NCBI GenBank assembly: GCA_021157815.1
Contig: JAGGVT010000181.1
Location: forward strand, 1 to 45,425
Reading direction: 5' to 3'
Origin: a bacterium
Lineage (GTDB): Bacteria > JAJVIF01 > JAGGVT01
Length of the DNA: 45,425 nucleotides
Shown here: one piece after another, positions 1 through 45,425 of the stretch
Layout: the number at the start of each line of letters is the position of its first letter
Numbering within the stretch: the first letter of the stretch is position 1
The notes under the pieces: generated by a model
The model's input: the letters and a program-made list of their open reading frames with translations, nothing else
Databases searched by the model: none
What the model was told of the DNA's origin: nothing
Program-made: the position numbers and the translations under genes

Positions 1-131
1 GGGGCTGTTGAAAAAGGGCTGAATGTAGGGGGTAGGTCTCTGTGCCTACCCTAAATATTGGCATAAATACAGGGCAACCACGGAGAGTTGCCCCTACGGT
101 CTGGGATATAATGGGCTTTTTCAACAGCCCC
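1..131 (+). repeat. Family A element, copy 1 (131-bp MITE-like)
   Basis: Terminal inverted repeats are GGGGCTGTTGAAAAA at the left and TTTTTCAACAGCCCC at the right. The interior has two hairpins, GGTAGG/CCTACC and GGGCAAC/GTTGCCC. Other copies lie at 4080-4210, 15572-15702 and 27742-27872, all exactly 131 bp. The right flank is CGAAAGCGGGAATCC, half of the hairpin that also flanks copies 2 and 3. The left flank is outside the window. There is no coding capacity, so movement would need a transposase elsewhere. Confidence 0.85.
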
Positions 132-329
132 GAAAGCGGGAATCCATTTTAAAGTTCCCTTTCTCTGCCAGAGAGGATAAAGACAAAGAATTACTTCATA
201 TTAAATACTAGTTAACATTTGCATCAGAAGAAAATTGGATTCCCGCTTTCGCGGGAATGACGCGCTGTTTGGCCTGACGCGCTTTTTGGCCTGACAGGTT
301 GTTCGGAATAACAGGTTGTTCGGAATAAC
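132..329. repeat. H element remainder plus four 17-bp units
   Basis: Positions 132-261 are the rest of a hairpin-ended element (family H); its right end is an intact palindrome, ATTCCCGCTTTCGCGGGAAT. Positions 262-329 hold four consecutive 17-bp units. On the minus strand two read GTTATTCCGAACAACCT, followed by GTCAGGCCAAAAAGCGC and GTCAGGCCAAACAGCGC. They run directly into GTCATTCCCGCGAAAGC of H, which is itself a 17-mer. Confidence 0.7.
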
Positions 330-336
330 AGGTTGC

Positions 337-367
337 TTGCATTTCCGACAGGCTCTTAAACCCTCTG
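337..367 (-). repeat. Family D end fragment
   Basis: TTTCCGACAGGCTCTTAAACCCTCTGC nearly matches the right end of the D element at 31841-31872 (TTTCCGGCAGGCTCTTTAACCCTCTGC). It stops six bases before the stop codon of the glycosyltransferase gene to its right. No second end is visible, so this is a solo end or a decayed copy. Confidence 0.5.
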
Positions 368-372
368 CTATT

Positions 373-1491
373 CTAAATCTCACCACTTCCGTGAATATTA
401 GAATTTTTCTCCTGCCAGCATTTATCCACAAATTCCTTTATCTGCTTTCTGAATACGCTGACATCGAATTTACGCGCGTGTTCGATTAATCCAGCCTTGT
501 CAAACAACATTGAATCAAAACGATTGACCGCATCGTTGAGAGATTCCGGTGTCTGTTCACTGAAGAAAGTTCCGGTTTTATTTTCAACAACAGTCTCAAG
601 CGCGCCGCCTGCGCCGTAGGCGATAACCGGAGTCCCGGCTGACATCGCCTCGATTGGAGTCAAACCGAAATCCTCGAAACTGGTGAAAACAAGCGCTTTC
701 GCCTGGCCGTAAACTCTCGGAAGATCATCCTCAGGCACGAATCCAAGAAACTCAATATTCGGTTTCGCTATCGATTTTAGTTTATCCTCATCGGGCCCAA
801 TACCAAGAACCTTCAGCGGCAGGCCATTTTGATTAAACGCATCAATTGCGAGATCAACTCTTTTATACGGGACAAACCGATGGGCAATAAGGTAGTAATC
901 CCGCTTTGCGCCATCATAAGCGAATTTGTCAACATCAACCGGCGGATAAATCACAACGTCACCCTTGCGGTTATATGTGCGTTTAAGGCGGCGATCAACC
1001 TCATGGCTTATTGGAATGAAGTAATCGACCTGCGAATTCGACTCAAGATCGAATTTCCTCAACGGGCCAATCATCATGTCGAACAGAATTCGCTTCACAC
1101 CTGAAAGGCTCGCGCGATAGACACCATGAAGTTCCCAGATATATCGCATGGGCGTATAGATATATGAAATGTGAATGGCGCCATCCGGCCTTCGAATACC
1201 CTTTGCGCAGCAGTGGTTTGAGGAGAGGATGACATCAAATCCGCTTAAATCAAAAGAGCGAAATGCTTTCGGCATGAAGGGAAGATAGTTGCGATATTTC
1301 TCTTTCGAGTTGTGCCATGACTGCAGGAATGAGGTTCGAACACGCTCAGGCGGGAAGATGTCGCCAAAACGCTGTTTATCGTAAACGGATGTAAAAATCG
1401 GCGCATCGGGGAACATGTCGGCAAACTCCATGACACACCTTTCAGCGCCGCCAAATCCGGTAAGCCATTCATGCACGATTGCGAGTTTCAT
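373..1491 (-). CDS. GT4-family glycosyltransferase
   Basis: Predicted cytoplasmic GT-B glycosyltransferase (GT4 family, 372 residues) that would transfer a sugar from a nucleotide-sugar donor to a growing surface polysaccharide or lipid-linked glycan. The N-terminus MKLAIVHEWLTGFGGAER carries the glycine-rich acceptor-domain loop. The C-terminal half has the donor-site pattern FGLTPIEAMSAGTPVIAYG with the EX7E-type glutamates usual in GT4 enzymes. YIYTPMRYIWELHG in the middle resembles the mannosyltransferase-like subgroup, but the sugar specificity cannot be read from sequence. It starts at ATG, 6 bp after the stop of the neighbouring glycosyltransferase, so the two are almost certainly co-transcribed. 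Confidence 0.85.
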   Translation of the reverse strand: MKLAIVHEWLTGFGGAERCVMEFADMFPDAPIFTSVYDKQRFGDIFPPERVRTSFLQSWHNSKEKYRNYLPFMPKAFRSFDLSGFDVILSSNHCCAKGIRRPDGAIHISYIYTPMRYIWELHGVYRASLSGVKRILFDMMIGPLRKFDLESNSQVDYFIPISHEVDRRLKRTYNRKGDVVIYPPVDVDKFAYDGAKRDYYLIAHRFVPYKRVDLAIDAFNQNGLPLKVLGIGPDEDKLKSIAKPNIEFLGFVPEDDLPRVYGQAKALVFTSFEDFGLTPIEAMSAGTPVIAYGAGGALETVVENKTGTFFSEQTPESLNDAVNRFDSMLFDKAGLIEHARKFDVSVFRKQIKEFVDKCWQEKNSNIHGSGEI

Positions 1492-1497
1492 TATCGA

Positions 1498-2847
1498 TTA
1501 TTTCTCATTCTTATCCGCATCTTTATGTTTATCCTCATGCTCTTTTATCATCGCCTCAACTTCATCATCATAGAGATATTCAGCCAATATCTCGCTTTCA
1601 GTGAATATATGTTCATCATACGACAATCCAATCGGCCTGTCCTCAAGCAGATCGATATAAACCTGCTCAATCCTTTTTGCCAGATCATTCCAGTCGTAGA
1701 GCTTTTTATATCCCTTCGATTTTTCGCGCGCGCGTTCATACAGCGCATCATTGGCGATTATCGCCTCCAGCTTTTCCGCAAGTTGCTCAACATCATTCGG
1801 ATCAACAAGTGTAACATGCTTTTTAATCCTTTCGTTGACATCACCAACTGTCGATACAGTTGTTATCATGGGAGCGTCAAAATGCCCGAATGTAATCATG
1901 CTGGAACGCCGGTCGGAATAGCCATCCGTAAACGGAAAAACCCCGACACGCGCGATTGTGAAAATCTCCGCGGCTTCCTCGATGGGAAGAAATCCCTTGA
2001 ATTTGACTTTGTCCTTAAGCGCTCCTTGATTCGAGATGTAATTGATAAACCGATCGTATGATTTCCTGTGGGGATCAAAAGCGCCGACATGCCACAATTC
2101 GCATTTATACCCGCTTATGCAGATTTTCTCAAACGCTTTCAGCAGAACCTCGAAACCCTTGTGCGGATGAAGGAATCCGTAGTTTACTATTACGCCATCC
2201 TCCGGAACATCCCATTTGCGCCTGAGATTTTCTTTGTTGTCTTCAAATTTGATTTTCAAACTGTCGTAATTCTCTGGAAGCACAGGTCCAATCGGTATTA
2301 CCCGCGATTGCTTTTTGCTCAGCGTGCTGAATCGAAAGCGCAGGGCGTCCCTTTCCTGAATCGATGGAAACAGAATCATTGATACCTCGCTGAGAAGCGG
2401 CATTATTGCCGCTTTCCTCAGCATGCGCGCATGGCTGAATTCATGAATTGTGATTATGTACGGCGATGCCAGTTTCCGTGCTTTAAGCTGCATGCCCAGA
2501 AGGCTCGGAGCGAAACCTTTTCCGAATCCCTTTGATGGATACTGCAGGTGAATTATGTCCGGTTCAATCTTGAGAATCCGCTTCAGAAGCGAACCGCCGT
2601 AAAAAACCGACCAGCCTCTCATCACAGGATGAATTTTGATGTTCTCATGCGGTGAGTTTTCATCCGCATCCTTTGACGTGATAACATCGACCTGATGCCC
2701 CAAACCCGCAAGGCGTTTCGACAGTTCGTACGTGTTATCCCCCACGCCGCACCGCATCGGTGGAAACGAACCCACTATCTGCACTATTTTTAATTTTTCC
2801 GTGATTTCCTCTCTAACCTCATTCCAAATTTGTTGAGTGTAAAGCAC
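1498..2847 (-). CDS. GT4-family glycosyltransferase, start uncertain
   Basis: Second GT-B/GT4 glycosyltransferase, about 449 residues. The fold begins at KIVQIVGSFPPMRCGVGDN, the typical first strand and glycine loop; GFLHPHKGFEVLLKAFEKI marks the start of the donor domain. A charged tail (EHEDKHKDADKNEK) follows the usual end of the family. No ATG precedes the fold. I chose GTG at 2847 because CAGGAGG lies upstream (2862-2867), although the 14-base spacing is long. Alternatives are TTG at 2922 and a GTG inside KIVQ. It probably works with the downstream glycosyltransferase on the same glycan. Confidence 0.8.
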   Translation of the reverse strand: MLYTQQIWNEVREEITEKLKIVQIVGSFPPMRCGVGDNTYELSKRLAGLGHQVDVITSKDADENSPHENIKIHPVMRGWSVFYGGSLLKRILKIEPDIIHLQYPSKGFGKGFAPSLLGMQLKARKLASPYIITIHEFSHARMLRKAAIMPLLSEVSMILFPSIQERDALRFRFSTLSKKQSRVIPIGPVLPENYDSLKIKFEDNKENLRRKWDVPEDGVIVNYGFLHPHKGFEVLLKAFEKICISGYKCELWHVGAFDPHRKSYDRFINYISNQGALKDKVKFKGFLPIEEAAEIFTIARVGVFPFTDGYSDRRSSMITFGHFDAPMITTVSTVGDVNERIKKHVTLVDPNDVEQLAEKLEAIIANDALYERAREKSKGYKKLYDWNDLAKRIEQVYIDLLEDRPIGLSYDEHIFTESEILAEYLYDDEVEAMIKEHEDKHKDADKNEK

Positions 2848-3033
2848 CGCAATTATAACAACCTCCTGCAGTATCGCGAAACAGGTTATAATATGCGTGA
2901 TGGAAAATCGAACGGATGACAATCGACTTAAACGCTATTTGCTGATTATATCCGGCGGCGCGCTGCCCCGATTTTACAAGCGCCCACGAACATGCGGACA
3001 TTTACATCCGACACCTCCTTTTGCCGAATCATT

Positions 3034-3154
3034 TAGTAAGTTAGTAAGTTAGAAGGTTAGTAAGTTAGAAGGTTAGTAAGTTAGCAGGTTAGTAAGTTAG
3101 TAAGTTAGCAGGTTAGTAAGTTAGTAAGTTAGCAGGTTAGTAAGTTGGTAAGTT
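3034..3154. repeat. 8-bp tandem array K1 (GTTAGTAA / GTTAGCAG)
   Basis: About 15 near-identical 8-bp units of consensus GTTAGYAR in the divergent gap between the glycosyltransferase operon and the comEA-like gene. The period of 8 with TAG in each unit closes all three forward frames, so it is non-coding. A longer array of the same consensus lies at 45164-45393. Confidence 0.9.
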
Positions 3155-3160
3155 TATTCT

Positions 3161-3183
3161 GCTTTTACCTGGGAGCGCTGGAT
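3161..3183 (+). repeat. Solo end of family F
   Basis: CTTTTACCTGGGAGCGCTGG matches the outer arm of the complete F element at 8285-8476. No partner arm is seen nearby, so this is a decayed or truncated copy. Confidence 0.5.
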
Positions 3184-3278
3184 TCCAGATAGTAACTATT
3201 TACAGCATTTCCTCGACTGCTTTTGTGAGTCATCCATCTGATTACTCCCTATAAATGCAATGCTGAACAACGCCTGAT

Positions 3279-3887
3279 TTATATATATATTAAATCCTTG
3301 ATTTTAGCGTATGTGCCCTCAGCGATTCCCTTTACGCTCATGATTTCAGTCTTCTTTTTAAACCCGCTGTTCCTGGTTCGATAATCGATAATATCCTGCG
3401 CGCGAATATCTCCGACTCCCGGAAGCGCCGTCAGTTCCTCTTTTGATGCAGTATTCAGGTTGATTGGAAACCGCACTTCCCTTGATGTTGAGCGTGCAGC
3501 CTTGATGCTTTCATCATTGGTAATCAACGGTGAGTCTATCTTCTCGCCTTTTATGGGAACATACAGTTTCTGGCCATCGAAAATGTTCTCGGCAAGATTC
3601 AGGAAACTCGTATCGGCGTTTTCGATTGTGCCGCCTGCTGTTTTGATCGCGTCTGTAACTCGGCTTTCATACGGCAGTTCAATCAGTCCGGGATTCGCAA
3701 CAGCGCCGGCGACATGCACCAGTATTGTTTCAGGTGTTTTATCCGCATCCAAATCTGCCGCCAGCGCACTGTCATTTTTGGAAATGTTATACGCAATCAT
3801 GTCCATTGCCACAGTGGCAATCCATACAACGACAAGGATTGAAAACACGGTGATGCCGAGAATTTCTGATCTGCTCAGATTTTTCAA
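3279..3887 (-). CDS. comEA: ComEA-like SLBB plus helix-hairpin-helix protein
   Basis: Membrane-anchored DNA-binding protein of the ComEA type (202 residues), which in competent bacteria holds incoming double-stranded DNA at the outer face of the inner membrane. One N-terminal transmembrane helix (about residues 10-32) is followed by an SLBB-like segment (ILVHVAGAVANPGLIELP, about 54-72). The C-terminal tandem helix-hairpin-helix has INLNTASKEELTALPGVG and MSVKGIAEGTYAKIKDL. The start is TTG with GGAG eight bases upstream. No comEC or pilus assembly gene is adjacent, though a pseudopilin lies at 28-29 kb. Confidence 0.85.
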   Translation of the reverse strand: MKNLSRSEILGITVFSILVVVWIATVAMDMIAYNISKNDSALAADLDADKTPETILVHVAGAVANPGLIELPYESRVTDAIKTAGGTIENADTSFLNLAENIFDGQKLYVPIKGEKIDSPLITNDESIKAARSTSREVRFPINLNTASKEELTALPGVGDIRAQDIIDYRTRNSGFKKKTEIMSVKGIAEGTYAKIKDLIYI

Positions 3888-3962
3888 TTTACAACTCCGC
3901 TGATTTACAACAGTTGGATTAATTTTACATGATTGCCCTGAATATGTCTATTGGAACACAAC

Positions 3963-4064
3963 GCCAGGTCAAATAACGCGTTAGGTCGAATAACCTGTTA
4001 TGCCGAACAACTCGCAAGAATGAATTACCCACTAGGTCGAATTACCCATCAAGTATTATAACCC
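3963..4064 (+). repeat. Array J1: six diverse 17-bp units
   Basis: Six back-to-back 17-bp units: GCCAGGTCAAATAACGC, GTTAGGTCGAATAACCT, GTTATGCCGAACAACTC, GCAAGAATGAATTACCC, ACTAGGTCGAATTACCC and ATCAAGTATTATAACCC. They run without a gap into GTCATTCCCGCGAAAG of the H hairpin. The period is exact although the units differ considerably. Confidence 0.7.
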
Positions 4065-4356
4065 GTCATTCCCGCGAAAGGGACTGTTGAAAAACCTAAT
4101 TATGTAGGGGCAGGTCTCTGTGCCTGCCTTTAGGTTTGCTGTAAATACAGGGCAGCCACAGAGGGCTGCCCCTACGATTCGGGATAAAACAAGCTTTTTC
4201 AACATGCCCCGAAAGCGGGAATCCAATTTTCTTTTTTTTCAAATATAAGACAATGCATGTATGGTTGAGCTGATTAAAACTTTAACCAGGAAGGGAAAGA
4301 CCTGTACGACGATCTGGTTTAAGAAAAAAATGGATTCCCGCTTTCGCGGGAATGAC
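4065..4356 (+). repeat. H element interrupted by family A copy 2 (4080-4210)
   Basis: The outer ends are GTCATTCCCGCGAAAG (4065-4080) and CTTTCGCGGGAATGAC. The right hairpin is intact. The left hairpin, ATTCCCGC-GAAA-GCGGGAAT when empty, is split in its loop by a 131-bp A element with CGAAAG at both junctions. This A copy has GGCAGG/CCTGCC and GGGCAGCC/GGCTGCCC stems, compensatory variants of the stems in copy 1. Confidence 0.75.
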
Positions 4357-4518
4357 GTAACCTTGTTTCGCGGTAATGACGGAATCTTTTTCCTTTTCCT
4401 GGCTTAGCATCCAATAAAATTATGATTAGATACGTTAAACGCCATGTTAGTTGAACATACATTTTGAATAATACCGAACCAAACTTGCGCAAAAACTCAT
4501 TTGGGTTACACTTGTCGC

Positions 4519-5307
4519 ATGATTTTAAAAAGGAACGCGATAAAAAAGCTGTTTCAGCGTTTTGCGATTATTCCTCCACTCGCGCTTCTAATCCTGCTAT
4601 TCTCAACCGCCGACGCTAACGCCGGCGAACGGTATGCAGTACTTATGCAGAATGTCGGTGTCGGACTTGTGAACCGTTTGGAGAAAGTGCTTCTTGAGGA
4701 TTATCATTTCCCCGCTGAAAATGTCTCTTATTACCGCTGCCTTGATGAGGACGGGAAAGAAATATCCGGCGCAATGCTGGCTGAATCAGTGTTGTCAAAA
4801 CTCGATGAGCTTTCCTGTGAATTACAACCAGGCGATAAACTCATTATTGCCTTTCTATGCCACATGAAAAGCGGATTCTGTGTGAATGCATCGCTGACAT
4901 ACAAGGAGCTGGAGGATGCGCTGGCAATTTTCGATGACGATGTCGATATTATTTTGTTCATGGAGGGCTGCCATTCCGCAGGCGCATTGAAGGTTGTCGA
5001 ATCGGCGGACGCGCTTATTACATCCGCGGAAACCGGAGAGATATGCTACGGCGGATTCATGCGTTTCTGGATAAACGCAATCGATCCTAAACATGAGGCA
5101 TATAAAAATGCCGATACTGACAACAATGGCTTTGTTACTGTCGGTGAGGCGTACGAGTACGCAAGAGATGAGAAGAAACTCGCTAAATGGTATCGTGATC
5201 TCGATGATAAAGTCTGGCCTTTCCCTGATTTTTACCCAACCCCGACCGCACTTTTTCAGGATGGCGGTGAGTCGCTGACTCTTTGTGAGAATTATTACAG
5301 GTTTTAA
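4519..5307 (+). CDS. Secreted caspase-like (clan CD) protein with EF-hand-like loop
   Basis: Probable exported cysteine-protease-like protein, 262 residues from the ATG at 4519 (a TTG at 4501 is a less likely start). A signal peptide with core IIPPLALLILLFSTADANA is followed by a caspase/C13-type fold. Strand LIIAFLCHMKSG contains the candidate catalytic His (about H115), and strand IILFMEGCHSAGAL the candidate catalytic Cys (about C151), matching the GHG and DxCHSG stations of clan CD peptidases. A calcium-loop-like segment DTDNNGFVTVGE (about 199-210) lies before the C-terminus. The usual GHG is changed to CHM, so activity is not assured. No obvious inhibitor or partner is adjacent. Confidence 0.65.
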   Translation: MILKRNAIKKLFQRFAIIPPLALLILLFSTADANAGERYAVLMQNVGVGLVNRLEKVLLEDYHFPAENVSYYRCLDEDGKEISGAMLAESVLSKLDELSCELQPGDKLIIAFLCHMKSGFCVNASLTYKELEDALAIFDDDVDIILFMEGCHSAGALKVVESADALITSAETGEICYGGFMRFWINAIDPKHEAYKNADTDNNGFVTVGEAYEYARDEKKLAKWYRDLDDKVWPFPDFYPTPTALFQDGGESLTLCENYYRF

Positions 5308-5320
5308 CAGAGCTATTTTC

Positions 5321-5617
5321 AGGATCGTTGCTTGCTGTACTCTGAAGTTGCCATTTCTAATGCGGCACATCGGGGCACAGCAAGGAAGATGTCTCAGAAT
5401 GTAAAATAATGCACGAAACATTGTCATTCTGAGCGCAGCGAAGAATCTATAAGCTGCTGTGTTGATGATTAAACCTGACAAGAATAATTCGCATTGTCGA
5501 GAATAGATCCTTCGCTTCGCTCAGGATGACAGAAAAAGACGGGTTCTGAGACAGCTTCCAAGCGGCGTTCCTACATATAATAGTTTATCCGCATAGCCAA
5601 GACTTTTTCAACAGCCC
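5321..5617 (-). repeat. A' element copy, split by a G element
   Basis: This reverse-orientation relative of the A' element at 33749-33914 aligns over GAAGTTGCCATTTCTAATGC and over the outer end TTTTTCAACAGCCCT. It is interrupted at 5385-5558 by a different element and lacks its left-hand terminus. Confidence 0.65.
5385..5558. repeat. Family G element 1 (174 bp) nested in A'
   Basis: The ends are GAAGATGTCTCAGAA and TTCTGAGACAGCTTC, with inner arms TGTCATTCTGAGCGCAGCGA and TTCGCTCAGGATGACA. A CAAG duplication flanks it (5381-5384 and 5559-5562). Removing the element and one CAAG restores a continuous match to the uninterrupted A' copy at 33.8 kb. Confidence 0.7.
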
Positions 5618-5663
5618 TGAGACACAGGCGCTACGCAAATATCCAATAACGGATTTTTAAAGT

Positions 5664-5692
5664 TTGCCAAGAGCCACCTCCGGTGTTATACT
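5664..5692 (+). promoter_or_regulatory. Predicted sigma70-type promoter for scpA operon
   Basis: TTGCCA (5664-5669) and TATACT (5687-5692) are separated by 17 bp, and the first gene of the scpA-scpB-dac operon begins 68 bp further on. Confidence 0.55.
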
Positions 5693-5759
5693 CTTTTACT
5701 TATAGTGTTTATCAGTGATTCAGGCGTATATTTGAGCGAATCTCTGAGCGTGGACAACA

Positions 5760-6515
5760 ATGAATATACAGAAGGCCAGTGAATATCAGATAGGCATCAA
5801 GGATGTTTTCGAGGGTCCTCTCGACCTTCTGATGCATCTTATCCGCGTGAATGAGATAGACATTTATGATATTCCCATAAGTTTCATTCTTGACAAATAT
5901 CTGAGTTACCTTAAAACGATTGAGAAGCTGGACATAAATATCTCAAGCGAATTTCTTCTGATGGTCGCTACTCTGCTGGAGATAAAATCCCGGATGCTGC
6001 TGCCGACCAGTTATCTGGATAATCTGGAAAGCGATGACGAGTGGCTGGCGTCACTGACCGACCCTCGCCATGAACTTGTCAGGGCGCTTGTTTTTAATGA
6101 TATTCACCGTCGAATAGAGGATGACCTTCGGGAACATGAGGAATCCCAAATGAGGGTTTTCCCGGCGGCGTGCCGTAATTTGGATATTGGCAACGATTCG
6201 GATGTCAGTTTCGACTTGGAGAAGATTGGCCTTTTTGACCTGTTGACCGCCTATCAGCAGATGCTTCTTCGTGAAAAACCGGAGACAATATATATTAAAA
6301 TGCCCACTGAATCGCTGGAGGCGACAATCGATGAATTAATCGCATGGCGCGGCGGCGGGGCAGGGAAATCAACATTTAGAGAGGCCGTTGGCGCGAATCT
6401 TTTTCCTGCAAAAGTGATAATTGTCTTTTTGGCGATACTTGAACTCGCGCGAATCGGCTATGTCGAAATTAAGCAGGATTCAAAAAAAAGCGAGATAAGA
6501 ATGTATTGGAAGTGA
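5760..6515 (+). CDS. scpA: Segregation and condensation protein ScpA
   Basis: Kleisin subunit of the SMC-ScpAB condensin complex that organises the nucleoid and supports chromosome segregation. It has 251 residues, the usual length. The N-terminal signature FEGPLDLLMHLIRVNEIDIY is clear, followed by DIPISFILDKYLSYL and LLMVATLLEIKSRMLLP, the SMC-neck-binding region. The C-terminal winged-helix part ends in VIIVFLAILELARIGYVEI. It is followed 3 bp later by scpB, the standard order. No smc gene is in the window. Confidence 0.95.
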   Translation: MNIQKASEYQIGIKDVFEGPLDLLMHLIRVNEIDIYDIPISFILDKYLSYLKTIEKLDINISSEFLLMVATLLEIKSRMLLPTSYLDNLESDDEWLASLTDPRHELVRALVFNDIHRRIEDDLREHEESQMRVFPAACRNLDIGNDSDVSFDLEKIGLFDLLTAYQQMLLREKPETIYIKMPTESLEATIDELIAWRGGGAGKSTFREAVGANLFPAKVIIVFLAILELARIGYVEIKQDSKKSEIRMYWK

Positions 6516-6518
6516 TTT

Positions 6519-7349
6519 ATGGTGTCAGATGAAATAAATAACACGACGGAAAATGCAGACAGCGATGAATTGAACAGCTTGAGCGAGTTGGAAACGATGT
6601 CGATGGATTTTGTTGACCAAAGGCTGGACAGCGTTGATTATGTCAGGAACCTTATTGAGGGAATTTTGTTGATGAGCTCTGAACCGCTTGAGATAAGTCG
6701 CATTGCGAAGTCACTTGGAATAAAAAAGGCTGTTGCGGAGAAAGCGTCTGAAATACTGGTTGAGGACTATCAAACCCGGGGAATACTAATTCAGGAAATC
6801 GGCGATGGTTTGCAGCTTGGGACAAATCCTGACATAGCTGAACACCTGGAGCGGTTTTTCCAGATTGAGCGCAGGCGTCGCGTTTCACGCGCGGGGCTTC
6901 AGACGCTGTCGATAATAGCGTACAACCAGCCGATTACTCGCGCGGAAGTGGAATCATTCCGAGGCGGGATTAATTCAGGCGGTGTGCTGCAATCGCTTTT
7001 GGAAAGAGACCTTGTGAAGATAGCAGGCCGGAAAGAAACGCCCGGAAATCCATATCTGTATAGTGTCAGCGATGCCTTCCTGAAATATTTCGGGCTTAAA
7101 ACCATAGAGGAATTGAAGGAAAAGCTCCCGGCAATTGAGGATAAAATCGCGAGCGATGGCGATATCGCACAATTGAAACTTAAAGACCTTGGTATCAGCC
7201 ATGGTGAAAAAGAGATGCCGCAGGATGATGATACTATTACGAATGATTTGCTCAATAGTCTGGTCAGTGAAGATGAGCTAAACACAGATATGCCGGAATC
7301 AATTGAAAACAATCCGGATGAGACTAAAAAAGGCAGCGATATTACATGA
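6519..7349 (+). CDS. scpB: Segregation and condensation protein ScpB
   Basis: ScpB partner of ScpA, a dimeric tandem winged-helix protein that binds the kleisin. It has 276 residues. LIEGILLMSSEPLEISRIAK starts the first winged helix, and LQTLSIIAYNQPITRAEVES plus DLVKIAGRKETPGNPYLYSV are hallmark ScpB segments of the second. Acidic extensions at both ends (about the first 40 and last 60 residues) make it longer than typical ScpB of about 190-200 residues. Its stop codon overlaps the ATG of the next gene (ATGA), indicating translational coupling. Confidence 0.95.
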   Translation: MVSDEINNTTENADSDELNSLSELETMSMDFVDQRLDSVDYVRNLIEGILLMSSEPLEISRIAKSLGIKKAVAEKASEILVEDYQTRGILIQEIGDGLQLGTNPDIAEHLERFFQIERRRRVSRAGLQTLSIIAYNQPITRAEVESFRGGINSGGVLQSLLERDLVKIAGRKETPGNPYLYSVSDAFLKYFGLKTIEELKEKLPAIEDKIASDGDIAQLKLKDLGISHGEKEMPQDDDTITNDLLNSLVSEDELNTDMPESIENNPDETKKGSDIT

Positions 7350-8233
7350 GAAAAGGGATAACGATATTTTTCATACTTTCTATCCTGATGTTCATTCCCA
7401 ATTTTACTGATGCGTCAGATGAAATAACAATCGATTGCCTGGGTGGAGCAATTCTTGTTGAATACAAAACATCGAATGTAATTTACCAGCAGAATGCGGA
7501 TACAAAATGGCCTCCAGCGAGTTTGACCAAGATAATGACGGCGATAATCGCTCTTGAGGAGGGGAATCTGAATGATGATGTTGTGTTCAGTGTAAACGCT
7601 GTCAAACAGGAAAAAAGCAATCTTGGGCTTAATGAGGGAGTGCGAGTTCCTTTGTATAAACTGATTGAGGCGATGCTTGTCAAGAGCGGCAACGATGCGG
7701 CAGTTGCAATCGCTGAACATATCGATGGCACTGAGGAGAAATTCGCGGAGCGAATGAATAAGAAGGCGAAAAATCTTGGGATGTTCAATACAAATTTTAC
7801 GAACGCATCCGGGCTTCCTGATGATGACCAGTATTCCACCGCGCGCGACCTTGCGAACCTTGCCATTTACGCGATGAGGCAAAATGAATTCAGCCGGATT
7901 GTCTGCCAGCGCGAACTTGAATTTATAAACGAGGACGCGACAGAAAACAGAACGTTATATTCCACTAACAAACTCCTGGGACATCACCCGCTCGTGGATG
8001 GGATTAAAACAGGTTTCACAAACAAAGCGCATCACTGCCTTGCGGCAAGCGCAGCTTTTCGCGATTATCGCCTGATTTCAGTTGTTCTCGGTACGAAGCG
8101 TAAACAAATGCTGCTGGATGAAACCGAGGAATTGCTTGATTACGGGTTCGAACTGCATGACCCGCTATATCCGTTATACAGGGATTACCAACTCGAAAGT
8201 CCAATTGCTGATGAAAACGATAATTCAGATTAG
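7346..8233 (+). CDS. dacF: D-alanyl-D-alanine carboxypeptidase (S11 family)
   Basis: Periplasmic low-molecular-weight penicillin-binding protein that trims the terminal D-Ala from peptidoglycan stem peptides. It has 295 residues with a signal peptide (ITIFFILSILMFIPNFTDAS). All three active-site motifs are present: SLTK (S59, K62), SGN (114-116) and KTG (221-223). It ends soon after the catalytic domain, without the C-terminal beta domain and amphipathic anchor of PBP5, so it may be soluble. Coupling to scpAB is seen in several Gram-positive genomes. The symbol is by family only. Confidence 0.9.
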   Translation: MRKGITIFFILSILMFIPNFTDASDEITIDCLGGAILVEYKTSNVIYQQNADTKWPPASLTKIMTAIIALEEGNLNDDVVFSVNAVKQEKSNLGLNEGVRVPLYKLIEAMLVKSGNDAAVAIAEHIDGTEEKFAERMNKKAKNLGMFNTNFTNASGLPDDDQYSTARDLANLAIYAMRQNEFSRIVCQRELEFINEDATENRTLYSTNKLLGHHPLVDGIKTGFTNKAHHCLAASAAFRDYRLISVVLGTKRKQMLLDETEELLDYGFELHDPLYPLYRDYQLESPIADENDNSD

Positions 8234-8284
8234 CTAGCCGTCCCTGAAAAAACCATGTTTTAAGATATTGCGTTTTATAAATAT

Positions 8285-8476
8285 ATCTTTCCCCGGGAGC
8301 GCTGGTCTCTGACCGGCACCTGGACGGGTTAACTAAAATGTAAAAATGGGAATCTTACAAACATTGTTGATTAGCTCAACGTCTTTCTTTTAGTATGTCG
8401 TTTGTTGGATAAGCTCAATTGATTTCTATTAACCTAACACAGGTGCCGGTCAGAGACCAGCGCTCCCAGGAAAAGA
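8285..8476. repeat. Family F inverted-repeat element (192 bp)
   Basis: Arms of about 38 bp (8285-8322 and 8439-8476) are inverted with only a few mismatches; their core is GGGAGCGCTGGTCTCTGACC. The AT-rich interior of about 115 bp has no reading frame. It fills most of the 345-bp gap between the carboxypeptidase and the pseudouridine synthase and could act as a bidirectional terminator. Confidence 0.8.
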
Positions 8477-8579
8477 TTTTACTGTTACTACAAATCACCA
8501 GGTTTTGATTTGGCACTAACTTGTCATGGATGTTACCCCGTTTTGATGTTACGCATATCATGGCGTATCATTATCGCTG

Positions 8580-9320
8580 ATGCCCGAATCGGAAAATAAA
8601 ATGCGCCTTCAATTGTTCCTGTCGCGCTGCGGTGTCGCAAGCCGACGTAAAGCCGCAATTCTTATCAATAGAGGCAAAGTTACTGTAAATGGGAAAATTG
8701 TGCGGGAGCCGTACCATAAAATCGACCCGGAAACAGACAAAGTGCTGTTCGAGGGTAAACAGCTTAAACTGACGAAATTCAAATTCTTTAAATTGTATAA
8801 ACCCGTTGGTGTTTTGTCTGCGATGAAGGACAGCCGTGGCAGAAGAACAATCGCGCATCTTATCCCGAAATCGTACGGCAAACTGTTTCCGGTAGGGCGT
8901 CTCGATTTGGACAGCGAGGGGCTTTTAATTCTCACGAATCATGGAGAAGCCGCGAATCGGATGATGCATCCGCGCTATCACTTCCCAAAGATTTATCATG
9001 TGATATTAAATAAATCGCCGATGAAGGTGGATTTGGTACGGATGTCGAGGGGAGTTGAAATAGAGGGCAAGCGCACTATTCCGGCGGCGTATGAATTAAT
9101 CGGCAAAGAGGGGTCAAAGCGTGTAAGGGTTGAAATAGTCGAGGGGAGAAAACGCCAGATTAAAATGGTATTCAGGAAGCTTGATTACAGAGTTGTAAAA
9201 TTAAAAAGGCTGTCGATTGGGCCGATTAAACTGGGTAATATGAAACCGGGAGAGATTCGCGATTTCACAATGGATGAATTATTCAACCTGCTTGGTTCGT
9301 TGGGCATTGCAGAGATTTAG
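8580..9320 (+). CDS. rluB: RluB/RsuA-family pseudouridine synthase
   Basis: Converts a specific uridine in ribosomal RNA to pseudouridine; bacterial RluB acts on 23S helix 80, but RsuA or RluE specificity cannot be excluded. It has 246 residues. An N-terminal S4 RNA-binding domain (MRLQLFLSRCGVASRRKA, about 8-60) precedes the catalytic domain with GRLDLDSEGLLILTN (106-120), whose first Asp (D109) is the catalytic residue. EGRKRQIKMVFRKLDYRVV is the conserved C-terminal motif. ATG start; it stands alone between repeat elements. Confidence 0.9.
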   Translation: MPESENKMRLQLFLSRCGVASRRKAAILINRGKVTVNGKIVREPYHKIDPETDKVLFEGKQLKLTKFKFFKLYKPVGVLSAMKDSRGRRTIAHLIPKSYGKLFPVGRLDLDSEGLLILTNHGEAANRMMHPRYHFPKIYHVILNKSPMKVDLVRMSRGVEIEGKRTIPAAYELIGKEGSKRVRVEIVEGRKRQIKMVFRKLDYRVVKLKRLSIGPIKLGNMKPGEIRDFTMDELFNLLGSLGIAEI

Positions 9321-9350
9321 GGTTGGAGAATGGCATCATCACCTGGGTTG

Positions 9351-9497
9351 GCTGTCATTCTGAGCGAAGCGAAGGATCTATGTTCCTTTGCATGAATGAT
9401 TAAATCTGAAGATGGATATTTACGTTATCGCGAATAGATTCTTCGCTACGCTCAGAATGACAATTTTTGCCGTTTCCCTGAGTTCTGACACATCTTC
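9351..9497. repeat. Family G element 2
   Basis: The inner arms CTGTCATTCTGAGCGAAGCG and TACGCTCAGAATGACA and the right end GTTCTGACACATCTTC match G element 1. The middle shares ATGATTAAAYCTGA. The left terminus is not recognisable. Confidence 0.6.
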
Positions 9498-9580
9498 AAT
9501 ACTGTTACATTACTCTCATTTTGAAAGCAATTCAGTGTCTTTTAATAAACAAGCATTATAGAAAGAAAGCATTTTCTTGC

Positions 9581-9609
9581 AAAAAAAGCCCCGACTATAT
9601 GCCGGGGCT
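9581..9609 (-). terminator. Rho-independent terminator of the outer-membrane protein gene
   Basis: On the minus strand AGCCCCGGCATATAGTCGGGGCT is a GC-rich hairpin followed by a run of seven T, 25 bp after the stop codon. Confidence 0.85.
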
Positions 9610-9633
9610 GAAATACCAAAACCTGGTGCGTTT

Positions 9634-10335
9634 CTATACAGATCCACCATCTTTGGTTATGTCGGTGAAGTCCGCATCGAACCCAAGCTCGAGAATAATC
9701 ATTGTATCTTCACTTACGCTGTCCCAGCTAACCCAGCCGGCCAGATCAACATGCTTGACCCACTGGTACTCGAGACCGCCAGAAATGATATTCTCATTAT
9801 TATCGTCGAAGCCAAGATAATCCAAGCGGAATTGCCACTTGTCGTTCTTCCAATCTATTCCAGCGAAGAAATTGTTATCTTCACTGTCAAAATGGATGAA
9901 ACCAAGATAGCCAGCAATATTTGGATTCAGCTGCTTGCTGATAACCAAATAAGGCTGAGGATCGTCCATTCCGCGGCCTTGTGTGCCCTGGATATTCTCT
10001 ACTCCGACAGCGAGTCCGATTACGTCCCCATCCCTGAGCTCGTCCCATACCTGATATTTGGCTGAGAGTTTGAAAGGACCAACCGGCCTGTTAAGGTTCC
10101 AGTCAAATCCAATTTCAAGTTTATCCCAGACTACACCATAAAGAGCGCTGGTCATAAAACGACCCTTCTCGATGTCGTCATCGAGGAAGACCCTGCAATC
10201 CCATTCCCACTGTCCAAGTTCTTTGGTCTGCGGAATCGGAATTGTGTTAAGGTCTGTAGTCGCTGCGAATGCTCCAACAGCGAATAACAGGTTAGCGATG
10301 AGGGCCACTGTAAAGACTAAATAAATCTTTTTCAA
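9634..10335 (-). CDS. Small predicted outer-membrane beta-barrel protein
   Basis: Exported protein of 233 residues without a recognised family. A Sec signal peptide (MKKIYLVFTVALIANLLFAV, cleavage near AFA) is followed by alternating polar/aromatic strands such as WEWDCRVFLDD, KLEIGFDWNL, FKLSAKYQVW, WQFRLDYLGF and GGLEYQWV, typical of an 8-10 strand barrel. It starts at TTG with GGGAGGAG seven bases upstream, a strong ribosome site. Its long leader, own terminator and strong ribosome site suggest an abundant, regulated product. The function is unknown. Confidence 0.65.
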   Translation of the reverse strand: MKKIYLVFTVALIANLLFAVGAFAATTDLNTIPIPQTKELGQWEWDCRVFLDDDIEKGRFMTSALYGVVWDKLEIGFDWNLNRPVGPFKLSAKYQVWDELRDGDVIGLAVGVENIQGTQGRGMDDPQPYLVISKQLNPNIAGYLGFIHFDSEDNNFFAGIDWKNDKWQFRLDYLGFDDNNENIISGGLEYQWVKHVDLAGWVSWDSVSEDTMIILELGFDADFTDITKDGGSV

Positions 10336-10440
10336 CTTTGGCTCCTCCCGGAAAAAATGTAGGGTAATGAGGTACTTTTCCGGACTTTCGCCTTAGGTTT
10401 CGGTTTACCCATGATTCCCTCTGCCAAGAAAAATCATAGG
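10336..10440 (-). promoter_or_regulatory. Structured 5' leader, possible riboswitch
   Basis: On the minus strand GGGTAA and TTACCC can close a stem around ACCGAAACCTAAGGCGAAAG and TCCGG, with the ribosome site just downstream. GTAAACC, CCTAAG and GCGAAAG recall GEMM (c-di-GMP-I) leaders, but the conserved GACGCAAAGC is absent, so I do not assign a class. Confidence 0.3.
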
Positions 10441-10644
10441 TTACTTTGAGGGATATTAACCCTCGTTAAGTCAATTGAGTATATCAAAGTAATTCCCAAT
10501 TGTCCACATACTCAACATTTTCGTAAAAAAATATCGAAAAAAATTATTTCCGTACTTTTTTACGTTCATGCATTACTCATGTCATAATATCGCCTTTTGT
10601 GTGGTTGAACTTAACCTTATTCTTATAAGGTCTATTTATACCCA

Positions 10645-11455
10645 CCCTAAATCCGCGATTGGATTTTTTAAAACAAAAAAGGCATGAAGAAACCTTGTTG
10701 GCATACTAAGATTAGGCTAATTTGACCAAATGCCAAAGAACCAACAGGGTGAAAAAATTATGCCACAAACCGTTCTACCATACAAGCTTGAAAAAACAAA
10801 AGATACGATTACTCCGCATAGCGGATTAGCATTAATAGGCGAATTTGCGCATGGATTAGGACTGCCGGGGAAACTGGATCGCCATGATGCCATTGCCTGG
10901 CAGTAATGCGGGATACAAGCCATCAGAGCATGTAATGCCGCTGATCGTGCTTCGCAAGCCGTATCAACAGAAACTGTTTGAAGAAAGCGATACGAACCAG
11001 CGATTTGCGGCAATTGCCAGCAACCGTGATGGCGCTGCGGAGGAAATTGTCGGATGGTATAATCAGCGCGGGGAAACAAGTGAGAACCGTATAAAGGAAC
11101 TGAAAATTGGATTCGGGATGGAACGTATGCCCTGCGGGGAACTTGAGGCGAACGCTGTGTTCTTCAGGATCGGAGTGCTTGCATACAACCTGTTCGAGAA
11201 GGAGGTGAGAGCACGTTGCTCAAAACTCGCCTGGGGCTACGCTCAGGCGATCTAGAAACAATAAAATTTACTTTTATTTGTGAAGGGTTGGCTTAGCTTT
11301 TGCTGAGTATCAAGTAATGACAATAACCAACCTTAGAAAACTCTTATTAAGGATTAAATAAAGCAGTTACTGTACACGTATCCGCCGCAAATCATTGAAA
11401 AAGCCTTGAAACCACCATCGAAAAATCATCATAAATTCCAATCGCGGATTTTGGG
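10645..11455 (+). mobile_element. Decayed IS1380-like insertion sequence
   Basis: Inverted ends CCCTAAATCCGCGATTGG (10645-10662) and CCAATCGCGGATTTTGGG (11438-11455) match at 17 of 18 positions. They enclose remnants of an IS1380-type transposase. The element is about 0.8 kb, roughly half the normal size, and no target duplication is visible. Confidence 0.75.
10760..11255 (+). pseudogene. IS1380-family transposase remnant
   Basis: The N-terminal piece begins MPQTVLPYKLEKTKD and continues TPHSGLALIGEFAHGLGLPG, matching the start of IS1380 transposases, then stops at 10904-10906. The reading frame moves by +1 near 10884 (PLPGSNAGYKPSEHVMPLI). A large internal deletion joins it to the C-terminal piece (GWYNQRGETSENRIKELKIG and FFRIGVLAYNLFE). 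About 165 codons remain of the usual 430-450, and the catalytic core is lost. Confidence 0.8.
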
Positions 11456-11488
11456 TCAACCTGCCGACTGCGCGAAATGTCCCATAGG

Positions 11489-11497
11489 TGTTATAAT
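11489..11497 (+). promoter_or_regulatory. Extended -10 element before hslU
   Basis: TGTTATAAT forms an extended -10 (TG, one base, TATAAT) 24 bp before the first possible start codon. No good -35 is seen. Confidence 0.4.
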
Positions 11498-11520
11498 AAA
11501 CGGCTTTTCAAATTCTATGA

Positions 11521-12963
11521 GTGATGGATGAAATGATTGCTGATCAATTGAAATTACAATCGTCCAGCCTGACACCGGGCGAGATAGTAAAACGTCTTGA
11601 TATGTACATAGTCGGGCAGGACAATGCGAAAAAGGCGGTTGCGATTGCGCTTCGCAACCGATTCCGACGCCAACAGGTTACGGGTGAGATCAAGGATGAG
11701 ATAATGCCCAAGAACATCCTGATGATTGGACCCACAGGCGTTGGTAAAACCGAAATAGCGCGGCGGCTCGCGAGGCTGGCGGAGAGCCCTTTCGTGAAAG
11801 TCGAAGCTACCAAATTCACCGAGGTCGGCTACATGGGGCGGGATGTCGAGGGCATGATTCGCGACCTGATGGAAAAATCTGTCGCGATGCTTAAAGCCTC
11901 CCGCATGGGTGAAGTCGAGGAACTTGCTGACCAACACGCCGTTGATACATTGGTAGATGCTGTCCATCCATACCCGAAACGCCCAAAAGCCATGCCCCAG
12001 CACGAGGAAATAACCAAAGAGGAGAGTTTGTTCAAGCCGAAGGAACTGCCGCCATCCCCACTGGAAGGAGACCTTTATCCGCAAATCACGCGGCTTCGTG
12101 AACGGTTCAGGCTGAAACTTTTAAATGATGAAGTGGATGATGAAACAGTCGAACTTGAACTTGACGATTCGCAGCCGCGAATGATTGAGATATTCTCATC
12201 GGCGGGAATCGAGGAAATGGGTCTGAACTTTCAGGAGATGTTCGGTGAGATGGTTCCCAAAAAGAAGAAGAAACGCAAACTGCCGATTCGTGAGGCTCGC
12301 GCGATTCTCAAAAGCAATGAAGCCCAGAAACTTCTCGACATGGATGCCATTGTTCGCGACGCTCAAACAAAATGCGAACAGACAGGGATCATTTTTGTAG
12401 ATGAAATTGACAAAATCGTTGGAAGCGAACGCACAACCGGACCTGATGTTTCCCGCGAGGGTGTTCAGCGAGATATCCTGCCGCTTGTCGAGGGCGCTAC
12501 TGTAATCACGAAATACGGCCCCATTCGAACGCATCACATGCTGTTTATCGGTGCGGGCGCGTTTCACATGTCCAAGCCAAGCGACCTTATTCCGGAGTTC
12601 CAGGGGCGATTCCCTATCAGAGTCGAACTTGACAACCTTAACGCTGATGATTTCAAACGTATCCTTGTTGAACCCAAAAACGCGCTAACCCGACAGTATC
12701 AGGCGCTTTTGAAAACAGAAAAAGTGAAATTGACTTTCACCGATGACGGCATAGATGAAATCAGTGAAATATCATTCAGAGTAAATGAAGAAACGGAAAA
12801 TATCGGTGCGCGACGCCTTCACACTGTTCTCGAAAAAGTGCTGGAGAAAATCCTGTTTGAATCGCCATCGAAAACCAAAAAGGTCGTTGTTGACGCTGAT
12901 TATGTCAAAAAGCACGTTGGAGACATCGCGAAGGACCACGATTTGAGCCGGTATATTTTGTAA
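11521..12963 (+). CDS. hslU: HslU (ClpY), ATPase of the HslUV protease
   Basis: AAA+ unfoldase that feeds proteins to the HslV peptidase. It has 480 residues. Walker A GPTGVGKTE (70-78), Walker B IIFVDEID (290-297), sensor region FQGRFPIRVEL, and the C-terminal tail ending SRYIL that docks into HslV are all present. The I domain (about 111-245) is acidic and variable. The pore loop reads GYMG (103-106) where GYVG is usual. Starts GTG (11521), ATG (11524) and ATG (11533) are all possible. hslV is not adjacent, although the two genes are usually paired. Confidence 0.95.
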   Translation: MMDEMIADQLKLQSSSLTPGEIVKRLDMYIVGQDNAKKAVAIALRNRFRRQQVTGEIKDEIMPKNILMIGPTGVGKTEIARRLARLAESPFVKVEATKFTEVGYMGRDVEGMIRDLMEKSVAMLKASRMGEVEELADQHAVDTLVDAVHPYPKRPKAMPQHEEITKEESLFKPKELPPSPLEGDLYPQITRLRERFRLKLLNDEVDDETVELELDDSQPRMIEIFSSAGIEEMGLNFQEMFGEMVPKKKKKRKLPIREARAILKSNEAQKLLDMDAIVRDAQTKCEQTGIIFVDEIDKIVGSERTTGPDVSREGVQRDILPLVEGATVITKYGPIRTHHMLFIGAGAFHMSKPSDLIPEFQGRFPIRVELDNLNADDFKRILVEPKNALTRQYQALLKTEKVKLTFTDDGIDEISEISFRVNEETENIGARRLHTVLEKVLEKILFESPSKTKKVVVDADYVKKHVGDIAKDHDLSRYIL

Positions 12964-13016
12964 ATGCTTTGCCGGCTTAAAGTCTGTTGAAGAAGGCAGA
13001 TAGAAAATTGACGAAT

Positions 13017-13172
13017 CGTAACCCGGTCATGCCGTCTTGTGCTTAGTTGACAATTTTCAATAATGCAAATCAGGCATGCCGGGAAAGTGGTTATTTATGC
13101 GAGACCCCGGCATGCCTGATTCACCTAATAGGTAATTGTTTATTTTATTCGGGATGGCATGACCGGGTTACG
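13017..13172. repeat. Nested double palindrome (family I)
   Basis: The outer arms CGTAACCCGGTCATGCC (13017-13033) and its perfect complement (13156-13172) enclose a second perfect 16-bp pair, AATCAGGCATGCCGGG (13068-13083 and 13106-13121). The gap after hslU therefore holds two concentric inverted repeats, with A-like TCTGTTGAAG and CTTTTCAACA further outside. Confidence 0.75.
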
Positions 13173-13260
13173 GTTGAAATCGACCTTTTCAACAGCGATT
13201 TGCCACAAAGAAATTCGGCATTTAACCGATAAATTAAAACAGATTAAGTTATATTAAGGT

Positions 13261-13290
13261 TTGACACGCTCCGATTAATGCAGCTATAAT
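13261..13290 (+). promoter_or_regulatory. Consensus sigma70-type promoter of cdaA operon
   Basis: TTGACA (13261-13266) and TATAAT (13285-13290), both perfect consensus hexamers 18 bp apart, lie about 80 bp before the cdaA start. Confidence 0.75.
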
Positions 13291-13370
13291 TTAGCTGGCG
13301 CCGGGGTATAAGCTGAACCTGCTTGAATCTGGGCGCCTTCTTATATTTTTAGGTGTAATCAAATAAACAA

Positions 13371-14174
13371 GTGTACGATTTACTTATACATATTCTCGAT
13401 TTCTTCATTCTCTGGTTGATTGTTTTTTCCATCCTCCTTTTGATAAAACGAACCAGAGCGACTCAGATGCTTCTGGGCATAATGTTGTTTTTCCTTCTTT
13501 TTGCCGCCGCTGTAATCCTGCCGCTTCCATCGCTGTCGTTTATTTTCTCCAAGTTGGTAACAATTCTGGCTGTTGCCGTTTTGATAATTTTCCAGCCGGA
13601 AATCAGGCGGCTGTTCGAGAGAGCCGGACACCGTGGATGGTTCCTTCCACTTGTCGGGCGAGCCAACAAGGGAGAGCTCGAGCGAATGATTGAAATCCTG
13701 GTGCAGGCATCCGAGCGGTTTGCCCGCGTGCGAATTGGCGCGATTATCGTCTGGGAGCAGGATATAGGCCTTAACGATTACCTCGACACCGGCGTGGAAT
13801 TGAATATCGAAACCAGTGTCGATTTTCTTGAAACATTATTTTTCCCAAACAACCCAATGCATGACGGAGCGGTTATTATTCGAGGTTCAAAAATCATTGG
13901 CGCGAGATGTTATCTGCCATTAACCGACAATCCGATGCTGCCATCCCATTTCGGAACGCGCCACCGCGCCGCTGTGGGAATAACAGAGGTGTCAGACGCC
14001 ATAGTAATCGTTGTTTCAGAGGAACGCGGCGAAACAAGCGTGGCGCATAGTGGAAAAATCGCTGAAAATCTGAAACCCGTTACAGTCAGGCACCAGCTTC
14101 ATTCCATAGTCTTCCCGCGCACGACCACATCATCTAAACTGCCATCAGACGAGGAGTCACAGCACGCGACATGA
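13371..14174 (+). CDS. cdaA: Diadenylate cyclase CdaA
   Basis: Makes cyclic di-AMP from two ATP at the inner membrane. It has 267 residues. Three N-terminal transmembrane helices (about 10-26, 32-50, 57-74) precede the DAC domain, with the catalytic DGA motif (D165-A167, in MHDGAVII) and RHR motif (R197-R199, in GTRHRAA). The start is GTG. It is followed by the CdaR regulator with an ATGA overlap and then glmM, the conserved cdaA-cdaR-glmM order known from Firmicutes. c-di-AMP would link potassium/osmotic balance to cell-wall synthesis. Confidence 0.95.
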   Translation: MYDLLIHILDFFILWLIVFSILLLIKRTRATQMLLGIMLFFLLFAAAVILPLPSLSFIFSKLVTILAVAVLIIFQPEIRRLFERAGHRGWFLPLVGRANKGELERMIEILVQASERFARVRIGAIIVWEQDIGLNDYLDTGVELNIETSVDFLETLFFPNNPMHDGAVIIRGSKIIGARCYLPLTDNPMLPSHFGTRHRAAVGITEVSDAIVIVVSEERGETSVAHSGKIAENLKPVTVRHQLHSIVFPRTTTSSKLPSDEESQHAT

Positions 14175-15400
14175 TTATCATTCGTCAAAATATCGGGATT
14201 GCTATCATTGCGCTGATTGTCGCTTTATTAATAAAAAGTTACGTTTGGATTATCGACCCGCCAACATCCGTTGAATTGGTAAACATTCATGTGCAGCCCA
14301 AGAATATTCCAATCGGATTGAGTGTGTCCAGAATCATTCCGGACAGAATTGAACTTGAATTGAATGGCCCCAAGAGTAAAATCGAAACTCTGCGTAATCG
14401 TGATTTGACTGCGATTGCCGATTTGGCCGGCATAGAAGAAGAGGGAGAATATCAAGTAAGAATCCGCCTGTCACAAAGCCGCTTCCAGGGAGTGAGAAGC
14501 CAAATCCATCCTGATAATGTAATGGTAATAGTTGGCCGATATCAAAAGAAATTTTTCTCTCCCGAGAAGATTATCTCAGGCGATTTCATCGGCAATAGAA
14601 AGATATCAAAGATTGACGGCCTTCCTGACACAATCGAGGTTTCCGGCAGCCTGACATCCCTGGAAAATGTGCAAAAGGTTGTTTATGAGATAGATGTCAA
14701 CCATCCGGGCGATTCGTTCACCCAGGAAGTAAAATTCAACGTGATAAGCAACGAAGAAAAAATAATCACGAACCTTAAAGTCGATCCTGAATCCGTGGAA
14801 ATAAAAGTGCATCTCTGCGAGCATACTATCAGCCAGACGCTTCCGGTTGTGCTTAATATCAGCGGCACTCCCGCAACGGATTACTCAATTGAATCGCAGG
14901 AAATCTCACCGTTATATGTTGAGGTCAGCGGTGCTCCGGATATCCTCAGGAAATTGAGCAGAATCGAAACTGAAAGAATATCAATCAGTGGCAGAAAATC
15001 TGATATTAACAGGGATATCAACCTCGTTGCTCCGAATCCGGACATTACGCTTAACCCGGAAACAGTCAGAGTCAAAGTGGCTATTACACAGGTTGCGGCA
15101 AGGCGTGAGATAAAGAACATTTTAATTGAAGTCAGGCGCAGGAAAAATGGATACAAATATTCACTTGAAACATCAACTGTTGATGTTCTAATCCAGGGGT
15201 CAATGTCAAAAATGAATAACCTTGACCTGAATCTCATCAAGCCGAGCGTGGATGTCTCCGCAATCCAGGCAGGCAGGCATACAGTTAAGCTTAACGCCGG
15301 ACTGCCATCGGGAGTCTCGCTTATCAGCATGAATCCTGCTGAAGTTGTGTTAATTGTGGAAAAAACGGAGGAAGGCAAAACTTCTTCCCCTGTTGAATAA
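14171..15400 (+). CDS. cdaR: CdaR-type YbbR-domain protein
   Basis: Membrane-anchored regulator of CdaA, 409 residues. A single N-terminal transmembrane segment (IGIAIIALIVALLIKSYVW) is followed by extracytoplasmic YbbR repeats recognisable by the recurring pattern of PDRIELELNGPKSKI, PDTIEVSGSLTSLENVQKV, PLYVEVSGAPDILRKLSRI and VDVLIQGSMSKMNNLDLNL, so about four repeats. In Firmicutes the homologue modulates CdaA activity. It overlaps cdaA by 4 bp. Confidence 0.9.
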   Translation: MIIIRQNIGIAIIALIVALLIKSYVWIIDPPTSVELVNIHVQPKNIPIGLSVSRIIPDRIELELNGPKSKIETLRNRDLTAIADLAGIEEEGEYQVRIRLSQSRFQGVRSQIHPDNVMVIVGRYQKKFFSPEKIISGDFIGNRKISKIDGLPDTIEVSGSLTSLENVQKVVYEIDVNHPGDSFTQEVKFNVISNEEKIITNLKVDPESVEIKVHLCEHTISQTLPVVLNISGTPATDYSIESQEISPLYVEVSGAPDILRKLSRIETERISISGRKSDINRDINLVAPNPDITLNPETVRVKVAITQVAARREIKNILIEVRRRKNGYKYSLETSTVDVLIQGSMSKMNNLDLNLIKPSVDVSAIQAGRHTVKLNAGLPSGVSLISMNPAEVVLIVEKTEEGKTSSPVE

Positions 15401-15416
15401 CCGGTGGAATAATTCC

Positions 15417-15556
15417 ATTAGGTCAAATTACCCATTAGGTCGAATTACCCGTCAGGTCGAATTAACCCGTAAGGTCGAATAAACCCGTTAGGTCAAATTA
15501 CCCGTCAGATCGAATAAACCCGTTAGGTCAAATTACCCGTAAGGTCGAATAAACCC
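15417..15556 (+). repeat. Array J2: eight 17/18-bp units
   Basis: Eight units alternate between 17 bp (GTTAGGTCAAATTACCC) and 18 bp (GTAAGGTCGAATAAACCC) and run directly into GTCATTCCCGCGAAAG. They begin 17 bp after the cdaR stop codon. Confidence 0.85.
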
Positions 15557-15571
15557 GTCATTCCCGCGAAA

Positions 15572-15702
15572 GGGGCTGTTGAAAAAAGGCTGAATGTAGG
15601 GGGTAGGTCTCTGTGCCTACCCTAAAGATTGGCATAAATACAGGGCAACCACGGAGAGTTGCCCCTACGGTCTGGGATATAATAGGCTTTTTCAACAGCC
15701 CC
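15572..15702 (+). repeat. Family A element, copy 3 (131 bp)
   Basis: Nearly identical to copy 1. It splits a hairpin as CCCGCGAAAG and CGAAAGC, with CGAAAG at both junctions. Here the right half of the hairpin has decayed to GAAAGCTGAAAT. Confidence 0.85.
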
Positions 15703-15749
15703 GAAAGCTGAAATGACAGAATCTTGTTTCGCTGAAGTGACAGAATCTT

Positions 15750-15800
15750 GTCATTAACAGTAGTTTGTCATTGACAGTAGTTTATCATTCCGGCGAAAGT
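15750..15800 (+). repeat. Three further 17-bp units
   Basis: GTCATTAACAGTAGTTT, GTCATTGACAGTAGTTT and ATCATTCCGGCGAAAGT are consecutive 17-mers. They follow a 24-bp unit (GTTTCGCTGAAG plus TGACAGAATCTT). Confidence 0.55.
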
Positions 15801-15858
15801 CGGTTCTTTAGTCTGTCCTCAAAAATCCATCCTTTTCCAGAGGTTTCAACAGTTTGGT

Positions 15859-15888
15859 TTGCGTACGATTTGAAAAATGAACTATAAT
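15859..15888 (+). promoter_or_regulatory. Predicted promoter of glmM
   Basis: TTGCGT (15859-15864) and a perfect TATAAT (15883-15888), 18 bp apart, precede the glmM start by about 60 bp. The repeat block may therefore separate glmM transcription from cdaA-cdaR. Confidence 0.5.
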
Positions 15889-15946
15889 TATAATTGTTGC
15901 TGATTTAATAATCGCGACTTGGATGTCGTATGGATTGGAGAATTTA

Positions 15947-17323
15947 TTGGCTGAACGTTTTGGCACAGATGGAATCAGGGGTGTGGCGAATGATGTCCTC
16001 ACAGGGGATTTCGTGTTCAAACTCGCCCTTACTATGGCTGAATTGATGCATCAGGATGGCATTTCAGGCGAAGTCTTTATCGGAAAAGACACTCGCTTAA
16101 GTTCCGATATGCTCGAACACGCCATGGCATCGGGATTCATGTCGCGAGGATTCGATGTCATCTCCATGGGAGTAGTCCCAACTGCCGGACTGGCTCACGC
16201 GACAAAAGTGCACGGCGGAATCTTGGGAGTCATGATTTCGGCATCCCATAACCAGATAATTGACAACGGCGTGAAGTTTTTTAACGTCAGGGGAATGAAA
16301 CTGGATGAGGAAGAAGAGCGCAGAATAGAAAAAGCGCTCGATGAACAACTCTTCGCCGGATTGGAATTATCCCCAACAGAACTTGGCTCATACAAAGTGC
16401 CGGATGAACTTCACAGGAATTATATAGAACACCTCAAATCCATCCCGACGAGTGATTTATCCGGGATGAAAATAATACTCGACACGGCTCACGGCGCGGC
16501 GTGCGGATACGCCGCCGAGGTTTTCTCAGCCCTCGGCGCTGAAATCGAAACCCTCCACGATGAACCTGACGGCAGTCGTATCAATGTTGACTGCGGGTCG
16601 AATTATCCCGATATAGTCTGTGAGAAAATGAAAAATCAGGACGCGCATCTGGGTGTGGCATTCGATGGCGATGCCGACAGGGCAATTCTGATTGACGAAA
16701 ATGGTAAATTGGTCAACGGTGATCAGGTGCTCGCGATGTGGGGACTTCACAAACTATCGAATAACAATCTTCGAAACAACACTATTGTTGGAACGGTTCT
16801 ATCCAATCAGGGGCTTGAAATCGTTCTTCAGGAAAATGGCGGCAAACTGATTCGCACCGATGTCGGCGATAAATACATCATGCGTAAAATGGTCGAGGAT
16901 GACTATGAAATCGGCGGTGAACAGTCAGGGCACATTATCTTCCTGGATCATTTCCTTACCGGCGACGGAATTGCTACGGCGTTGAAAGTCGCTGATCTGA
17001 TGAGGATTACAAATGAACCGTTATCCAAACTCGCGGATAAATTCACGCCGTACCCGCAGGTCGCGCTGAATGTGCCGACTACGGATAGGACATCGTGGAA
17101 AAGCGATGACACTCTCAAGGAAATCGCCGAGAATCTTGAACAGGAAGTCCGGGAGAAAGCCAATGGCCGTCTTCTTATCAGGGCATCGGGAACGCAGCCG
17201 CTGATTCGAATCATGGTCGAGGCGGAGGATTCGGATGTCGCAAACAGTGTCGCGGAACGAATGCGCGATTCTTTCAGGGAGTACTGCAAAAAAAACGGCA
17301 CATTAATTCTGCCGAAAAGATAA
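15947..17323 (+). CDS. glmM: Phosphoglucosamine mutase GlmM
   Basis: Converts glucosamine-6-phosphate to glucosamine-1-phosphate for UDP-GlcNAc, the precursor of peptidoglycan and lipopolysaccharide. It has 458 residues from the TTG at 15947, chosen because GGAG lies six bases upstream and the family starts at this point (AERFGTDGIRG). An ATG at 15923 would add eight residues. Visible are the phosphoserine loop MISASHN (Ser about 100), the metal loop DGDADR, the sugar loop GGEQSGHI and the phosphate-binding RASGTQPLIRIMVEA. Its place after cdaA-cdaR fits the known CdaA-GlmM interaction. Confidence 0.95.
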   Translation: MAERFGTDGIRGVANDVLTGDFVFKLALTMAELMHQDGISGEVFIGKDTRLSSDMLEHAMASGFMSRGFDVISMGVVPTAGLAHATKVHGGILGVMISASHNQIIDNGVKFFNVRGMKLDEEEERRIEKALDEQLFAGLELSPTELGSYKVPDELHRNYIEHLKSIPTSDLSGMKIILDTAHGAACGYAAEVFSALGAEIETLHDEPDGSRINVDCGSNYPDIVCEKMKNQDAHLGVAFDGDADRAILIDENGKLVNGDQVLAMWGLHKLSNNNLRNNTIVGTVLSNQGLEIVLQENGGKLIRTDVGDKYIMRKMVEDDYEIGGEQSGHIIFLDHFLTGDGIATALKVADLMRITNEPLSKLADKFTPYPQVALNVPTTDRTSWKSDDTLKEIAENLEQEVREKANGRLLIRASGTQPLIRIMVEAEDSDVANSVAERMRDSFREYCKKNGTLILPKR

Positions 17324-17324
17324 C

Positions 17325-18887
17325 GTGAAAAACATGAAAATCATTTCATCCCAGACAATACGCGCGATTGACAAAGCCACGATCGAGAGTCGGGGAATTC
17401 CCGGCATTGATTTGATGGAAACCGCTGGCGCGGGCGTTACTCAAAAGATTGTGGATTTGCTTGGCGATGCCCGTGGCCGTAATGTCAGCATTTTTTGCGG
17501 CAAGGGCAACAACGGCGGCGATGGTTTCGTTATCGCAAGAAGGCTCTCCGAGAATGATGTGGTCGTGAAGGTTTTTCTTCTTGCGGAGCCCGAAACTCTC
17601 ACCGGTGACGCGGCTTACAATTTCGAAAAAATCCCGGAAAAAGTAACAATTATCCGCATCTCAAAAGATGATGACCTTTCTGAAATCGCACAGCAGCTTC
17701 CAAATGAGAGCATCATTGTTGATGCTATTTTCGGAACAGGCATCAAATGCCCTGTGAAGGATGAGTTTGCGCGAGTTATCGAGATAATCAATTCATCCGG
17801 CGCTCATGTTGTCAGCGTGGATGTACCATCGGGAGTCGAGGGGTCGACGGGCAAAATCGGAAACGTGGCTGTTAAAGCTGACCATACTGTAACAATGGCG
17901 ATTCCGAAACTCGGACTGTTCCTCCAGCCGGGGAACCAATACGCCGGCGATGTCAGCATCGTCGATATCGGAGTGCCGGATGATGTCCTTGCTGAATTCG
18001 AATTGAAATATGAAATCCTCGATGCTGAAATCGCCAAAGCAATCCTGCCATCCAGAAATCAGGTTTCGCACAAAGGCGATTATGGCCGTGTTCTGGTAAT
18101 CGGGGGAAGCCGTGGAATGCCGGGTGCGGTCGCGATGGCATCCGAAAGCGCATTGAGAGTCGGCGCGGGAATGGTTGTTGCGGCATCGCCGGAATCCGTG
18201 CAACGCACTCTTGCGGTCAAGATGAACGAGGTTATGACTCTTCCGCTTGACGAAAATAAATCCGGCACAATTACGCCCGACGCGATAAAACAACTGAAGG
18301 AAAGGCTGGACTGGGCGGATGTGGTCGCGATTGGCCCTGGAATCGGCGTAAACGATGATGTAATCAAATTCATGGGCATATTCCTCGACGCTTCAAACCA
18401 TCCGCTTCTAATTGACGCGGACGGAATTAAATGCGTAACACCCTTTAAAGACAAACTGGGCAAACGCGACGCTCCTGTCGCGATAACCCCCCATCCCGGC
18501 GAACTGGCATTTTTCCTCGATAAATCAAACGATGAGATTTTCGAAAACTATTTCGAAACCGTTGTTAAAGCATCCGAGCAGTACGGCATCACGATTCACC
18601 TGAAAGCCCATCGCAGCGTATGCGCAAACCCGGACGGTTTCGCGACAATCAACACAACGGGCAACAGCGGCATGGCAACAGCCGGCAGCGGAGATGTGTT
18701 AACTGGAATTATCGCGGGGTTGATGTCGCAGGGAGTTGAGATATACGACGCCGTCCGCCTCGGAGCATACCTGCACGGCTTGTCGGGAGATATAACGGCA
18801 TCCGAAATCGGCGAATATTCACTAATCGCCGGCGATTTAATCGACTACCTGCCCAGCGCGATTATGCGAGTGCTGACCGGGGAGTAA
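17325..18887 (+). CDS. nnr: Bifunctional NAD(P)HX epimerase/dehydratase
   Basis: Repairs hydrated NADH and NADPH: the N-terminal YjeF_N domain epimerises R- and S-NAD(P)HX and the C-terminal ribokinase-like domain dehydrates the S form using ADP. It has 520 residues, the normal length of the fused enzyme. The epimerase part has CGKGNNGGDGFVIARRL and DAIFGTG; the dehydratase part has IGPGIGV, TPHPGELAFF and TAGSGDVLTGIIAGLMSQG. Starts GTG 17325 and ATG 17334 are both possible. It begins next to the glmM stop, so the two are likely co-transcribed. Confidence 0.95.
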   Translation: MKNMKIISSQTIRAIDKATIESRGIPGIDLMETAGAGVTQKIVDLLGDARGRNVSIFCGKGNNGGDGFVIARRLSENDVVVKVFLLAEPETLTGDAAYNFEKIPEKVTIIRISKDDDLSEIAQQLPNESIIVDAIFGTGIKCPVKDEFARVIEIINSSGAHVVSVDVPSGVEGSTGKIGNVAVKADHTVTMAIPKLGLFLQPGNQYAGDVSIVDIGVPDDVLAEFELKYEILDAEIAKAILPSRNQVSHKGDYGRVLVIGGSRGMPGAVAMASESALRVGAGMVVAASPESVQRTLAVKMNEVMTLPLDENKSGTITPDAIKQLKERLDWADVVAIGPGIGVNDDVIKFMGIFLDASNHPLLIDADGIKCVTPFKDKLGKRDAPVAITPHPGELAFFLDKSNDEIFENYFETVVKASEQYGITIHLKAHRSVCANPDGFATINTTGNSGMATAGSGDVLTGIIAGLMSQGVEIYDAVRLGAYLHGLSGDITASEIGEYSLIAGDLIDYLPSAIMRVLTGE

Positions 18888-18897
18888 TTTCAATTGG

Positions 18898-21800
18898 TTA
18901 CCGATTCTCGGATGGAATTCCAAATTCATATAGAGTGGTGAATTCACCGTTAGCTAGTTTTACTGAGGCAAGCCCTTTTTTCTCAGGTGATAAAGGACTT
19001 TCAAGAACAAATATCAATTCCGAAAAACGACCCATTCGATTTCGCATTTTTTCTATTGATTTGATACTCGGAAATTTGGAACCATCTATATATGTAAATT
19101 TCCAGCTTGATAGATCAAGTAATCTTTCTTCAAGATTGTCATCCAGAGGAAAATGTACGGTGACAACAAAAGTATCAAAATATAGTTTATCAGTTTTGGA
19201 GCTTCCCATAAAAGTTACTCCCAAAATTCCGATTGGCCATTTTCTTCGTGTGAATGATGAATAAGTCGATTGCTTCATTCGCTTTTCCATCACTTCTTCA
19301 ATTGCCCGTATCTCGCCATTCTCAATTTCTTTAATTGCAGAATTCAGCGAATCCATACTCATTTCAGATCGGGATTTTATCTGCCTTAGTTTGGGAAGCG
19401 CGGCTTTTGCATTGCCGGCAATATCTCTTAGAGCCTGTAAAGCCCTGTTGCGAAAAATATAATTATCACTGTCAGCAATCTCAGCTAATCTGATTGCTGC
19501 ACAATCATAGCTGCCAGTTATACGCGCAATTGCATCCGCAACAAGTGAAACCTGAGTATATTCTGATTCCAGAAAAGGCATCAGTTCAGAAACAGACACC
19601 ACCGAATCATCGTCCAATCCTTTGATTAATGCATTAACAGCACTACTTACAAAACAACTCGGCGAATCCCATTTACCACCCCTTGAATAATCGAAACTCT
19701 TTAACACTAGCAATGCTTTTCCACAATGTTCATTATGTTCTTCTAGTTTTTCACTTGCCATTATTGAAGTTTGTATGTTATCACCCATTACATTATTGGC
19801 AAGATGAACTGCAATATCATCATACGAGCCACCCTTGATTAATACCGCATTGATTGCAGCCTCAACAATTTCTTTCGAATTGCAATCCATCATCCTCAAT
19901 AAATCCTTAATGCTGATATTGCTGTCGGGTTCAATTGATTCAAGAATTTTCACGATATATTTAGTTGCATCTTGAATATAAGCTCCCTCATGGTCATCAC
20001 TGTATTTATATCGACTTCGGAAATATGGTAATGAGATTGCAGATTTATCTCCATACTCGGCAAGTATTTCCCATGCGCTGCTGCTACATATTACGTCTTT
20101 CCCAACCAATTGAGACAGGTTTAGAATTACATCATCAAGGGGAACTCCAAGTTCCAGAATTTTATCTACAATATCCTTTTTGACATTATACCTTCCGTAT
20201 ATTGTTTGCAATAAAATTGAATTGTCATATGCTTTCCCCGGTTCGAGAGACATTACAATTTTATTTATAGTGGAATCCACTTTCCATATTTCAAATTTTT
20301 CCAGAAGAATCGGAATTACAGGAAAAGCATCCTCGCCTATTTCACCAAATTTCTTGATAATGGATGTTTGGTCATTTCCACGTTCGTTATCCAGGCGTTT
20401 GACAAAACCTTCGACAATCAACGTATAATCAACGTCATAATTTTTCAATGAAGTAAAAGCCATGTCGCTGAGTTTTTTGTCTTTCACCAAAACCATCTTC
20501 ATAAGGCAATCAACAGGTATTTCTGTGTCCATATCAACGTAGCGAATGATAGAATTCATAGCCCTTAATGATGCTTGCTCCATACTGCTCGCATCACTTT
20601 CCCAACCATCCTGCAAGACAATTGATGCAGCTTCATATTTTTCGATCAATGCAGGCAAAGCATCAACAGCATTACCTTTGATTTTGGACAAAGAGTTCAT
20701 TGCTCTCTTAACATTGTTATCATCATCGTTTTCAAGAACTTCAATCAGCCTGTTAACAATGCTGTCGTAATCGCCACCGACAGCAATAATAGCTTCAATT
20801 GCGGAATCAGGATATGAGTTCCCCTTAGTGCACAGGAATTTGAGCAAAGCCGACAACGCTGCTTTGCCATTAGGTCCCATCTTCTTAATTGAACTGACAA
20901 TGGACGATGCATTAGATTCATTCCCACCAAGTTCAAGTATCCTAATCCAGCTTGGAAAAAGTTTTTCGGGAGGTTCTTTCCCGCGATCCTCCAGGATTGA
21001 ACAAGCGGCGTATATAACATCAGGATTGTCATCTTTCAAAACATCAAACAGGATATCTATTATGCCAGGCTGATTAAAATGCCTGCCAAGATATCGAACG
21101 GCATCTTCTCTGGCATCCGGGTTTTCATGATGAACATTCCTGACATACCTTTTCAGCGTTTTTTCTTCTCCTTCTATCTTCTCCAACATCCTGCCGGTTT
21201 CGCATCTGACCAAATAATCCTCATGAGCTATCAGTCCCTCCAGTTGTGGAACTGCTTCTACCGCATCCTCACCAAGAAGCCCAAGGCTTTCGGCTATCCC
21301 GCAATATTCGCCATTTGTGTTTTTCCCATTCAGCTTTTCAAGTATGAAATCGAATTGTTCCTCTTTTTGCACATCCATTCTGTAAAGCGCAGATGCCGCA
21401 TGGCAGGCTATATCATTTCGCCAGTCTTTTTTCATTTCACATAATAGTTCAATTGCTCTCTGGTCTTTCACTCCAATGTTGCCAAGCGCAATCGCCGCGA
21501 GTGTTTTTTGTGTATGTGGAGAGTAGTTCCTCCAATCACTATCAATACCAGTAACATCATCAATCTCAAGTATTTTAATCAATGCCGGAATTGCCCTTTT
21601 GGCATGTGGTCCGAAATTAGCAATTCCCTCAAGAGCAAACGCTCTGTCAAGATAAAAATGGTCTTCCAACAATCTTACATAAAACCCGATTATGTCTATT
21701 GGATAATTCTCCGGTTTGTGTTGATTCAAAACGCAACGGCCTTTGTATGCTTCAGTATCCTTAAAATAACTCAAGTCCGTACGATAAATCCTGAGTTCAG

Positions 21801-22314
21801 GATTGTGGATGATTTGATTTAACAACTCATATTTCTTTCTATCAGGTGCATTAGGTTCGACATATCTCAGAAGTTCAAGTTTTATTCGAGAGGAGCCGTC
21901 TTCATAGGCTGTTTTAATTTGGTTCTGATATAGCTTTCTCCTTTTTTCAATTACTATATGAGCCGCTTCCCTTACATATTGAGCACGGTGATTCAAAAAC
22001 GGAATCACTTTTTTAACATGGGCTTTTTGCAATATCTCTGTAAATTTGCGCCGACCCGCATCCATGCCGGTACCGCACCACCCGGTATGGCGTGTACCAT
22101 ACCACGGCTCTTTTTCTATCTCGGCTTCAATTCTCGATGCGTAAGGTTGAGGGAATTTCTCCTTCTGATGAACCTTCTTTCCAATATTATGTTTAATCGG
22201 TGGATACTCTTTCGTGTTGATATAAGCATCTGTTGAGCTAATGCATGAAAGAGCACACGCACAAATAAAAAAAGAGATGGCTAAAAAACATAACTTTACT
22301 TTAACACTGTACAC
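18898..22314 (-). CDS. Giant HEAT-repeat exported protein
   Basis: Protein of 1138 residues with an N-terminal export signal (KLCFLAISFFICACALSC), possibly a lipoprotein although the lipobox is imperfect. The body is alpha-solenoid repeats of HEAT/PBS-lyase type, e.g. AIPALIKILEIDD, TLAAIALGNIGVKDQRAIEL and ALPALIEKYEAAS, spaced about 35-40 residues apart from roughly 100 to 1000. The last 120 residues look like a separate beta-rich domain. GTG start with GAGGG upstream. Such proteins act as protein-binding scaffolds, but no partner is indicated. Its base usage appears more AT-rich than glmM and nnr beside it. Confidence 0.75.
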   Translation of the reverse strand: MYSVKVKLCFLAISFFICACALSCISSTDAYINTKEYPPIKHNIGKKVHQKEKFPQPYASRIEAEIEKEPWYGTRHTGWCGTGMDAGRRKFTEILQKAHVKKVIPFLNHRAQYVREAAHIVIEKRRKLYQNQIKTAYEDGSSRIKLELLRYVEPNAPDRKKYELLNQIIHNPELRIYRTDLSYFKDTEAYKGRCVLNQHKPENYPIDIIGFYVRLLEDHFYLDRAFALEGIANFGPHAKRAIPALIKILEIDDVTGIDSDWRNYSPHTQKTLAAIALGNIGVKDQRAIELLCEMKKDWRNDIACHAASALYRMDVQKEEQFDFILEKLNGKNTNGEYCGIAESLGLLGEDAVEAVPQLEGLIAHEDYLVRCETGRMLEKIEGEEKTLKRYVRNVHHENPDAREDAVRYLGRHFNQPGIIDILFDVLKDDNPDVIYAACSILEDRGKEPPEKLFPSWIRILELGGNESNASSIVSSIKKMGPNGKAALSALLKFLCTKGNSYPDSAIEAIIAVGGDYDSIVNRLIEVLENDDDNNVKRAMNSLSKIKGNAVDALPALIEKYEAASIVLQDGWESDASSMEQASLRAMNSIIRYVDMDTEIPVDCLMKMVLVKDKKLSDMAFTSLKNYDVDYTLIVEGFVKRLDNERGNDQTSIIKKFGEIGEDAFPVIPILLEKFEIWKVDSTINKIVMSLEPGKAYDNSILLQTIYGRYNVKKDIVDKILELGVPLDDVILNLSQLVGKDVICSSSAWEILAEYGDKSAISLPYFRSRYKYSDDHEGAYIQDATKYIVKILESIEPDSNISIKDLLRMMDCNSKEIVEAAINAVLIKGGSYDDIAVHLANNVMGDNIQTSIMASEKLEEHNEHCGKALLVLKSFDYSRGGKWDSPSCFVSSAVNALIKGLDDDSVVSVSELMPFLESEYTQVSLVADAIARITGSYDCAAIRLAEIADSDNYIFRNRALQALRDIAGNAKAALPKLRQIKSRSEMSMDSLNSAIKEIENGEIRAIEEVMEKRMKQSTYSSFTRRKWPIGILGVTFMGSSKTDKLYFDTFVVTVHFPLDDNLEERLLDLSSWKFTYIDGSKFPSIKSIEKMRNRMGRFSELIFVLESPLSPEKKGLASVKLANGEFTTLYEFGIPSENR

Positions 22315-22430
22315 ATCAACCCTCGCGGAATTTTGCTTGTTTCTTTTATTATTATACTAGCTAATTGGATTGCACTATTGCATTAAGGGTTGATTATTCC
22401 CGGCTCATTCTGAACATCTTTGAAATATTT

Positions 22431-22641
22431 GGCTCTTCAATAAATCGTGTGGGTTGAATCTGGATTGAGTAAAAAAAGGGGACTGTCCCAACCAAGTGAA
22501 TAAACACAGTATAAATAAGGGGTTACAGCATAGTATATTGATAACATCAGATTTGAAGCCTCGTGTGGACGTACCCCGTTATCGGGGAATGCCCTTTTTT
22601 TTACGGGAGGGCAAATAACCCACACAGTTTATTGAAGCGCC
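22431..22641 (+). repeat. Family B element, copy 1 (211-bp form)
   Basis: The ends are GGCTCTTCAATAAATCGTGT and ACTGTGTGGG-side complement ending TTTATTGAAGCGCC. A perfect 8-bp duplication AAATATTT flanks it (22423-22430 and 22642-22649). GGCTCTT ends and 8-bp duplications are typical of the ISL3 family. It contains CCCCGTTATCGGGG, absent from the 191-bp form. Confidence 0.85.
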
Positions 22642-22654
22642 AAATATTTATTCC

Positions 22655-23413
22655 CTAAATCTCAAGGTAGTATGAGCGTTCCTCGCCTGTTTCCTCGCCG
22701 CGCCAGTTTCTAGTTCTCTTTGATGGTGGCTTGGGTTTGCGGTTGGATTTGGTGAGCAGTTTCATGTAGATGAATCCGGTCATGAGTCCGCCGAGGTGCG
22801 CCCAGTAATCCGTGTAACTGTTGAGTCCGTCCTGAATCGCCATTGCCAGCTGAATAACAATTATCACCAAAATCAGAGTCCACATTTTAATTGGGAATAT
22901 TCCCCAAAAGTAAATCGTCTGATATGGATACGAAAGGCCATAGGCGATGAGAATCCCCATCACAGCGCCGCTCGCCCCGATTGTTGGAACGTCGATGCCG
23001 CCTATGGTTTTGGCAAGAAGTGATACCAGCGCGGCTCCGATTGCGCAAACAAGATAGAAAATTGCAAATTTCCTTGGTCCCAAATCCCTCTCAATCTGCG
23101 GTGAGAAGAATAAAATAAACAGCATGTTATAGAATAAATGCCAGAAACCGAAATGGAGAAACGAATAGGTAATCAGCGACCAGAAGTATAATTTTTGAAA
23201 AGTCGTTTCAGGTGATATGGCAAAAAAATAAGTTATCGTGCTGTGCAAATTACCGTTAAGCTTTCCTCCGATAACCAACAGAAACCATATTGCACAGTTG
23301 GCGATAATTATCCCGAGGGATAATCGCGCGCCTGACCACCAGTTAACCTGAATGGGCGTGAGGAATCTCATTCTCCCTCCGCCGCCGCCGCCATATTGTG
23401 TAATTCTCGCCAT
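22655..23413 (-). CDS. Rhomboid-family intramembrane serine protease
   Basis: Polytopic inner-membrane protease that cleaves transmembrane substrates. It has 252 residues with about six membrane segments. The catalytic dyad is visible as Ser149 in GASGAVMG and His206 in AHLGGLMTG. The HFGFWHLFYNM motif (87-97) holds the conserved His and Asn of the oxyanion region. The N-terminus is glycine-rich (QYGGGGGGRMR) and the C-terminal tail basic. It lies between oppositely oriented B elements that have independent target duplications. Confidence 0.92.
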   Translation of the reverse strand: MARITQYGGGGGGRMRFLTPIQVNWWSGARLSLGIIIANCAIWFLLVIGGKLNGNLHSTITYFFAISPETTFQKLYFWSLITYSFLHFGFWHLFYNMLFILFFSPQIERDLGPRKFAIFYLVCAIGAALVSLLAKTIGGIDVPTIGASGAVMGILIAYGLSYPYQTIYFWGIFPIKMWTLILVIIVIQLAMAIQDGLNSYTDYWAHLGGLMTGFIYMKLLTKSNRKPKPPSKRTRNWRGEETGEERSYYLEI

Positions 23414-23476
23414 ATAGAAATTTGCTCCACGCTTGTTTTTTCAATCACATATATTTTACATCATGCACATTATTTT

Positions 23477-23667
23477 GGCGCTTCAATAAATTGAGTAGGT
23501 TATTTGCCCCCGTAAAAAAAGGGGACAGTCCACATGATACTTCAAATCTGATGTTATCAATATACTATGCTGTAACCCCTTATTTATACTGTGTTTATTC
23601 ACTTGGTTGGGACAGTCCCTTTTTTTTACTCAATCTAAACTCAACCCACACGATTTATTGAAGAGCC
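23477..23667 (-). repeat. Family B element, copy 2 (191-bp form)
   Basis: Reverse orientation relative to copy 1. The 8-bp flanks ATTATTTT (23469-23476) and GTTATTTT (23668-23675) match at seven positions. The right flank contains the stop codon of the 752-residue protein. The inner arms GGGGACAGTCC and its partner are intact. Confidence 0.85.
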
Positions 23668-23668
23668 G

Positions 23669-25927
23669 TTATTTTAAACCAAAAAATGCTCCCAAGTATG
23701 GAATATCCGGTTTTTCCCCCGGCATAAAACGCCTGAAGTGATTGGGAGCATCCGGGAGCAGCATTAATATATTCCGCGTGTGAACGTTCTGATATTCATC
23801 AGGCAGTTCAACATTGAGTTTCGCCAAAACGAACGTCACTTCAGGCCCGTTTATTGGACTACCGTTAACCGTCAAGTGTTTGGAAAAATCCATAGTGGAT
23901 GCATAAAACTGCGCGACATCAGAATAGGCGTAGTATGGCCGGTTAAGTTTAAACGCTGATCCGGACACCAGTGTTTCGAATCTATAAAACAATTCCTCCC
24001 GCGTGGTAAATGAGAATATGCCATCATCCATCTCCGCGACAAACTCCTTTATCTCACTGTTGTCAATTGAACTGTTATCTTTTTTCCCCGTGATAAAACC
24101 TTTAACAGTCTGCCCCGGATTCATATCCGGAATCTTTCTTGGCGTTCGTGATATACCAAAATGCAGTTTATATGGGAAAACCTCGCAGTTGACAAGTTTC
24201 CATCCCGTGTTATTTGTGATTTCGAATTCAACATCTCCATTTGCCGATATTCGGATAGCACCATCAACGCTGCCGATTTCGGATGATTCTGATGACGCTA
24301 TCATGAATCGAAAATTCTCCGGAGTTATTTCATCCGTTGTCAAACTGCCGGGCTGTGTGCAATCAATCTCAAGAACCGGATGTTTCCCGAGCAACAGGAT
24401 TACCATTTCATCATAGAAAGAAAAACCATCCGGGGATGAAATCACCAGCTTTCCACTCTGTGGAAACAACTTCCCGATAATATAGTTGCTGCCAACCACG
24501 GCAGGCATGCCTTTTCCCGCAAGGTTTACAAAGTGATACGCTTCAAATTGCCTGACATCCAATGAACTTTTTCGAATTAATGCCTGCGGCAGAAAAACAG
24601 CTATTAGTATCAAAACAGGCAGGATATAATACAGGAAAAGCATCTTCCGGCCGCGCCGCAAACAGAATCCGCCGACCAGCCATATCACAACAAGGGGTAG
24701 AACCAGTTTAAGCAGGTATTTTACACACAGATAATAAACACCGCTGGATATTCTCTCCTCCTCAGTTTGAACATGGCTTCCCTTCTCTCGCCTGAATTCC
24801 ACCATCTGAGTAAAATCCCTGTGCAGTTTGGCTTTGTACGATGTGGGCGTCAACAATCCGAGTTGGAAAAATATTTCAACCCACTCTTCCATTTTTTCAG
24901 TGTTAATCGCTCCGGGACGAAATCGAAACAGTGTTATGCCGCCGCTTTGGGAAACCATCGATGCAATCAACGGCGATGACTCATCCGCAAACTCGTAAAC
25001 CAGTGTCGTGGAGGAATATTCGACATCACAAACAAATCCGGCATTTTGAGTGTTAATCAGCTGGTATTTATCATCAATCGCGGCGACGGATGAGCTGAAT
25101 CCCAAAACCTTAAAGGGCAAAAATGAATCGTTGTTAATCGCCTCGATTTCGCTTTTATTGAGTTTGGCAGCGGGTGGATATAAGAGCAGTTCGCCGCCAA
25201 GATTCACCCATGCCTGCAGATTTCTTTTCAAATCCGGATCGAGGTTAATATATTTTCCAAGGTCGCAATAGACAGCGCTAAGCTGATCCCATGCAGTTGT
25301 TTTGTTATACAGGAATGGCGGTATTTCCTTCGCAATGTTGACAAATGACAAATCGAACTGCCTGGGGGTGCCTGTGCTAATTCCCCGCGGCGCTGATTTG
25401 AACTCCCATAATCGCTGAATTATGAGGGAATCAAGAAATTTAAAATCATCAGGATTATCGCTTATCAGAAGGACAAGAGCATCCCTGTCGATATCCGCCT
25501 TGTGAATTTCAACCGTCCTCTGCTGAACAACTCTGTTCCTTTTATTCAGCAGGATTGCCTCCAACTCACTTGCCGCCCCCTCATAAATGAACATGTCCAA
25601 AATAGCTGTTTCACCTGGAGGGATGTTTACCTTGTATGAGTATATTGCGTTAGGAATCCATTTTTTTGTTTTGATAACTGCTTTCCCGTTAAAGAAACTC
25701 TCGCCGCCGTTGAAAATCCTGATTGTGAGTGGTGTTGGAATCTCCGTACGGTAATGTCCGTCGAATCCCACAGTTACATCCATCTGGACAGACACGCCCT
25801 CCTGTCCGCTTATTTTGGTGCTGTCATCCCGGGATGCCAATACGGTTTGCGATGTTAGCAAACCAGTGAGAAGTAATATACAAACCACTTTGAGAGGTTT
25901 AACTATTCTATGATTCAACGGTTTCAT
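23669..25927 (-). CDS. Large exported membrane protein, unknown function
   Basis: 752 residues. A signal peptide (VVCILLLTGLLTSQTVLAS) is followed by about 370 residues outside the membrane. This part starts with an immunoglobulin-like strand pattern (PTPLTIRIFNGGESFFNGKA) and continues with a segment resembling glutamine-amidotransferase-like folds (AWVNLGGELLLYPPAA). Two adjacent transmembrane helices (LKLVLPLVVIWLVGGF and YYILPVLILIAVFLPQAL, around 400-450) and another exported domain of about 300 residues follow. I know similar architectures only as uncharacterised proteins. Its ATG overlaps the macro-domain gene stop, so the two are coupled. Confidence 0.6.
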   Translation of the reverse strand: MKPLNHRIVKPLKVVCILLLTGLLTSQTVLASRDDSTKISGQEGVSVQMDVTVGFDGHYRTEIPTPLTIRIFNGGESFFNGKAVIKTKKWIPNAIYSYKVNIPPGETAILDMFIYEGAASELEAILLNKRNRVVQQRTVEIHKADIDRDALVLLISDNPDDFKFLDSLIIQRLWEFKSAPRGISTGTPRQFDLSFVNIAKEIPPFLYNKTTAWDQLSAVYCDLGKYINLDPDLKRNLQAWVNLGGELLLYPPAAKLNKSEIEAINNDSFLPFKVLGFSSSVAAIDDKYQLINTQNAGFVCDVEYSSTTLVYEFADESSPLIASMVSQSGGITLFRFRPGAINTEKMEEWVEIFFQLGLLTPTSYKAKLHRDFTQMVEFRREKGSHVQTEEERISSGVYYLCVKYLLKLVLPLVVIWLVGGFCLRRGRKMLFLYYILPVLILIAVFLPQALIRKSSLDVRQFEAYHFVNLAGKGMPAVVGSNYIIGKLFPQSGKLVISSPDGFSFYDEMVILLLGKHPVLEIDCTQPGSLTTDEITPENFRFMIASSESSEIGSVDGAIRISANGDVEFEITNNTGWKLVNCEVFPYKLHFGISRTPRKIPDMNPGQTVKGFITGKKDNSSIDNSEIKEFVAEMDDGIFSFTTREELFYRFETLVSGSAFKLNRPYYAYSDVAQFYASTMDFSKHLTVNGSPINGPEVTFVLAKLNVELPDEYQNVHTRNILMLLPDAPNHFRRFMPGEKPDIPYLGAFFGLK

Positions 25928-26439
25928 TCCTCAAGATTATCAAAAACACTTTGAAAATGCTTCAACGATTCAATATCGAATAACACAAAATAAACCGATT
26001 TCGGATATTCATTTTCATCAAGGAAATTCACGGCTTCAATAAGCATGGCTCTCGCGCAATGTGGCATTGATACTCCTCCGGCACCTGCACCCAAAGCGGG
26101 AAACGCGACTGATTTTATTTTCCTGTCTCTTGCGATTTTAAAAACGTTTTTTGTAGCTTTAGTAATACTGTTAACGGAAGCCGGTTCGCCAGGGCGCATC
26201 GCCGCCGCGTGTATTACATGAGCAGCTTTAAGCGACCCGCCAAGCGTGATTACAACCTCCCCAGGTTCAATAGGCCCCAGTTTGACCGCTTCATCCTCAA
26301 TTGATTTTCCCCCCCTTGAAAGAATCGCTCCGGCGACACCGCTCCCAAGCCAGAGTTCGGTGTTCGCCGAGTTTACAATGGCGTCAACGTCCATTTCAGT
26401 TATGTCGCCTTTCAGCAGAATAATTCTGTTTGATGGCAT
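25924..26439 (-). CDS. Macro-domain protein
   Basis: Binds, and probably hydrolyses, ADP-ribose or O-acetyl-ADP-ribose. It has 171 residues. Macro motifs are VDAIVNSANTELWLGSGVAG (adenosine and distal ribose binding), HVIHAAAM and VAFPALGAGAGGVS (phosphate loop). The ATG at 26439 was chosen because GGAGA lies upstream and the family begins at IILLKGDIT; a longer frame reaches 26538. It overlaps the next gene by 4 bp (ATGA). Confidence 0.9.
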   Translation of the reverse strand: MPSNRIILLKGDITEMDVDAIVNSANTELWLGSGVAGAILSRGGKSIEDEAVKLGPIEPGEVVITLGGSLKAAHVIHAAAMRPGEPASVNSITKATKNVFKIARDRKIKSVAFPALGAGAGGVSMPHCARAMLIEAVNFLDENEYPKSVYFVLFDIESLKHFQSVFDNLEE

Positions 26440-26628
26440 CAGGTTCTCCAAAATTGAATATGAATTCAATATATGATCTCGAAATATTATCTGGTTATCA
26501 TTTATCGAATGGATAAAGCGAGTAGCTTTATTTTTCAATTAAAATATACCACATTTGTCAGGCTTGATAGTGAAAAATATGAATTATAATTTGTACCGTT
26601 CAAAATAACAGCGTTTCCTTAAATAAGG

Positions 26629-26839
26629 GGCTCTTCAATAAATCGTGTGGGTTGAGCTTAGATTGAGTAAAAAAAGTGGACTGTCCCAACCAAGTGAATA
26701 AACACAGTATAAATAAGGGGTTACAGCATAGTATATTGATAACATCTGATTTGAAGCCTTATGTGGACGTACCCCGTTATCGGGGAATGCCCCTTTTTTT
26801 ACGGGGGGATAAATAACCCACACAATTTATTGAAGCGCC
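26629..26839 (+). repeat. Family B element, copy 3 (211-bp form)
   Basis: Same form and length as copy 1. A perfect 8-bp duplication AAATAAGG lies at 26621-26628 and 26840-26847. Taking out the element restores an open frame through the junction. Confidence 0.9.
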
Positions 26840-26840
26840 A

Positions 26841-27011
26841 AATAAGGTTATCGGGAGTTTACCGTTTGAAAATCCTTTTGTCTTTCCGGCAAGCTCAAAC
26901 CTGAGGGGCCAGCTCCTAATTGATTCCATAAGTACTCACGGAGGATATGAAAATGCCGTCCCACTGGAATCGACAGCGATTCCAACTGCTTGCGAGTTAT
27001 TTACAGACTGA
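26841..27011 (+). pseudogene. Possible 3' remnant of a lost gene
   Basis: An open stretch of 56 codons reads VIGSLPFENPFVFPASS, then LRGQLLIDSISTHGGY and ENAVPLESTAIPTACELFTD, then stops. The composition looks protein-like, but there is no start codon or ribosome site. With B copy 3 removed the frame continues upstream through QNNSVSLNK to a TGA near 26580. I do not recognise the family. Confidence 0.35.
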
Positions 27012-27097
27012 ATAAACAGGCATTGCACTTTTTTTTTTAACTCTTATGTGTTACCTTAATTTATTATGATATCTTTCGTTTTAGGGAGTGATAACAA

Positions 27098-27565
27098 ATG
27101 GCACAAAAAATAATTGACGGCGTTAAACTAAAACCCATGAATGTAATCCCTGACGAACGCGGACGGCTCATGGAAATCCTGCGCTCGGATGATGATATTT
27201 TTGAGAAGTTCGGGCAAATCTACATGACTACAGCATACCCCGGCGTGGTTAAAGGATGGCATTATCATAAACTTCAGGCTGATCACTTTGTTGTGCTGCG
27301 CGGCATGATGAAAGTCGCGCTTTATGATGATCGCGAAAACAGCCCTACTAAAGGTGAAGTGAATGTTTTCTTCCTCGGCGAGCACAATATGCAAATGGTA
27401 AAAATCCCGAAACTTGTCTGGCATGGATTCAAGTGCATCTCAGAGTATGAAGCAGTCGTGATAAACATACCAACCGAAATTTACAACTATGAAAAACCGG
27501 ATGAATACCGTGAGAAACCTCACGGCGGCAAAATACCCTACGACTGGTCCCGCAAGGACGGTTAG
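27098..27565 (+). CDS. RmlC-like cupin (dTDP-sugar 3,5-epimerase family)
   Basis: 155-residue cupin of the dTDP-4-dehydrorhamnose 3,5-epimerase family, which prepares nucleotide sugars for surface polysaccharides. PDERGRLMEILRSDD and VVKGWHYHKLQADHFVVLRG match the family, with the catalytic-type His in WHYH and the second strand ADHFVVL. IPKLVWHGFKCISEYEAVVI is the usual C-terminal barrel motif. At 155 residues it is shorter than RmlC (about 180), so it may be an isomerase of another sugar. ATG start with AGGGAG upstream; single gene with its own terminator. Confidence 0.8.
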   Translation: MAQKIIDGVKLKPMNVIPDERGRLMEILRSDDDIFEKFGQIYMTTAYPGVVKGWHYHKLQADHFVVLRGMMKVALYDDRENSPTKGEVNVFFLGEHNMQMVKIPKLVWHGFKCISEYEAVVINIPTEIYNYEKPDEYREKPHGGKIPYDWSRKDG

Positions 27566-27591
27566 TGTTATTTTCAAAAACGCCAGCAAAA

Positions 27592-27620
27592 ACCCGGGTA
27601 TCTGACCCGGGTGTTTTTTT
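27592..27620 (+). terminator. Rho-independent terminator
   Basis: ACCCGGGT-ATCTG-ACCCGGGT forms a perfect 8-bp stem followed by seven T, 27 bp after the RmlC-like gene. Confidence 0.92.
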
Positions 27621-27741
27621 GTTTATCCAATAGCAGATTATATGTAAAAGGCAAACAGCTGGTAGCCCGGTTTCTCATGAGGCTGTCTTAGAACTAATTG
27701 AAATGTGCAAATATCCAGTAATTTTGTTCTGCGGGCATCCT

Positions 27742-27872
27742 GGGGCTGTTGAAAAAGGGCTGAATGTAGGAGGTGGGTCTCTGTGCCTACCCTAAATATT
27801 GGCATAAATACAGGGCAACCACGAAGAGTTGCCCCTACGGTCTGGGATATAATAGGCTTTTTCAACAGCCCC
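27742..27872 (+). repeat. Family A element, copy 4 (131 bp)
   Basis: It is inserted within GCGGGC-ATCCT-GCCTGC, an imperfect hairpin, and CATCCTG is present on both sides. A half copy of the family E hairpin (GGTAGCCCGGTTTCTCAT) lies at 27660-27677. No gene is seen in 27621-28031. Confidence 0.85.
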
Positions 27873-28031
27873 ATCCTGCCTGCATTTGTTAAAATCTTAA
27901 GTTACATAAAAAGATGCATGCAAGATGCATGCAGCACAACTACTTCACAACCATTCCACAACTACAACTCAACCAAAACCGGGCTGCAATAAAATGAACC
28001 TTTTCAGAAGTCTCTCAATAATAAATCTTCG

Positions 28032-29060
28032 CTAACTCCTGTCTATCACCAGCTGATCATCATACTTCGATGTCTTGATTATCAACGCGCCTTTCACAAA
28101 CTGGCGGACAGAATACTCATACGTTCCCGGCGTTGGTGGTGTTGTGGGATTGCCATCCCCCATCGGCGGTGGAAAATTTGGGAAATTGGGATTATTAAGA
28201 AGTTGGTTATACGGGCTGTTCTTCAATGTATTTTCATTACCGTAACCGATAAGCCAGTATGCGGTCGCGTACTCACCGGACGGGTCGCTCAGTCCAAGGG
28301 GAATATAGGCAAATTCTCCCACCGGGTAATTCCATTTATTCACCGGGCTATCTGTGTAATAATCCCACATATGGGCATAAATCGAATAACGCCACATCGC
28401 GTTATTGCTGTTTGGATACCCCGGAGCCAGTCCGATTCTTGATGTTGAATCTGCTAAAATAGGCAGCAGTGAGAACGTGTTGATGCTTTTGTGATATGTT
28501 CCAAGCGTATATGCCACATTAATCATGCCCTGTCCGGGCGCTTTCAGCGGGTTGTCCGGATATGGCACAAGCAAACTCTCACCGAAAAGCGCGTCAGGCG
28601 GCTTCATCCTGACAGCGAAACTTGTATATCTCTTCGGAAGAACATCCCTGAAAGGTGAACGCGGTGGTTTAATGTCGGAAAGAAAATCATCCTGATTCGT
28701 TGTACTGACCGCTTCAATAGTGCTCGTTATCTCGCCTGTTTCCGTGTTCTCGATTTTATCAACGGGACCGTTGTTGCCGCCGATTATTCGATTTCCTTTC
28801 AATCGTCCGTTATGCGGGTACGGCGGATTGACAGGCCACTCGGTAAATCCGGGATACAGCCCCTGGTGTTTCTGGGCAAATGTCTTGAGTGCGGTATCAA
28901 TTACATTAATGTTGGTCTTGACCTCAGCGACTTTCGCGTTGTCCTTCGCCTTATTGAAAGTCGTCAAAGCGATTATCGTTAGTATGGAAATCACAGCCAG
29001 AACAACAACCATCTCCGTTACTGTGAAACCGTCCTGAGAATTCTTCGTGAATATTTTCAT
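28032..29060 (-). CDS. Long type IV pilin-like (pseudopilin) protein
   Basis: Secreted or pilus-forming protein of 342 residues with a class III signal: a basic leader, then the prepilin peptidase site G/FTVTEM with Glu at +5, and the hydrophobic helix VVVLAVISILTIIALTTF. The C-terminal domain of about 290 residues is unusually long and rich in Pro, Asn and Tyr, as in pseudopilins of uncultivated and PVC-type bacteria. No pilus assembly genes are nearby, so it may be a stand-alone fibre or secretion pseudopilin. ATG start. Confidence 0.85.
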   Translation of the reverse strand: MKIFTKNSQDGFTVTEMVVVLAVISILTIIALTTFNKAKDNAKVAEVKTNINVIDTALKTFAQKHQGLYPGFTEWPVNPPYPHNGRLKGNRIIGGNNGPVDKIENTETGEITSTIEAVSTTNQDDFLSDIKPPRSPFRDVLPKRYTSFAVRMKPPDALFGESLLVPYPDNPLKAPGQGMINVAYTLGTYHKSINTFSLLPILADSTSRIGLAPGYPNSNNAMWRYSIYAHMWDYYTDSPVNKWNYPVGEFAYIPLGLSDPSGEYATAYWLIGYGNENTLKNSPYNQLLNNPNFPNFPPPMGDGNPTTPPTPGTYEYSVRQFVKGALIIKTSKYDDQLVIDRS

Positions 29061-29495
29061 CCTGATTCACGCTCCAGAAAATAAATCAATGAATTGAATA
29101 AATTGACAAAATAATCTCATTTATATTATAGAACTTGCGCACCAAATTTACACACACTTTGGGGATTATGCGAGATTAGATAAAGAAACAATAATATATA
29201 CTACTATTTAAAATAAACCACATGATACGCCTTCTGTCAAGATAAGCCCCAAAAAAGCCCTGACAAAAGCGTGATACGTCAATGTATATTAGGGCATATA
29301 CGGATATATGAAGCGATCTGGGCTGTCACCACGGCTGGCACTCTGAATACACACTGAATAAAGCCAGCCCCACAGTCGATTAAATATACGAATGAATCAG
29401 CGCATCTCAGGCTCCCCGCATTGAACACATGCCGGAGTAACTTTGTCCAAAGAGATGGATAATTCCGGCAAAAGAGTCTGAAATTCATTTGTTAA
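29061..29495. other. Intergenic region without recognised gene
   Basis: AT-rich between divergent genes. TTGACA (29099-29104) is followed 17-18 bp later by TATTATAG, a possible rightward promoter, but it lies almost 400 bp before the next start. No repeat family of this window is present. Confidence 0.4.
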
Positions 29496-31499
29496 TTGGA
29501 GCTATTACAGGTTAATATTTCCTTTAGACAGGATATTTTAAAAAGACACCGGATTCAGGATTTTCGTTTGGATGAACTGATTAAAAAATACCCGTGGGTT
29601 CTAACTCTAAAGAACACGGTTATCGGACTTGCGATAATCGCGGGACTGGCATATTTCATCACGATTTCCGCAAGTGAGGCTAAAAAGGATCTCAAGGATA
29701 TTTTCGCCGAGGAAAAATCGGATGTAACGCTTGTTGAGGATGTGCTGGCAACCGGATACGATTTCGAGGAGGTTATCGAGGATGGTGTAAAGAAGCAATA
29801 TTTCGGAAAAGTTTGGGAATTGGAAAGCCGCATTGTCGAGGAGGGTTCGGACGGCTCAAAGAGTGTCGCGAAGGAAATTAAAGTCCTTCGGATTTACAAA
29901 AAAGGCGAACTCAATCTCATCGGAGTTGGCGATGCTGCTGAATACAACAAAAGCCGCGATGAACTCAAGATGTACGGCAATGTCCATGTTGAAAGCGAGG
30001 ACGGCAGCACAATCCTCAATACCGAAACTCTAATCTGGTCGGATGCAAAGGACAATAAACGGATGAGCTGTCCTGAACCGGTTGAACTATGGGTGGATGA
30101 CAACCATATCCTTGCGGACATGATGTTCAGCGACAAGGATTTGGAACGAATCGATTTCCTCGGGCGTGTCTCAATGTTCAACATTGGAATCGAGCGTGAG
30201 AATTTCATGACACGCGAAGGCTGGATTGATTTCGAGGATGTCAAAACCGAAGGCGAACGCGACCCGGATGATGTCATCAATGTCGAATGTGAATATATCC
30301 ATTATGACAAGATCGAAAAATACATGGAGTGTTATCCGTATGTCCCACACCGTGTAAAAAAACGCCACCGAACATATCTTAAACGCGAGGATTTCAAACC
30401 GGCTGTACCGTTTAAATACCAGCAACAGTCGGCTGAAAAAGAAGAAGATGACCTGATTCCTGAGAGCATTCGTACAACCGGCCTTGAGGGATTTGAAGAT
30501 ATTTTCAAAAAGGATGATGAAAAAAAATCCGATGAAGAAAAAAATATTGAAGAAAAGGAATCATCGGAAAATAAGGAAAAAGAAATAGAACTGCCGGAGA
30601 GAGAGCTTAGAGCATCCCCGGTACCCGAACCTTTCCCCGGCAAATTCCCCGGCAGGCTGGCTCGCCAGGTTTACTGCTGGAAACAGGATAAAAAGATATT
30701 CTCCAACCGCCTTGATATCAACCTGAAACAAAAGATGCTCAAGCCGCGATTCGATGTCTATATCTGGGCTTTTAAAATGGAAAAGGAAGTCAAAAAAAAG
30801 CACGATAAGAAAAATGAGGAACCATCCAAAACTGTAAAAGCGCTGGCAAAAGAGACAACGGAAATATTCGGCGACTTCATGAACGTTTACTGGAAAACGG
30901 ATTTCATCGACGCCTGGGGCGGAATTGAAATCCGCCAGAAGGAAAAATACTTCACTTCGGAAAATATGGTCTATTCCGATGAACTCGGAATCATGGAAGC
31001 TGACGGTGATGTTTTCATGGAGCAGCTCGATGGCGAATGGCTTGAACGCGAAGGCTTGCTTGAGGATATGACTGATGAGGACGCGAAGGAACACGCTAAA
31101 AAGCCAACTGAAATAACCTCGGACGCCATGATCTCTTACGATGATGAAGATTACGTTTATATGATTGGCAATGTGTATATCAAGCAGGAGGAGCAAAACA
31201 TTGTCTCGAATGAGGGTGAATTCTCCGACTCCAAGGACATAATGGTTTTCTGGGGCAATGTCAAATATCGAAACAAGGACGGCGAACGTCTCAATGCGGA
31301 CAAACTAACTCTCTACACGGAGGAAAATCGCTACATCGCCGAGGGAGCCGTGATTGCAAGAAGCCTTGTGCCTGAGGAATACGAGGATGATTTAAGAGAA
31401 ATGGAAGGCGAGGATGTCGAACCCTCCGAAGAAAACCCAGAGCAAAACGCAGATGAGGTTGAGAAAGAAACAAAAAGCGAGGGGGAATCAGGTGATTAA
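29496..31499 (+). CDS. LptC/OstA-like periplasmic protein
   Basis: Predicted bitopic protein of 667 residues (TTG at 29496; a TTG at 29568 with AGGA upstream is an alternative). One N-terminal transmembrane helix (NTVIGLAIIAGLAYFITISA) is followed by an LptC-like segment: LIGVGDAAEYNKSRDELKMY, GNVHVESEDGSTILNTETL and DDNHILADMMFSDKD. After a charged Glu/Lys linker (about 310-370) come OstA/LptA-type repeats (EADGDVFMEQL, YMIGNVYIKQEEQNIVSNEG, VFWGNVKYRNKDGERLNADK). This beta-jellyroll type carries lipopolysaccharide across the periplasm. It is much larger than LptC or LptA (about 190 residues each), as if both were joined. lptB is not in the window. Confidence 0.7.
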   Translation: MELLQVNISFRQDILKRHRIQDFRLDELIKKYPWVLTLKNTVIGLAIIAGLAYFITISASEAKKDLKDIFAEEKSDVTLVEDVLATGYDFEEVIEDGVKKQYFGKVWELESRIVEEGSDGSKSVAKEIKVLRIYKKGELNLIGVGDAAEYNKSRDELKMYGNVHVESEDGSTILNTETLIWSDAKDNKRMSCPEPVELWVDDNHILADMMFSDKDLERIDFLGRVSMFNIGIERENFMTREGWIDFEDVKTEGERDPDDVINVECEYIHYDKIEKYMECYPYVPHRVKKRHRTYLKREDFKPAVPFKYQQQSAEKEEDDLIPESIRTTGLEGFEDIFKKDDEKKSDEEKNIEEKESSENKEKEIELPERELRASPVPEPFPGKFPGRLARQVYCWKQDKKIFSNRLDINLKQKMLKPRFDVYIWAFKMEKEVKKKHDKKNEEPSKTVKALAKETTEIFGDFMNVYWKTDFIDAWGGIEIRQKEKYFTSENMVYSDELGIMEADGDVFMEQLDGEWLEREGLLEDMTDEDAKEHAKKPTEITSDAMISYDDEDYVYMIGNVYIKQEEQNIVSNEGEFSDSKDIMVFWGNVKYRNKDGERLNADKLTLYTEENRYIAEGAVIARSLVPEEYEDDLREMEGEDVEPSEENPEQNADEVEKETKSEGESGD

Positions 31500-31576
31500 T
31501 TTTCCAAATAAACAAATAACAGAGGGTTTTAACCCTCTGCTTTTCACTCGCTCAATAATCCTGCTCATCACTCGCT

Positions 31577-31862
31577 TTAGAGCCTGTCGGAAAAGCATGT
31601 TGATTTTCAAACATACTATTCTTCTGATAGCCCTCGGGTGCCGCCCACATATCACGTCTTTTTGTGATTTGTGGGTGAAACGTGCAAATTCGCAACATTT
31701 CACCCATAAAGCCCGGAGGGCTGTATGGGCGGCACCCGATTCCCCTTCGCAAGTATATAGATCAGATATATTGTTTACAAATGTAAAAAAATCTCCCCCC
31801 GCTCGCGGGGGGACCAAGGGGGGAATGAGATATAAAAAACCCTTTTCCGGCAGGCTCTTTAA
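31577..31862 (+). repeat. Family D element 1 containing C element 1
   Basis: The inverted ends are AGAGCCTGTCGGAAAAG and CTTTTCCGGCAGGCTCTTT. Inside are C element 1 (31635-31738) and a segment shared with D element 2 (CTTCGCAAGTATATAGATCA, CTCCCCCCGCTCGCGGGGGG). An 18-bp direct repeat TTTAACCCTCTGCTTTTC (31528-31545 and 31858-31875) brackets it with a 330-bp offset, which is a multiple of three. It leaves the reading frame of the second OstA-like gene open. Confidence 0.7.
31635..31738 (+). repeat. Family C element 1
   Basis: The outer stem CGGGTGCCGCCCA pairs with TGGGCGGCACCCG. Inside are three hairpins: ATCACG..TGTGAT, TGGGTGAAA..TTTCACCCA, and GCCC-GGA-GGGC. The other copies change both sides of these stems together. 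Confidence 0.85.
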
Positions 31863-33720
31863 CCCTCTGCTTTTCCATTACGTAATCCTCATTGCGATAT
31901 TCCTGCTTGCATTTTCAATTTGCGCTTTTGCAGATGATGAATCATCGGGCGATTTACAAACACAACCAAACCGGGGCTCATCAATAGTTCCACAAAAACG
32001 AGAAAAGGAAGAAAAGAAACAGGAAAAGGAGATTATTGAGGAAGTGCCATCTGAGGAAGAAAAATCAGAAAACGAAGAGGAAGAGAAAAGCGAGATTGAT
32101 AAACCGAAAGACGATTCGGATTTATACGGCACTTACTCCGATGGTATGACCCATGGTCCACCGCCTTTGGATCCAAATCAGCGCGACCTCGACCGCCTGT
32201 TCGAACAAACCAAACAAGAGGGCAGGGGCAGCCTTCAGGATGTGCTTCAGCAACATGACGGCACTAATTTCCAGAAACCGGAATCATTTCCGCCAACCGA
32301 TATGATGGGCCCATTCCCTCCAGACGACGGCATCATGGGACCACCGCCACAAGACGATTTTGTTGGGCCTCCACCACTGCCTGAAATAAATATCGAGGGC
32401 ATGGATAAATGGGACTTCATAGGGCCTCCACTGCCTGAGCCTGACCAGATTGAATCTGAATTTGTTGAGGAAGAGATTCCTCAAATCGAAATAGAATTCG
32501 AGGACACGCTCCCACCCGAGGACAGAAAATTTGTCGATTTGAGCGCGGATAAAATCACACGCGACAAACTCAATCACACTGTGTTTCTTGAGGGAAACTC
32601 AAAAGTTGTTTATGAAGATGTAATTATCCTCAGCGAATTCTGCGAGTTTAACGACGATGAAGAGTGGGGTAAATTCTGGGGCCCGACAGGTGTGCTGTCT
32701 GAAAGCGAGGACGGCATCTCAAAGTCTGAACGCCTCGAAGCGTATTTCAAGGAAAAGAAAGCGTACCTGCATGAGAATGTTGAGGTATTCGTTTACGGCC
32801 GCGAATATGAAAACGAGCTGGAAGAGGACGCTCCCAAAAAGGACAGAGTAAAACGCGCGCTGGGGCAGGACGACACAACCATTTACTGCGACGAGGTCAT
32901 TTACAACTGGGGAGAAAAAACATTCTTCGCATGGGTGGAGGATTCTGAAATCGTGAAACTCATTCAGGATGGCCGTTACGCTCACGCTCTTGCCATGTAT
33001 CATGAAAGGGAAACTGAACTGACGGTGCTTGAAGGCAAAGTCGAATTGTGGCAGAAGGATGGTGACTGGCTTTTTGACAGGGATGTTGTTACCGACAAGG
33101 AGGACAATTGGGCTAACGCGCTCTTGCGTCCTGAAACGACAGTCACATGCGACCTGCTTGAATCCCACGGTGAGGAGGAAACAACCCTCCTTGACGGCAA
33201 TGTGCTGGCCGTTCAGAAAAATAAAAGAAGCAGCGCTGACAAGGTCGTTAATGACGACAAGGAAAAACTGCTGACCGCTGAGGGAAATGTCAAATATCAC
33301 CATGACAACGGCGACTGGCTTGTGGAATGGGATATCGTTGACCCGGAAGAGGAAAGCGAGGAAACAATGGAGGATTTGAAAAAAGCTGCTGATGGCCAGG
33401 CTGACAAGTTCATTTTATGGACTGAAGATGAGGATTTCGAGGCTGAGGGCAATGTGAAAGCCTGGCAGGAACATCAGGAGGCCTCGATGGATAAAGCCGT
33501 TTACACAAAGGAATTCGACAGGCTTCAAGTTTTCGGCAACGTTAAATTCGCGCGTGAATCCAAACATGACCTTCTTAGCGACGAGGGAATCCTCTGGCTG
33601 ACAACCAAAGTTTATGAGGCTTTCGGAAATGTCAAATCAAAAGGAAAAATCGATGTGGAAGAGGAGATGGAAAAAATAAAAGAGGAAAAGGAAGACAAGC
33701 AAGAGGAGAAATCGGAATAG
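31825..33720 (+). CDS. OstA/LptA-repeat periplasmic protein with repeat-derived 5' end
   Basis: Exported protein of 631 residues from the ATG at 31825. The signal peptide has n-region MRYKKPFSGRLFN, core YVILIAIFLLAFSI and cleavage after CAFA. After an acidic, Pro-rich linker (GPPPQDDFVGPPPLPE) come at least six OstA repeats marked by LEGNSKVVYED, HENVEVFVYG, LEGKVELWQKDGDW, LDGNVLAVQ, AEGNVKYHHDNGDW and VFGNVKFA. These form the periplasmic beta-taco fold for lipopolysaccharide transport. The ancestral start was probably GTG at 31492, with GAGGGGG upstream, overlapping the previous gene stop. A D element now separates that start from the signal peptide but keeps the frame open. AAGG five bases before the new ATG could serve as ribosome site. 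Confidence 0.7.
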   Translation: MRYKKPFSGRLFNPLLFHYVILIAIFLLAFSICAFADDESSGDLQTQPNRGSSIVPQKREKEEKKQEKEIIEEVPSEEEKSENEEEEKSEIDKPKDDSDLYGTYSDGMTHGPPPLDPNQRDLDRLFEQTKQEGRGSLQDVLQQHDGTNFQKPESFPPTDMMGPFPPDDGIMGPPPQDDFVGPPPLPEINIEGMDKWDFIGPPLPEPDQIESEFVEEEIPQIEIEFEDTLPPEDRKFVDLSADKITRDKLNHTVFLEGNSKVVYEDVIILSEFCEFNDDEEWGKFWGPTGVLSESEDGISKSERLEAYFKEKKAYLHENVEVFVYGREYENELEEDAPKKDRVKRALGQDDTTIYCDEVIYNWGEKTFFAWVEDSEIVKLIQDGRYAHALAMYHERETELTVLEGKVELWQKDGDWLFDRDVVTDKEDNWANALLRPETTVTCDLLESHGEEETTLLDGNVLAVQKNKRSSADKVVNDDKEKLLTAEGNVKYHHDNGDWLVEWDIVDPEEESEETMEDLKKAADGQADKFILWTEDEDFEAEGNVKAWQEHQEASMDKAVYTKEFDRLQVFGNVKFARESKHDLLSDEGILWLTTKVYEAFGNVKSKGKIDVEEEMEKIKEEKEDKQEEKSE

Positions 33721-33748
33721 CGCTATCATGAAATAACACCATGCTTTA

Positions 33749-33914
33749 GGGGCTGTTGAAAAACACTTGGTTATACGGATAAACCATTATATGTAGGGGC
33801 GTTGCTTGTTGCACCCCGGCGTGCCGCATTAGAAATGGCAACTTCAGGGCGCAGCAAGCGGCGACCCTACGATGGGTTTGTTATTTTTATTTGTCGGGGT
33901 TTTTCAACAAGCCC
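33749..33914 (+). repeat. A' element (166 bp)
   Basis: It has the same outer ends as family A (GGGGCTGTTGAAAAA) but a different interior (GCCGCATTAGAAATGGCAAC). It splits the palindrome CACCATGC-TTTA-GCATGGTG in its loop. A related unsplit palindrome, GCCATGCTTTAGCGTGGTGC, is at 36741-36760. Confidence 0.8.
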
Positions 33915-33982
33915 TTTAGCATGGTGCCTGCTAAAAACCTATAACCAGCCTGGCGCCACTCACAACCAAAAAGAATAATTAC

Positions 33983-34228
33983 GTCATTCCCGCGAAAGAG
34001 TCTGTCGGGAAAGGCGCCGCAATCAAGTTCCCCCCCCACCCCAGCCCTCCCCGCGAGCGGGGAGGGAGAGTGTTGTTGCTCCCCTTCGCAAGTATATAGA
34101 TCAGATATATTGTTTACAAATGCAAAAAAATCTCCCCCCGCTCGCGGGGGGATTAAGGGGGGGTGAGATATAAAAACAACCTTTTCCGACAGATTCTTTC
34201 GCGGGAATGACGTGTTATCCAACCTAAC
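33983..34228. repeat. H-type ends enclosing D element 2, plus one 17-bp unit
   Basis: The outer ends GTCATTCCCGCGAAAG and CTTTCGCGGGAATGAC enclose D ends (AGTCTGTCGGGAAAGG and CCTTTTCCGACAGATTCTTT) and the D interior shared with 31741-31836. On the right, 34212-34228 is a single 17-mer (minus strand GTTAGGTTGGATAACAC) of the J type. Confidence 0.65.
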
Positions 34229-34293
34229 ATGATACGCATTTCATCTGCAAATCCAGAACAGCAATTGCCTTGTGAATTAATTATCAAAAAAGT

Positions 34294-34322
34294 TTGATTT
34301 TACTGCGCATTTCTAATACAAT
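34294..34322 (+). promoter_or_regulatory. Predicted promoter of the isocitrate-dehydrogenase-like gene
   Basis: TTGATT (34294-34299) and TACAAT (34317-34322) are 17 bp apart, about 85 bp before the start codon. Confidence 0.5.
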
Positions 34323-34357
34323 CCGGTTTTTAACAACATGTAAATACTCACCACAGT

Positions 34358-34382
34358 GCCGGATAACCTTATTTAATCCGGC
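34358..34382 (+). promoter_or_regulatory. Leader hairpin before the ribosome site
   Basis: GCCGGAT and ATCCGGC form a perfect 7-bp stem with an 11-base loop, followed by GATTGCTTTTTACGG and then the GGAGAG ribosome site. It could be an attenuator-like element of the operon leader. Confidence 0.4.
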
Positions 34383-34405
34383 GATTGCTTTTTACGGAGA
34401 GACAA

Positions 34406-35593
34406 ATGGCAAAATACGACATAGTTGGAATGCCCGGAGATGGCATAGGCAAAACTGTTTATGACGAGGCTGTCAGAGTGCTGGATGCTGTTGGATTCGA
34501 CGCTGAATATCATCACGCCGATATCGGCTGGGAATTCTGGGTTAAAGAGGGAAACCCTCTCCCGGACAGTACAATCGAACTGCTTGAAAAATACAAAATC
34601 GGACTTTTCGGCGCGATAACATCCAAACCCAAAACCGAAGCTGCAAAGGAACTTTCACCTGAACTTCAGGATAAAGGACTCGTCTATTTCAGCCCCATAG
34701 TAAAAATGCGCCAGCTGTTCAACCTGGATATCTGCATACGCCCCTGCAGATCATTCAAGGGAAATCCGCTTAACTTCATCAGGAAAACCGCGGATGGCGG
34801 ATTCGAGGAACCAATGGTCGATACTGTCATCTTCCGCCAGAACACTGAAGGGCTCTACTCCGGCGTTGAATGGACAAATCCACCGCCGAACGTGTTTGAA
34901 GCTTTTAAAACTCATCCTAAATTCGCTAAATACGCCGATGAGCCGGTTGAGGAAATCGCGATTTCATCCAGGATATTCACATACAAAGCGTGTGAGCGGA
35001 TTATCCGCGCGGCGTTTGAACACGCAAGGAAGTTTGGCTATAAATCAGTAACCGTTTGCGAAAAACCGAATGTCATCAGGGAAACATCCGGAATGATGCT
35101 TGAAATCGGTAAAACGATGCAGAAGGAATTCAGCGACATCCAGCTTTGGAATACAAACATAGACGCCCAGATGATGTGGCTTACCAAAAATCCGGAAACC
35201 TACGGCGTTATTGTCGCCGGAAACATGTTCGGCGATATCGTTTCCGACGGCTTCGCCGGACTGGTTGGCGGCCTCGGATTCGCTTGCAGCGCGAATGTCG
35301 GTGAAAACTGCGCGGTGTTCGAACCTACTCATGGCTCAGCGCCCAAATATGAAAACCTTGACCCATCCATTGTTAATCCCATTGCGATGATACTCAGCGC
35401 CTGCATGATGCTTGATCACATCAACGAAACAGAAATGGCCGATAAAATCAAAAACGCTGTCGCGGTTGTAATAGAGGAAGGCAAAGTTAAATCGTATGAC
35501 ATGATGAAACTAACCGGCGGCCCTGATGTCATCGCGAATGGCGCAGCGACAACGCAGCAAATTACGGATGAAATAATTGCGAAGTTGCAGTAG
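34406..35593 (+). CDS. Isocitrate/isopropylmalate dehydrogenase family protein
   Basis: Oxidative-decarboxylase family enzyme of 395 residues (ATG at 34406 with GGAGAG upstream). Family motifs are MPGDGIG near the start, MRQLFNLDICIRPCRSF, FRQNTEGLYSGVE (about 143-155), VCEKPNVIRETSG with the catalytic Lys, and NMFGDIVSDGFAGL with the metal-binding Asp. The cofactor loop reads HGSAPKYENLDPSIVNP (from about 309); PKY is typical of NADP-dependent isocitrate dehydrogenase, whereas isopropylmalate and NAD enzymes have PDI. Neighbouring aconitase-type and ATP-citrate lyase genes favour isocitrate dehydrogenase, possibly in the carboxylating direction. Homoisocitrate or isopropylmalate cannot be excluded. 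Confidence 0.8.
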   Translation: MAKYDIVGMPGDGIGKTVYDEAVRVLDAVGFDAEYHHADIGWEFWVKEGNPLPDSTIELLEKYKIGLFGAITSKPKTEAAKELSPELQDKGLVYFSPIVKMRQLFNLDICIRPCRSFKGNPLNFIRKTADGGFEEPMVDTVIFRQNTEGLYSGVEWTNPPPNVFEAFKTHPKFAKYADEPVEEIAISSRIFTYKACERIIRAAFEHARKFGYKSVTVCEKPNVIRETSGMMLEIGKTMQKEFSDIQLWNTNIDAQMMWLTKNPETYGVIVAGNMFGDIVSDGFAGLVGGLGFACSANVGENCAVFEPTHGSAPKYENLDPSIVNPIAMILSACMMLDHINETEMADKIKNAVAVVIEEGKVKSYDMMKLTGGPDVIANGAATTQQITDEIIAKLQ

Positions 35594-35626
35594 TTGCCAG
35601 GAACCAAATGTGTTTTTGAGGAGCTC

Positions 35627-35728
35627 GGGTGCCGCCCACACATCACGTCTTTTTGTGATTTGTGGGTGATTACTGCGACGTCATGCAATATCACCCATAA
35701 AACCGAGACGGTTGTATGGGCGGCACCC
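35627..35728 (+). repeat. Family C element 2
   Basis: Outer stem GGGTGCCGCCCA with TGGGCGGCACCC. The third hairpin is ACCG-AGA-CGGT, so both strands differ from copies 1 and 3 while pairing is kept. It lies between the dehydrogenase stop and the HD-protein start. Confidence 0.85.
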
Positions 35729-35773
35729 AAGCGCTATATTTACGTAACAACAAAACAACAGGAATTCGAAACA

Positions 35774-36346
35774 ATGGAAGAAAAAGACATCGAGCTATTA
35801 TTAAAAAAACAACTGAGCGCAATCAAAGATGAAAACCTTCGCGAGAAAGTAGTGGAAACATGGATATTCGCTTGCGGGCATGGCAACTGGAAATCAATCG
35901 ATGAGCTAAAGAAAATCCCGTTTACACTTCTGACTGACACGCGCGGCGTAAGTTTTATCGAGCACACAATCGCTGTAACCGAGGGCGCGGTCGCGCTGGG
36001 GAAAGCTCAGGTTGAGAATTACGCGAACATGCCATATGAAATCAATTTCGATTATCTGTACGCCGGCGGACTTCTCCACGATGTCGGCAAGCTGATGGAG
36101 ATTGAACCTGACGGCAGCGGTGGATACCAAAAAAGCCTCGCGGGTAAATATATGCGCCACCCGATTTCCGGCGCGATTATCGCTGCGCAGGTTGGAATCC
36201 CCGAACCGGTTTTGAATATAATCATCTGCCACGCGAAAGAGGGCGATGGCCGTCCGCAGGTGGTCGAGGCCGTTTTGGTTCACCAGGCAGATTTCGCAAC
36301 GTTCAATCCGCTTGTCATGAAACAAAACGGATTATTGATTGAGTAA
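35774..36346 (+). CDS. HD-domain phosphohydrolase
   Basis: 190-residue metal-dependent HD-superfamily protein, probably a phosphohydrolase of a nucleotide or signalling molecule; the substrate is unknown. The metal ligands are visible in order: His of IEHTIAVT, His-Asp of GGLLHDVGKL, His of MRHPISGA, His of IICHAKEG and Asp of VHQADFATF. I used the ATG of MEEKDIELL; the open frame extends upstream only because the C element has no stop in that frame. Its position among TCA-type genes suggests a housekeeping or regulatory role but does not define it. Confidence 0.8.
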   Translation: MEEKDIELLLKKQLSAIKDENLREKVVETWIFACGHGNWKSIDELKKIPFTLLTDTRGVSFIEHTIAVTEGAVALGKAQVENYANMPYEINFDYLYAGGLLHDVGKLMEIEPDGSGGYQKSLAGKYMRHPISGAIIAAQVGIPEPVLNIIICHAKEGDGRPQVVEAVLVHQADFATFNPLVMKQNGLLIE

Positions 36347-36414
36347 ATATACACAACAATCTAAGGCTTTAGACGTTTTCTTTTTTAATATATGATTGTT
36401 GCATAATTATAAAT

Positions 36415-36605
36415 GGCTCTTCAATAAATCGTGTGGGTTGAGTTTAGATTGAGTAAAAAAAGGGGACTGTCCAAACCAAGTGAATAAATACAGTATAAAT
36501 AAGGGGTTACAGCATAGTATATTGATAACATCAGATTTGAAGCATCATGTGGACTGTCCCCTTTTTTTACGGGGGCAAATAACCCACACAATTTATTGAA
36601 GCGCC
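36415..36605 (+). repeat. Family B element, copy 4 (191-bp form)
   Basis: Same length class as copy 2, with inner arms GGGGACTGTCC and GGACTGTCCCC. No 8-bp duplication is found, because its right end fuses with C element 3. Confidence 0.85.
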
Positions 36606-36712
36606 CGGGTGCCGCCCACACATCACGTCTTTTTGTGATTTGTGGGTGAAATGTGTAACTTCGAAGCATGTCACCCATAAAGTCGAGACGACTGTATGGA
36701 CGGCACCCGGGC
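36603..36712 (+). repeat. Family C element 3
   Basis: The outer stem GCCCGGGTGCC with GGCACCCGGGC extends into the last three bases of the B element. The third hairpin is GTCG-AGA-CGAC, another compensated variant. A palindrome GCCATGCTTTAGCGTGGTGC follows at 36741-36760. Confidence 0.85.
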
Positions 36713-36808
36713 TTGTTTCATATTTTCTTAAATAAATAACGCCATGCTTTAGCGTGGTGCTCTACAATATAACTTGTACTCTACAAATAAAAAACACTGG
36801 TGCAAAAA

Positions 36809-38620
36809 ATGCCAAACACAATAATCGAAAAAATAATATCCGCACATTCGGATAAACCTGTAAAAGCGGGCGATATCGCGGATGTCACAATCGATGCTCG
36901 AATAGCGCGCGATTTCGGCGGCGCCAATGTCGTTAAAAATCTGCGGGATAATAATCTTGAACTGGATGATACATCCCGTACCTGTTTCACTTTCGACTGC
37001 AATCCGAGCGGCTCCGACCAAAAATACGCGACCAACCAGCAGATATGCCGTACTTTCGCGCGTGAGCGCGGGATGAAAATATTCGATATCAATTCAGGAA
37101 TAGGCACGCATATCGCCATAGACGAAGGACTAATCAAGCCGGGCGGCACGCTGGTTTCCACCGATTCACACGCGAATATCCTCGGCGCAATCGGAGCGTT
37201 TGGGCAGGGCATGGGCGACATGGATATCGCCGCGACTTTCGCGCATGGGAAAGTCTGGTTCAAGGTGCCAAAATCGATAAAAGTTACTCTCAAGGGGTTG
37301 CCGCCAAAGAACATATCGGCAAAAGATATTGCCTTGAAATTGCTTATTGAGTTTGGCGCATCCGGGCTTCTGGGATACGCGGCTGAATTCTACGGCGACG
37401 CGGTTGACAATCTTAAGCTGAGTGAACGGATTACTGTCGCGTCGATGGCTACCGAGATGGGCGGCATAATCGCGTTATTCCCTCCGAACGATGATGTAAT
37501 AAACGCCTGCCGTAAAGCAAACGATGACGACTTCGAGCCTGTTTATGCCGACGACGGCGCTCATTATGATAAATCAATTGAAATCGATATCAGCGGAATC
37601 GAGCCGTACATCTCCCGTCCCGGACATCCTGAGGACGTTGTCCCTGTTTCCCAAATCAAGGATTTGAAAATCGATTCAGTGTTCATCGGTTCATGCACAA
37701 ACGGCCGATTCGAGGACATGCAGATTGCCGCTGAAATTCTCAAAGGAAAAAAAGTCGCGCCGGGTGTGGTTTTAAAAATTGTCCCAACCACACGCGAAAT
37801 CTGGCAGCGATGCCTTGGTGAGGGCTTGATAGATATTTTCATGAAAGCGGGCGCTCTTGTCGGCAACGCCGGATGCGCCGGATGCGCCGCCGGACAGATC
37901 GGGCAAAACGGTCCCGGTGAAATCACAGTCAGCACGGGAAACCGTAATTTTGCCGGCAAGCAGGGAAAGGGAGAGGTCTATCTCGCGTCACCCGCGACAG
38001 TAGCGGCATCAGCAGTAGCGGGTATAATAACGTCCGCGGATAATATTCCCGACAAACCCGCGGTTTTCAGCATGTCGAAACCTGAAAAGGAATCTGTTGC
38101 TGGCGTGGAGAAAGAAACTCACAATGAATCCGCGCCGGTCGAGATGACAGGCCGTGTCTGGGTCATAGATGAAAACAACATTGATACCGACATGATTTTC
38201 CACAACCGATATCTTTCCATAACTGATATTTCCCAAATGGGACAATACACGTTCGACAATCTTGAGGGCTGGAAGAATTTTGCTGATAAAGCGAAACCCG
38301 GAGATATTGTAATCACAGGTTCCAATTTCGGCGCGGGGTCATCACGGCAGCAGGCGGTTGACTGTTTCAGAAGTCTGGGGATTCAGCTGATTATCGCAAA
38401 ATCGTTCGGGGCGATTTACGAGCGAAACGCAATTAACGCCGGAATGCCGATTATCACAGGCGATTTGATATCGTCAGGCATTAAGGACGGCGAGGAAATC
38501 ACGGTCAATATATCCTCTGGCATGGTTACACGACTCTCAACAAAAGAGGAAATACAGTTGGAACCGTCTTCGCAAATCCAGATGGAGATTTATAAAAAAG
38601 GCGGACTTCTGAAAATCTAA
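36809..38620 (+). CDS. Fused aconitase-superfamily protein (LeuC-LeuD type), atypical active site
   Basis: Hydro-lyase of 603 residues with a LeuC-like large domain (1 to about 415) and a LeuD-like swivel domain (from about 445, GRVWVIDENNIDTDMIFHNR) in one chain. Cluster-ligand cysteines are present: FIGSCTNGR (C296) and NAGCAGCAAGQ (C356, C359). The swivel loop FGAGSSRQQ is normal. However, the conserved Asp-His of the family (DHxxP) reads FDCNPSGSDQ, and DSHT reads DSHAN. It is therefore a divergent member whose substrate may not be citrate. It starts at ATG; GTG at 36800 is an alternative. It leads the group that ends with ATP-citrate lyase. Confidence 0.8.
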   Translation: MPNTIIEKIISAHSDKPVKAGDIADVTIDARIARDFGGANVVKNLRDNNLELDDTSRTCFTFDCNPSGSDQKYATNQQICRTFARERGMKIFDINSGIGTHIAIDEGLIKPGGTLVSTDSHANILGAIGAFGQGMGDMDIAATFAHGKVWFKVPKSIKVTLKGLPPKNISAKDIALKLLIEFGASGLLGYAAEFYGDAVDNLKLSERITVASMATEMGGIIALFPPNDDVINACRKANDDDFEPVYADDGAHYDKSIEIDISGIEPYISRPGHPEDVVPVSQIKDLKIDSVFIGSCTNGRFEDMQIAAEILKGKKVAPGVVLKIVPTTREIWQRCLGEGLIDIFMKAGALVGNAGCAGCAAGQIGQNGPGEITVSTGNRNFAGKQGKGEVYLASPATVAASAVAGIITSADNIPDKPAVFSMSKPEKESVAGVEKETHNESAPVEMTGRVWVIDENNIDTDMIFHNRYLSITDISQMGQYTFDNLEGWKNFADKAKPGDIVITGSNFGAGSSRQQAVDCFRSLGIQLIIAKSFGAIYERNAINAGMPIITGDLISSGIKDGEEITVNISSGMVTRLSTKEEIQLEPSSQIQMEIYKKGGLLKI

Positions 38621-38638
38621 CCGCGAGGTGCAGACTAA

Positions 38639-39901
38639 ATGGGAATGACATTCGCGCAGAAAGTGTTGGCTAACAGGTCTGGAAATGGCCATGTCGAGGT
38701 TGGGCAAATTGTAACAGTCAGCCCCGACCATGTCCTGACCCACGACAACACAGCCGCTATCATTGGAAAAATCACCGACGAGCTTGATAAATACGGGGTA
38801 GTCAATCCTGAACTTTTGATAATTGTACTCGACCATGTTATCCCCGCGGCGACTGAAAAAAACGCGGCGGAACATAAAAAAATCCGCGAGTATGTAAATA
38901 AACATTCCATTAAAAACTTTTTTGATATAGGCGAGGGAATCTGCCATCAGGTTGTTTACGAAAATGGATTCGCCCTGCCGGGCGGACTCATCCTCGGAAG
39001 CGATTCCCACACCTGTTCCTACGGCGCGGTTGGCACCTTCTCATCGGGAATTGACCGCACTGAATCCGCGGCGCTTATGCTGACAGGCGAAACGTGGCTT
39101 AAAGTCCCCCCCACAATTAAAATCACACTCAACGGAATTTTGAATCCACCGGTGTCGGCAAAGGATCTCGTTCTGCACATAATCGGCGATATCGGCGCAG
39201 ACGGCGCCAACTACTGCGCTGTTGAATTTCATGGCGATATCGCAAACCTGCAAATGGATGACCGTTTCACAATCGCGAACATGGGAATCGAAATGGGCGC
39301 TAAAATCGCGGTGTTCCCCGTTGATGAAATCACGGAAAGTTTTTTAACAGAGCACGGCGTTTCACCTGACATGTATGATGCTGTATTCGCTGACCCTGAT
39401 GCCTCCTACATTCAGGAACTTGTTTACAATCTCGATGAAATCAAGCCTGTCCTGTCCTGTCCCCATACAGTTGATAATGTGAAACAAGTTTCTGAAATTA
39501 GGGAACTTGAAATAGACCAGTGTTTAATAGGGACTTGCACAAACGGACGATTAAGCGACTTGCGCGTCGCGGCTGAAATTCTCAAGGGCAAAATAATCGC
39601 GCGAAACATCAGGCTTCTGATTCTACCCGCATCGAAAAGGATTTACAGGGAAGCGATGCAGGAAGGTTTATTCGAAATCTTTATAAATGCCGGAGCGGTT
39701 ATTCTCCCACCGGGATGCGGTCCCTGTCTGGGAGCGCATCAGGGAGCGCTCGCGCCCGGTGAAATATGCCTGAGCACTGCTAATCGAAATTTCAAGGGAC
39801 GTATGGGATGCAAGGATGCCGAAATCTATCTCGCATCTCCCGCGACAGTAGCGGCATCGGCAATCACAGGAAAAATCACCAATCCGGAGGATGTGAAATA
39901 A
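38639..39901 (+). CDS. Aconitase/isopropylmalate dehydratase large subunit (LeuC/HacA type)
   Basis: 420-residue large subunit of a two-subunit [4Fe-4S] hydro-lyase. Canonical motifs are VSPDHVLTHDN, IIVLDHVIPA, GEGICHQVVYENG and LGSDSHTCSYGAVGTFSSG, and the cluster ligands are in LIGTCTNGR and PPGCGPCLGAHQG. It fits the archaeal-type LeuC/homoaconitase group, members of which act on isopropylmalate, homocitrate or citrate. Its location between isocitrate-dehydrogenase-like and ATP-citrate lyase genes favours citrate/isocitrate. GAGGTG lies 8 bases before the ATG, and the small-subunit gene begins 2 bp after the stop. Confidence 0.88.
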   Translation: MGMTFAQKVLANRSGNGHVEVGQIVTVSPDHVLTHDNTAAIIGKITDELDKYGVVNPELLIIVLDHVIPAATEKNAAEHKKIREYVNKHSIKNFFDIGEGICHQVVYENGFALPGGLILGSDSHTCSYGAVGTFSSGIDRTESAALMLTGETWLKVPPTIKITLNGILNPPVSAKDLVLHIIGDIGADGANYCAVEFHGDIANLQMDDRFTIANMGIEMGAKIAVFPVDEITESFLTEHGVSPDMYDAVFADPDASYIQELVYNLDEIKPVLSCPHTVDNVKQVSEIRELEIDQCLIGTCTNGRLSDLRVAAEILKGKIIARNIRLLILPASKRIYREAMQEGLFEIFINAGAVILPPGCGPCLGAHQGALAPGEICLSTANRNFKGRMGCKDAEIYLASPATVAASAITGKITNPEDVK

Positions 39902-39903
39902 AA

Positions 39904-40392
39904 ATGAAAGTCTGGAAATACGGCAACGACATAAACACCGACATGCTTTTCCCCGGCAAGTACACATACACATGCTCAACCGTGGATGAAATCAAACCGC
40001 ACCTTCTCGAGGACCTTGACCCGGATTTCGCATCACAGGTGCAATCTGGCGATATACTGTTCGCTGGAAAAAATTTCGGATGCGGATCATCGCGTGAACA
40101 ACCCGCGTTAGGTTTAAAAGCGGTCGGAATAAAAGCAATCGTAGCTGAAAGTTTCGCGCGCATTTTCTTCCGAGCATCAATCAACCAGGGACTTCTTCTG
40201 ATAGAATGTCGCGATGCCGTTAGCGCATTCAAAGAGGGCGATTCAGTGGATATTGACATAGCCAGCGGAACAATTAACGTAGGCGGCAAAGAATTCACAT
40301 TCCCGAAACTGCCTGATGAAATAATGGCGATAAGCGACGCTGGCGGATTGCTTGAATATACAAGAAAAAAACTGGCTGGACGAAACCTTTAA
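39904..40392 (+). CDS. Aconitase/isopropylmalate dehydratase small subunit (LeuD type)
   Basis: 162-residue swivel subunit that completes the active site of the preceding large subunit. It shows YGNDINTDMLFPGKYTYTCS and NFGCGSSREQPALGLKAVG, with the Ser-Ser-Arg substrate contacts, and ESFARIFFRASINQGLLLIE. The specificity loop YTYT after the GK differs from the common YLVY-like loop of isopropylmalate enzymes, so substrate is open. ATG at 39904 with GGAGG upstream. Confidence 0.88.
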   Translation: MKVWKYGNDINTDMLFPGKYTYTCSTVDEIKPHLLEDLDPDFASQVQSGDILFAGKNFGCGSSREQPALGLKAVGIKAIVAESFARIFFRASINQGLLLIECRDAVSAFKEGDSVDIDIASGTINVGGKEFTFPKLPDEIMAISDAGGLLEYTRKKLAGRNL

Positions 40393-40407
40393 AAAGAGAA
40401 TTAATTG

Positions 40408-40484
40408 GTAGCCCGGCTTCTCATTAACCAGGGTGATGCGTGGATATTAACTATGTTTTCCCAGCTAATGAGAAGCCGGACTAC
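40408..40484. repeat. Family E hairpin
   Basis: GTAGCCCGGCTTCTCATTA (40408-40426) and TAATGAGAAGCCGGACTAC (40466-40484) are inverted with one mismatch around 39 bases. It separates leuD-like from aclB and may attenuate transcription. Confidence 0.75.
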
Positions 40485-40501
40485 AATAAAATGGTGCGCA
40501 A

Positions 40502-41788
40502 ATGAGACTATACGAAAACGAAGCGAAAAAAGTCTTTCAAACTGAGGGAATCGAAGTTCCTGCGCAGTACGGCATCACCTGCACTGCGGATGATATCAAA
40601 TTGCACGCGGATGATTTCCAATTTCCGATCATGATTAAATCGCTGGTTCTGGTCGGCGGACGCGGCAAGGCAGGCGGGATCAAAAAAGCCGACAGCGCGG
40701 ATGATGCATCCAAACTGGCATCCGAAATGCTCGGATTGAAGATCAAAGGTTACCCGGTGGAAATCCTGATGCTCGAAAACGCTGTCGAGGAAATCGGCGC
40801 TTGTTATGTCGGAGTCACCATGAACCCCGCGAATTACAACGTAATCATGATGGTCAGCCCGTCAGGCGGTGTCGATATCGAGCAGGTCGCGAAGGAAAAT
40901 CCGGAAGCGATTTTAAAAATCGAACTGCCGAACAACGACAAAGAACTGCCGGATGACATCGCGGCTAAATTCGCCGAATTCCTCGCAAAGGGAATCGATG
41001 GCGGCGAAAAACATCTCGACAAATTAAAAAACATAATCGCGAAAACGTTCGCAACTTTCCAAAAGTACGACTGCAAAGTCGCCGAGATTAATCCGTTGAT
41101 TATCACTCCCGATGGACCTGTCGCCGCTGATGCGAAAATGGTTCTCGATGACAACGCGCTCTACCGCCAATCGGATATCCTTAACATTCTCGGAATTAAG
41201 GAAACCCGCCATGATGTCTCCGAGCCGACTAAAAATGAGGTTCGCGCGCGGGAGGGCGGCTTTATTTACGTTGACCTTCTCGATGAGGATTTCAAAAAAG
41301 ATCCGGAAAAATTATATGTCGGACTCGTCCCCGGCGGCGCGGGGTACGGCATTTTCTCAATCGACGAAACCGCCAATGTCGGAGAGCGTTTCTTCGATGA
41401 CCGTGTCGTGCCGGTAAACTTCATGGACTCCGGCGGCGGCCCCAAGCTAAAAGGCGTTATCGAAATGTTCAGCCTCCTGATGGATTATGAGATTGTCGAT
41501 TTGATAATAACATCACGATTCGGCGGGATATCCAGTTGCGATACATTTATCCGCGGACTTATTGAGTGCATCAGGCAGCGAAAGAAAGAGGGCAAACGAG
41601 TGCTTCCTGTTTATGGCCGCATGGTCGGGACCGACCTTCCAGGCGCGCGCGATTTCCTTGAAAACGCGAAACGCGAAACTCCCGATGAACTCAAGGATAT
41701 GCACATCTATGTCGGCAACCAAATCATAATGGCTGAGGTTATCAAAGAGGGCATTCAAAAAGCGTTCGAAACGAAGGGATGGAAATAA
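40502..41788 (+). CDS. aclB: ATP-citrate lyase, ATP-grasp subunit
   Basis: 428-residue subunit homologous to succinyl-CoA synthetase beta. With AclA it cleaves citrate using ATP and CoA to acetyl-CoA and oxaloacetate, the key step of the reductive TCA cycle. The ATP-grasp loop VGGRGKAGGIKKA (about 51-63) and CKVAEINPL (191-199, metal site) are present. The C-terminal CoA-ligase domain has GLVPGGAGYG and NFMDSGGGP. Succinyl-CoA synthetase is the alternative, but the citrate-synthase domain fused to the partner argues for citrate lyase. Its stop overlaps the next ATG (TAATG). Confidence 0.85.
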   Translation: MRLYENEAKKVFQTEGIEVPAQYGITCTADDIKLHADDFQFPIMIKSLVLVGGRGKAGGIKKADSADDASKLASEMLGLKIKGYPVEILMLENAVEEIGACYVGVTMNPANYNVIMMVSPSGGVDIEQVAKENPEAILKIELPNNDKELPDDIAAKFAEFLAKGIDGGEKHLDKLKNIIAKTFATFQKYDCKVAEINPLIITPDGPVAADAKMVLDDNALYRQSDILNILGIKETRHDVSEPTKNEVRAREGGFIYVDLLDEDFKKDPEKLYVGLVPGGAGYGIFSIDETANVGERFFDDRVVPVNFMDSGGGPKLKGVIEMFSLLMDYEIVDLIITSRFGGISSCDTFIRGLIECIRQRKKEGKRVLPVYGRMVGTDLPGARDFLENAKRETPDELKDMHIYVGNQIIMAEVIKEGIQKAFETKGWK

Positions 41789-43932
41789 TGAGCGAAAAAA
41801 TCAATGCGACAGACGGCATGCTGTTTTACATTACAAGCAGGATTCGACCCGAACTCGCAAAACGAATCCGTGAAACAAACCGCCTTGAGACTGTGGTAAT
41901 TGGGCTTGGCGGACAAGGCACCAAACACGCTGGATTAATGCACGATTACGGCTCCGAGGTTGTCGCCGGAGTCGCGCCATCAAAAGGCGGAAGCCGTATT
42001 CATGAGACTATTCCGGTTTACAATTCAGTTTCGGAATGCCTTGAGGAACATCCGAATGTGGTCGCCGCGAGTATCTGGCGGCACTATTCAACCGCGAAAG
42101 ATGCCGCAATCGAGGCAATCGAATCCGGAATCCCAATTATAGTGCTTATCACAGAGGGTATCCCCCTCAGGGATGTCCGCGATATCCTTGTCGCCGCCAG
42201 AAAACACAACACTGTCCTGATTGGCGGAAACACACCGGGAATAATCTTCCCGCCTGAGAGAATAAAAGTCGGAATGCTGCCGGACGTTTTCTATCCTGAG
42301 GAAACCGAGAACGGAAAACCCGGTGCGAAAGGCATTACGATTATTTCCAGAAGCGGTGCGATTCTCTATCACCTCTCGGACGCTATGGCTAGCGTTGGAA
42401 TCGCGCAGAATGCGGTAATCGGAATCGGCGGCGATGGCGCTATCGGCTCGGTTTTTACAGACCTTGTCCCGCTTGCGATGGGTTATGAAAATACGGATTT
42501 GGTTATTGTGGCTGGTGAAATCGGTGGAATGCAGGAAGAGCTTCTCGCTCAGCATATCAAGGACAATCCCGCACTATACACCAAACCCCTTGTCGCGATG
42601 CTGTCCGGCGCGCATGCTCCTGAGGGCAAAACCATGGGACACGCCGGAGCGATTGTTACTCCCGGAATGGAAACCGGCACTTTCAAATCGAAAAAAGCCG
42701 CGCTTGAATCCGCCGGAGTTACCGTTGTAAACAGCCAGTTCGACCTCATTGACGCCGTAAAGGAAAAGCTAAATAACAAAACCTATTTCAAACCTGAGCG
42801 TTATTATGAAAAAATGCGCCAGATTTGGGAGGCGCCGCCTCCGAAAGCGGGTTGGGGTACGATGGTCACCAAAGTCGAGCCTAACAACCTTGTCGTGCGT
42901 GGTTACAAACTGCAGCAACTTGTCGAACATTCAAACCTTATCGAGGTCGCGCATCTCATTGTTACAGGTGAACTTCCCGATGCCGACACAATAAAGTCGC
43001 TCACGAAACTCGCTGTCGATGCCGCTATGAAACCTCTTCCCGATGTTTACCGCAATCCGAACGAGGATGTTTCCAAAACATTCGAGAAATATCTTATCAA
43101 CGATGAGGAACTCGCGACTTTCAATCCGGATGGCAAACTCGCTCAATCCGAAAAAACCATATTCTGCCTCGGGCGAGTCGCGGCTTACCTCGCGAAAATA
43201 CTCGGCAACGATTCAATCCTGACGGAAATCAAATCTGATGAACCGTTCTCAAATGTGATTTACAAAGTGATTACAGGCGAAACGAAAGTTGATTCCGCCA
43301 AAGCGCGAATGTTGGAAGCGATGATTGTCGCCAGCATCGATCATGGTGTAACACCACCATCCGCCCAGGCAACGATTCTGGTTGCAACTGTCCGACCAGC
43401 GTATGAAGTCGCGGTCGCTCACGGCGTTGGCGCTATCACAGATATTCACGGCGGCGCCGGGCAGAAAGCCGCGGCGTTTTTCACAGCATGCGCTGAATTC
43501 GCCAAAAAGGAAAATGTGTCAATTGAGGATGCAACTACTGCCAAGATGAAAGAATACATTGCGACTGGCAAACGAATCGAGGGCATGGGACACAGAGTTC
43601 ACACACAAGACCCGCGCCGTGATGTTCTCTGGCAGCTGGTCGATAAAAGCGGCATGGCGGGAGACTGCATCGCGATTTCAAAAATCGCCGGCGACATTTT
43701 CGAATCAGTCCGCGGCATGAGCCTTCCAATCAACGTGGATGGCGTAATCGGCGCGATAATCGCTGACATGGGACTTGATCCGAAACTCGCAAAAGCCCTG
43801 TTTATCTATGGCAGAGTTGCCGGACTATCCGCGCATTATTTCGAGGAAATAGCCACACAGGCTAGAATGCGAAGAATCAATTTCGCACAGGCTGTTTACA
43901 AAGGCGTTGGGGAAAGAGAATATCCAGTTTAA
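41788..43932 (+). CDS. aclA: ATP-citrate lyase, catalytic subunit with citrate-synthase domain
   Basis: 714 residues: a succinyl-CoA synthetase alpha-like part (about 1-330) fused to a citrate-synthase-like lyase part (about 360-714). The phospho-histidine is in MGHAGAIVTPG (H285). Lyase residues are in DHGVTPPSAQ (H519), GMGHRVH (H602) and PINVDGVIGAI (D651). This is the AclA architecture of Chlorobium-type and eukaryotic enzymes. The length exceeds Chlorobium AclA (about 610). The ATG at 41788, overlapping the aclB stop, was preferred to one 9 bp upstream. Coupling fits a fixed-ratio complex. Confidence 0.9.
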   Translation: MSEKINATDGMLFYITSRIRPELAKRIRETNRLETVVIGLGGQGTKHAGLMHDYGSEVVAGVAPSKGGSRIHETIPVYNSVSECLEEHPNVVAASIWRHYSTAKDAAIEAIESGIPIIVLITEGIPLRDVRDILVAARKHNTVLIGGNTPGIIFPPERIKVGMLPDVFYPEETENGKPGAKGITIISRSGAILYHLSDAMASVGIAQNAVIGIGGDGAIGSVFTDLVPLAMGYENTDLVIVAGEIGGMQEELLAQHIKDNPALYTKPLVAMLSGAHAPEGKTMGHAGAIVTPGMETGTFKSKKAALESAGVTVVNSQFDLIDAVKEKLNNKTYFKPERYYEKMRQIWEAPPPKAGWGTMVTKVEPNNLVVRGYKLQQLVEHSNLIEVAHLIVTGELPDADTIKSLTKLAVDAAMKPLPDVYRNPNEDVSKTFEKYLINDEELATFNPDGKLAQSEKTIFCLGRVAAYLAKILGNDSILTEIKSDEPFSNVIYKVITGETKVDSAKARMLEAMIVASIDHGVTPPSAQATILVATVRPAYEVAVAHGVGAITDIHGGAGQKAAAFFTACAEFAKKENVSIEDATTAKMKEYIATGKRIEGMGHRVHTQDPRRDVLWQLVDKSGMAGDCIAISKIAGDIFESVRGMSLPINVDGVIGAIIADMGLDPKLAKALFIYGRVAGLSAHYFEEIATQARMRRINFAQAVYKGVGEREYPV

Positions 43933-43991
43933 AATTCTTCGTTGGTTGGGATAATAAATATATATCTGATTTTTTTTAACGAGGTGTTTGA

Positions 43992-44360
43992 ATGGACTGG
44001 ATAAGCTGCCAAAACGTCTTCAACTCAATTACACAGGAAAGCCAGCAGCAACAGATGAAATTCACATCGCCGCTAACTCGGGCAATCGGTGATTTCTACC
44101 GCCAATTATCAGTTTTACCGGATGATCGCCGCTCCGGTTATTGGATTCACCACGGCGGAACCGTACAAAAATGGTCGCAGGAGGAATTGTTCCGATTGGG
44201 TTATACTGACCAGAGGTTTAAATTTAAAAAAAACGGAACTCATGTCAAGGTTGAATTCATGGCACAGAACCTGACCAGCGGTTCGCCGATTGAAACTCTC
44301 GGCCAGGACACTATTGAGGTTGTCCTGCAGGCGTTTTATATCGCCATTAAAGATAAATGA
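43992..44360 (+). CDS. Hypothetical protein
   Basis: 122 residues, not recognised. It has no signal peptide or membrane segment and looks like a small soluble alpha/beta protein (TSPLTRAIGDFYRQLSVLPD, then WIHHGGTVQKWSQEELFRLG). Ribosome site GAGGTG and ATG are clear, so it is a real gene. It sits between aclA and pyrK, 59 bp after the former. Confidence 0.7.
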   Translation: MDWISCQNVFNSITQESQQQQMKFTSPLTRAIGDFYRQLSVLPDDRRSGYWIHHGGTVQKWSQEELFRLGYTDQRFKFKKNGTHVKVEFMAQNLTSGSPIETLGQDTIEVVLQAFYIAIKDK

Positions 44361-44384
44361 TATAATCTCCATTATTAAATAACC

Positions 44385-45164
44385 ATGCTGCGCGAAAATG
44401 CTGAAATAATTTCAAACGATAACATCGGCGCCGAATTGTTTTCCATGCGGGTTAAATCATCCGCAATCGCGCGAAACTGGCGTCCGGGACAGTTTGTTCA
44501 TATTCTGCCGCCTGTCAATACCGGCAAACCGCCAATGCTGCGGCGGCCTATCAGCATCCTTGCCTCACAAAATGATGAATTTGAATTTATCTATCGTGTC
44601 GCAGGTGAGGGAACATCGCTCATATCACAAATGAAACCCAGCGACACGCTCGATATAATCGGCCCTCTGGGAAACGGATTCGACAACATCCCCGATTCGC
44701 AGGGATTGCACATTCTAATTGGCGGCGGAGTAGGCGCTCCCCCAATGATTGCGCTGGCAAGATTGCTTCATGAGAAAAAACTCGATGTCGAATTCTACCA
44801 AGGCGCGAAAGATGCCAGCGATTTGATTCTTAACAACGAAATGGAAAACTCGGAATTTAAATATCACGTAACAACCGAGGATGGCTCAATCGGGCATAAG
44901 GGACTTGTTATCGATATCCTGCCAGAGAATACAAAACAAATCGCGGCGGTTTACGCATGCGGCCCAATCGGAATGATGAAAGCAATACTCAAATGGCGCG
45001 ATAACGCCGGATTCCCATATTTCGTTTCAATCGAAAACAAGATGGCATGCGGAATTGGAGTCTGCCTCGGATGCAGTGCGCCAACAGTCGATGGCAAATA
45101 TATCCGCACCTGCATCGATGGCCCGGTTTTCAACGCAGACATCCTTGACTGGGAAAAGATATAG
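44385..45164 (+). CDS. pyrK: Dihydroorotate dehydrogenase electron-transfer subunit PyrK
   Basis: 259-residue iron-sulphur flavoprotein that passes electrons from dihydroorotate dehydrogenase (PyrD, type 1B) to NAD in pyrimidine synthesis. The FAD motif RRPISI, the loop GPLGNGF, the nucleotide-binding GGGVGAPPM, and the [2Fe-2S] cysteines MACGIGVCLGCSAP and YIRTCIDGPVF are all seen. pyrD would be expected next, but an 8-bp tandem array starts at the stop codon. Related ferredoxin-reductase-like subunits (e.g. of sulfide dehydrogenase) are a less likely alternative. Confidence 0.9.
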   Translation: MLRENAEIISNDNIGAELFSMRVKSSAIARNWRPGQFVHILPPVNTGKPPMLRRPISILASQNDEFEFIYRVAGEGTSLISQMKPSDTLDIIGPLGNGFDNIPDSQGLHILIGGGVGAPPMIALARLLHEKKLDVEFYQGAKDASDLILNNEMENSEFKYHVTTEDGSIGHKGLVIDILPENTKQIAAVYACGPIGMMKAILKWRDNAGFPYFVSIENKMACGIGVCLGCSAPTVDGKYIRTCIDGPVFNADILDWEKI

Positions 45165-45393
45165 TTAGCAAGTTAGCAGGTTGGCAGGTTAGCAGGTTAG
45201 CAGGTTAGTAGGTTGGCAGGTTGGCAGGTTAGTAGGTTGGCAGGTTGGCAGGTTAGCAGGTTAGCAGGTTAGTAGGTTAGCAAGTTAGCAAGTTAGCAAG
45301 TTAGCAGGTTAGCAGGTTAGTAGGTTAGCAGGTTAGCAGGTTAGCAGGTTGGCAGGTTAGCAGGTTAGCAGGTTAGTAGAGTAGCAGGTTAGG
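45164..45393. repeat. 8-bp tandem array K2 (GTTAGCAG)
   Basis: About 28 units of GTTAGCAG with GTTGGCAG, GTTAGTAG and GTTAGCAA variants, starting on the last base of the pyrK stop codon. The same consensus is used in array K1 at 3034-3154. Confidence 0.9.
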
Positions 45394-45425
45394 TTGATTT
45401 TCAAATATAGAATTCTCCTGTTAAC

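What the first reader, a model, noticed from the sequence alone, without database searches (positions are those of the whole stretch)
1..33914. 131-bp element family that inserts in the loops of palindromes
Four A copies are all exactly 131 bp. With A', the sites whose two flanks can be read are hairpins split at the loop: ATTCCCGC-GAAA-GCGGGAAT (4080, 15572), GCGGGC-ATCCT-GCCTGC (27742) and CACCATGC-TTTA-GCATGGTG (A', 33749). Loop bases, with or without closing pairs, are duplicated (CGAAAG, CATCCTG, CTTTAG). Empty versions of two targets are also here (238-257, 4333-4352, 36741-36760). Loop targeting of REP hairpins is known for IS1397-type elements. A non-autonomous element hitting three unrelated hairpins would imply recognition of shape rather than sequence.
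Basis: partly seen in the sequence, partly recalled or inferred. Interest (0 to 1): 0.75.

Follow-up and report, generated by a model that had tools for sequence, protein, structure and literature searches.

The report
Tiny transposons that split DNA hairpins
A bacterium carries roughly a hundred copies of a 131-base parasitic DNA element that has landed, again and again, exactly in the middle of unrelated hairpin-forming sequences and copied the hairpin's tip, which suggests that its transposase reads the shape of DNA rather than its letters.

Summary
The ends GGGGCTGTTGAAAAA occur 216 times in this 3.2-Mb draft genome (reversed-pattern control 0). I recovered 65 element-like pairs with both flanks. 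Of these, 41 have an exact 4-6 bp target duplication, centred exactly on a hairpin dyad in 36. Flank pairing of at least 6 of 8 bases is 83%, against 0.6% at random sites. About eight unrelated hairpins are hit. Duplication length follows stem spacing: 4 (GAAA, TTTA), 5 (ATCCT, TTAAA, TTCTA), 6 (GTAGCC, AGCCTT).

The elements are MITEs. Two decayed copies of their likely driver, an IS1182-family IS with the same ends, lie in the same genome. Hairpin targeting is already published for IS1182-family IS1272/TnSha1, but there the hairpin is deleted and nothing duplicated; loop duplication was only drawn as a model pathway (Wan 2017). New here: a large natural data set for loop duplication, with variable length, in MITEs; two autonomous relatives show the same pattern. 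Other relatives with near-identical ends do not target hairpins, so target choice probably belongs to the transposase. Verdict: new variant of a known kind. Strand transfer into extruded hairpins is likely but unproven.

The parts
1..131 (+). A element, 131 bp (starts at the contig end)
132..143 (+). GAAA duplicate + right half of hairpin H1 (GCGGGAAT)
239..258 (-). empty H1 hairpin ATTCCCGC-GAAA-GCGGGAAT, inverted partner of the occupied one (REP pair)
4068..4079 (+). left half of H1 with GAAA
4080..4210 (+). A element, 131 bp, diverged copy
4211..4222 (+). GAAA duplicate + right half of H1
4334..4353 (-). empty H1 hairpin
5604..5618 (-). lone element end (remnant, A'-like)
15560..15571 (+). 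left half of H1 with GAAA
15572..15702 (+). A element, 131 bp
15703..15714 (+). GAAA duplicate + mutated right half (GCTGAAAT)
27731..27741 (+). left half of hairpin H2 GCGGGC + ATCCT
27742..27872 (+). A element, 131 bp
27873..27883 (+). ATCCT duplicate + right half GCCTGC
33737..33748 (+). left half of hairpin H6 CACCATGC + TTTA
33749..33914 (+). A' element, 166 bp: same ends, different inside
33915..33926 (+). TTTA duplicate + right half GCATGGTG
33983..33997 (+). outer half of an H1 pair GTCATTCCCGC + GAAA
33998..34196 (+). family B element (ends GAGTCTGTCGGGAAA), 199 bp, also inside a split hairpin
34197..34211 (+). TTTC + outer half GCGGGAATGAC
36740..36759 (+). empty H6-type hairpin CGCCATGC-TTTA-GCGTGGTG

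Best explanation
[quoted passage not shown] The transposase joins the element's ends to the two strands at the apex of hairpin-forming palindromes. The stagger between the two joins spans the apical loop, or the loop plus one closing pair, so repair duplicates that 4, 5 or 6 bp. SHOWN: shared ends, exact centring on the dyad, variable duplication length that follows stem spacing, many unrelated hairpins, and decayed IS1182-type copies with the same ends. INFERRED: that this transposase moved the MITEs, and that the target is an extruded hairpin or cruciform (as in pathway c of Wan 2017) rather than a double-stranded palindrome. Copies whose flanks are the two outer halves of a hairpin without duplication are explained best by deletion between two elements sitting in the two members of an inverted REP pair.
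For: 216 ends, control 0. 41 pairs with an exact 4-6 bp TSD (24, 14 and 3 of 4, 5 and 6 bp); in 36 the dyad offset is 0; flank pairing of at least 6 of 8 is 83% against 0.6% of 4000 random sites; for each TSD length the pairing peaks only at that spacing (5.67, 4.29 and 5.33 of 6; other spacings 0.9-3.0). Unrelated hairpins fold as DNA with z from -2.9 to -7.8, one weak at -0.9. Same-end IS with broken IS1182 transposase at G000:C90:4771 and remnant at C56:2238. Two autonomous-size relatives duplicate a 5-bp hairpin tip: GCAATCGATC-CAGCG-GATCGATTGC (L209) and GAAAACAGTC-CGGGG-GACTGTTTTC (L233). IS1182-family IS1272/TnSha1 target hairpins without a common sequence (PMC4923244, PMC5678879). Outer-half flanks occur about 8 times and inner-half flanks never, and empty H1 sites occur as facing pairs 60-130 bp apart.
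Against: No intact transposase with these ends was found (assembly 90.9% complete), and TIR identity alone links MITE and driver. Most targets come from two repetitive hairpin families (H1, H2); H4-H7 have one to three copies each. Most relatives with near-identical ends insert with a 5-bp duplication into one non-hairpin site in IS256-type genes, and Syntrophaceae MITEs with these ends are not in hairpins. TSD equals the DNA-folding loop only for H1 and H6; for the others it is loop plus one closing pair, so a 5+/-1 stagger centred on a double-stranded dyad fits as well as hairpin extrusion.
Confidence: 0.8

Rival explanations
1. Sequence-specific targeting of REP repeats: the transposase recognises particular REP sequences (as proposed for IS1397, ISRm22 and others), and the loop position follows because the recognised sequence is a palindrome.
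For: Most sites are two repeat families, H1 and H2. Known REP-targeting IS hit one REP kind at a fixed point, ISRm22 at the palindromy axis with 6-bp repeats (PMC1525189).
Against: At least eight hairpins without common stem or loop sequence are hit by elements with the same ends, with duplications of 4, 5 and 6 bp. Three different closing pairs flank the duplication (C-G, T-A, A-T).
Confidence: 0.12
2. Dyad recognition in double-stranded DNA: a symmetric transposase dimer prefers inverted-repeat symmetry and makes a 5+/-1 bp stagger centred on the dyad, without hairpin extrusion.
For: Even dyads give 4 or 6, odd dyads 5; the relatives' usual stagger is 5. In most hairpin kinds and in the two hairpin-hitting relatives the duplication includes one possible closing pair of the folded loop.
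Against: Stems share no sequence, so protein contacts would have to read symmetry without sequence, which is easier to explain by structure. TnSha1/IS1272 break hairpins in the stem, as expected for structure recognition (PMC4923244).
Confidence: 0.3
3. The flanking half-palindromes are part of the element (a longer composite repeat), so no targeting is involved.
For: H1 halves flank many copies.
Against: Identical 131-bp bodies sit in different hairpins, empty hairpins exist (44 H1 sites with at most 1 mismatch; 239-258 and 4334-4353 in the window), and flanks carry 4-6 bp direct repeats of differing sequence.
Confidence: 0.02
4. Assembly chimeras or gene conversion between repeats create the pattern.
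For: Draft assembly with many contigs ending in the element. About ten recovered pairs have flanks from two different hairpins or decayed flanks (e.g. L008, L035, L082).
Against: Chimeras would mix flanks; 38 of 65 pairs have matching halves and identical duplications.
Confidence: 0.03

Closest known systems
IS1272 / TnSha1 (IS1182 family), Staphylococcus (PMC4923244, PMC5678879)
   Same: IS1182 family; targets hairpins with no common primary sequence; often intergenic
   Different: There the hairpin is partly or wholly deleted and nothing is duplicated; here the apical 4-6 bp is duplicated and the stems are kept. There an IS or composite transposon, here MITEs in about a hundred copies.
Alphaproteobacterial IS1182 elements (Sinorhizobium, Bradyrhizobium and others; loci L134-L141, L171-L213)
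   Same: Ends GGGGCTGTTGAAGAA; transposase about 48-50% identical to the decayed own copy
   Different: Constant 5-bp duplication at one conserved site inside IS256-type transposase genes, not in a hairpin
IS1182 elements L209 (Hyphomonas sp. BRH_c22) and L233 (uncultured Rhodobacteraceae)
   Same: Same ends; 5-bp duplication exactly at the tip of a 10-bp perfect stem
   Different: Autonomous size (1436 and 1506 bp), single copies examined, only 5 bp
REP-targeting IS: IS1397, ISKpn1, ISPsy8 (IS3), ISRm22 (IS4), ISPpu9/10, IS621 (IS110) (PMC1525189)
   Same: Insertion inside palindromic repeats, ISRm22 at the palindromy axis with 6-bp repeats and with hybrid copies
   Different: Other transposase families; each targets one REP sequence kind

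Membership tests
MITE | short, no coding capacity, terminal inverted repeats, target duplication, many copies | tested here: met
   131 bp, 15-bp inverted ends, 4-6 bp duplications, 216 ends genome-wide
MITE | ends shared with an autonomous element of the same genome | tested here: met
   C90:4771 copy begins GGGGCTGTTGAAAAA and ends TTTCAACAGCCCC; its transposase is broken
IS1182 family | transposase best matches the IS1182 model (NF033551) | tested here: met
   Both fragments of the C90 copy score best with NF033551 (113 and 51 bits)
IS1182 family | curated score cut-off of the IS1182 model (270 bits) | tested here: inconclusive
   Fragments of a gene with an internal deletion cannot be expected to reach the cut-off
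IS1182 family | terminal repeats of confirmed IS1182 members | tested here: met
   Annotated IS1182 transposases in Sinorhizobium lie between GGGGCTGTTGAAGAA ends
IS1272-type hairpin replacement | hairpin tip or whole hairpin deleted, no target duplication | tested here: not met
   41 pairs carry an exact 4-6 bp duplication with the stems kept; only about 8 have complementary flanks without duplication, explainable by recombination
IS1397-type REP-specific IS (IS3 family) | IS3-type transposase; one REP sequence as target | tested here: not met
   Likely driver is IS1182-type; at least eight unrelated hairpins
Hairpin-extrusion (cruciform) targeting | dependence on extruded structure in vivo or in vitro | not testable with these tools
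   Needs biochemical or supercoiling assays

The most novel reading that the evidence does not exclude
An IS1182-type transposase whose target is DNA shape: strand transfer occurs on both sides of the apex of extruded hairpins of any sequence, so the target duplication has no fixed length but is set by the hairpin tip (4, 5 or 6 bp). This is the loop-duplication pathway that was drawn, but not observed, for IS1272.
Probability: 0.45. Interest if true: 0.72.

Novelty: new variant of a known kind. Interest (0 to 1): 0.58.

Why it matters
Most transposases have a fixed stagger and a sequence or composition preference. A natural set of dozens of insertions into unrelated hairpins, with duplication length tracking the hairpin apex, makes structure-directed transposition by the IS1182 family testable in detail. 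It also joins two opposite-looking outcomes, hairpin deletion in IS1272 and loop duplication here, within one family. For genome biology it shows a MITE colonising REP hairpins so heavily that about 30 H1-type hairpins were found occupied against 44 found empty.

Tried and rejected
(2) The intact IS1182/IS5-type transposase at C155:6730-7743 was considered as driver and rejected: its ends are GGTACCGTTGCAAAA. (3) No copies in 19 other genomes searched as relatives apart from tiny internal matches in one, and no transposase in the three other genomes of the phylum, so orthologous empty sites could not be compared. (4) Inversion between copies was considered for outer-half flanks and set aside because the reciprocal inner-half product never appears. 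(5) A tree of relatives was built, but several rows were wrong or broken reading frames (L209, L233, L195, L182, L210); it is not used beyond noting a Hydrogenedentota copy (L207) near the own fragment, and that copy sits between GGGGC..GCCCC without duplication, too short a stem to count. (6) Searches for papers describing loop duplication by IS1182 members found only the IS1272 papers and general REP papers; subscription literature is not covered.

Full report
OBSERVATION. The window is contig 103 of a 3.2-Mb, 221-contig draft genome from a phylum with only four genomes held. The window holds four 131-bp A copies, one 166-bp A' copy and a lone end. Genome-wide the end GGGGCTGTTGAAAAA (up to 1 mismatch) occurs 103 + 113 times, and the reversed control 0 times, i.e. 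on the order of a hundred elements.

TARGET ANATOMY. From fetched stretches I collected 65 end pairs with both flanks (a few are spurious joins of neighbouring ends or nested copies). 41 have an exact direct repeat of 4 (24), 5 (14) or 6 (3) bp at the two element ends. After removing element and one repeat, the repeat lies on the dyad of the best hairpin within +/-15 bases in 36 of 41. The window copy at 4080 (L103) is another canonical case, missed there because its right end is one base longer than the match. In the 8 bases on each side of the repeat, pairing of 6 or more is seen in 83% of sites, against 0.6% of 4000 random positions in the same DNA; the means are 6.8 and 2.0.

UNRELATED HAIRPINS. 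Targets include H1 ATTCCCGC-GAAA-GCGGGAAT; H2 GTGSTGCGGGC-ATCYT-GCCTGCASCAC; H3 GCGCTGGT-TTCTA-ACCGGC and GCGCTGGC-ATCTT-GCCGGC; H4 GGAGCGCCGCA-GTAGCC-TGCGGCGCTCC; H5 GGAACGCGGAC-AGCCTT-GTCCGCGTTCC; H6 CACCATGC-TTTA-GCATGGTG; H7 CGTAGGGTGGAT-TTAAA-ATCTACCCTACG; and probably H8 CGTAGCGCTG..CAGCGCTACG. H1 and H2 are repetitive and account for most sites. Duplication length is constant within a hairpin kind and follows stem spacing between kinds: for repeats of n bp, pairing of the flanks peaks only at spacing n. As single-stranded DNA the hairpins fold with z-scores from -2.9 to -7.8, except one H3 version at -0.9. In that folding the loop is 4 nt for H1 and H6, equal to the duplication. It is 3 nt (H2, H3, H7) or 4 nt (H4, H5) for the others, where the duplication is loop plus one closing pair. 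The careful statement is therefore 'duplication centred on the dyad, spanning the apical loop or loop plus one pair'. L066 (T..A) and L087 (A..T) settle the boundary.

COPIES WITHOUT DUPLICATION. About eight copies (e.g. L010, L013, L063, L072, L089) have perfectly or nearly complementary flanks and no repeat. Both flanks are always the outer half of the hairpin (GTCATTCCCGCGAAA|..|TTTCGCGGGAATGAC), never the inner half. Empty H1 hairpins often occur as facing pairs 60-130 bp apart (C27, C30, C85, C123), so deletion between two elements in one pair gives exactly this product. IS1272-like replacement of the pair's inner part is an alternative. Around ten further pairs mix halves of different hairpins or are decayed; recombination or assembly joins explain them, as others proposed for ISRm22 (PMC1525189).

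DRIVER. Pfam searches of the genome found a decayed IS at C90:4771 with the same ends and a transposase with an internal deletion and a broken frame, and a truncated sister at C56:2238. Both fragments of the C90 copy match the IS1182 model best. The closest complete relatives on plasmids, 48-50% identical, are annotated IS1182 family in Sinorhizobium, 1497 bp, with ends GGGGCTGTTGAAGAA. No intact driver with these ends was found. The link MITE-driver rests on the 15-bp ends.

SURVEY OF RELATIVES. A scan of GTDB genomes gave 80 loci. Alphaproteobacterial members mostly carry a 5-bp duplication in one conserved site of IS256-type transposase genes (ctggcagcgctgcCGCGTgcacttcatgcg), which is not a loop (that the interrupted gene is IS256-type is my reading of the flanking sequence, not a tool result). 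Two members duplicate a hairpin tip: L209, GCAATCGATC-CAGCG-GATCGATTGC, and L233, GAAAACAGTC-CGGGG-GACTGTTTTC. L199 has complementary flanks without duplication, as in IS1272. L231 splits the same AAAACAGTC..GACTGTTTT hairpin as L233 without a matching repeat. In a Syntrophaceae genome, MITEs with GGGGCTGTTGAAAAA ends are not in hairpins. So the ends do not dictate hairpin targeting, and the transposase probably does.

SECOND FAMILY. Elements with ends GAGNCTGTCGGGAAA (about 197 bp, 35 ends) show duplications of almost always 4 bp at the dyad of hairpins: H1 (L170, L253), H6 (L264) and loop-less palindromes such as GCATAGGG-TTTAAA-CCCTATGC (L279). Window copy: 33998-34196.

KNOWN BACKGROUND. 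Furi et al. 2016 (PMC4923244) and Wan et al. 2017 (PMC5678879) report that IS1272/TnSha1 of the IS1182 family insert into hairpins of no common sequence with deletion and no duplication, and they cite a review by Siguier et al. saying that some IS1182 members target palindromes. Wan's model lists a pathway in which both element ends attack the 5' side of the two loops of a cruciform and the loop is duplicated, but IS1272 did not show it. The present elements show what that pathway predicts, apart from the extra closing pair in several hairpins.

VERDICT. Real, strong and mostly explained: IS1182-type MITEs with hairpin-apex targeting. New relative to the papers found: loop duplication, variable duplication length, MITE form, large copy number. 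Not shown: the structural state of the target and the acting transposase.

Noticed in passing
window 33998-34196; L170, L253, L264, L279: A second MITE family (ends GAGNCTGTCGGGAAA, about 197 bp, 35 ends genome-wide) with mostly 4-bp duplications at hairpin dyads, sharing targets H1 and H6 with the A family.
   Followed up: partly
window 2985-3210 and 45125-45425: Tandem repeats with an 8-bp period at both places, mutually similar.
   Followed up: no
window 15413-15570: 17/18-bp tandem repeat (ACCCGTTAGGTCGAATAA type) running directly into an H1 hairpin; similar units at 3976-4079.
   Followed up: no
own genome, L060:2187-2376, L093:1501-1666, L001:1501-1631: The same ends enclose different inner hairpin-rich cargos (131, 166, 190 bp), which look like captured REP pairs; a possible route by which such MITEs arise.
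   Followed up: no
L134-L141, L171-L213: Alphaproteobacterial IS1182 relatives almost all sit in one conserved site that reads as an IS256-type transposase gene: an IS that seems to specialise in interrupting other ISs.
   Followed up: partly
L281, L297, L311-L319 (Syntrophaceae bacterium fen_1166): MITEs of about 124-143 bp with ends GGGGCTGTTGAAAAA / TTTTTGAACAGCCCC not inserted in hairpins and without a clear duplication at these ends.
   Followed up: partly
window 239-258, 4334-4353, 132-143: H1 (ATTCCCGCGAAAGCGGGAAT) resembles, from memory, the neisserial dRS3 repeat ATTCCC-N8-GGGAAT.
   Followed up: no

Follow-up and report, generated by a model that had tools for sequence, protein, structure and literature searches.

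The closest described precedent for a mobile repeat at the start of an exported protein is YPO1552 of Yersinia pestis, in which the MITE RU-2 encodes residues 1 to 30, including part of the signal peptide (Delihas 2007, PMC2759123; PMC2229807). YPO1552 is a predicted exported protein, and the signal sequences of its homologues are unrelated to RU-2 (PMC2759123; PMC2229807). In Rickettsia, small palindromic elements with an open frame are found inserted in frame in conserved genes (PMC10969869; PMC2229807). A preference for palindromic targets has been described as well: those of YPAL span or adjoin dyad symmetry (PMC2759123; PMC2229807), and IS1272, of the IS1182 family, inserts at inverted-repeat stem-loop targets (PMC5678879). 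Here we analyzed a locus of an uncultured bacterium at which the debris of short mobile repeats probably supplies, judging from the sequence, both the start codon of an LptA-like gene and the beginning of its export signal.

The locus lies in a window of 45,425 nucleotides, the whole stretch of DNA that was analyzed, and consists of two neighboring genes separated by repeats (Table 1). The product of the upstream gene matched the Pfam models LptC (E=3.6e-11) and LptD_N (E=2.1e-8) and the NCBIfam model LptC_YrbK (E=3.4e-18). The product of the downstream gene matched Pfam LptD_N over the gathering score (E=7e-7) and NCBIfam LptA with 27 bits, under the cut-off of 71.7, and for this reason we call it LptA-like only. 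A search against solved structures gave only chance-level matches. The downstream frame is open throughout from 31492 to 33720; within it, ATG 31825 opens the sequence MRYKKPFSGRLFNPLLFHYVILIAIFLLAFSICAFA-DDE, while the GTG at 31492 overlaps the upstream stop (TAA 31497-31499). The letters and coordinates reported for this region in the first-pass annotation were all found in the sequence.

Table 1. Features of the LptC-like/LptA-like gene boundary and the reference repeat copy, in window coordinates
Feature	Position	Strand	Remark
LptC-like upstream gene; LptA/OstA-type domain at the C terminus	29496..31499	+	Own start uncertain
Probable ancestral start: AGGGGG (31480-31485), 6 nt, GTG 31492	31480..31494	+	8-nt overlap with the upstream stop
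Alternative long frame from GTG 31492	31492..33720	+	742 aa; the ~110 added residues mostly repeat-derived
Intact palindrome E1 with CAGAGGGTTTTAACCCTCTG core, hairpin	31518..31541	.	Terminator-like on both strands (scan)
TTTA left of the insert	31576..31579	.	Same letters at 31858-31861
Left part of MITE subfamily D1, TIR GAGCCTGTCGG at its start	31580..31740	+	C palindrome at ~31634-31739
Right part of MITE subfamily D2, TIR CCGGCAGGCTC at its end	31741..31857	+	
SD-like run and ATG, AAGGGGGG-A-ATG	31816..31827	+	Outward-facing, carried by D2
LptA-like gene as read from ATG 31825	31825..33720	+	631 aa, with signal peptide MRYKKPFSGRLFNPLLFHYVILIAIFLLAFSICAFA
Second palindrome (E2), right arm	31858..31876	+	Now encodes FNPLLF; same arm as E1
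Full-length D2 copy at the center of a GTCATTCCCGCGAAA palindrome	33998..34196	+	Reference copy

The LptA-like gene was found in all four genomes of this phylum in the collection. As the first-pass annotation had suggested, we compared orthologues lacking the insert: the three relatives carry the same gene pair, and their LptA-like proteins have an N terminus of their own, free of the repeat. In each of them the downstream start lies at or overlaps the upstream stop, as TGATG in G002, as ATGA in G003 and as an ATG directly after the upstream TAA in G001, where the gene upstream of this TAA appears frameshifted in the assembly. The nearest orthologues are only ~23-32% identical over the alignment, and none of the four genomes is a close relative without the insert. 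This abutting or overlapping layout, together with a good SD sequence, indicates that GTG 31492 is probably the ancestral start, and the G-rich upstream run and stop overlap that had been noted for it are indeed present. Because this start fits the pattern of the relatives, the repeats were probably added after divergence from G001, G002 and G003. The D2 repeat described below was not found in G001 or G002, and G003 gave a 40-bp match only.

The insert itself comprises 278 bp (31580-31857) with TTTA on either side, and together with one TTTA it amounts to 282 bp, a number divisible by three. It had initially been described as one D element carrying a nested C element. However, when the insert was searched against the genome, the only full-length match was the insert itself. 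About positions 1 to 161 of the query matched many other copies, mostly at 82-93%, whereas positions 162 to 278 matched D2, which has about 40 matches in the genome, with 93% to the reference copy. Since every other copy matches one part and never both, the insert is, on this pattern of matches, the left part of D1 joined to the right part of D2, and the single element with a nested C is ruled out. D1 and D2 are each present in many copies with common ends of the GAGCCTGTCGGGAAAG type, a pattern with 97 matches in the genome versus 0 in the control. Both have the hallmarks of MITEs: they are short (reference copies of 197 bp for D1 and 199 bp for D2), multicopy and bounded by inverted ends, they carry no transposase, and most copies show short TTTA/TTAA-type repeats and sites between palindrome arms. 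IS1182-like transposase fragments are present in the genome, none of them above the curated cut-off. One fragment with identifiable ends has a TIR (GGGCTGTTGAAAAA) that resembles that of D (GAGCCTGTCGGGAAAG) but differs from it, and no IS1182-family member with a TIR identical to the D ends was found in this genome.

The sequence TTTAACCCTCTGCTTTTC occurs at 31528 and recurs 330 bp later at 31858, so that the letters and the spacing given for this direct repeat are correct. A reading of it as a 330-bp target duplication was rejected, since the 18 bp form one arm of a palindrome, AGCAGAGGGTT..AACCCTCTGCT, that is dispersed over the genome (70 matches for the arm versus 0 with a reversed-pattern control). 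The palindrome is intact at E1, whose predicted RNA fold has a z score of -5.1, and arms of the E2 type also flank D copies elsewhere on their right-hand side. Among 33 distinct near-full D copies, the flanks were complementary (at least 8 of 10 positions) in 61%, versus 22% for shuffled flanks, indicating that these MITEs habitually sit at the center of short palindromes. The flanks of the insert are mutually mismatched (left, CACTCGCTTTA; right, TTTAACCCTCTGC) and, in combination with the chimeric interior, this suggests two neighboring insertions that were later fused by a deletion.

Mismatched left and right palindrome arms were also seen at another D2 copy (L079, G000:C67:4700-6600), where they suggest recombination between dispersed copies. 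Separately, a repeat at window positions 33740-33930, with ends GGGGCTGTTGAAAAA/TTTTTCAACAAGCCC, lies between CACCATGCTTTA and TTTAGCATGGTG and represents a second MITE family that is likewise located at a palindrome center. Tandem arrays are present in the window as well, with an 8-bp period close to both of its ends (2985-3210 and 45125-45425) and with 17/18-bp units (ACCCGTTAGGTCGAATA-like) at 15413-15570, the latter ending at another repeat.

The history that we consider somewhat more probable than all others together is the following. The related palindrome-targeting MITEs D1 and D2 would have inserted at the boundary between the LptC-like and LptA-like genes and would then have been fused by internal deletion or recombination. 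Their remnant, with the arms of the small palindromes, would now separate both genes and stand in for the original 5' end of the downstream one. Of the signal peptide, the native core, HYVILIAIFLLAFSICAFA, would have been kept, preceded by repeat DNA only, and ATG 31825 inside D2, as the most likely start, would have replaced translational coupling at GTG 31492. The order of events, the expression of the gene and the start in use are the parts of this best explanation that we infer.

From 31828 to the end of the signal core, the frame contains no ATG, GTG or TTG, and thus the n-region must be repeat-derived. Whichever start serves, the encoded n-region is composed of MRYKKPFSGRL, contributed by D2, and FNPLLF, contributed by the palindrome arm. 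There is thus good support for the claim that a repeat has rewritten an envelope gene at its 5' end, both from the layout in the relatives and from the finding that, outside the repeats, only GTG 31492 could start the signal peptide. As for the signal peptide proposed to begin at ATG 31825, its basic part is confirmed as repeat-derived, and the use of this ATG as the start is plausible from the sequence.

We compared both candidate starts by their predicted pairing with an anti-SD sequence, which was assumed because the 16S sequence of this genome ends before its 3' end. GTG 31492 gave -10.7 kcal/mol with a spacing of 5 (duplexfold) and ATG 31825 gave -10.9 kcal/mol with a spacing of just 0-2 nt; by comparison, only 5% of the window's ATGs pair at -8.0 kcal/mol or better. 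The spacing at the GTG is normal, whereas the SD of ATG 31825 is too close to its codon. This second SD may also be hidden by folding, as the G-run before ATG 31825 pairs with CCCCUU at 31742-31747 in the predicted fold. The D2 part of the insert is one base shorter than the D2 consensus, AAGGGGGGGATGAGATATAAAAACAAC, as is one other copy (L026), and this loss brings ATG 31825 in frame. A promoter scan revealed no rightward promoter above chance within the insert. On balance, we lean toward ATG 31825 as the working start rather than the long form, and both products, from ATG 31825 and from GTG 31492, may be made.

Translation from GTG 31492 through the whole MITE, still coupled to the upstream gene and giving a protein of 742 aa with ~110 extra residues before the signal, is the strongest competitor, even if we consider it doubtful. 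Its SD is as strong as that of ATG 31825 and better placed, and the relatives use an overlapping start. Furthermore, the 282 bp are divisible by three and the frame is open, including codon 31693, an openness that use of the ATG alone would not require. Of 21 aligned repeat copies, 8 have a stop at this codon, the only such codon in this frame. However, a cleavable signal would then lie >120 residues from the N terminus, and codon usage is intergenic-like within the MITE part, becoming of the coding type from the signal peptide on and strongly so through the gene body. Openness is also cheap in stop-poor repeats: because the repeat consensus contains few stops in this frame, the open frame that the first-pass annotation had correctly observed is weak evidence for coding. 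One minus-strand frame is open across the region too, and under a first-order Markov model of the region the frame from GTG 31492 was open in 1.2% of the trials. We thus set the open frame aside as a proof of coding.

It is less likely still that the LptA-like gene is a young pseudogene, left with no effective start after the insertion. In favor of this, the coupled start has been displaced by 333 nt, with the terminator-like E1 and an SD of poor spacing in the intervening stretch. The gene body, however, is intact with strong coding codon usage, no second full copy was found in this 91%-complete genome, and the gene is present in all four phylum genomes. Joining of two MITE copies during short-read metagenome assembly is very improbable. 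The chimera is unique among the matches and G000 is a draft of 221 contigs, but both flanking genes are neighbors in three relatives, and no fetched copy shares more than 43 bp of uninterrupted identity with the region. Together these make a misassembly unlikely. Finally, the gene might begin past the repeats at a native codon of a non-canonical type (ATT, CTG or similar), which would suit the native h-region near the repeat border. We give this hardly any credence, as no SD-like sequence was seen before such codons and the protein would lack its basic n-region.

A broader idea is that D2 acts as a mobile translation-start module, its outward SD-like run and ATG capturing downstream frames. 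The LptA-like gene would then be a successful D2 capture, in which coupling was exchanged for an independent start. We regard this as a long shot. Among 21 other D2 right ends, 15 kept an ATG or GTG at the site (most D2 copies carry AAGGGGGGGATGAGATATAAAAACAAC), and 14 of these 15 readings end within 2-59 codons; the exception, L051, extends over 334 aa and has its own ATG further downstream. Across 74 element copies, full or partial, about ten ORFs begin inside the element and extend at least 80 aa out of it. The clearest cases, L086 and L013, were rejected as MITE-born starts, since a better native start lies outside the element in both; L116 is a further candidate. In L086 (G000:C123:4700-6800, 868-1057), the outward ATG of D2 opens a reading of 334 aa that shares its frame with a predicted secreted protein, whose own downstream ATG begins MKKLKIPII..., and an N-terminal extension from D2 is possible. 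In L013 (G000:C36:12500-13700), a D1 copy lies directly 5' of an AroA-like gene with a native ATG outside the element, and the frame is open through part of D1. A C palindrome at window positions 35624-35728 is also located just 5' of, and in frame with, a gene (frame 35594-36346), and a native ATG follows it.

The locus thus represents a clean case in which a conserved envelope-transport gene has its 5' end replaced by mobile-repeat debris. An ancestral-type start is still visible beside the outward-facing, repeat-borne one, and this makes a simple two-start test possible. It is also a warning for annotation, as gene callers may pick a frame of 742 or 768 aa and count ~110 repeat-derived residues as protein.

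Events of this kind are already known from YPO1552/RU-2 and from Rickettsia, to which the LptA-like gene adds a clear new case. As in YPO1552, a MITE probably encodes the N terminus and part of the signal peptide of a predicted exported protein. However, RU-2 brings its own hydrophobic cluster, whereas the repeats at the LptA-like gene contribute a basic n-region to a hydrophobic core that is still the native one. Unlike RU-2, moreover, the present element combines two subfamilies in one chimera, and the start that it displaces is a coupled one within a conserved Lpt pair. The palindromic elements of Rickettsia resemble the long reading from GTG 31492, but they bring a conserved peptide and often lie within genes, while D2 readings mostly end within a few dozen codons. 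Finally, IS1272 shares with D1 and D2 the targeting of palindromes, with the difference that IS1272 replaces the target stem-loop, whereas D1 and D2 keep both arms.
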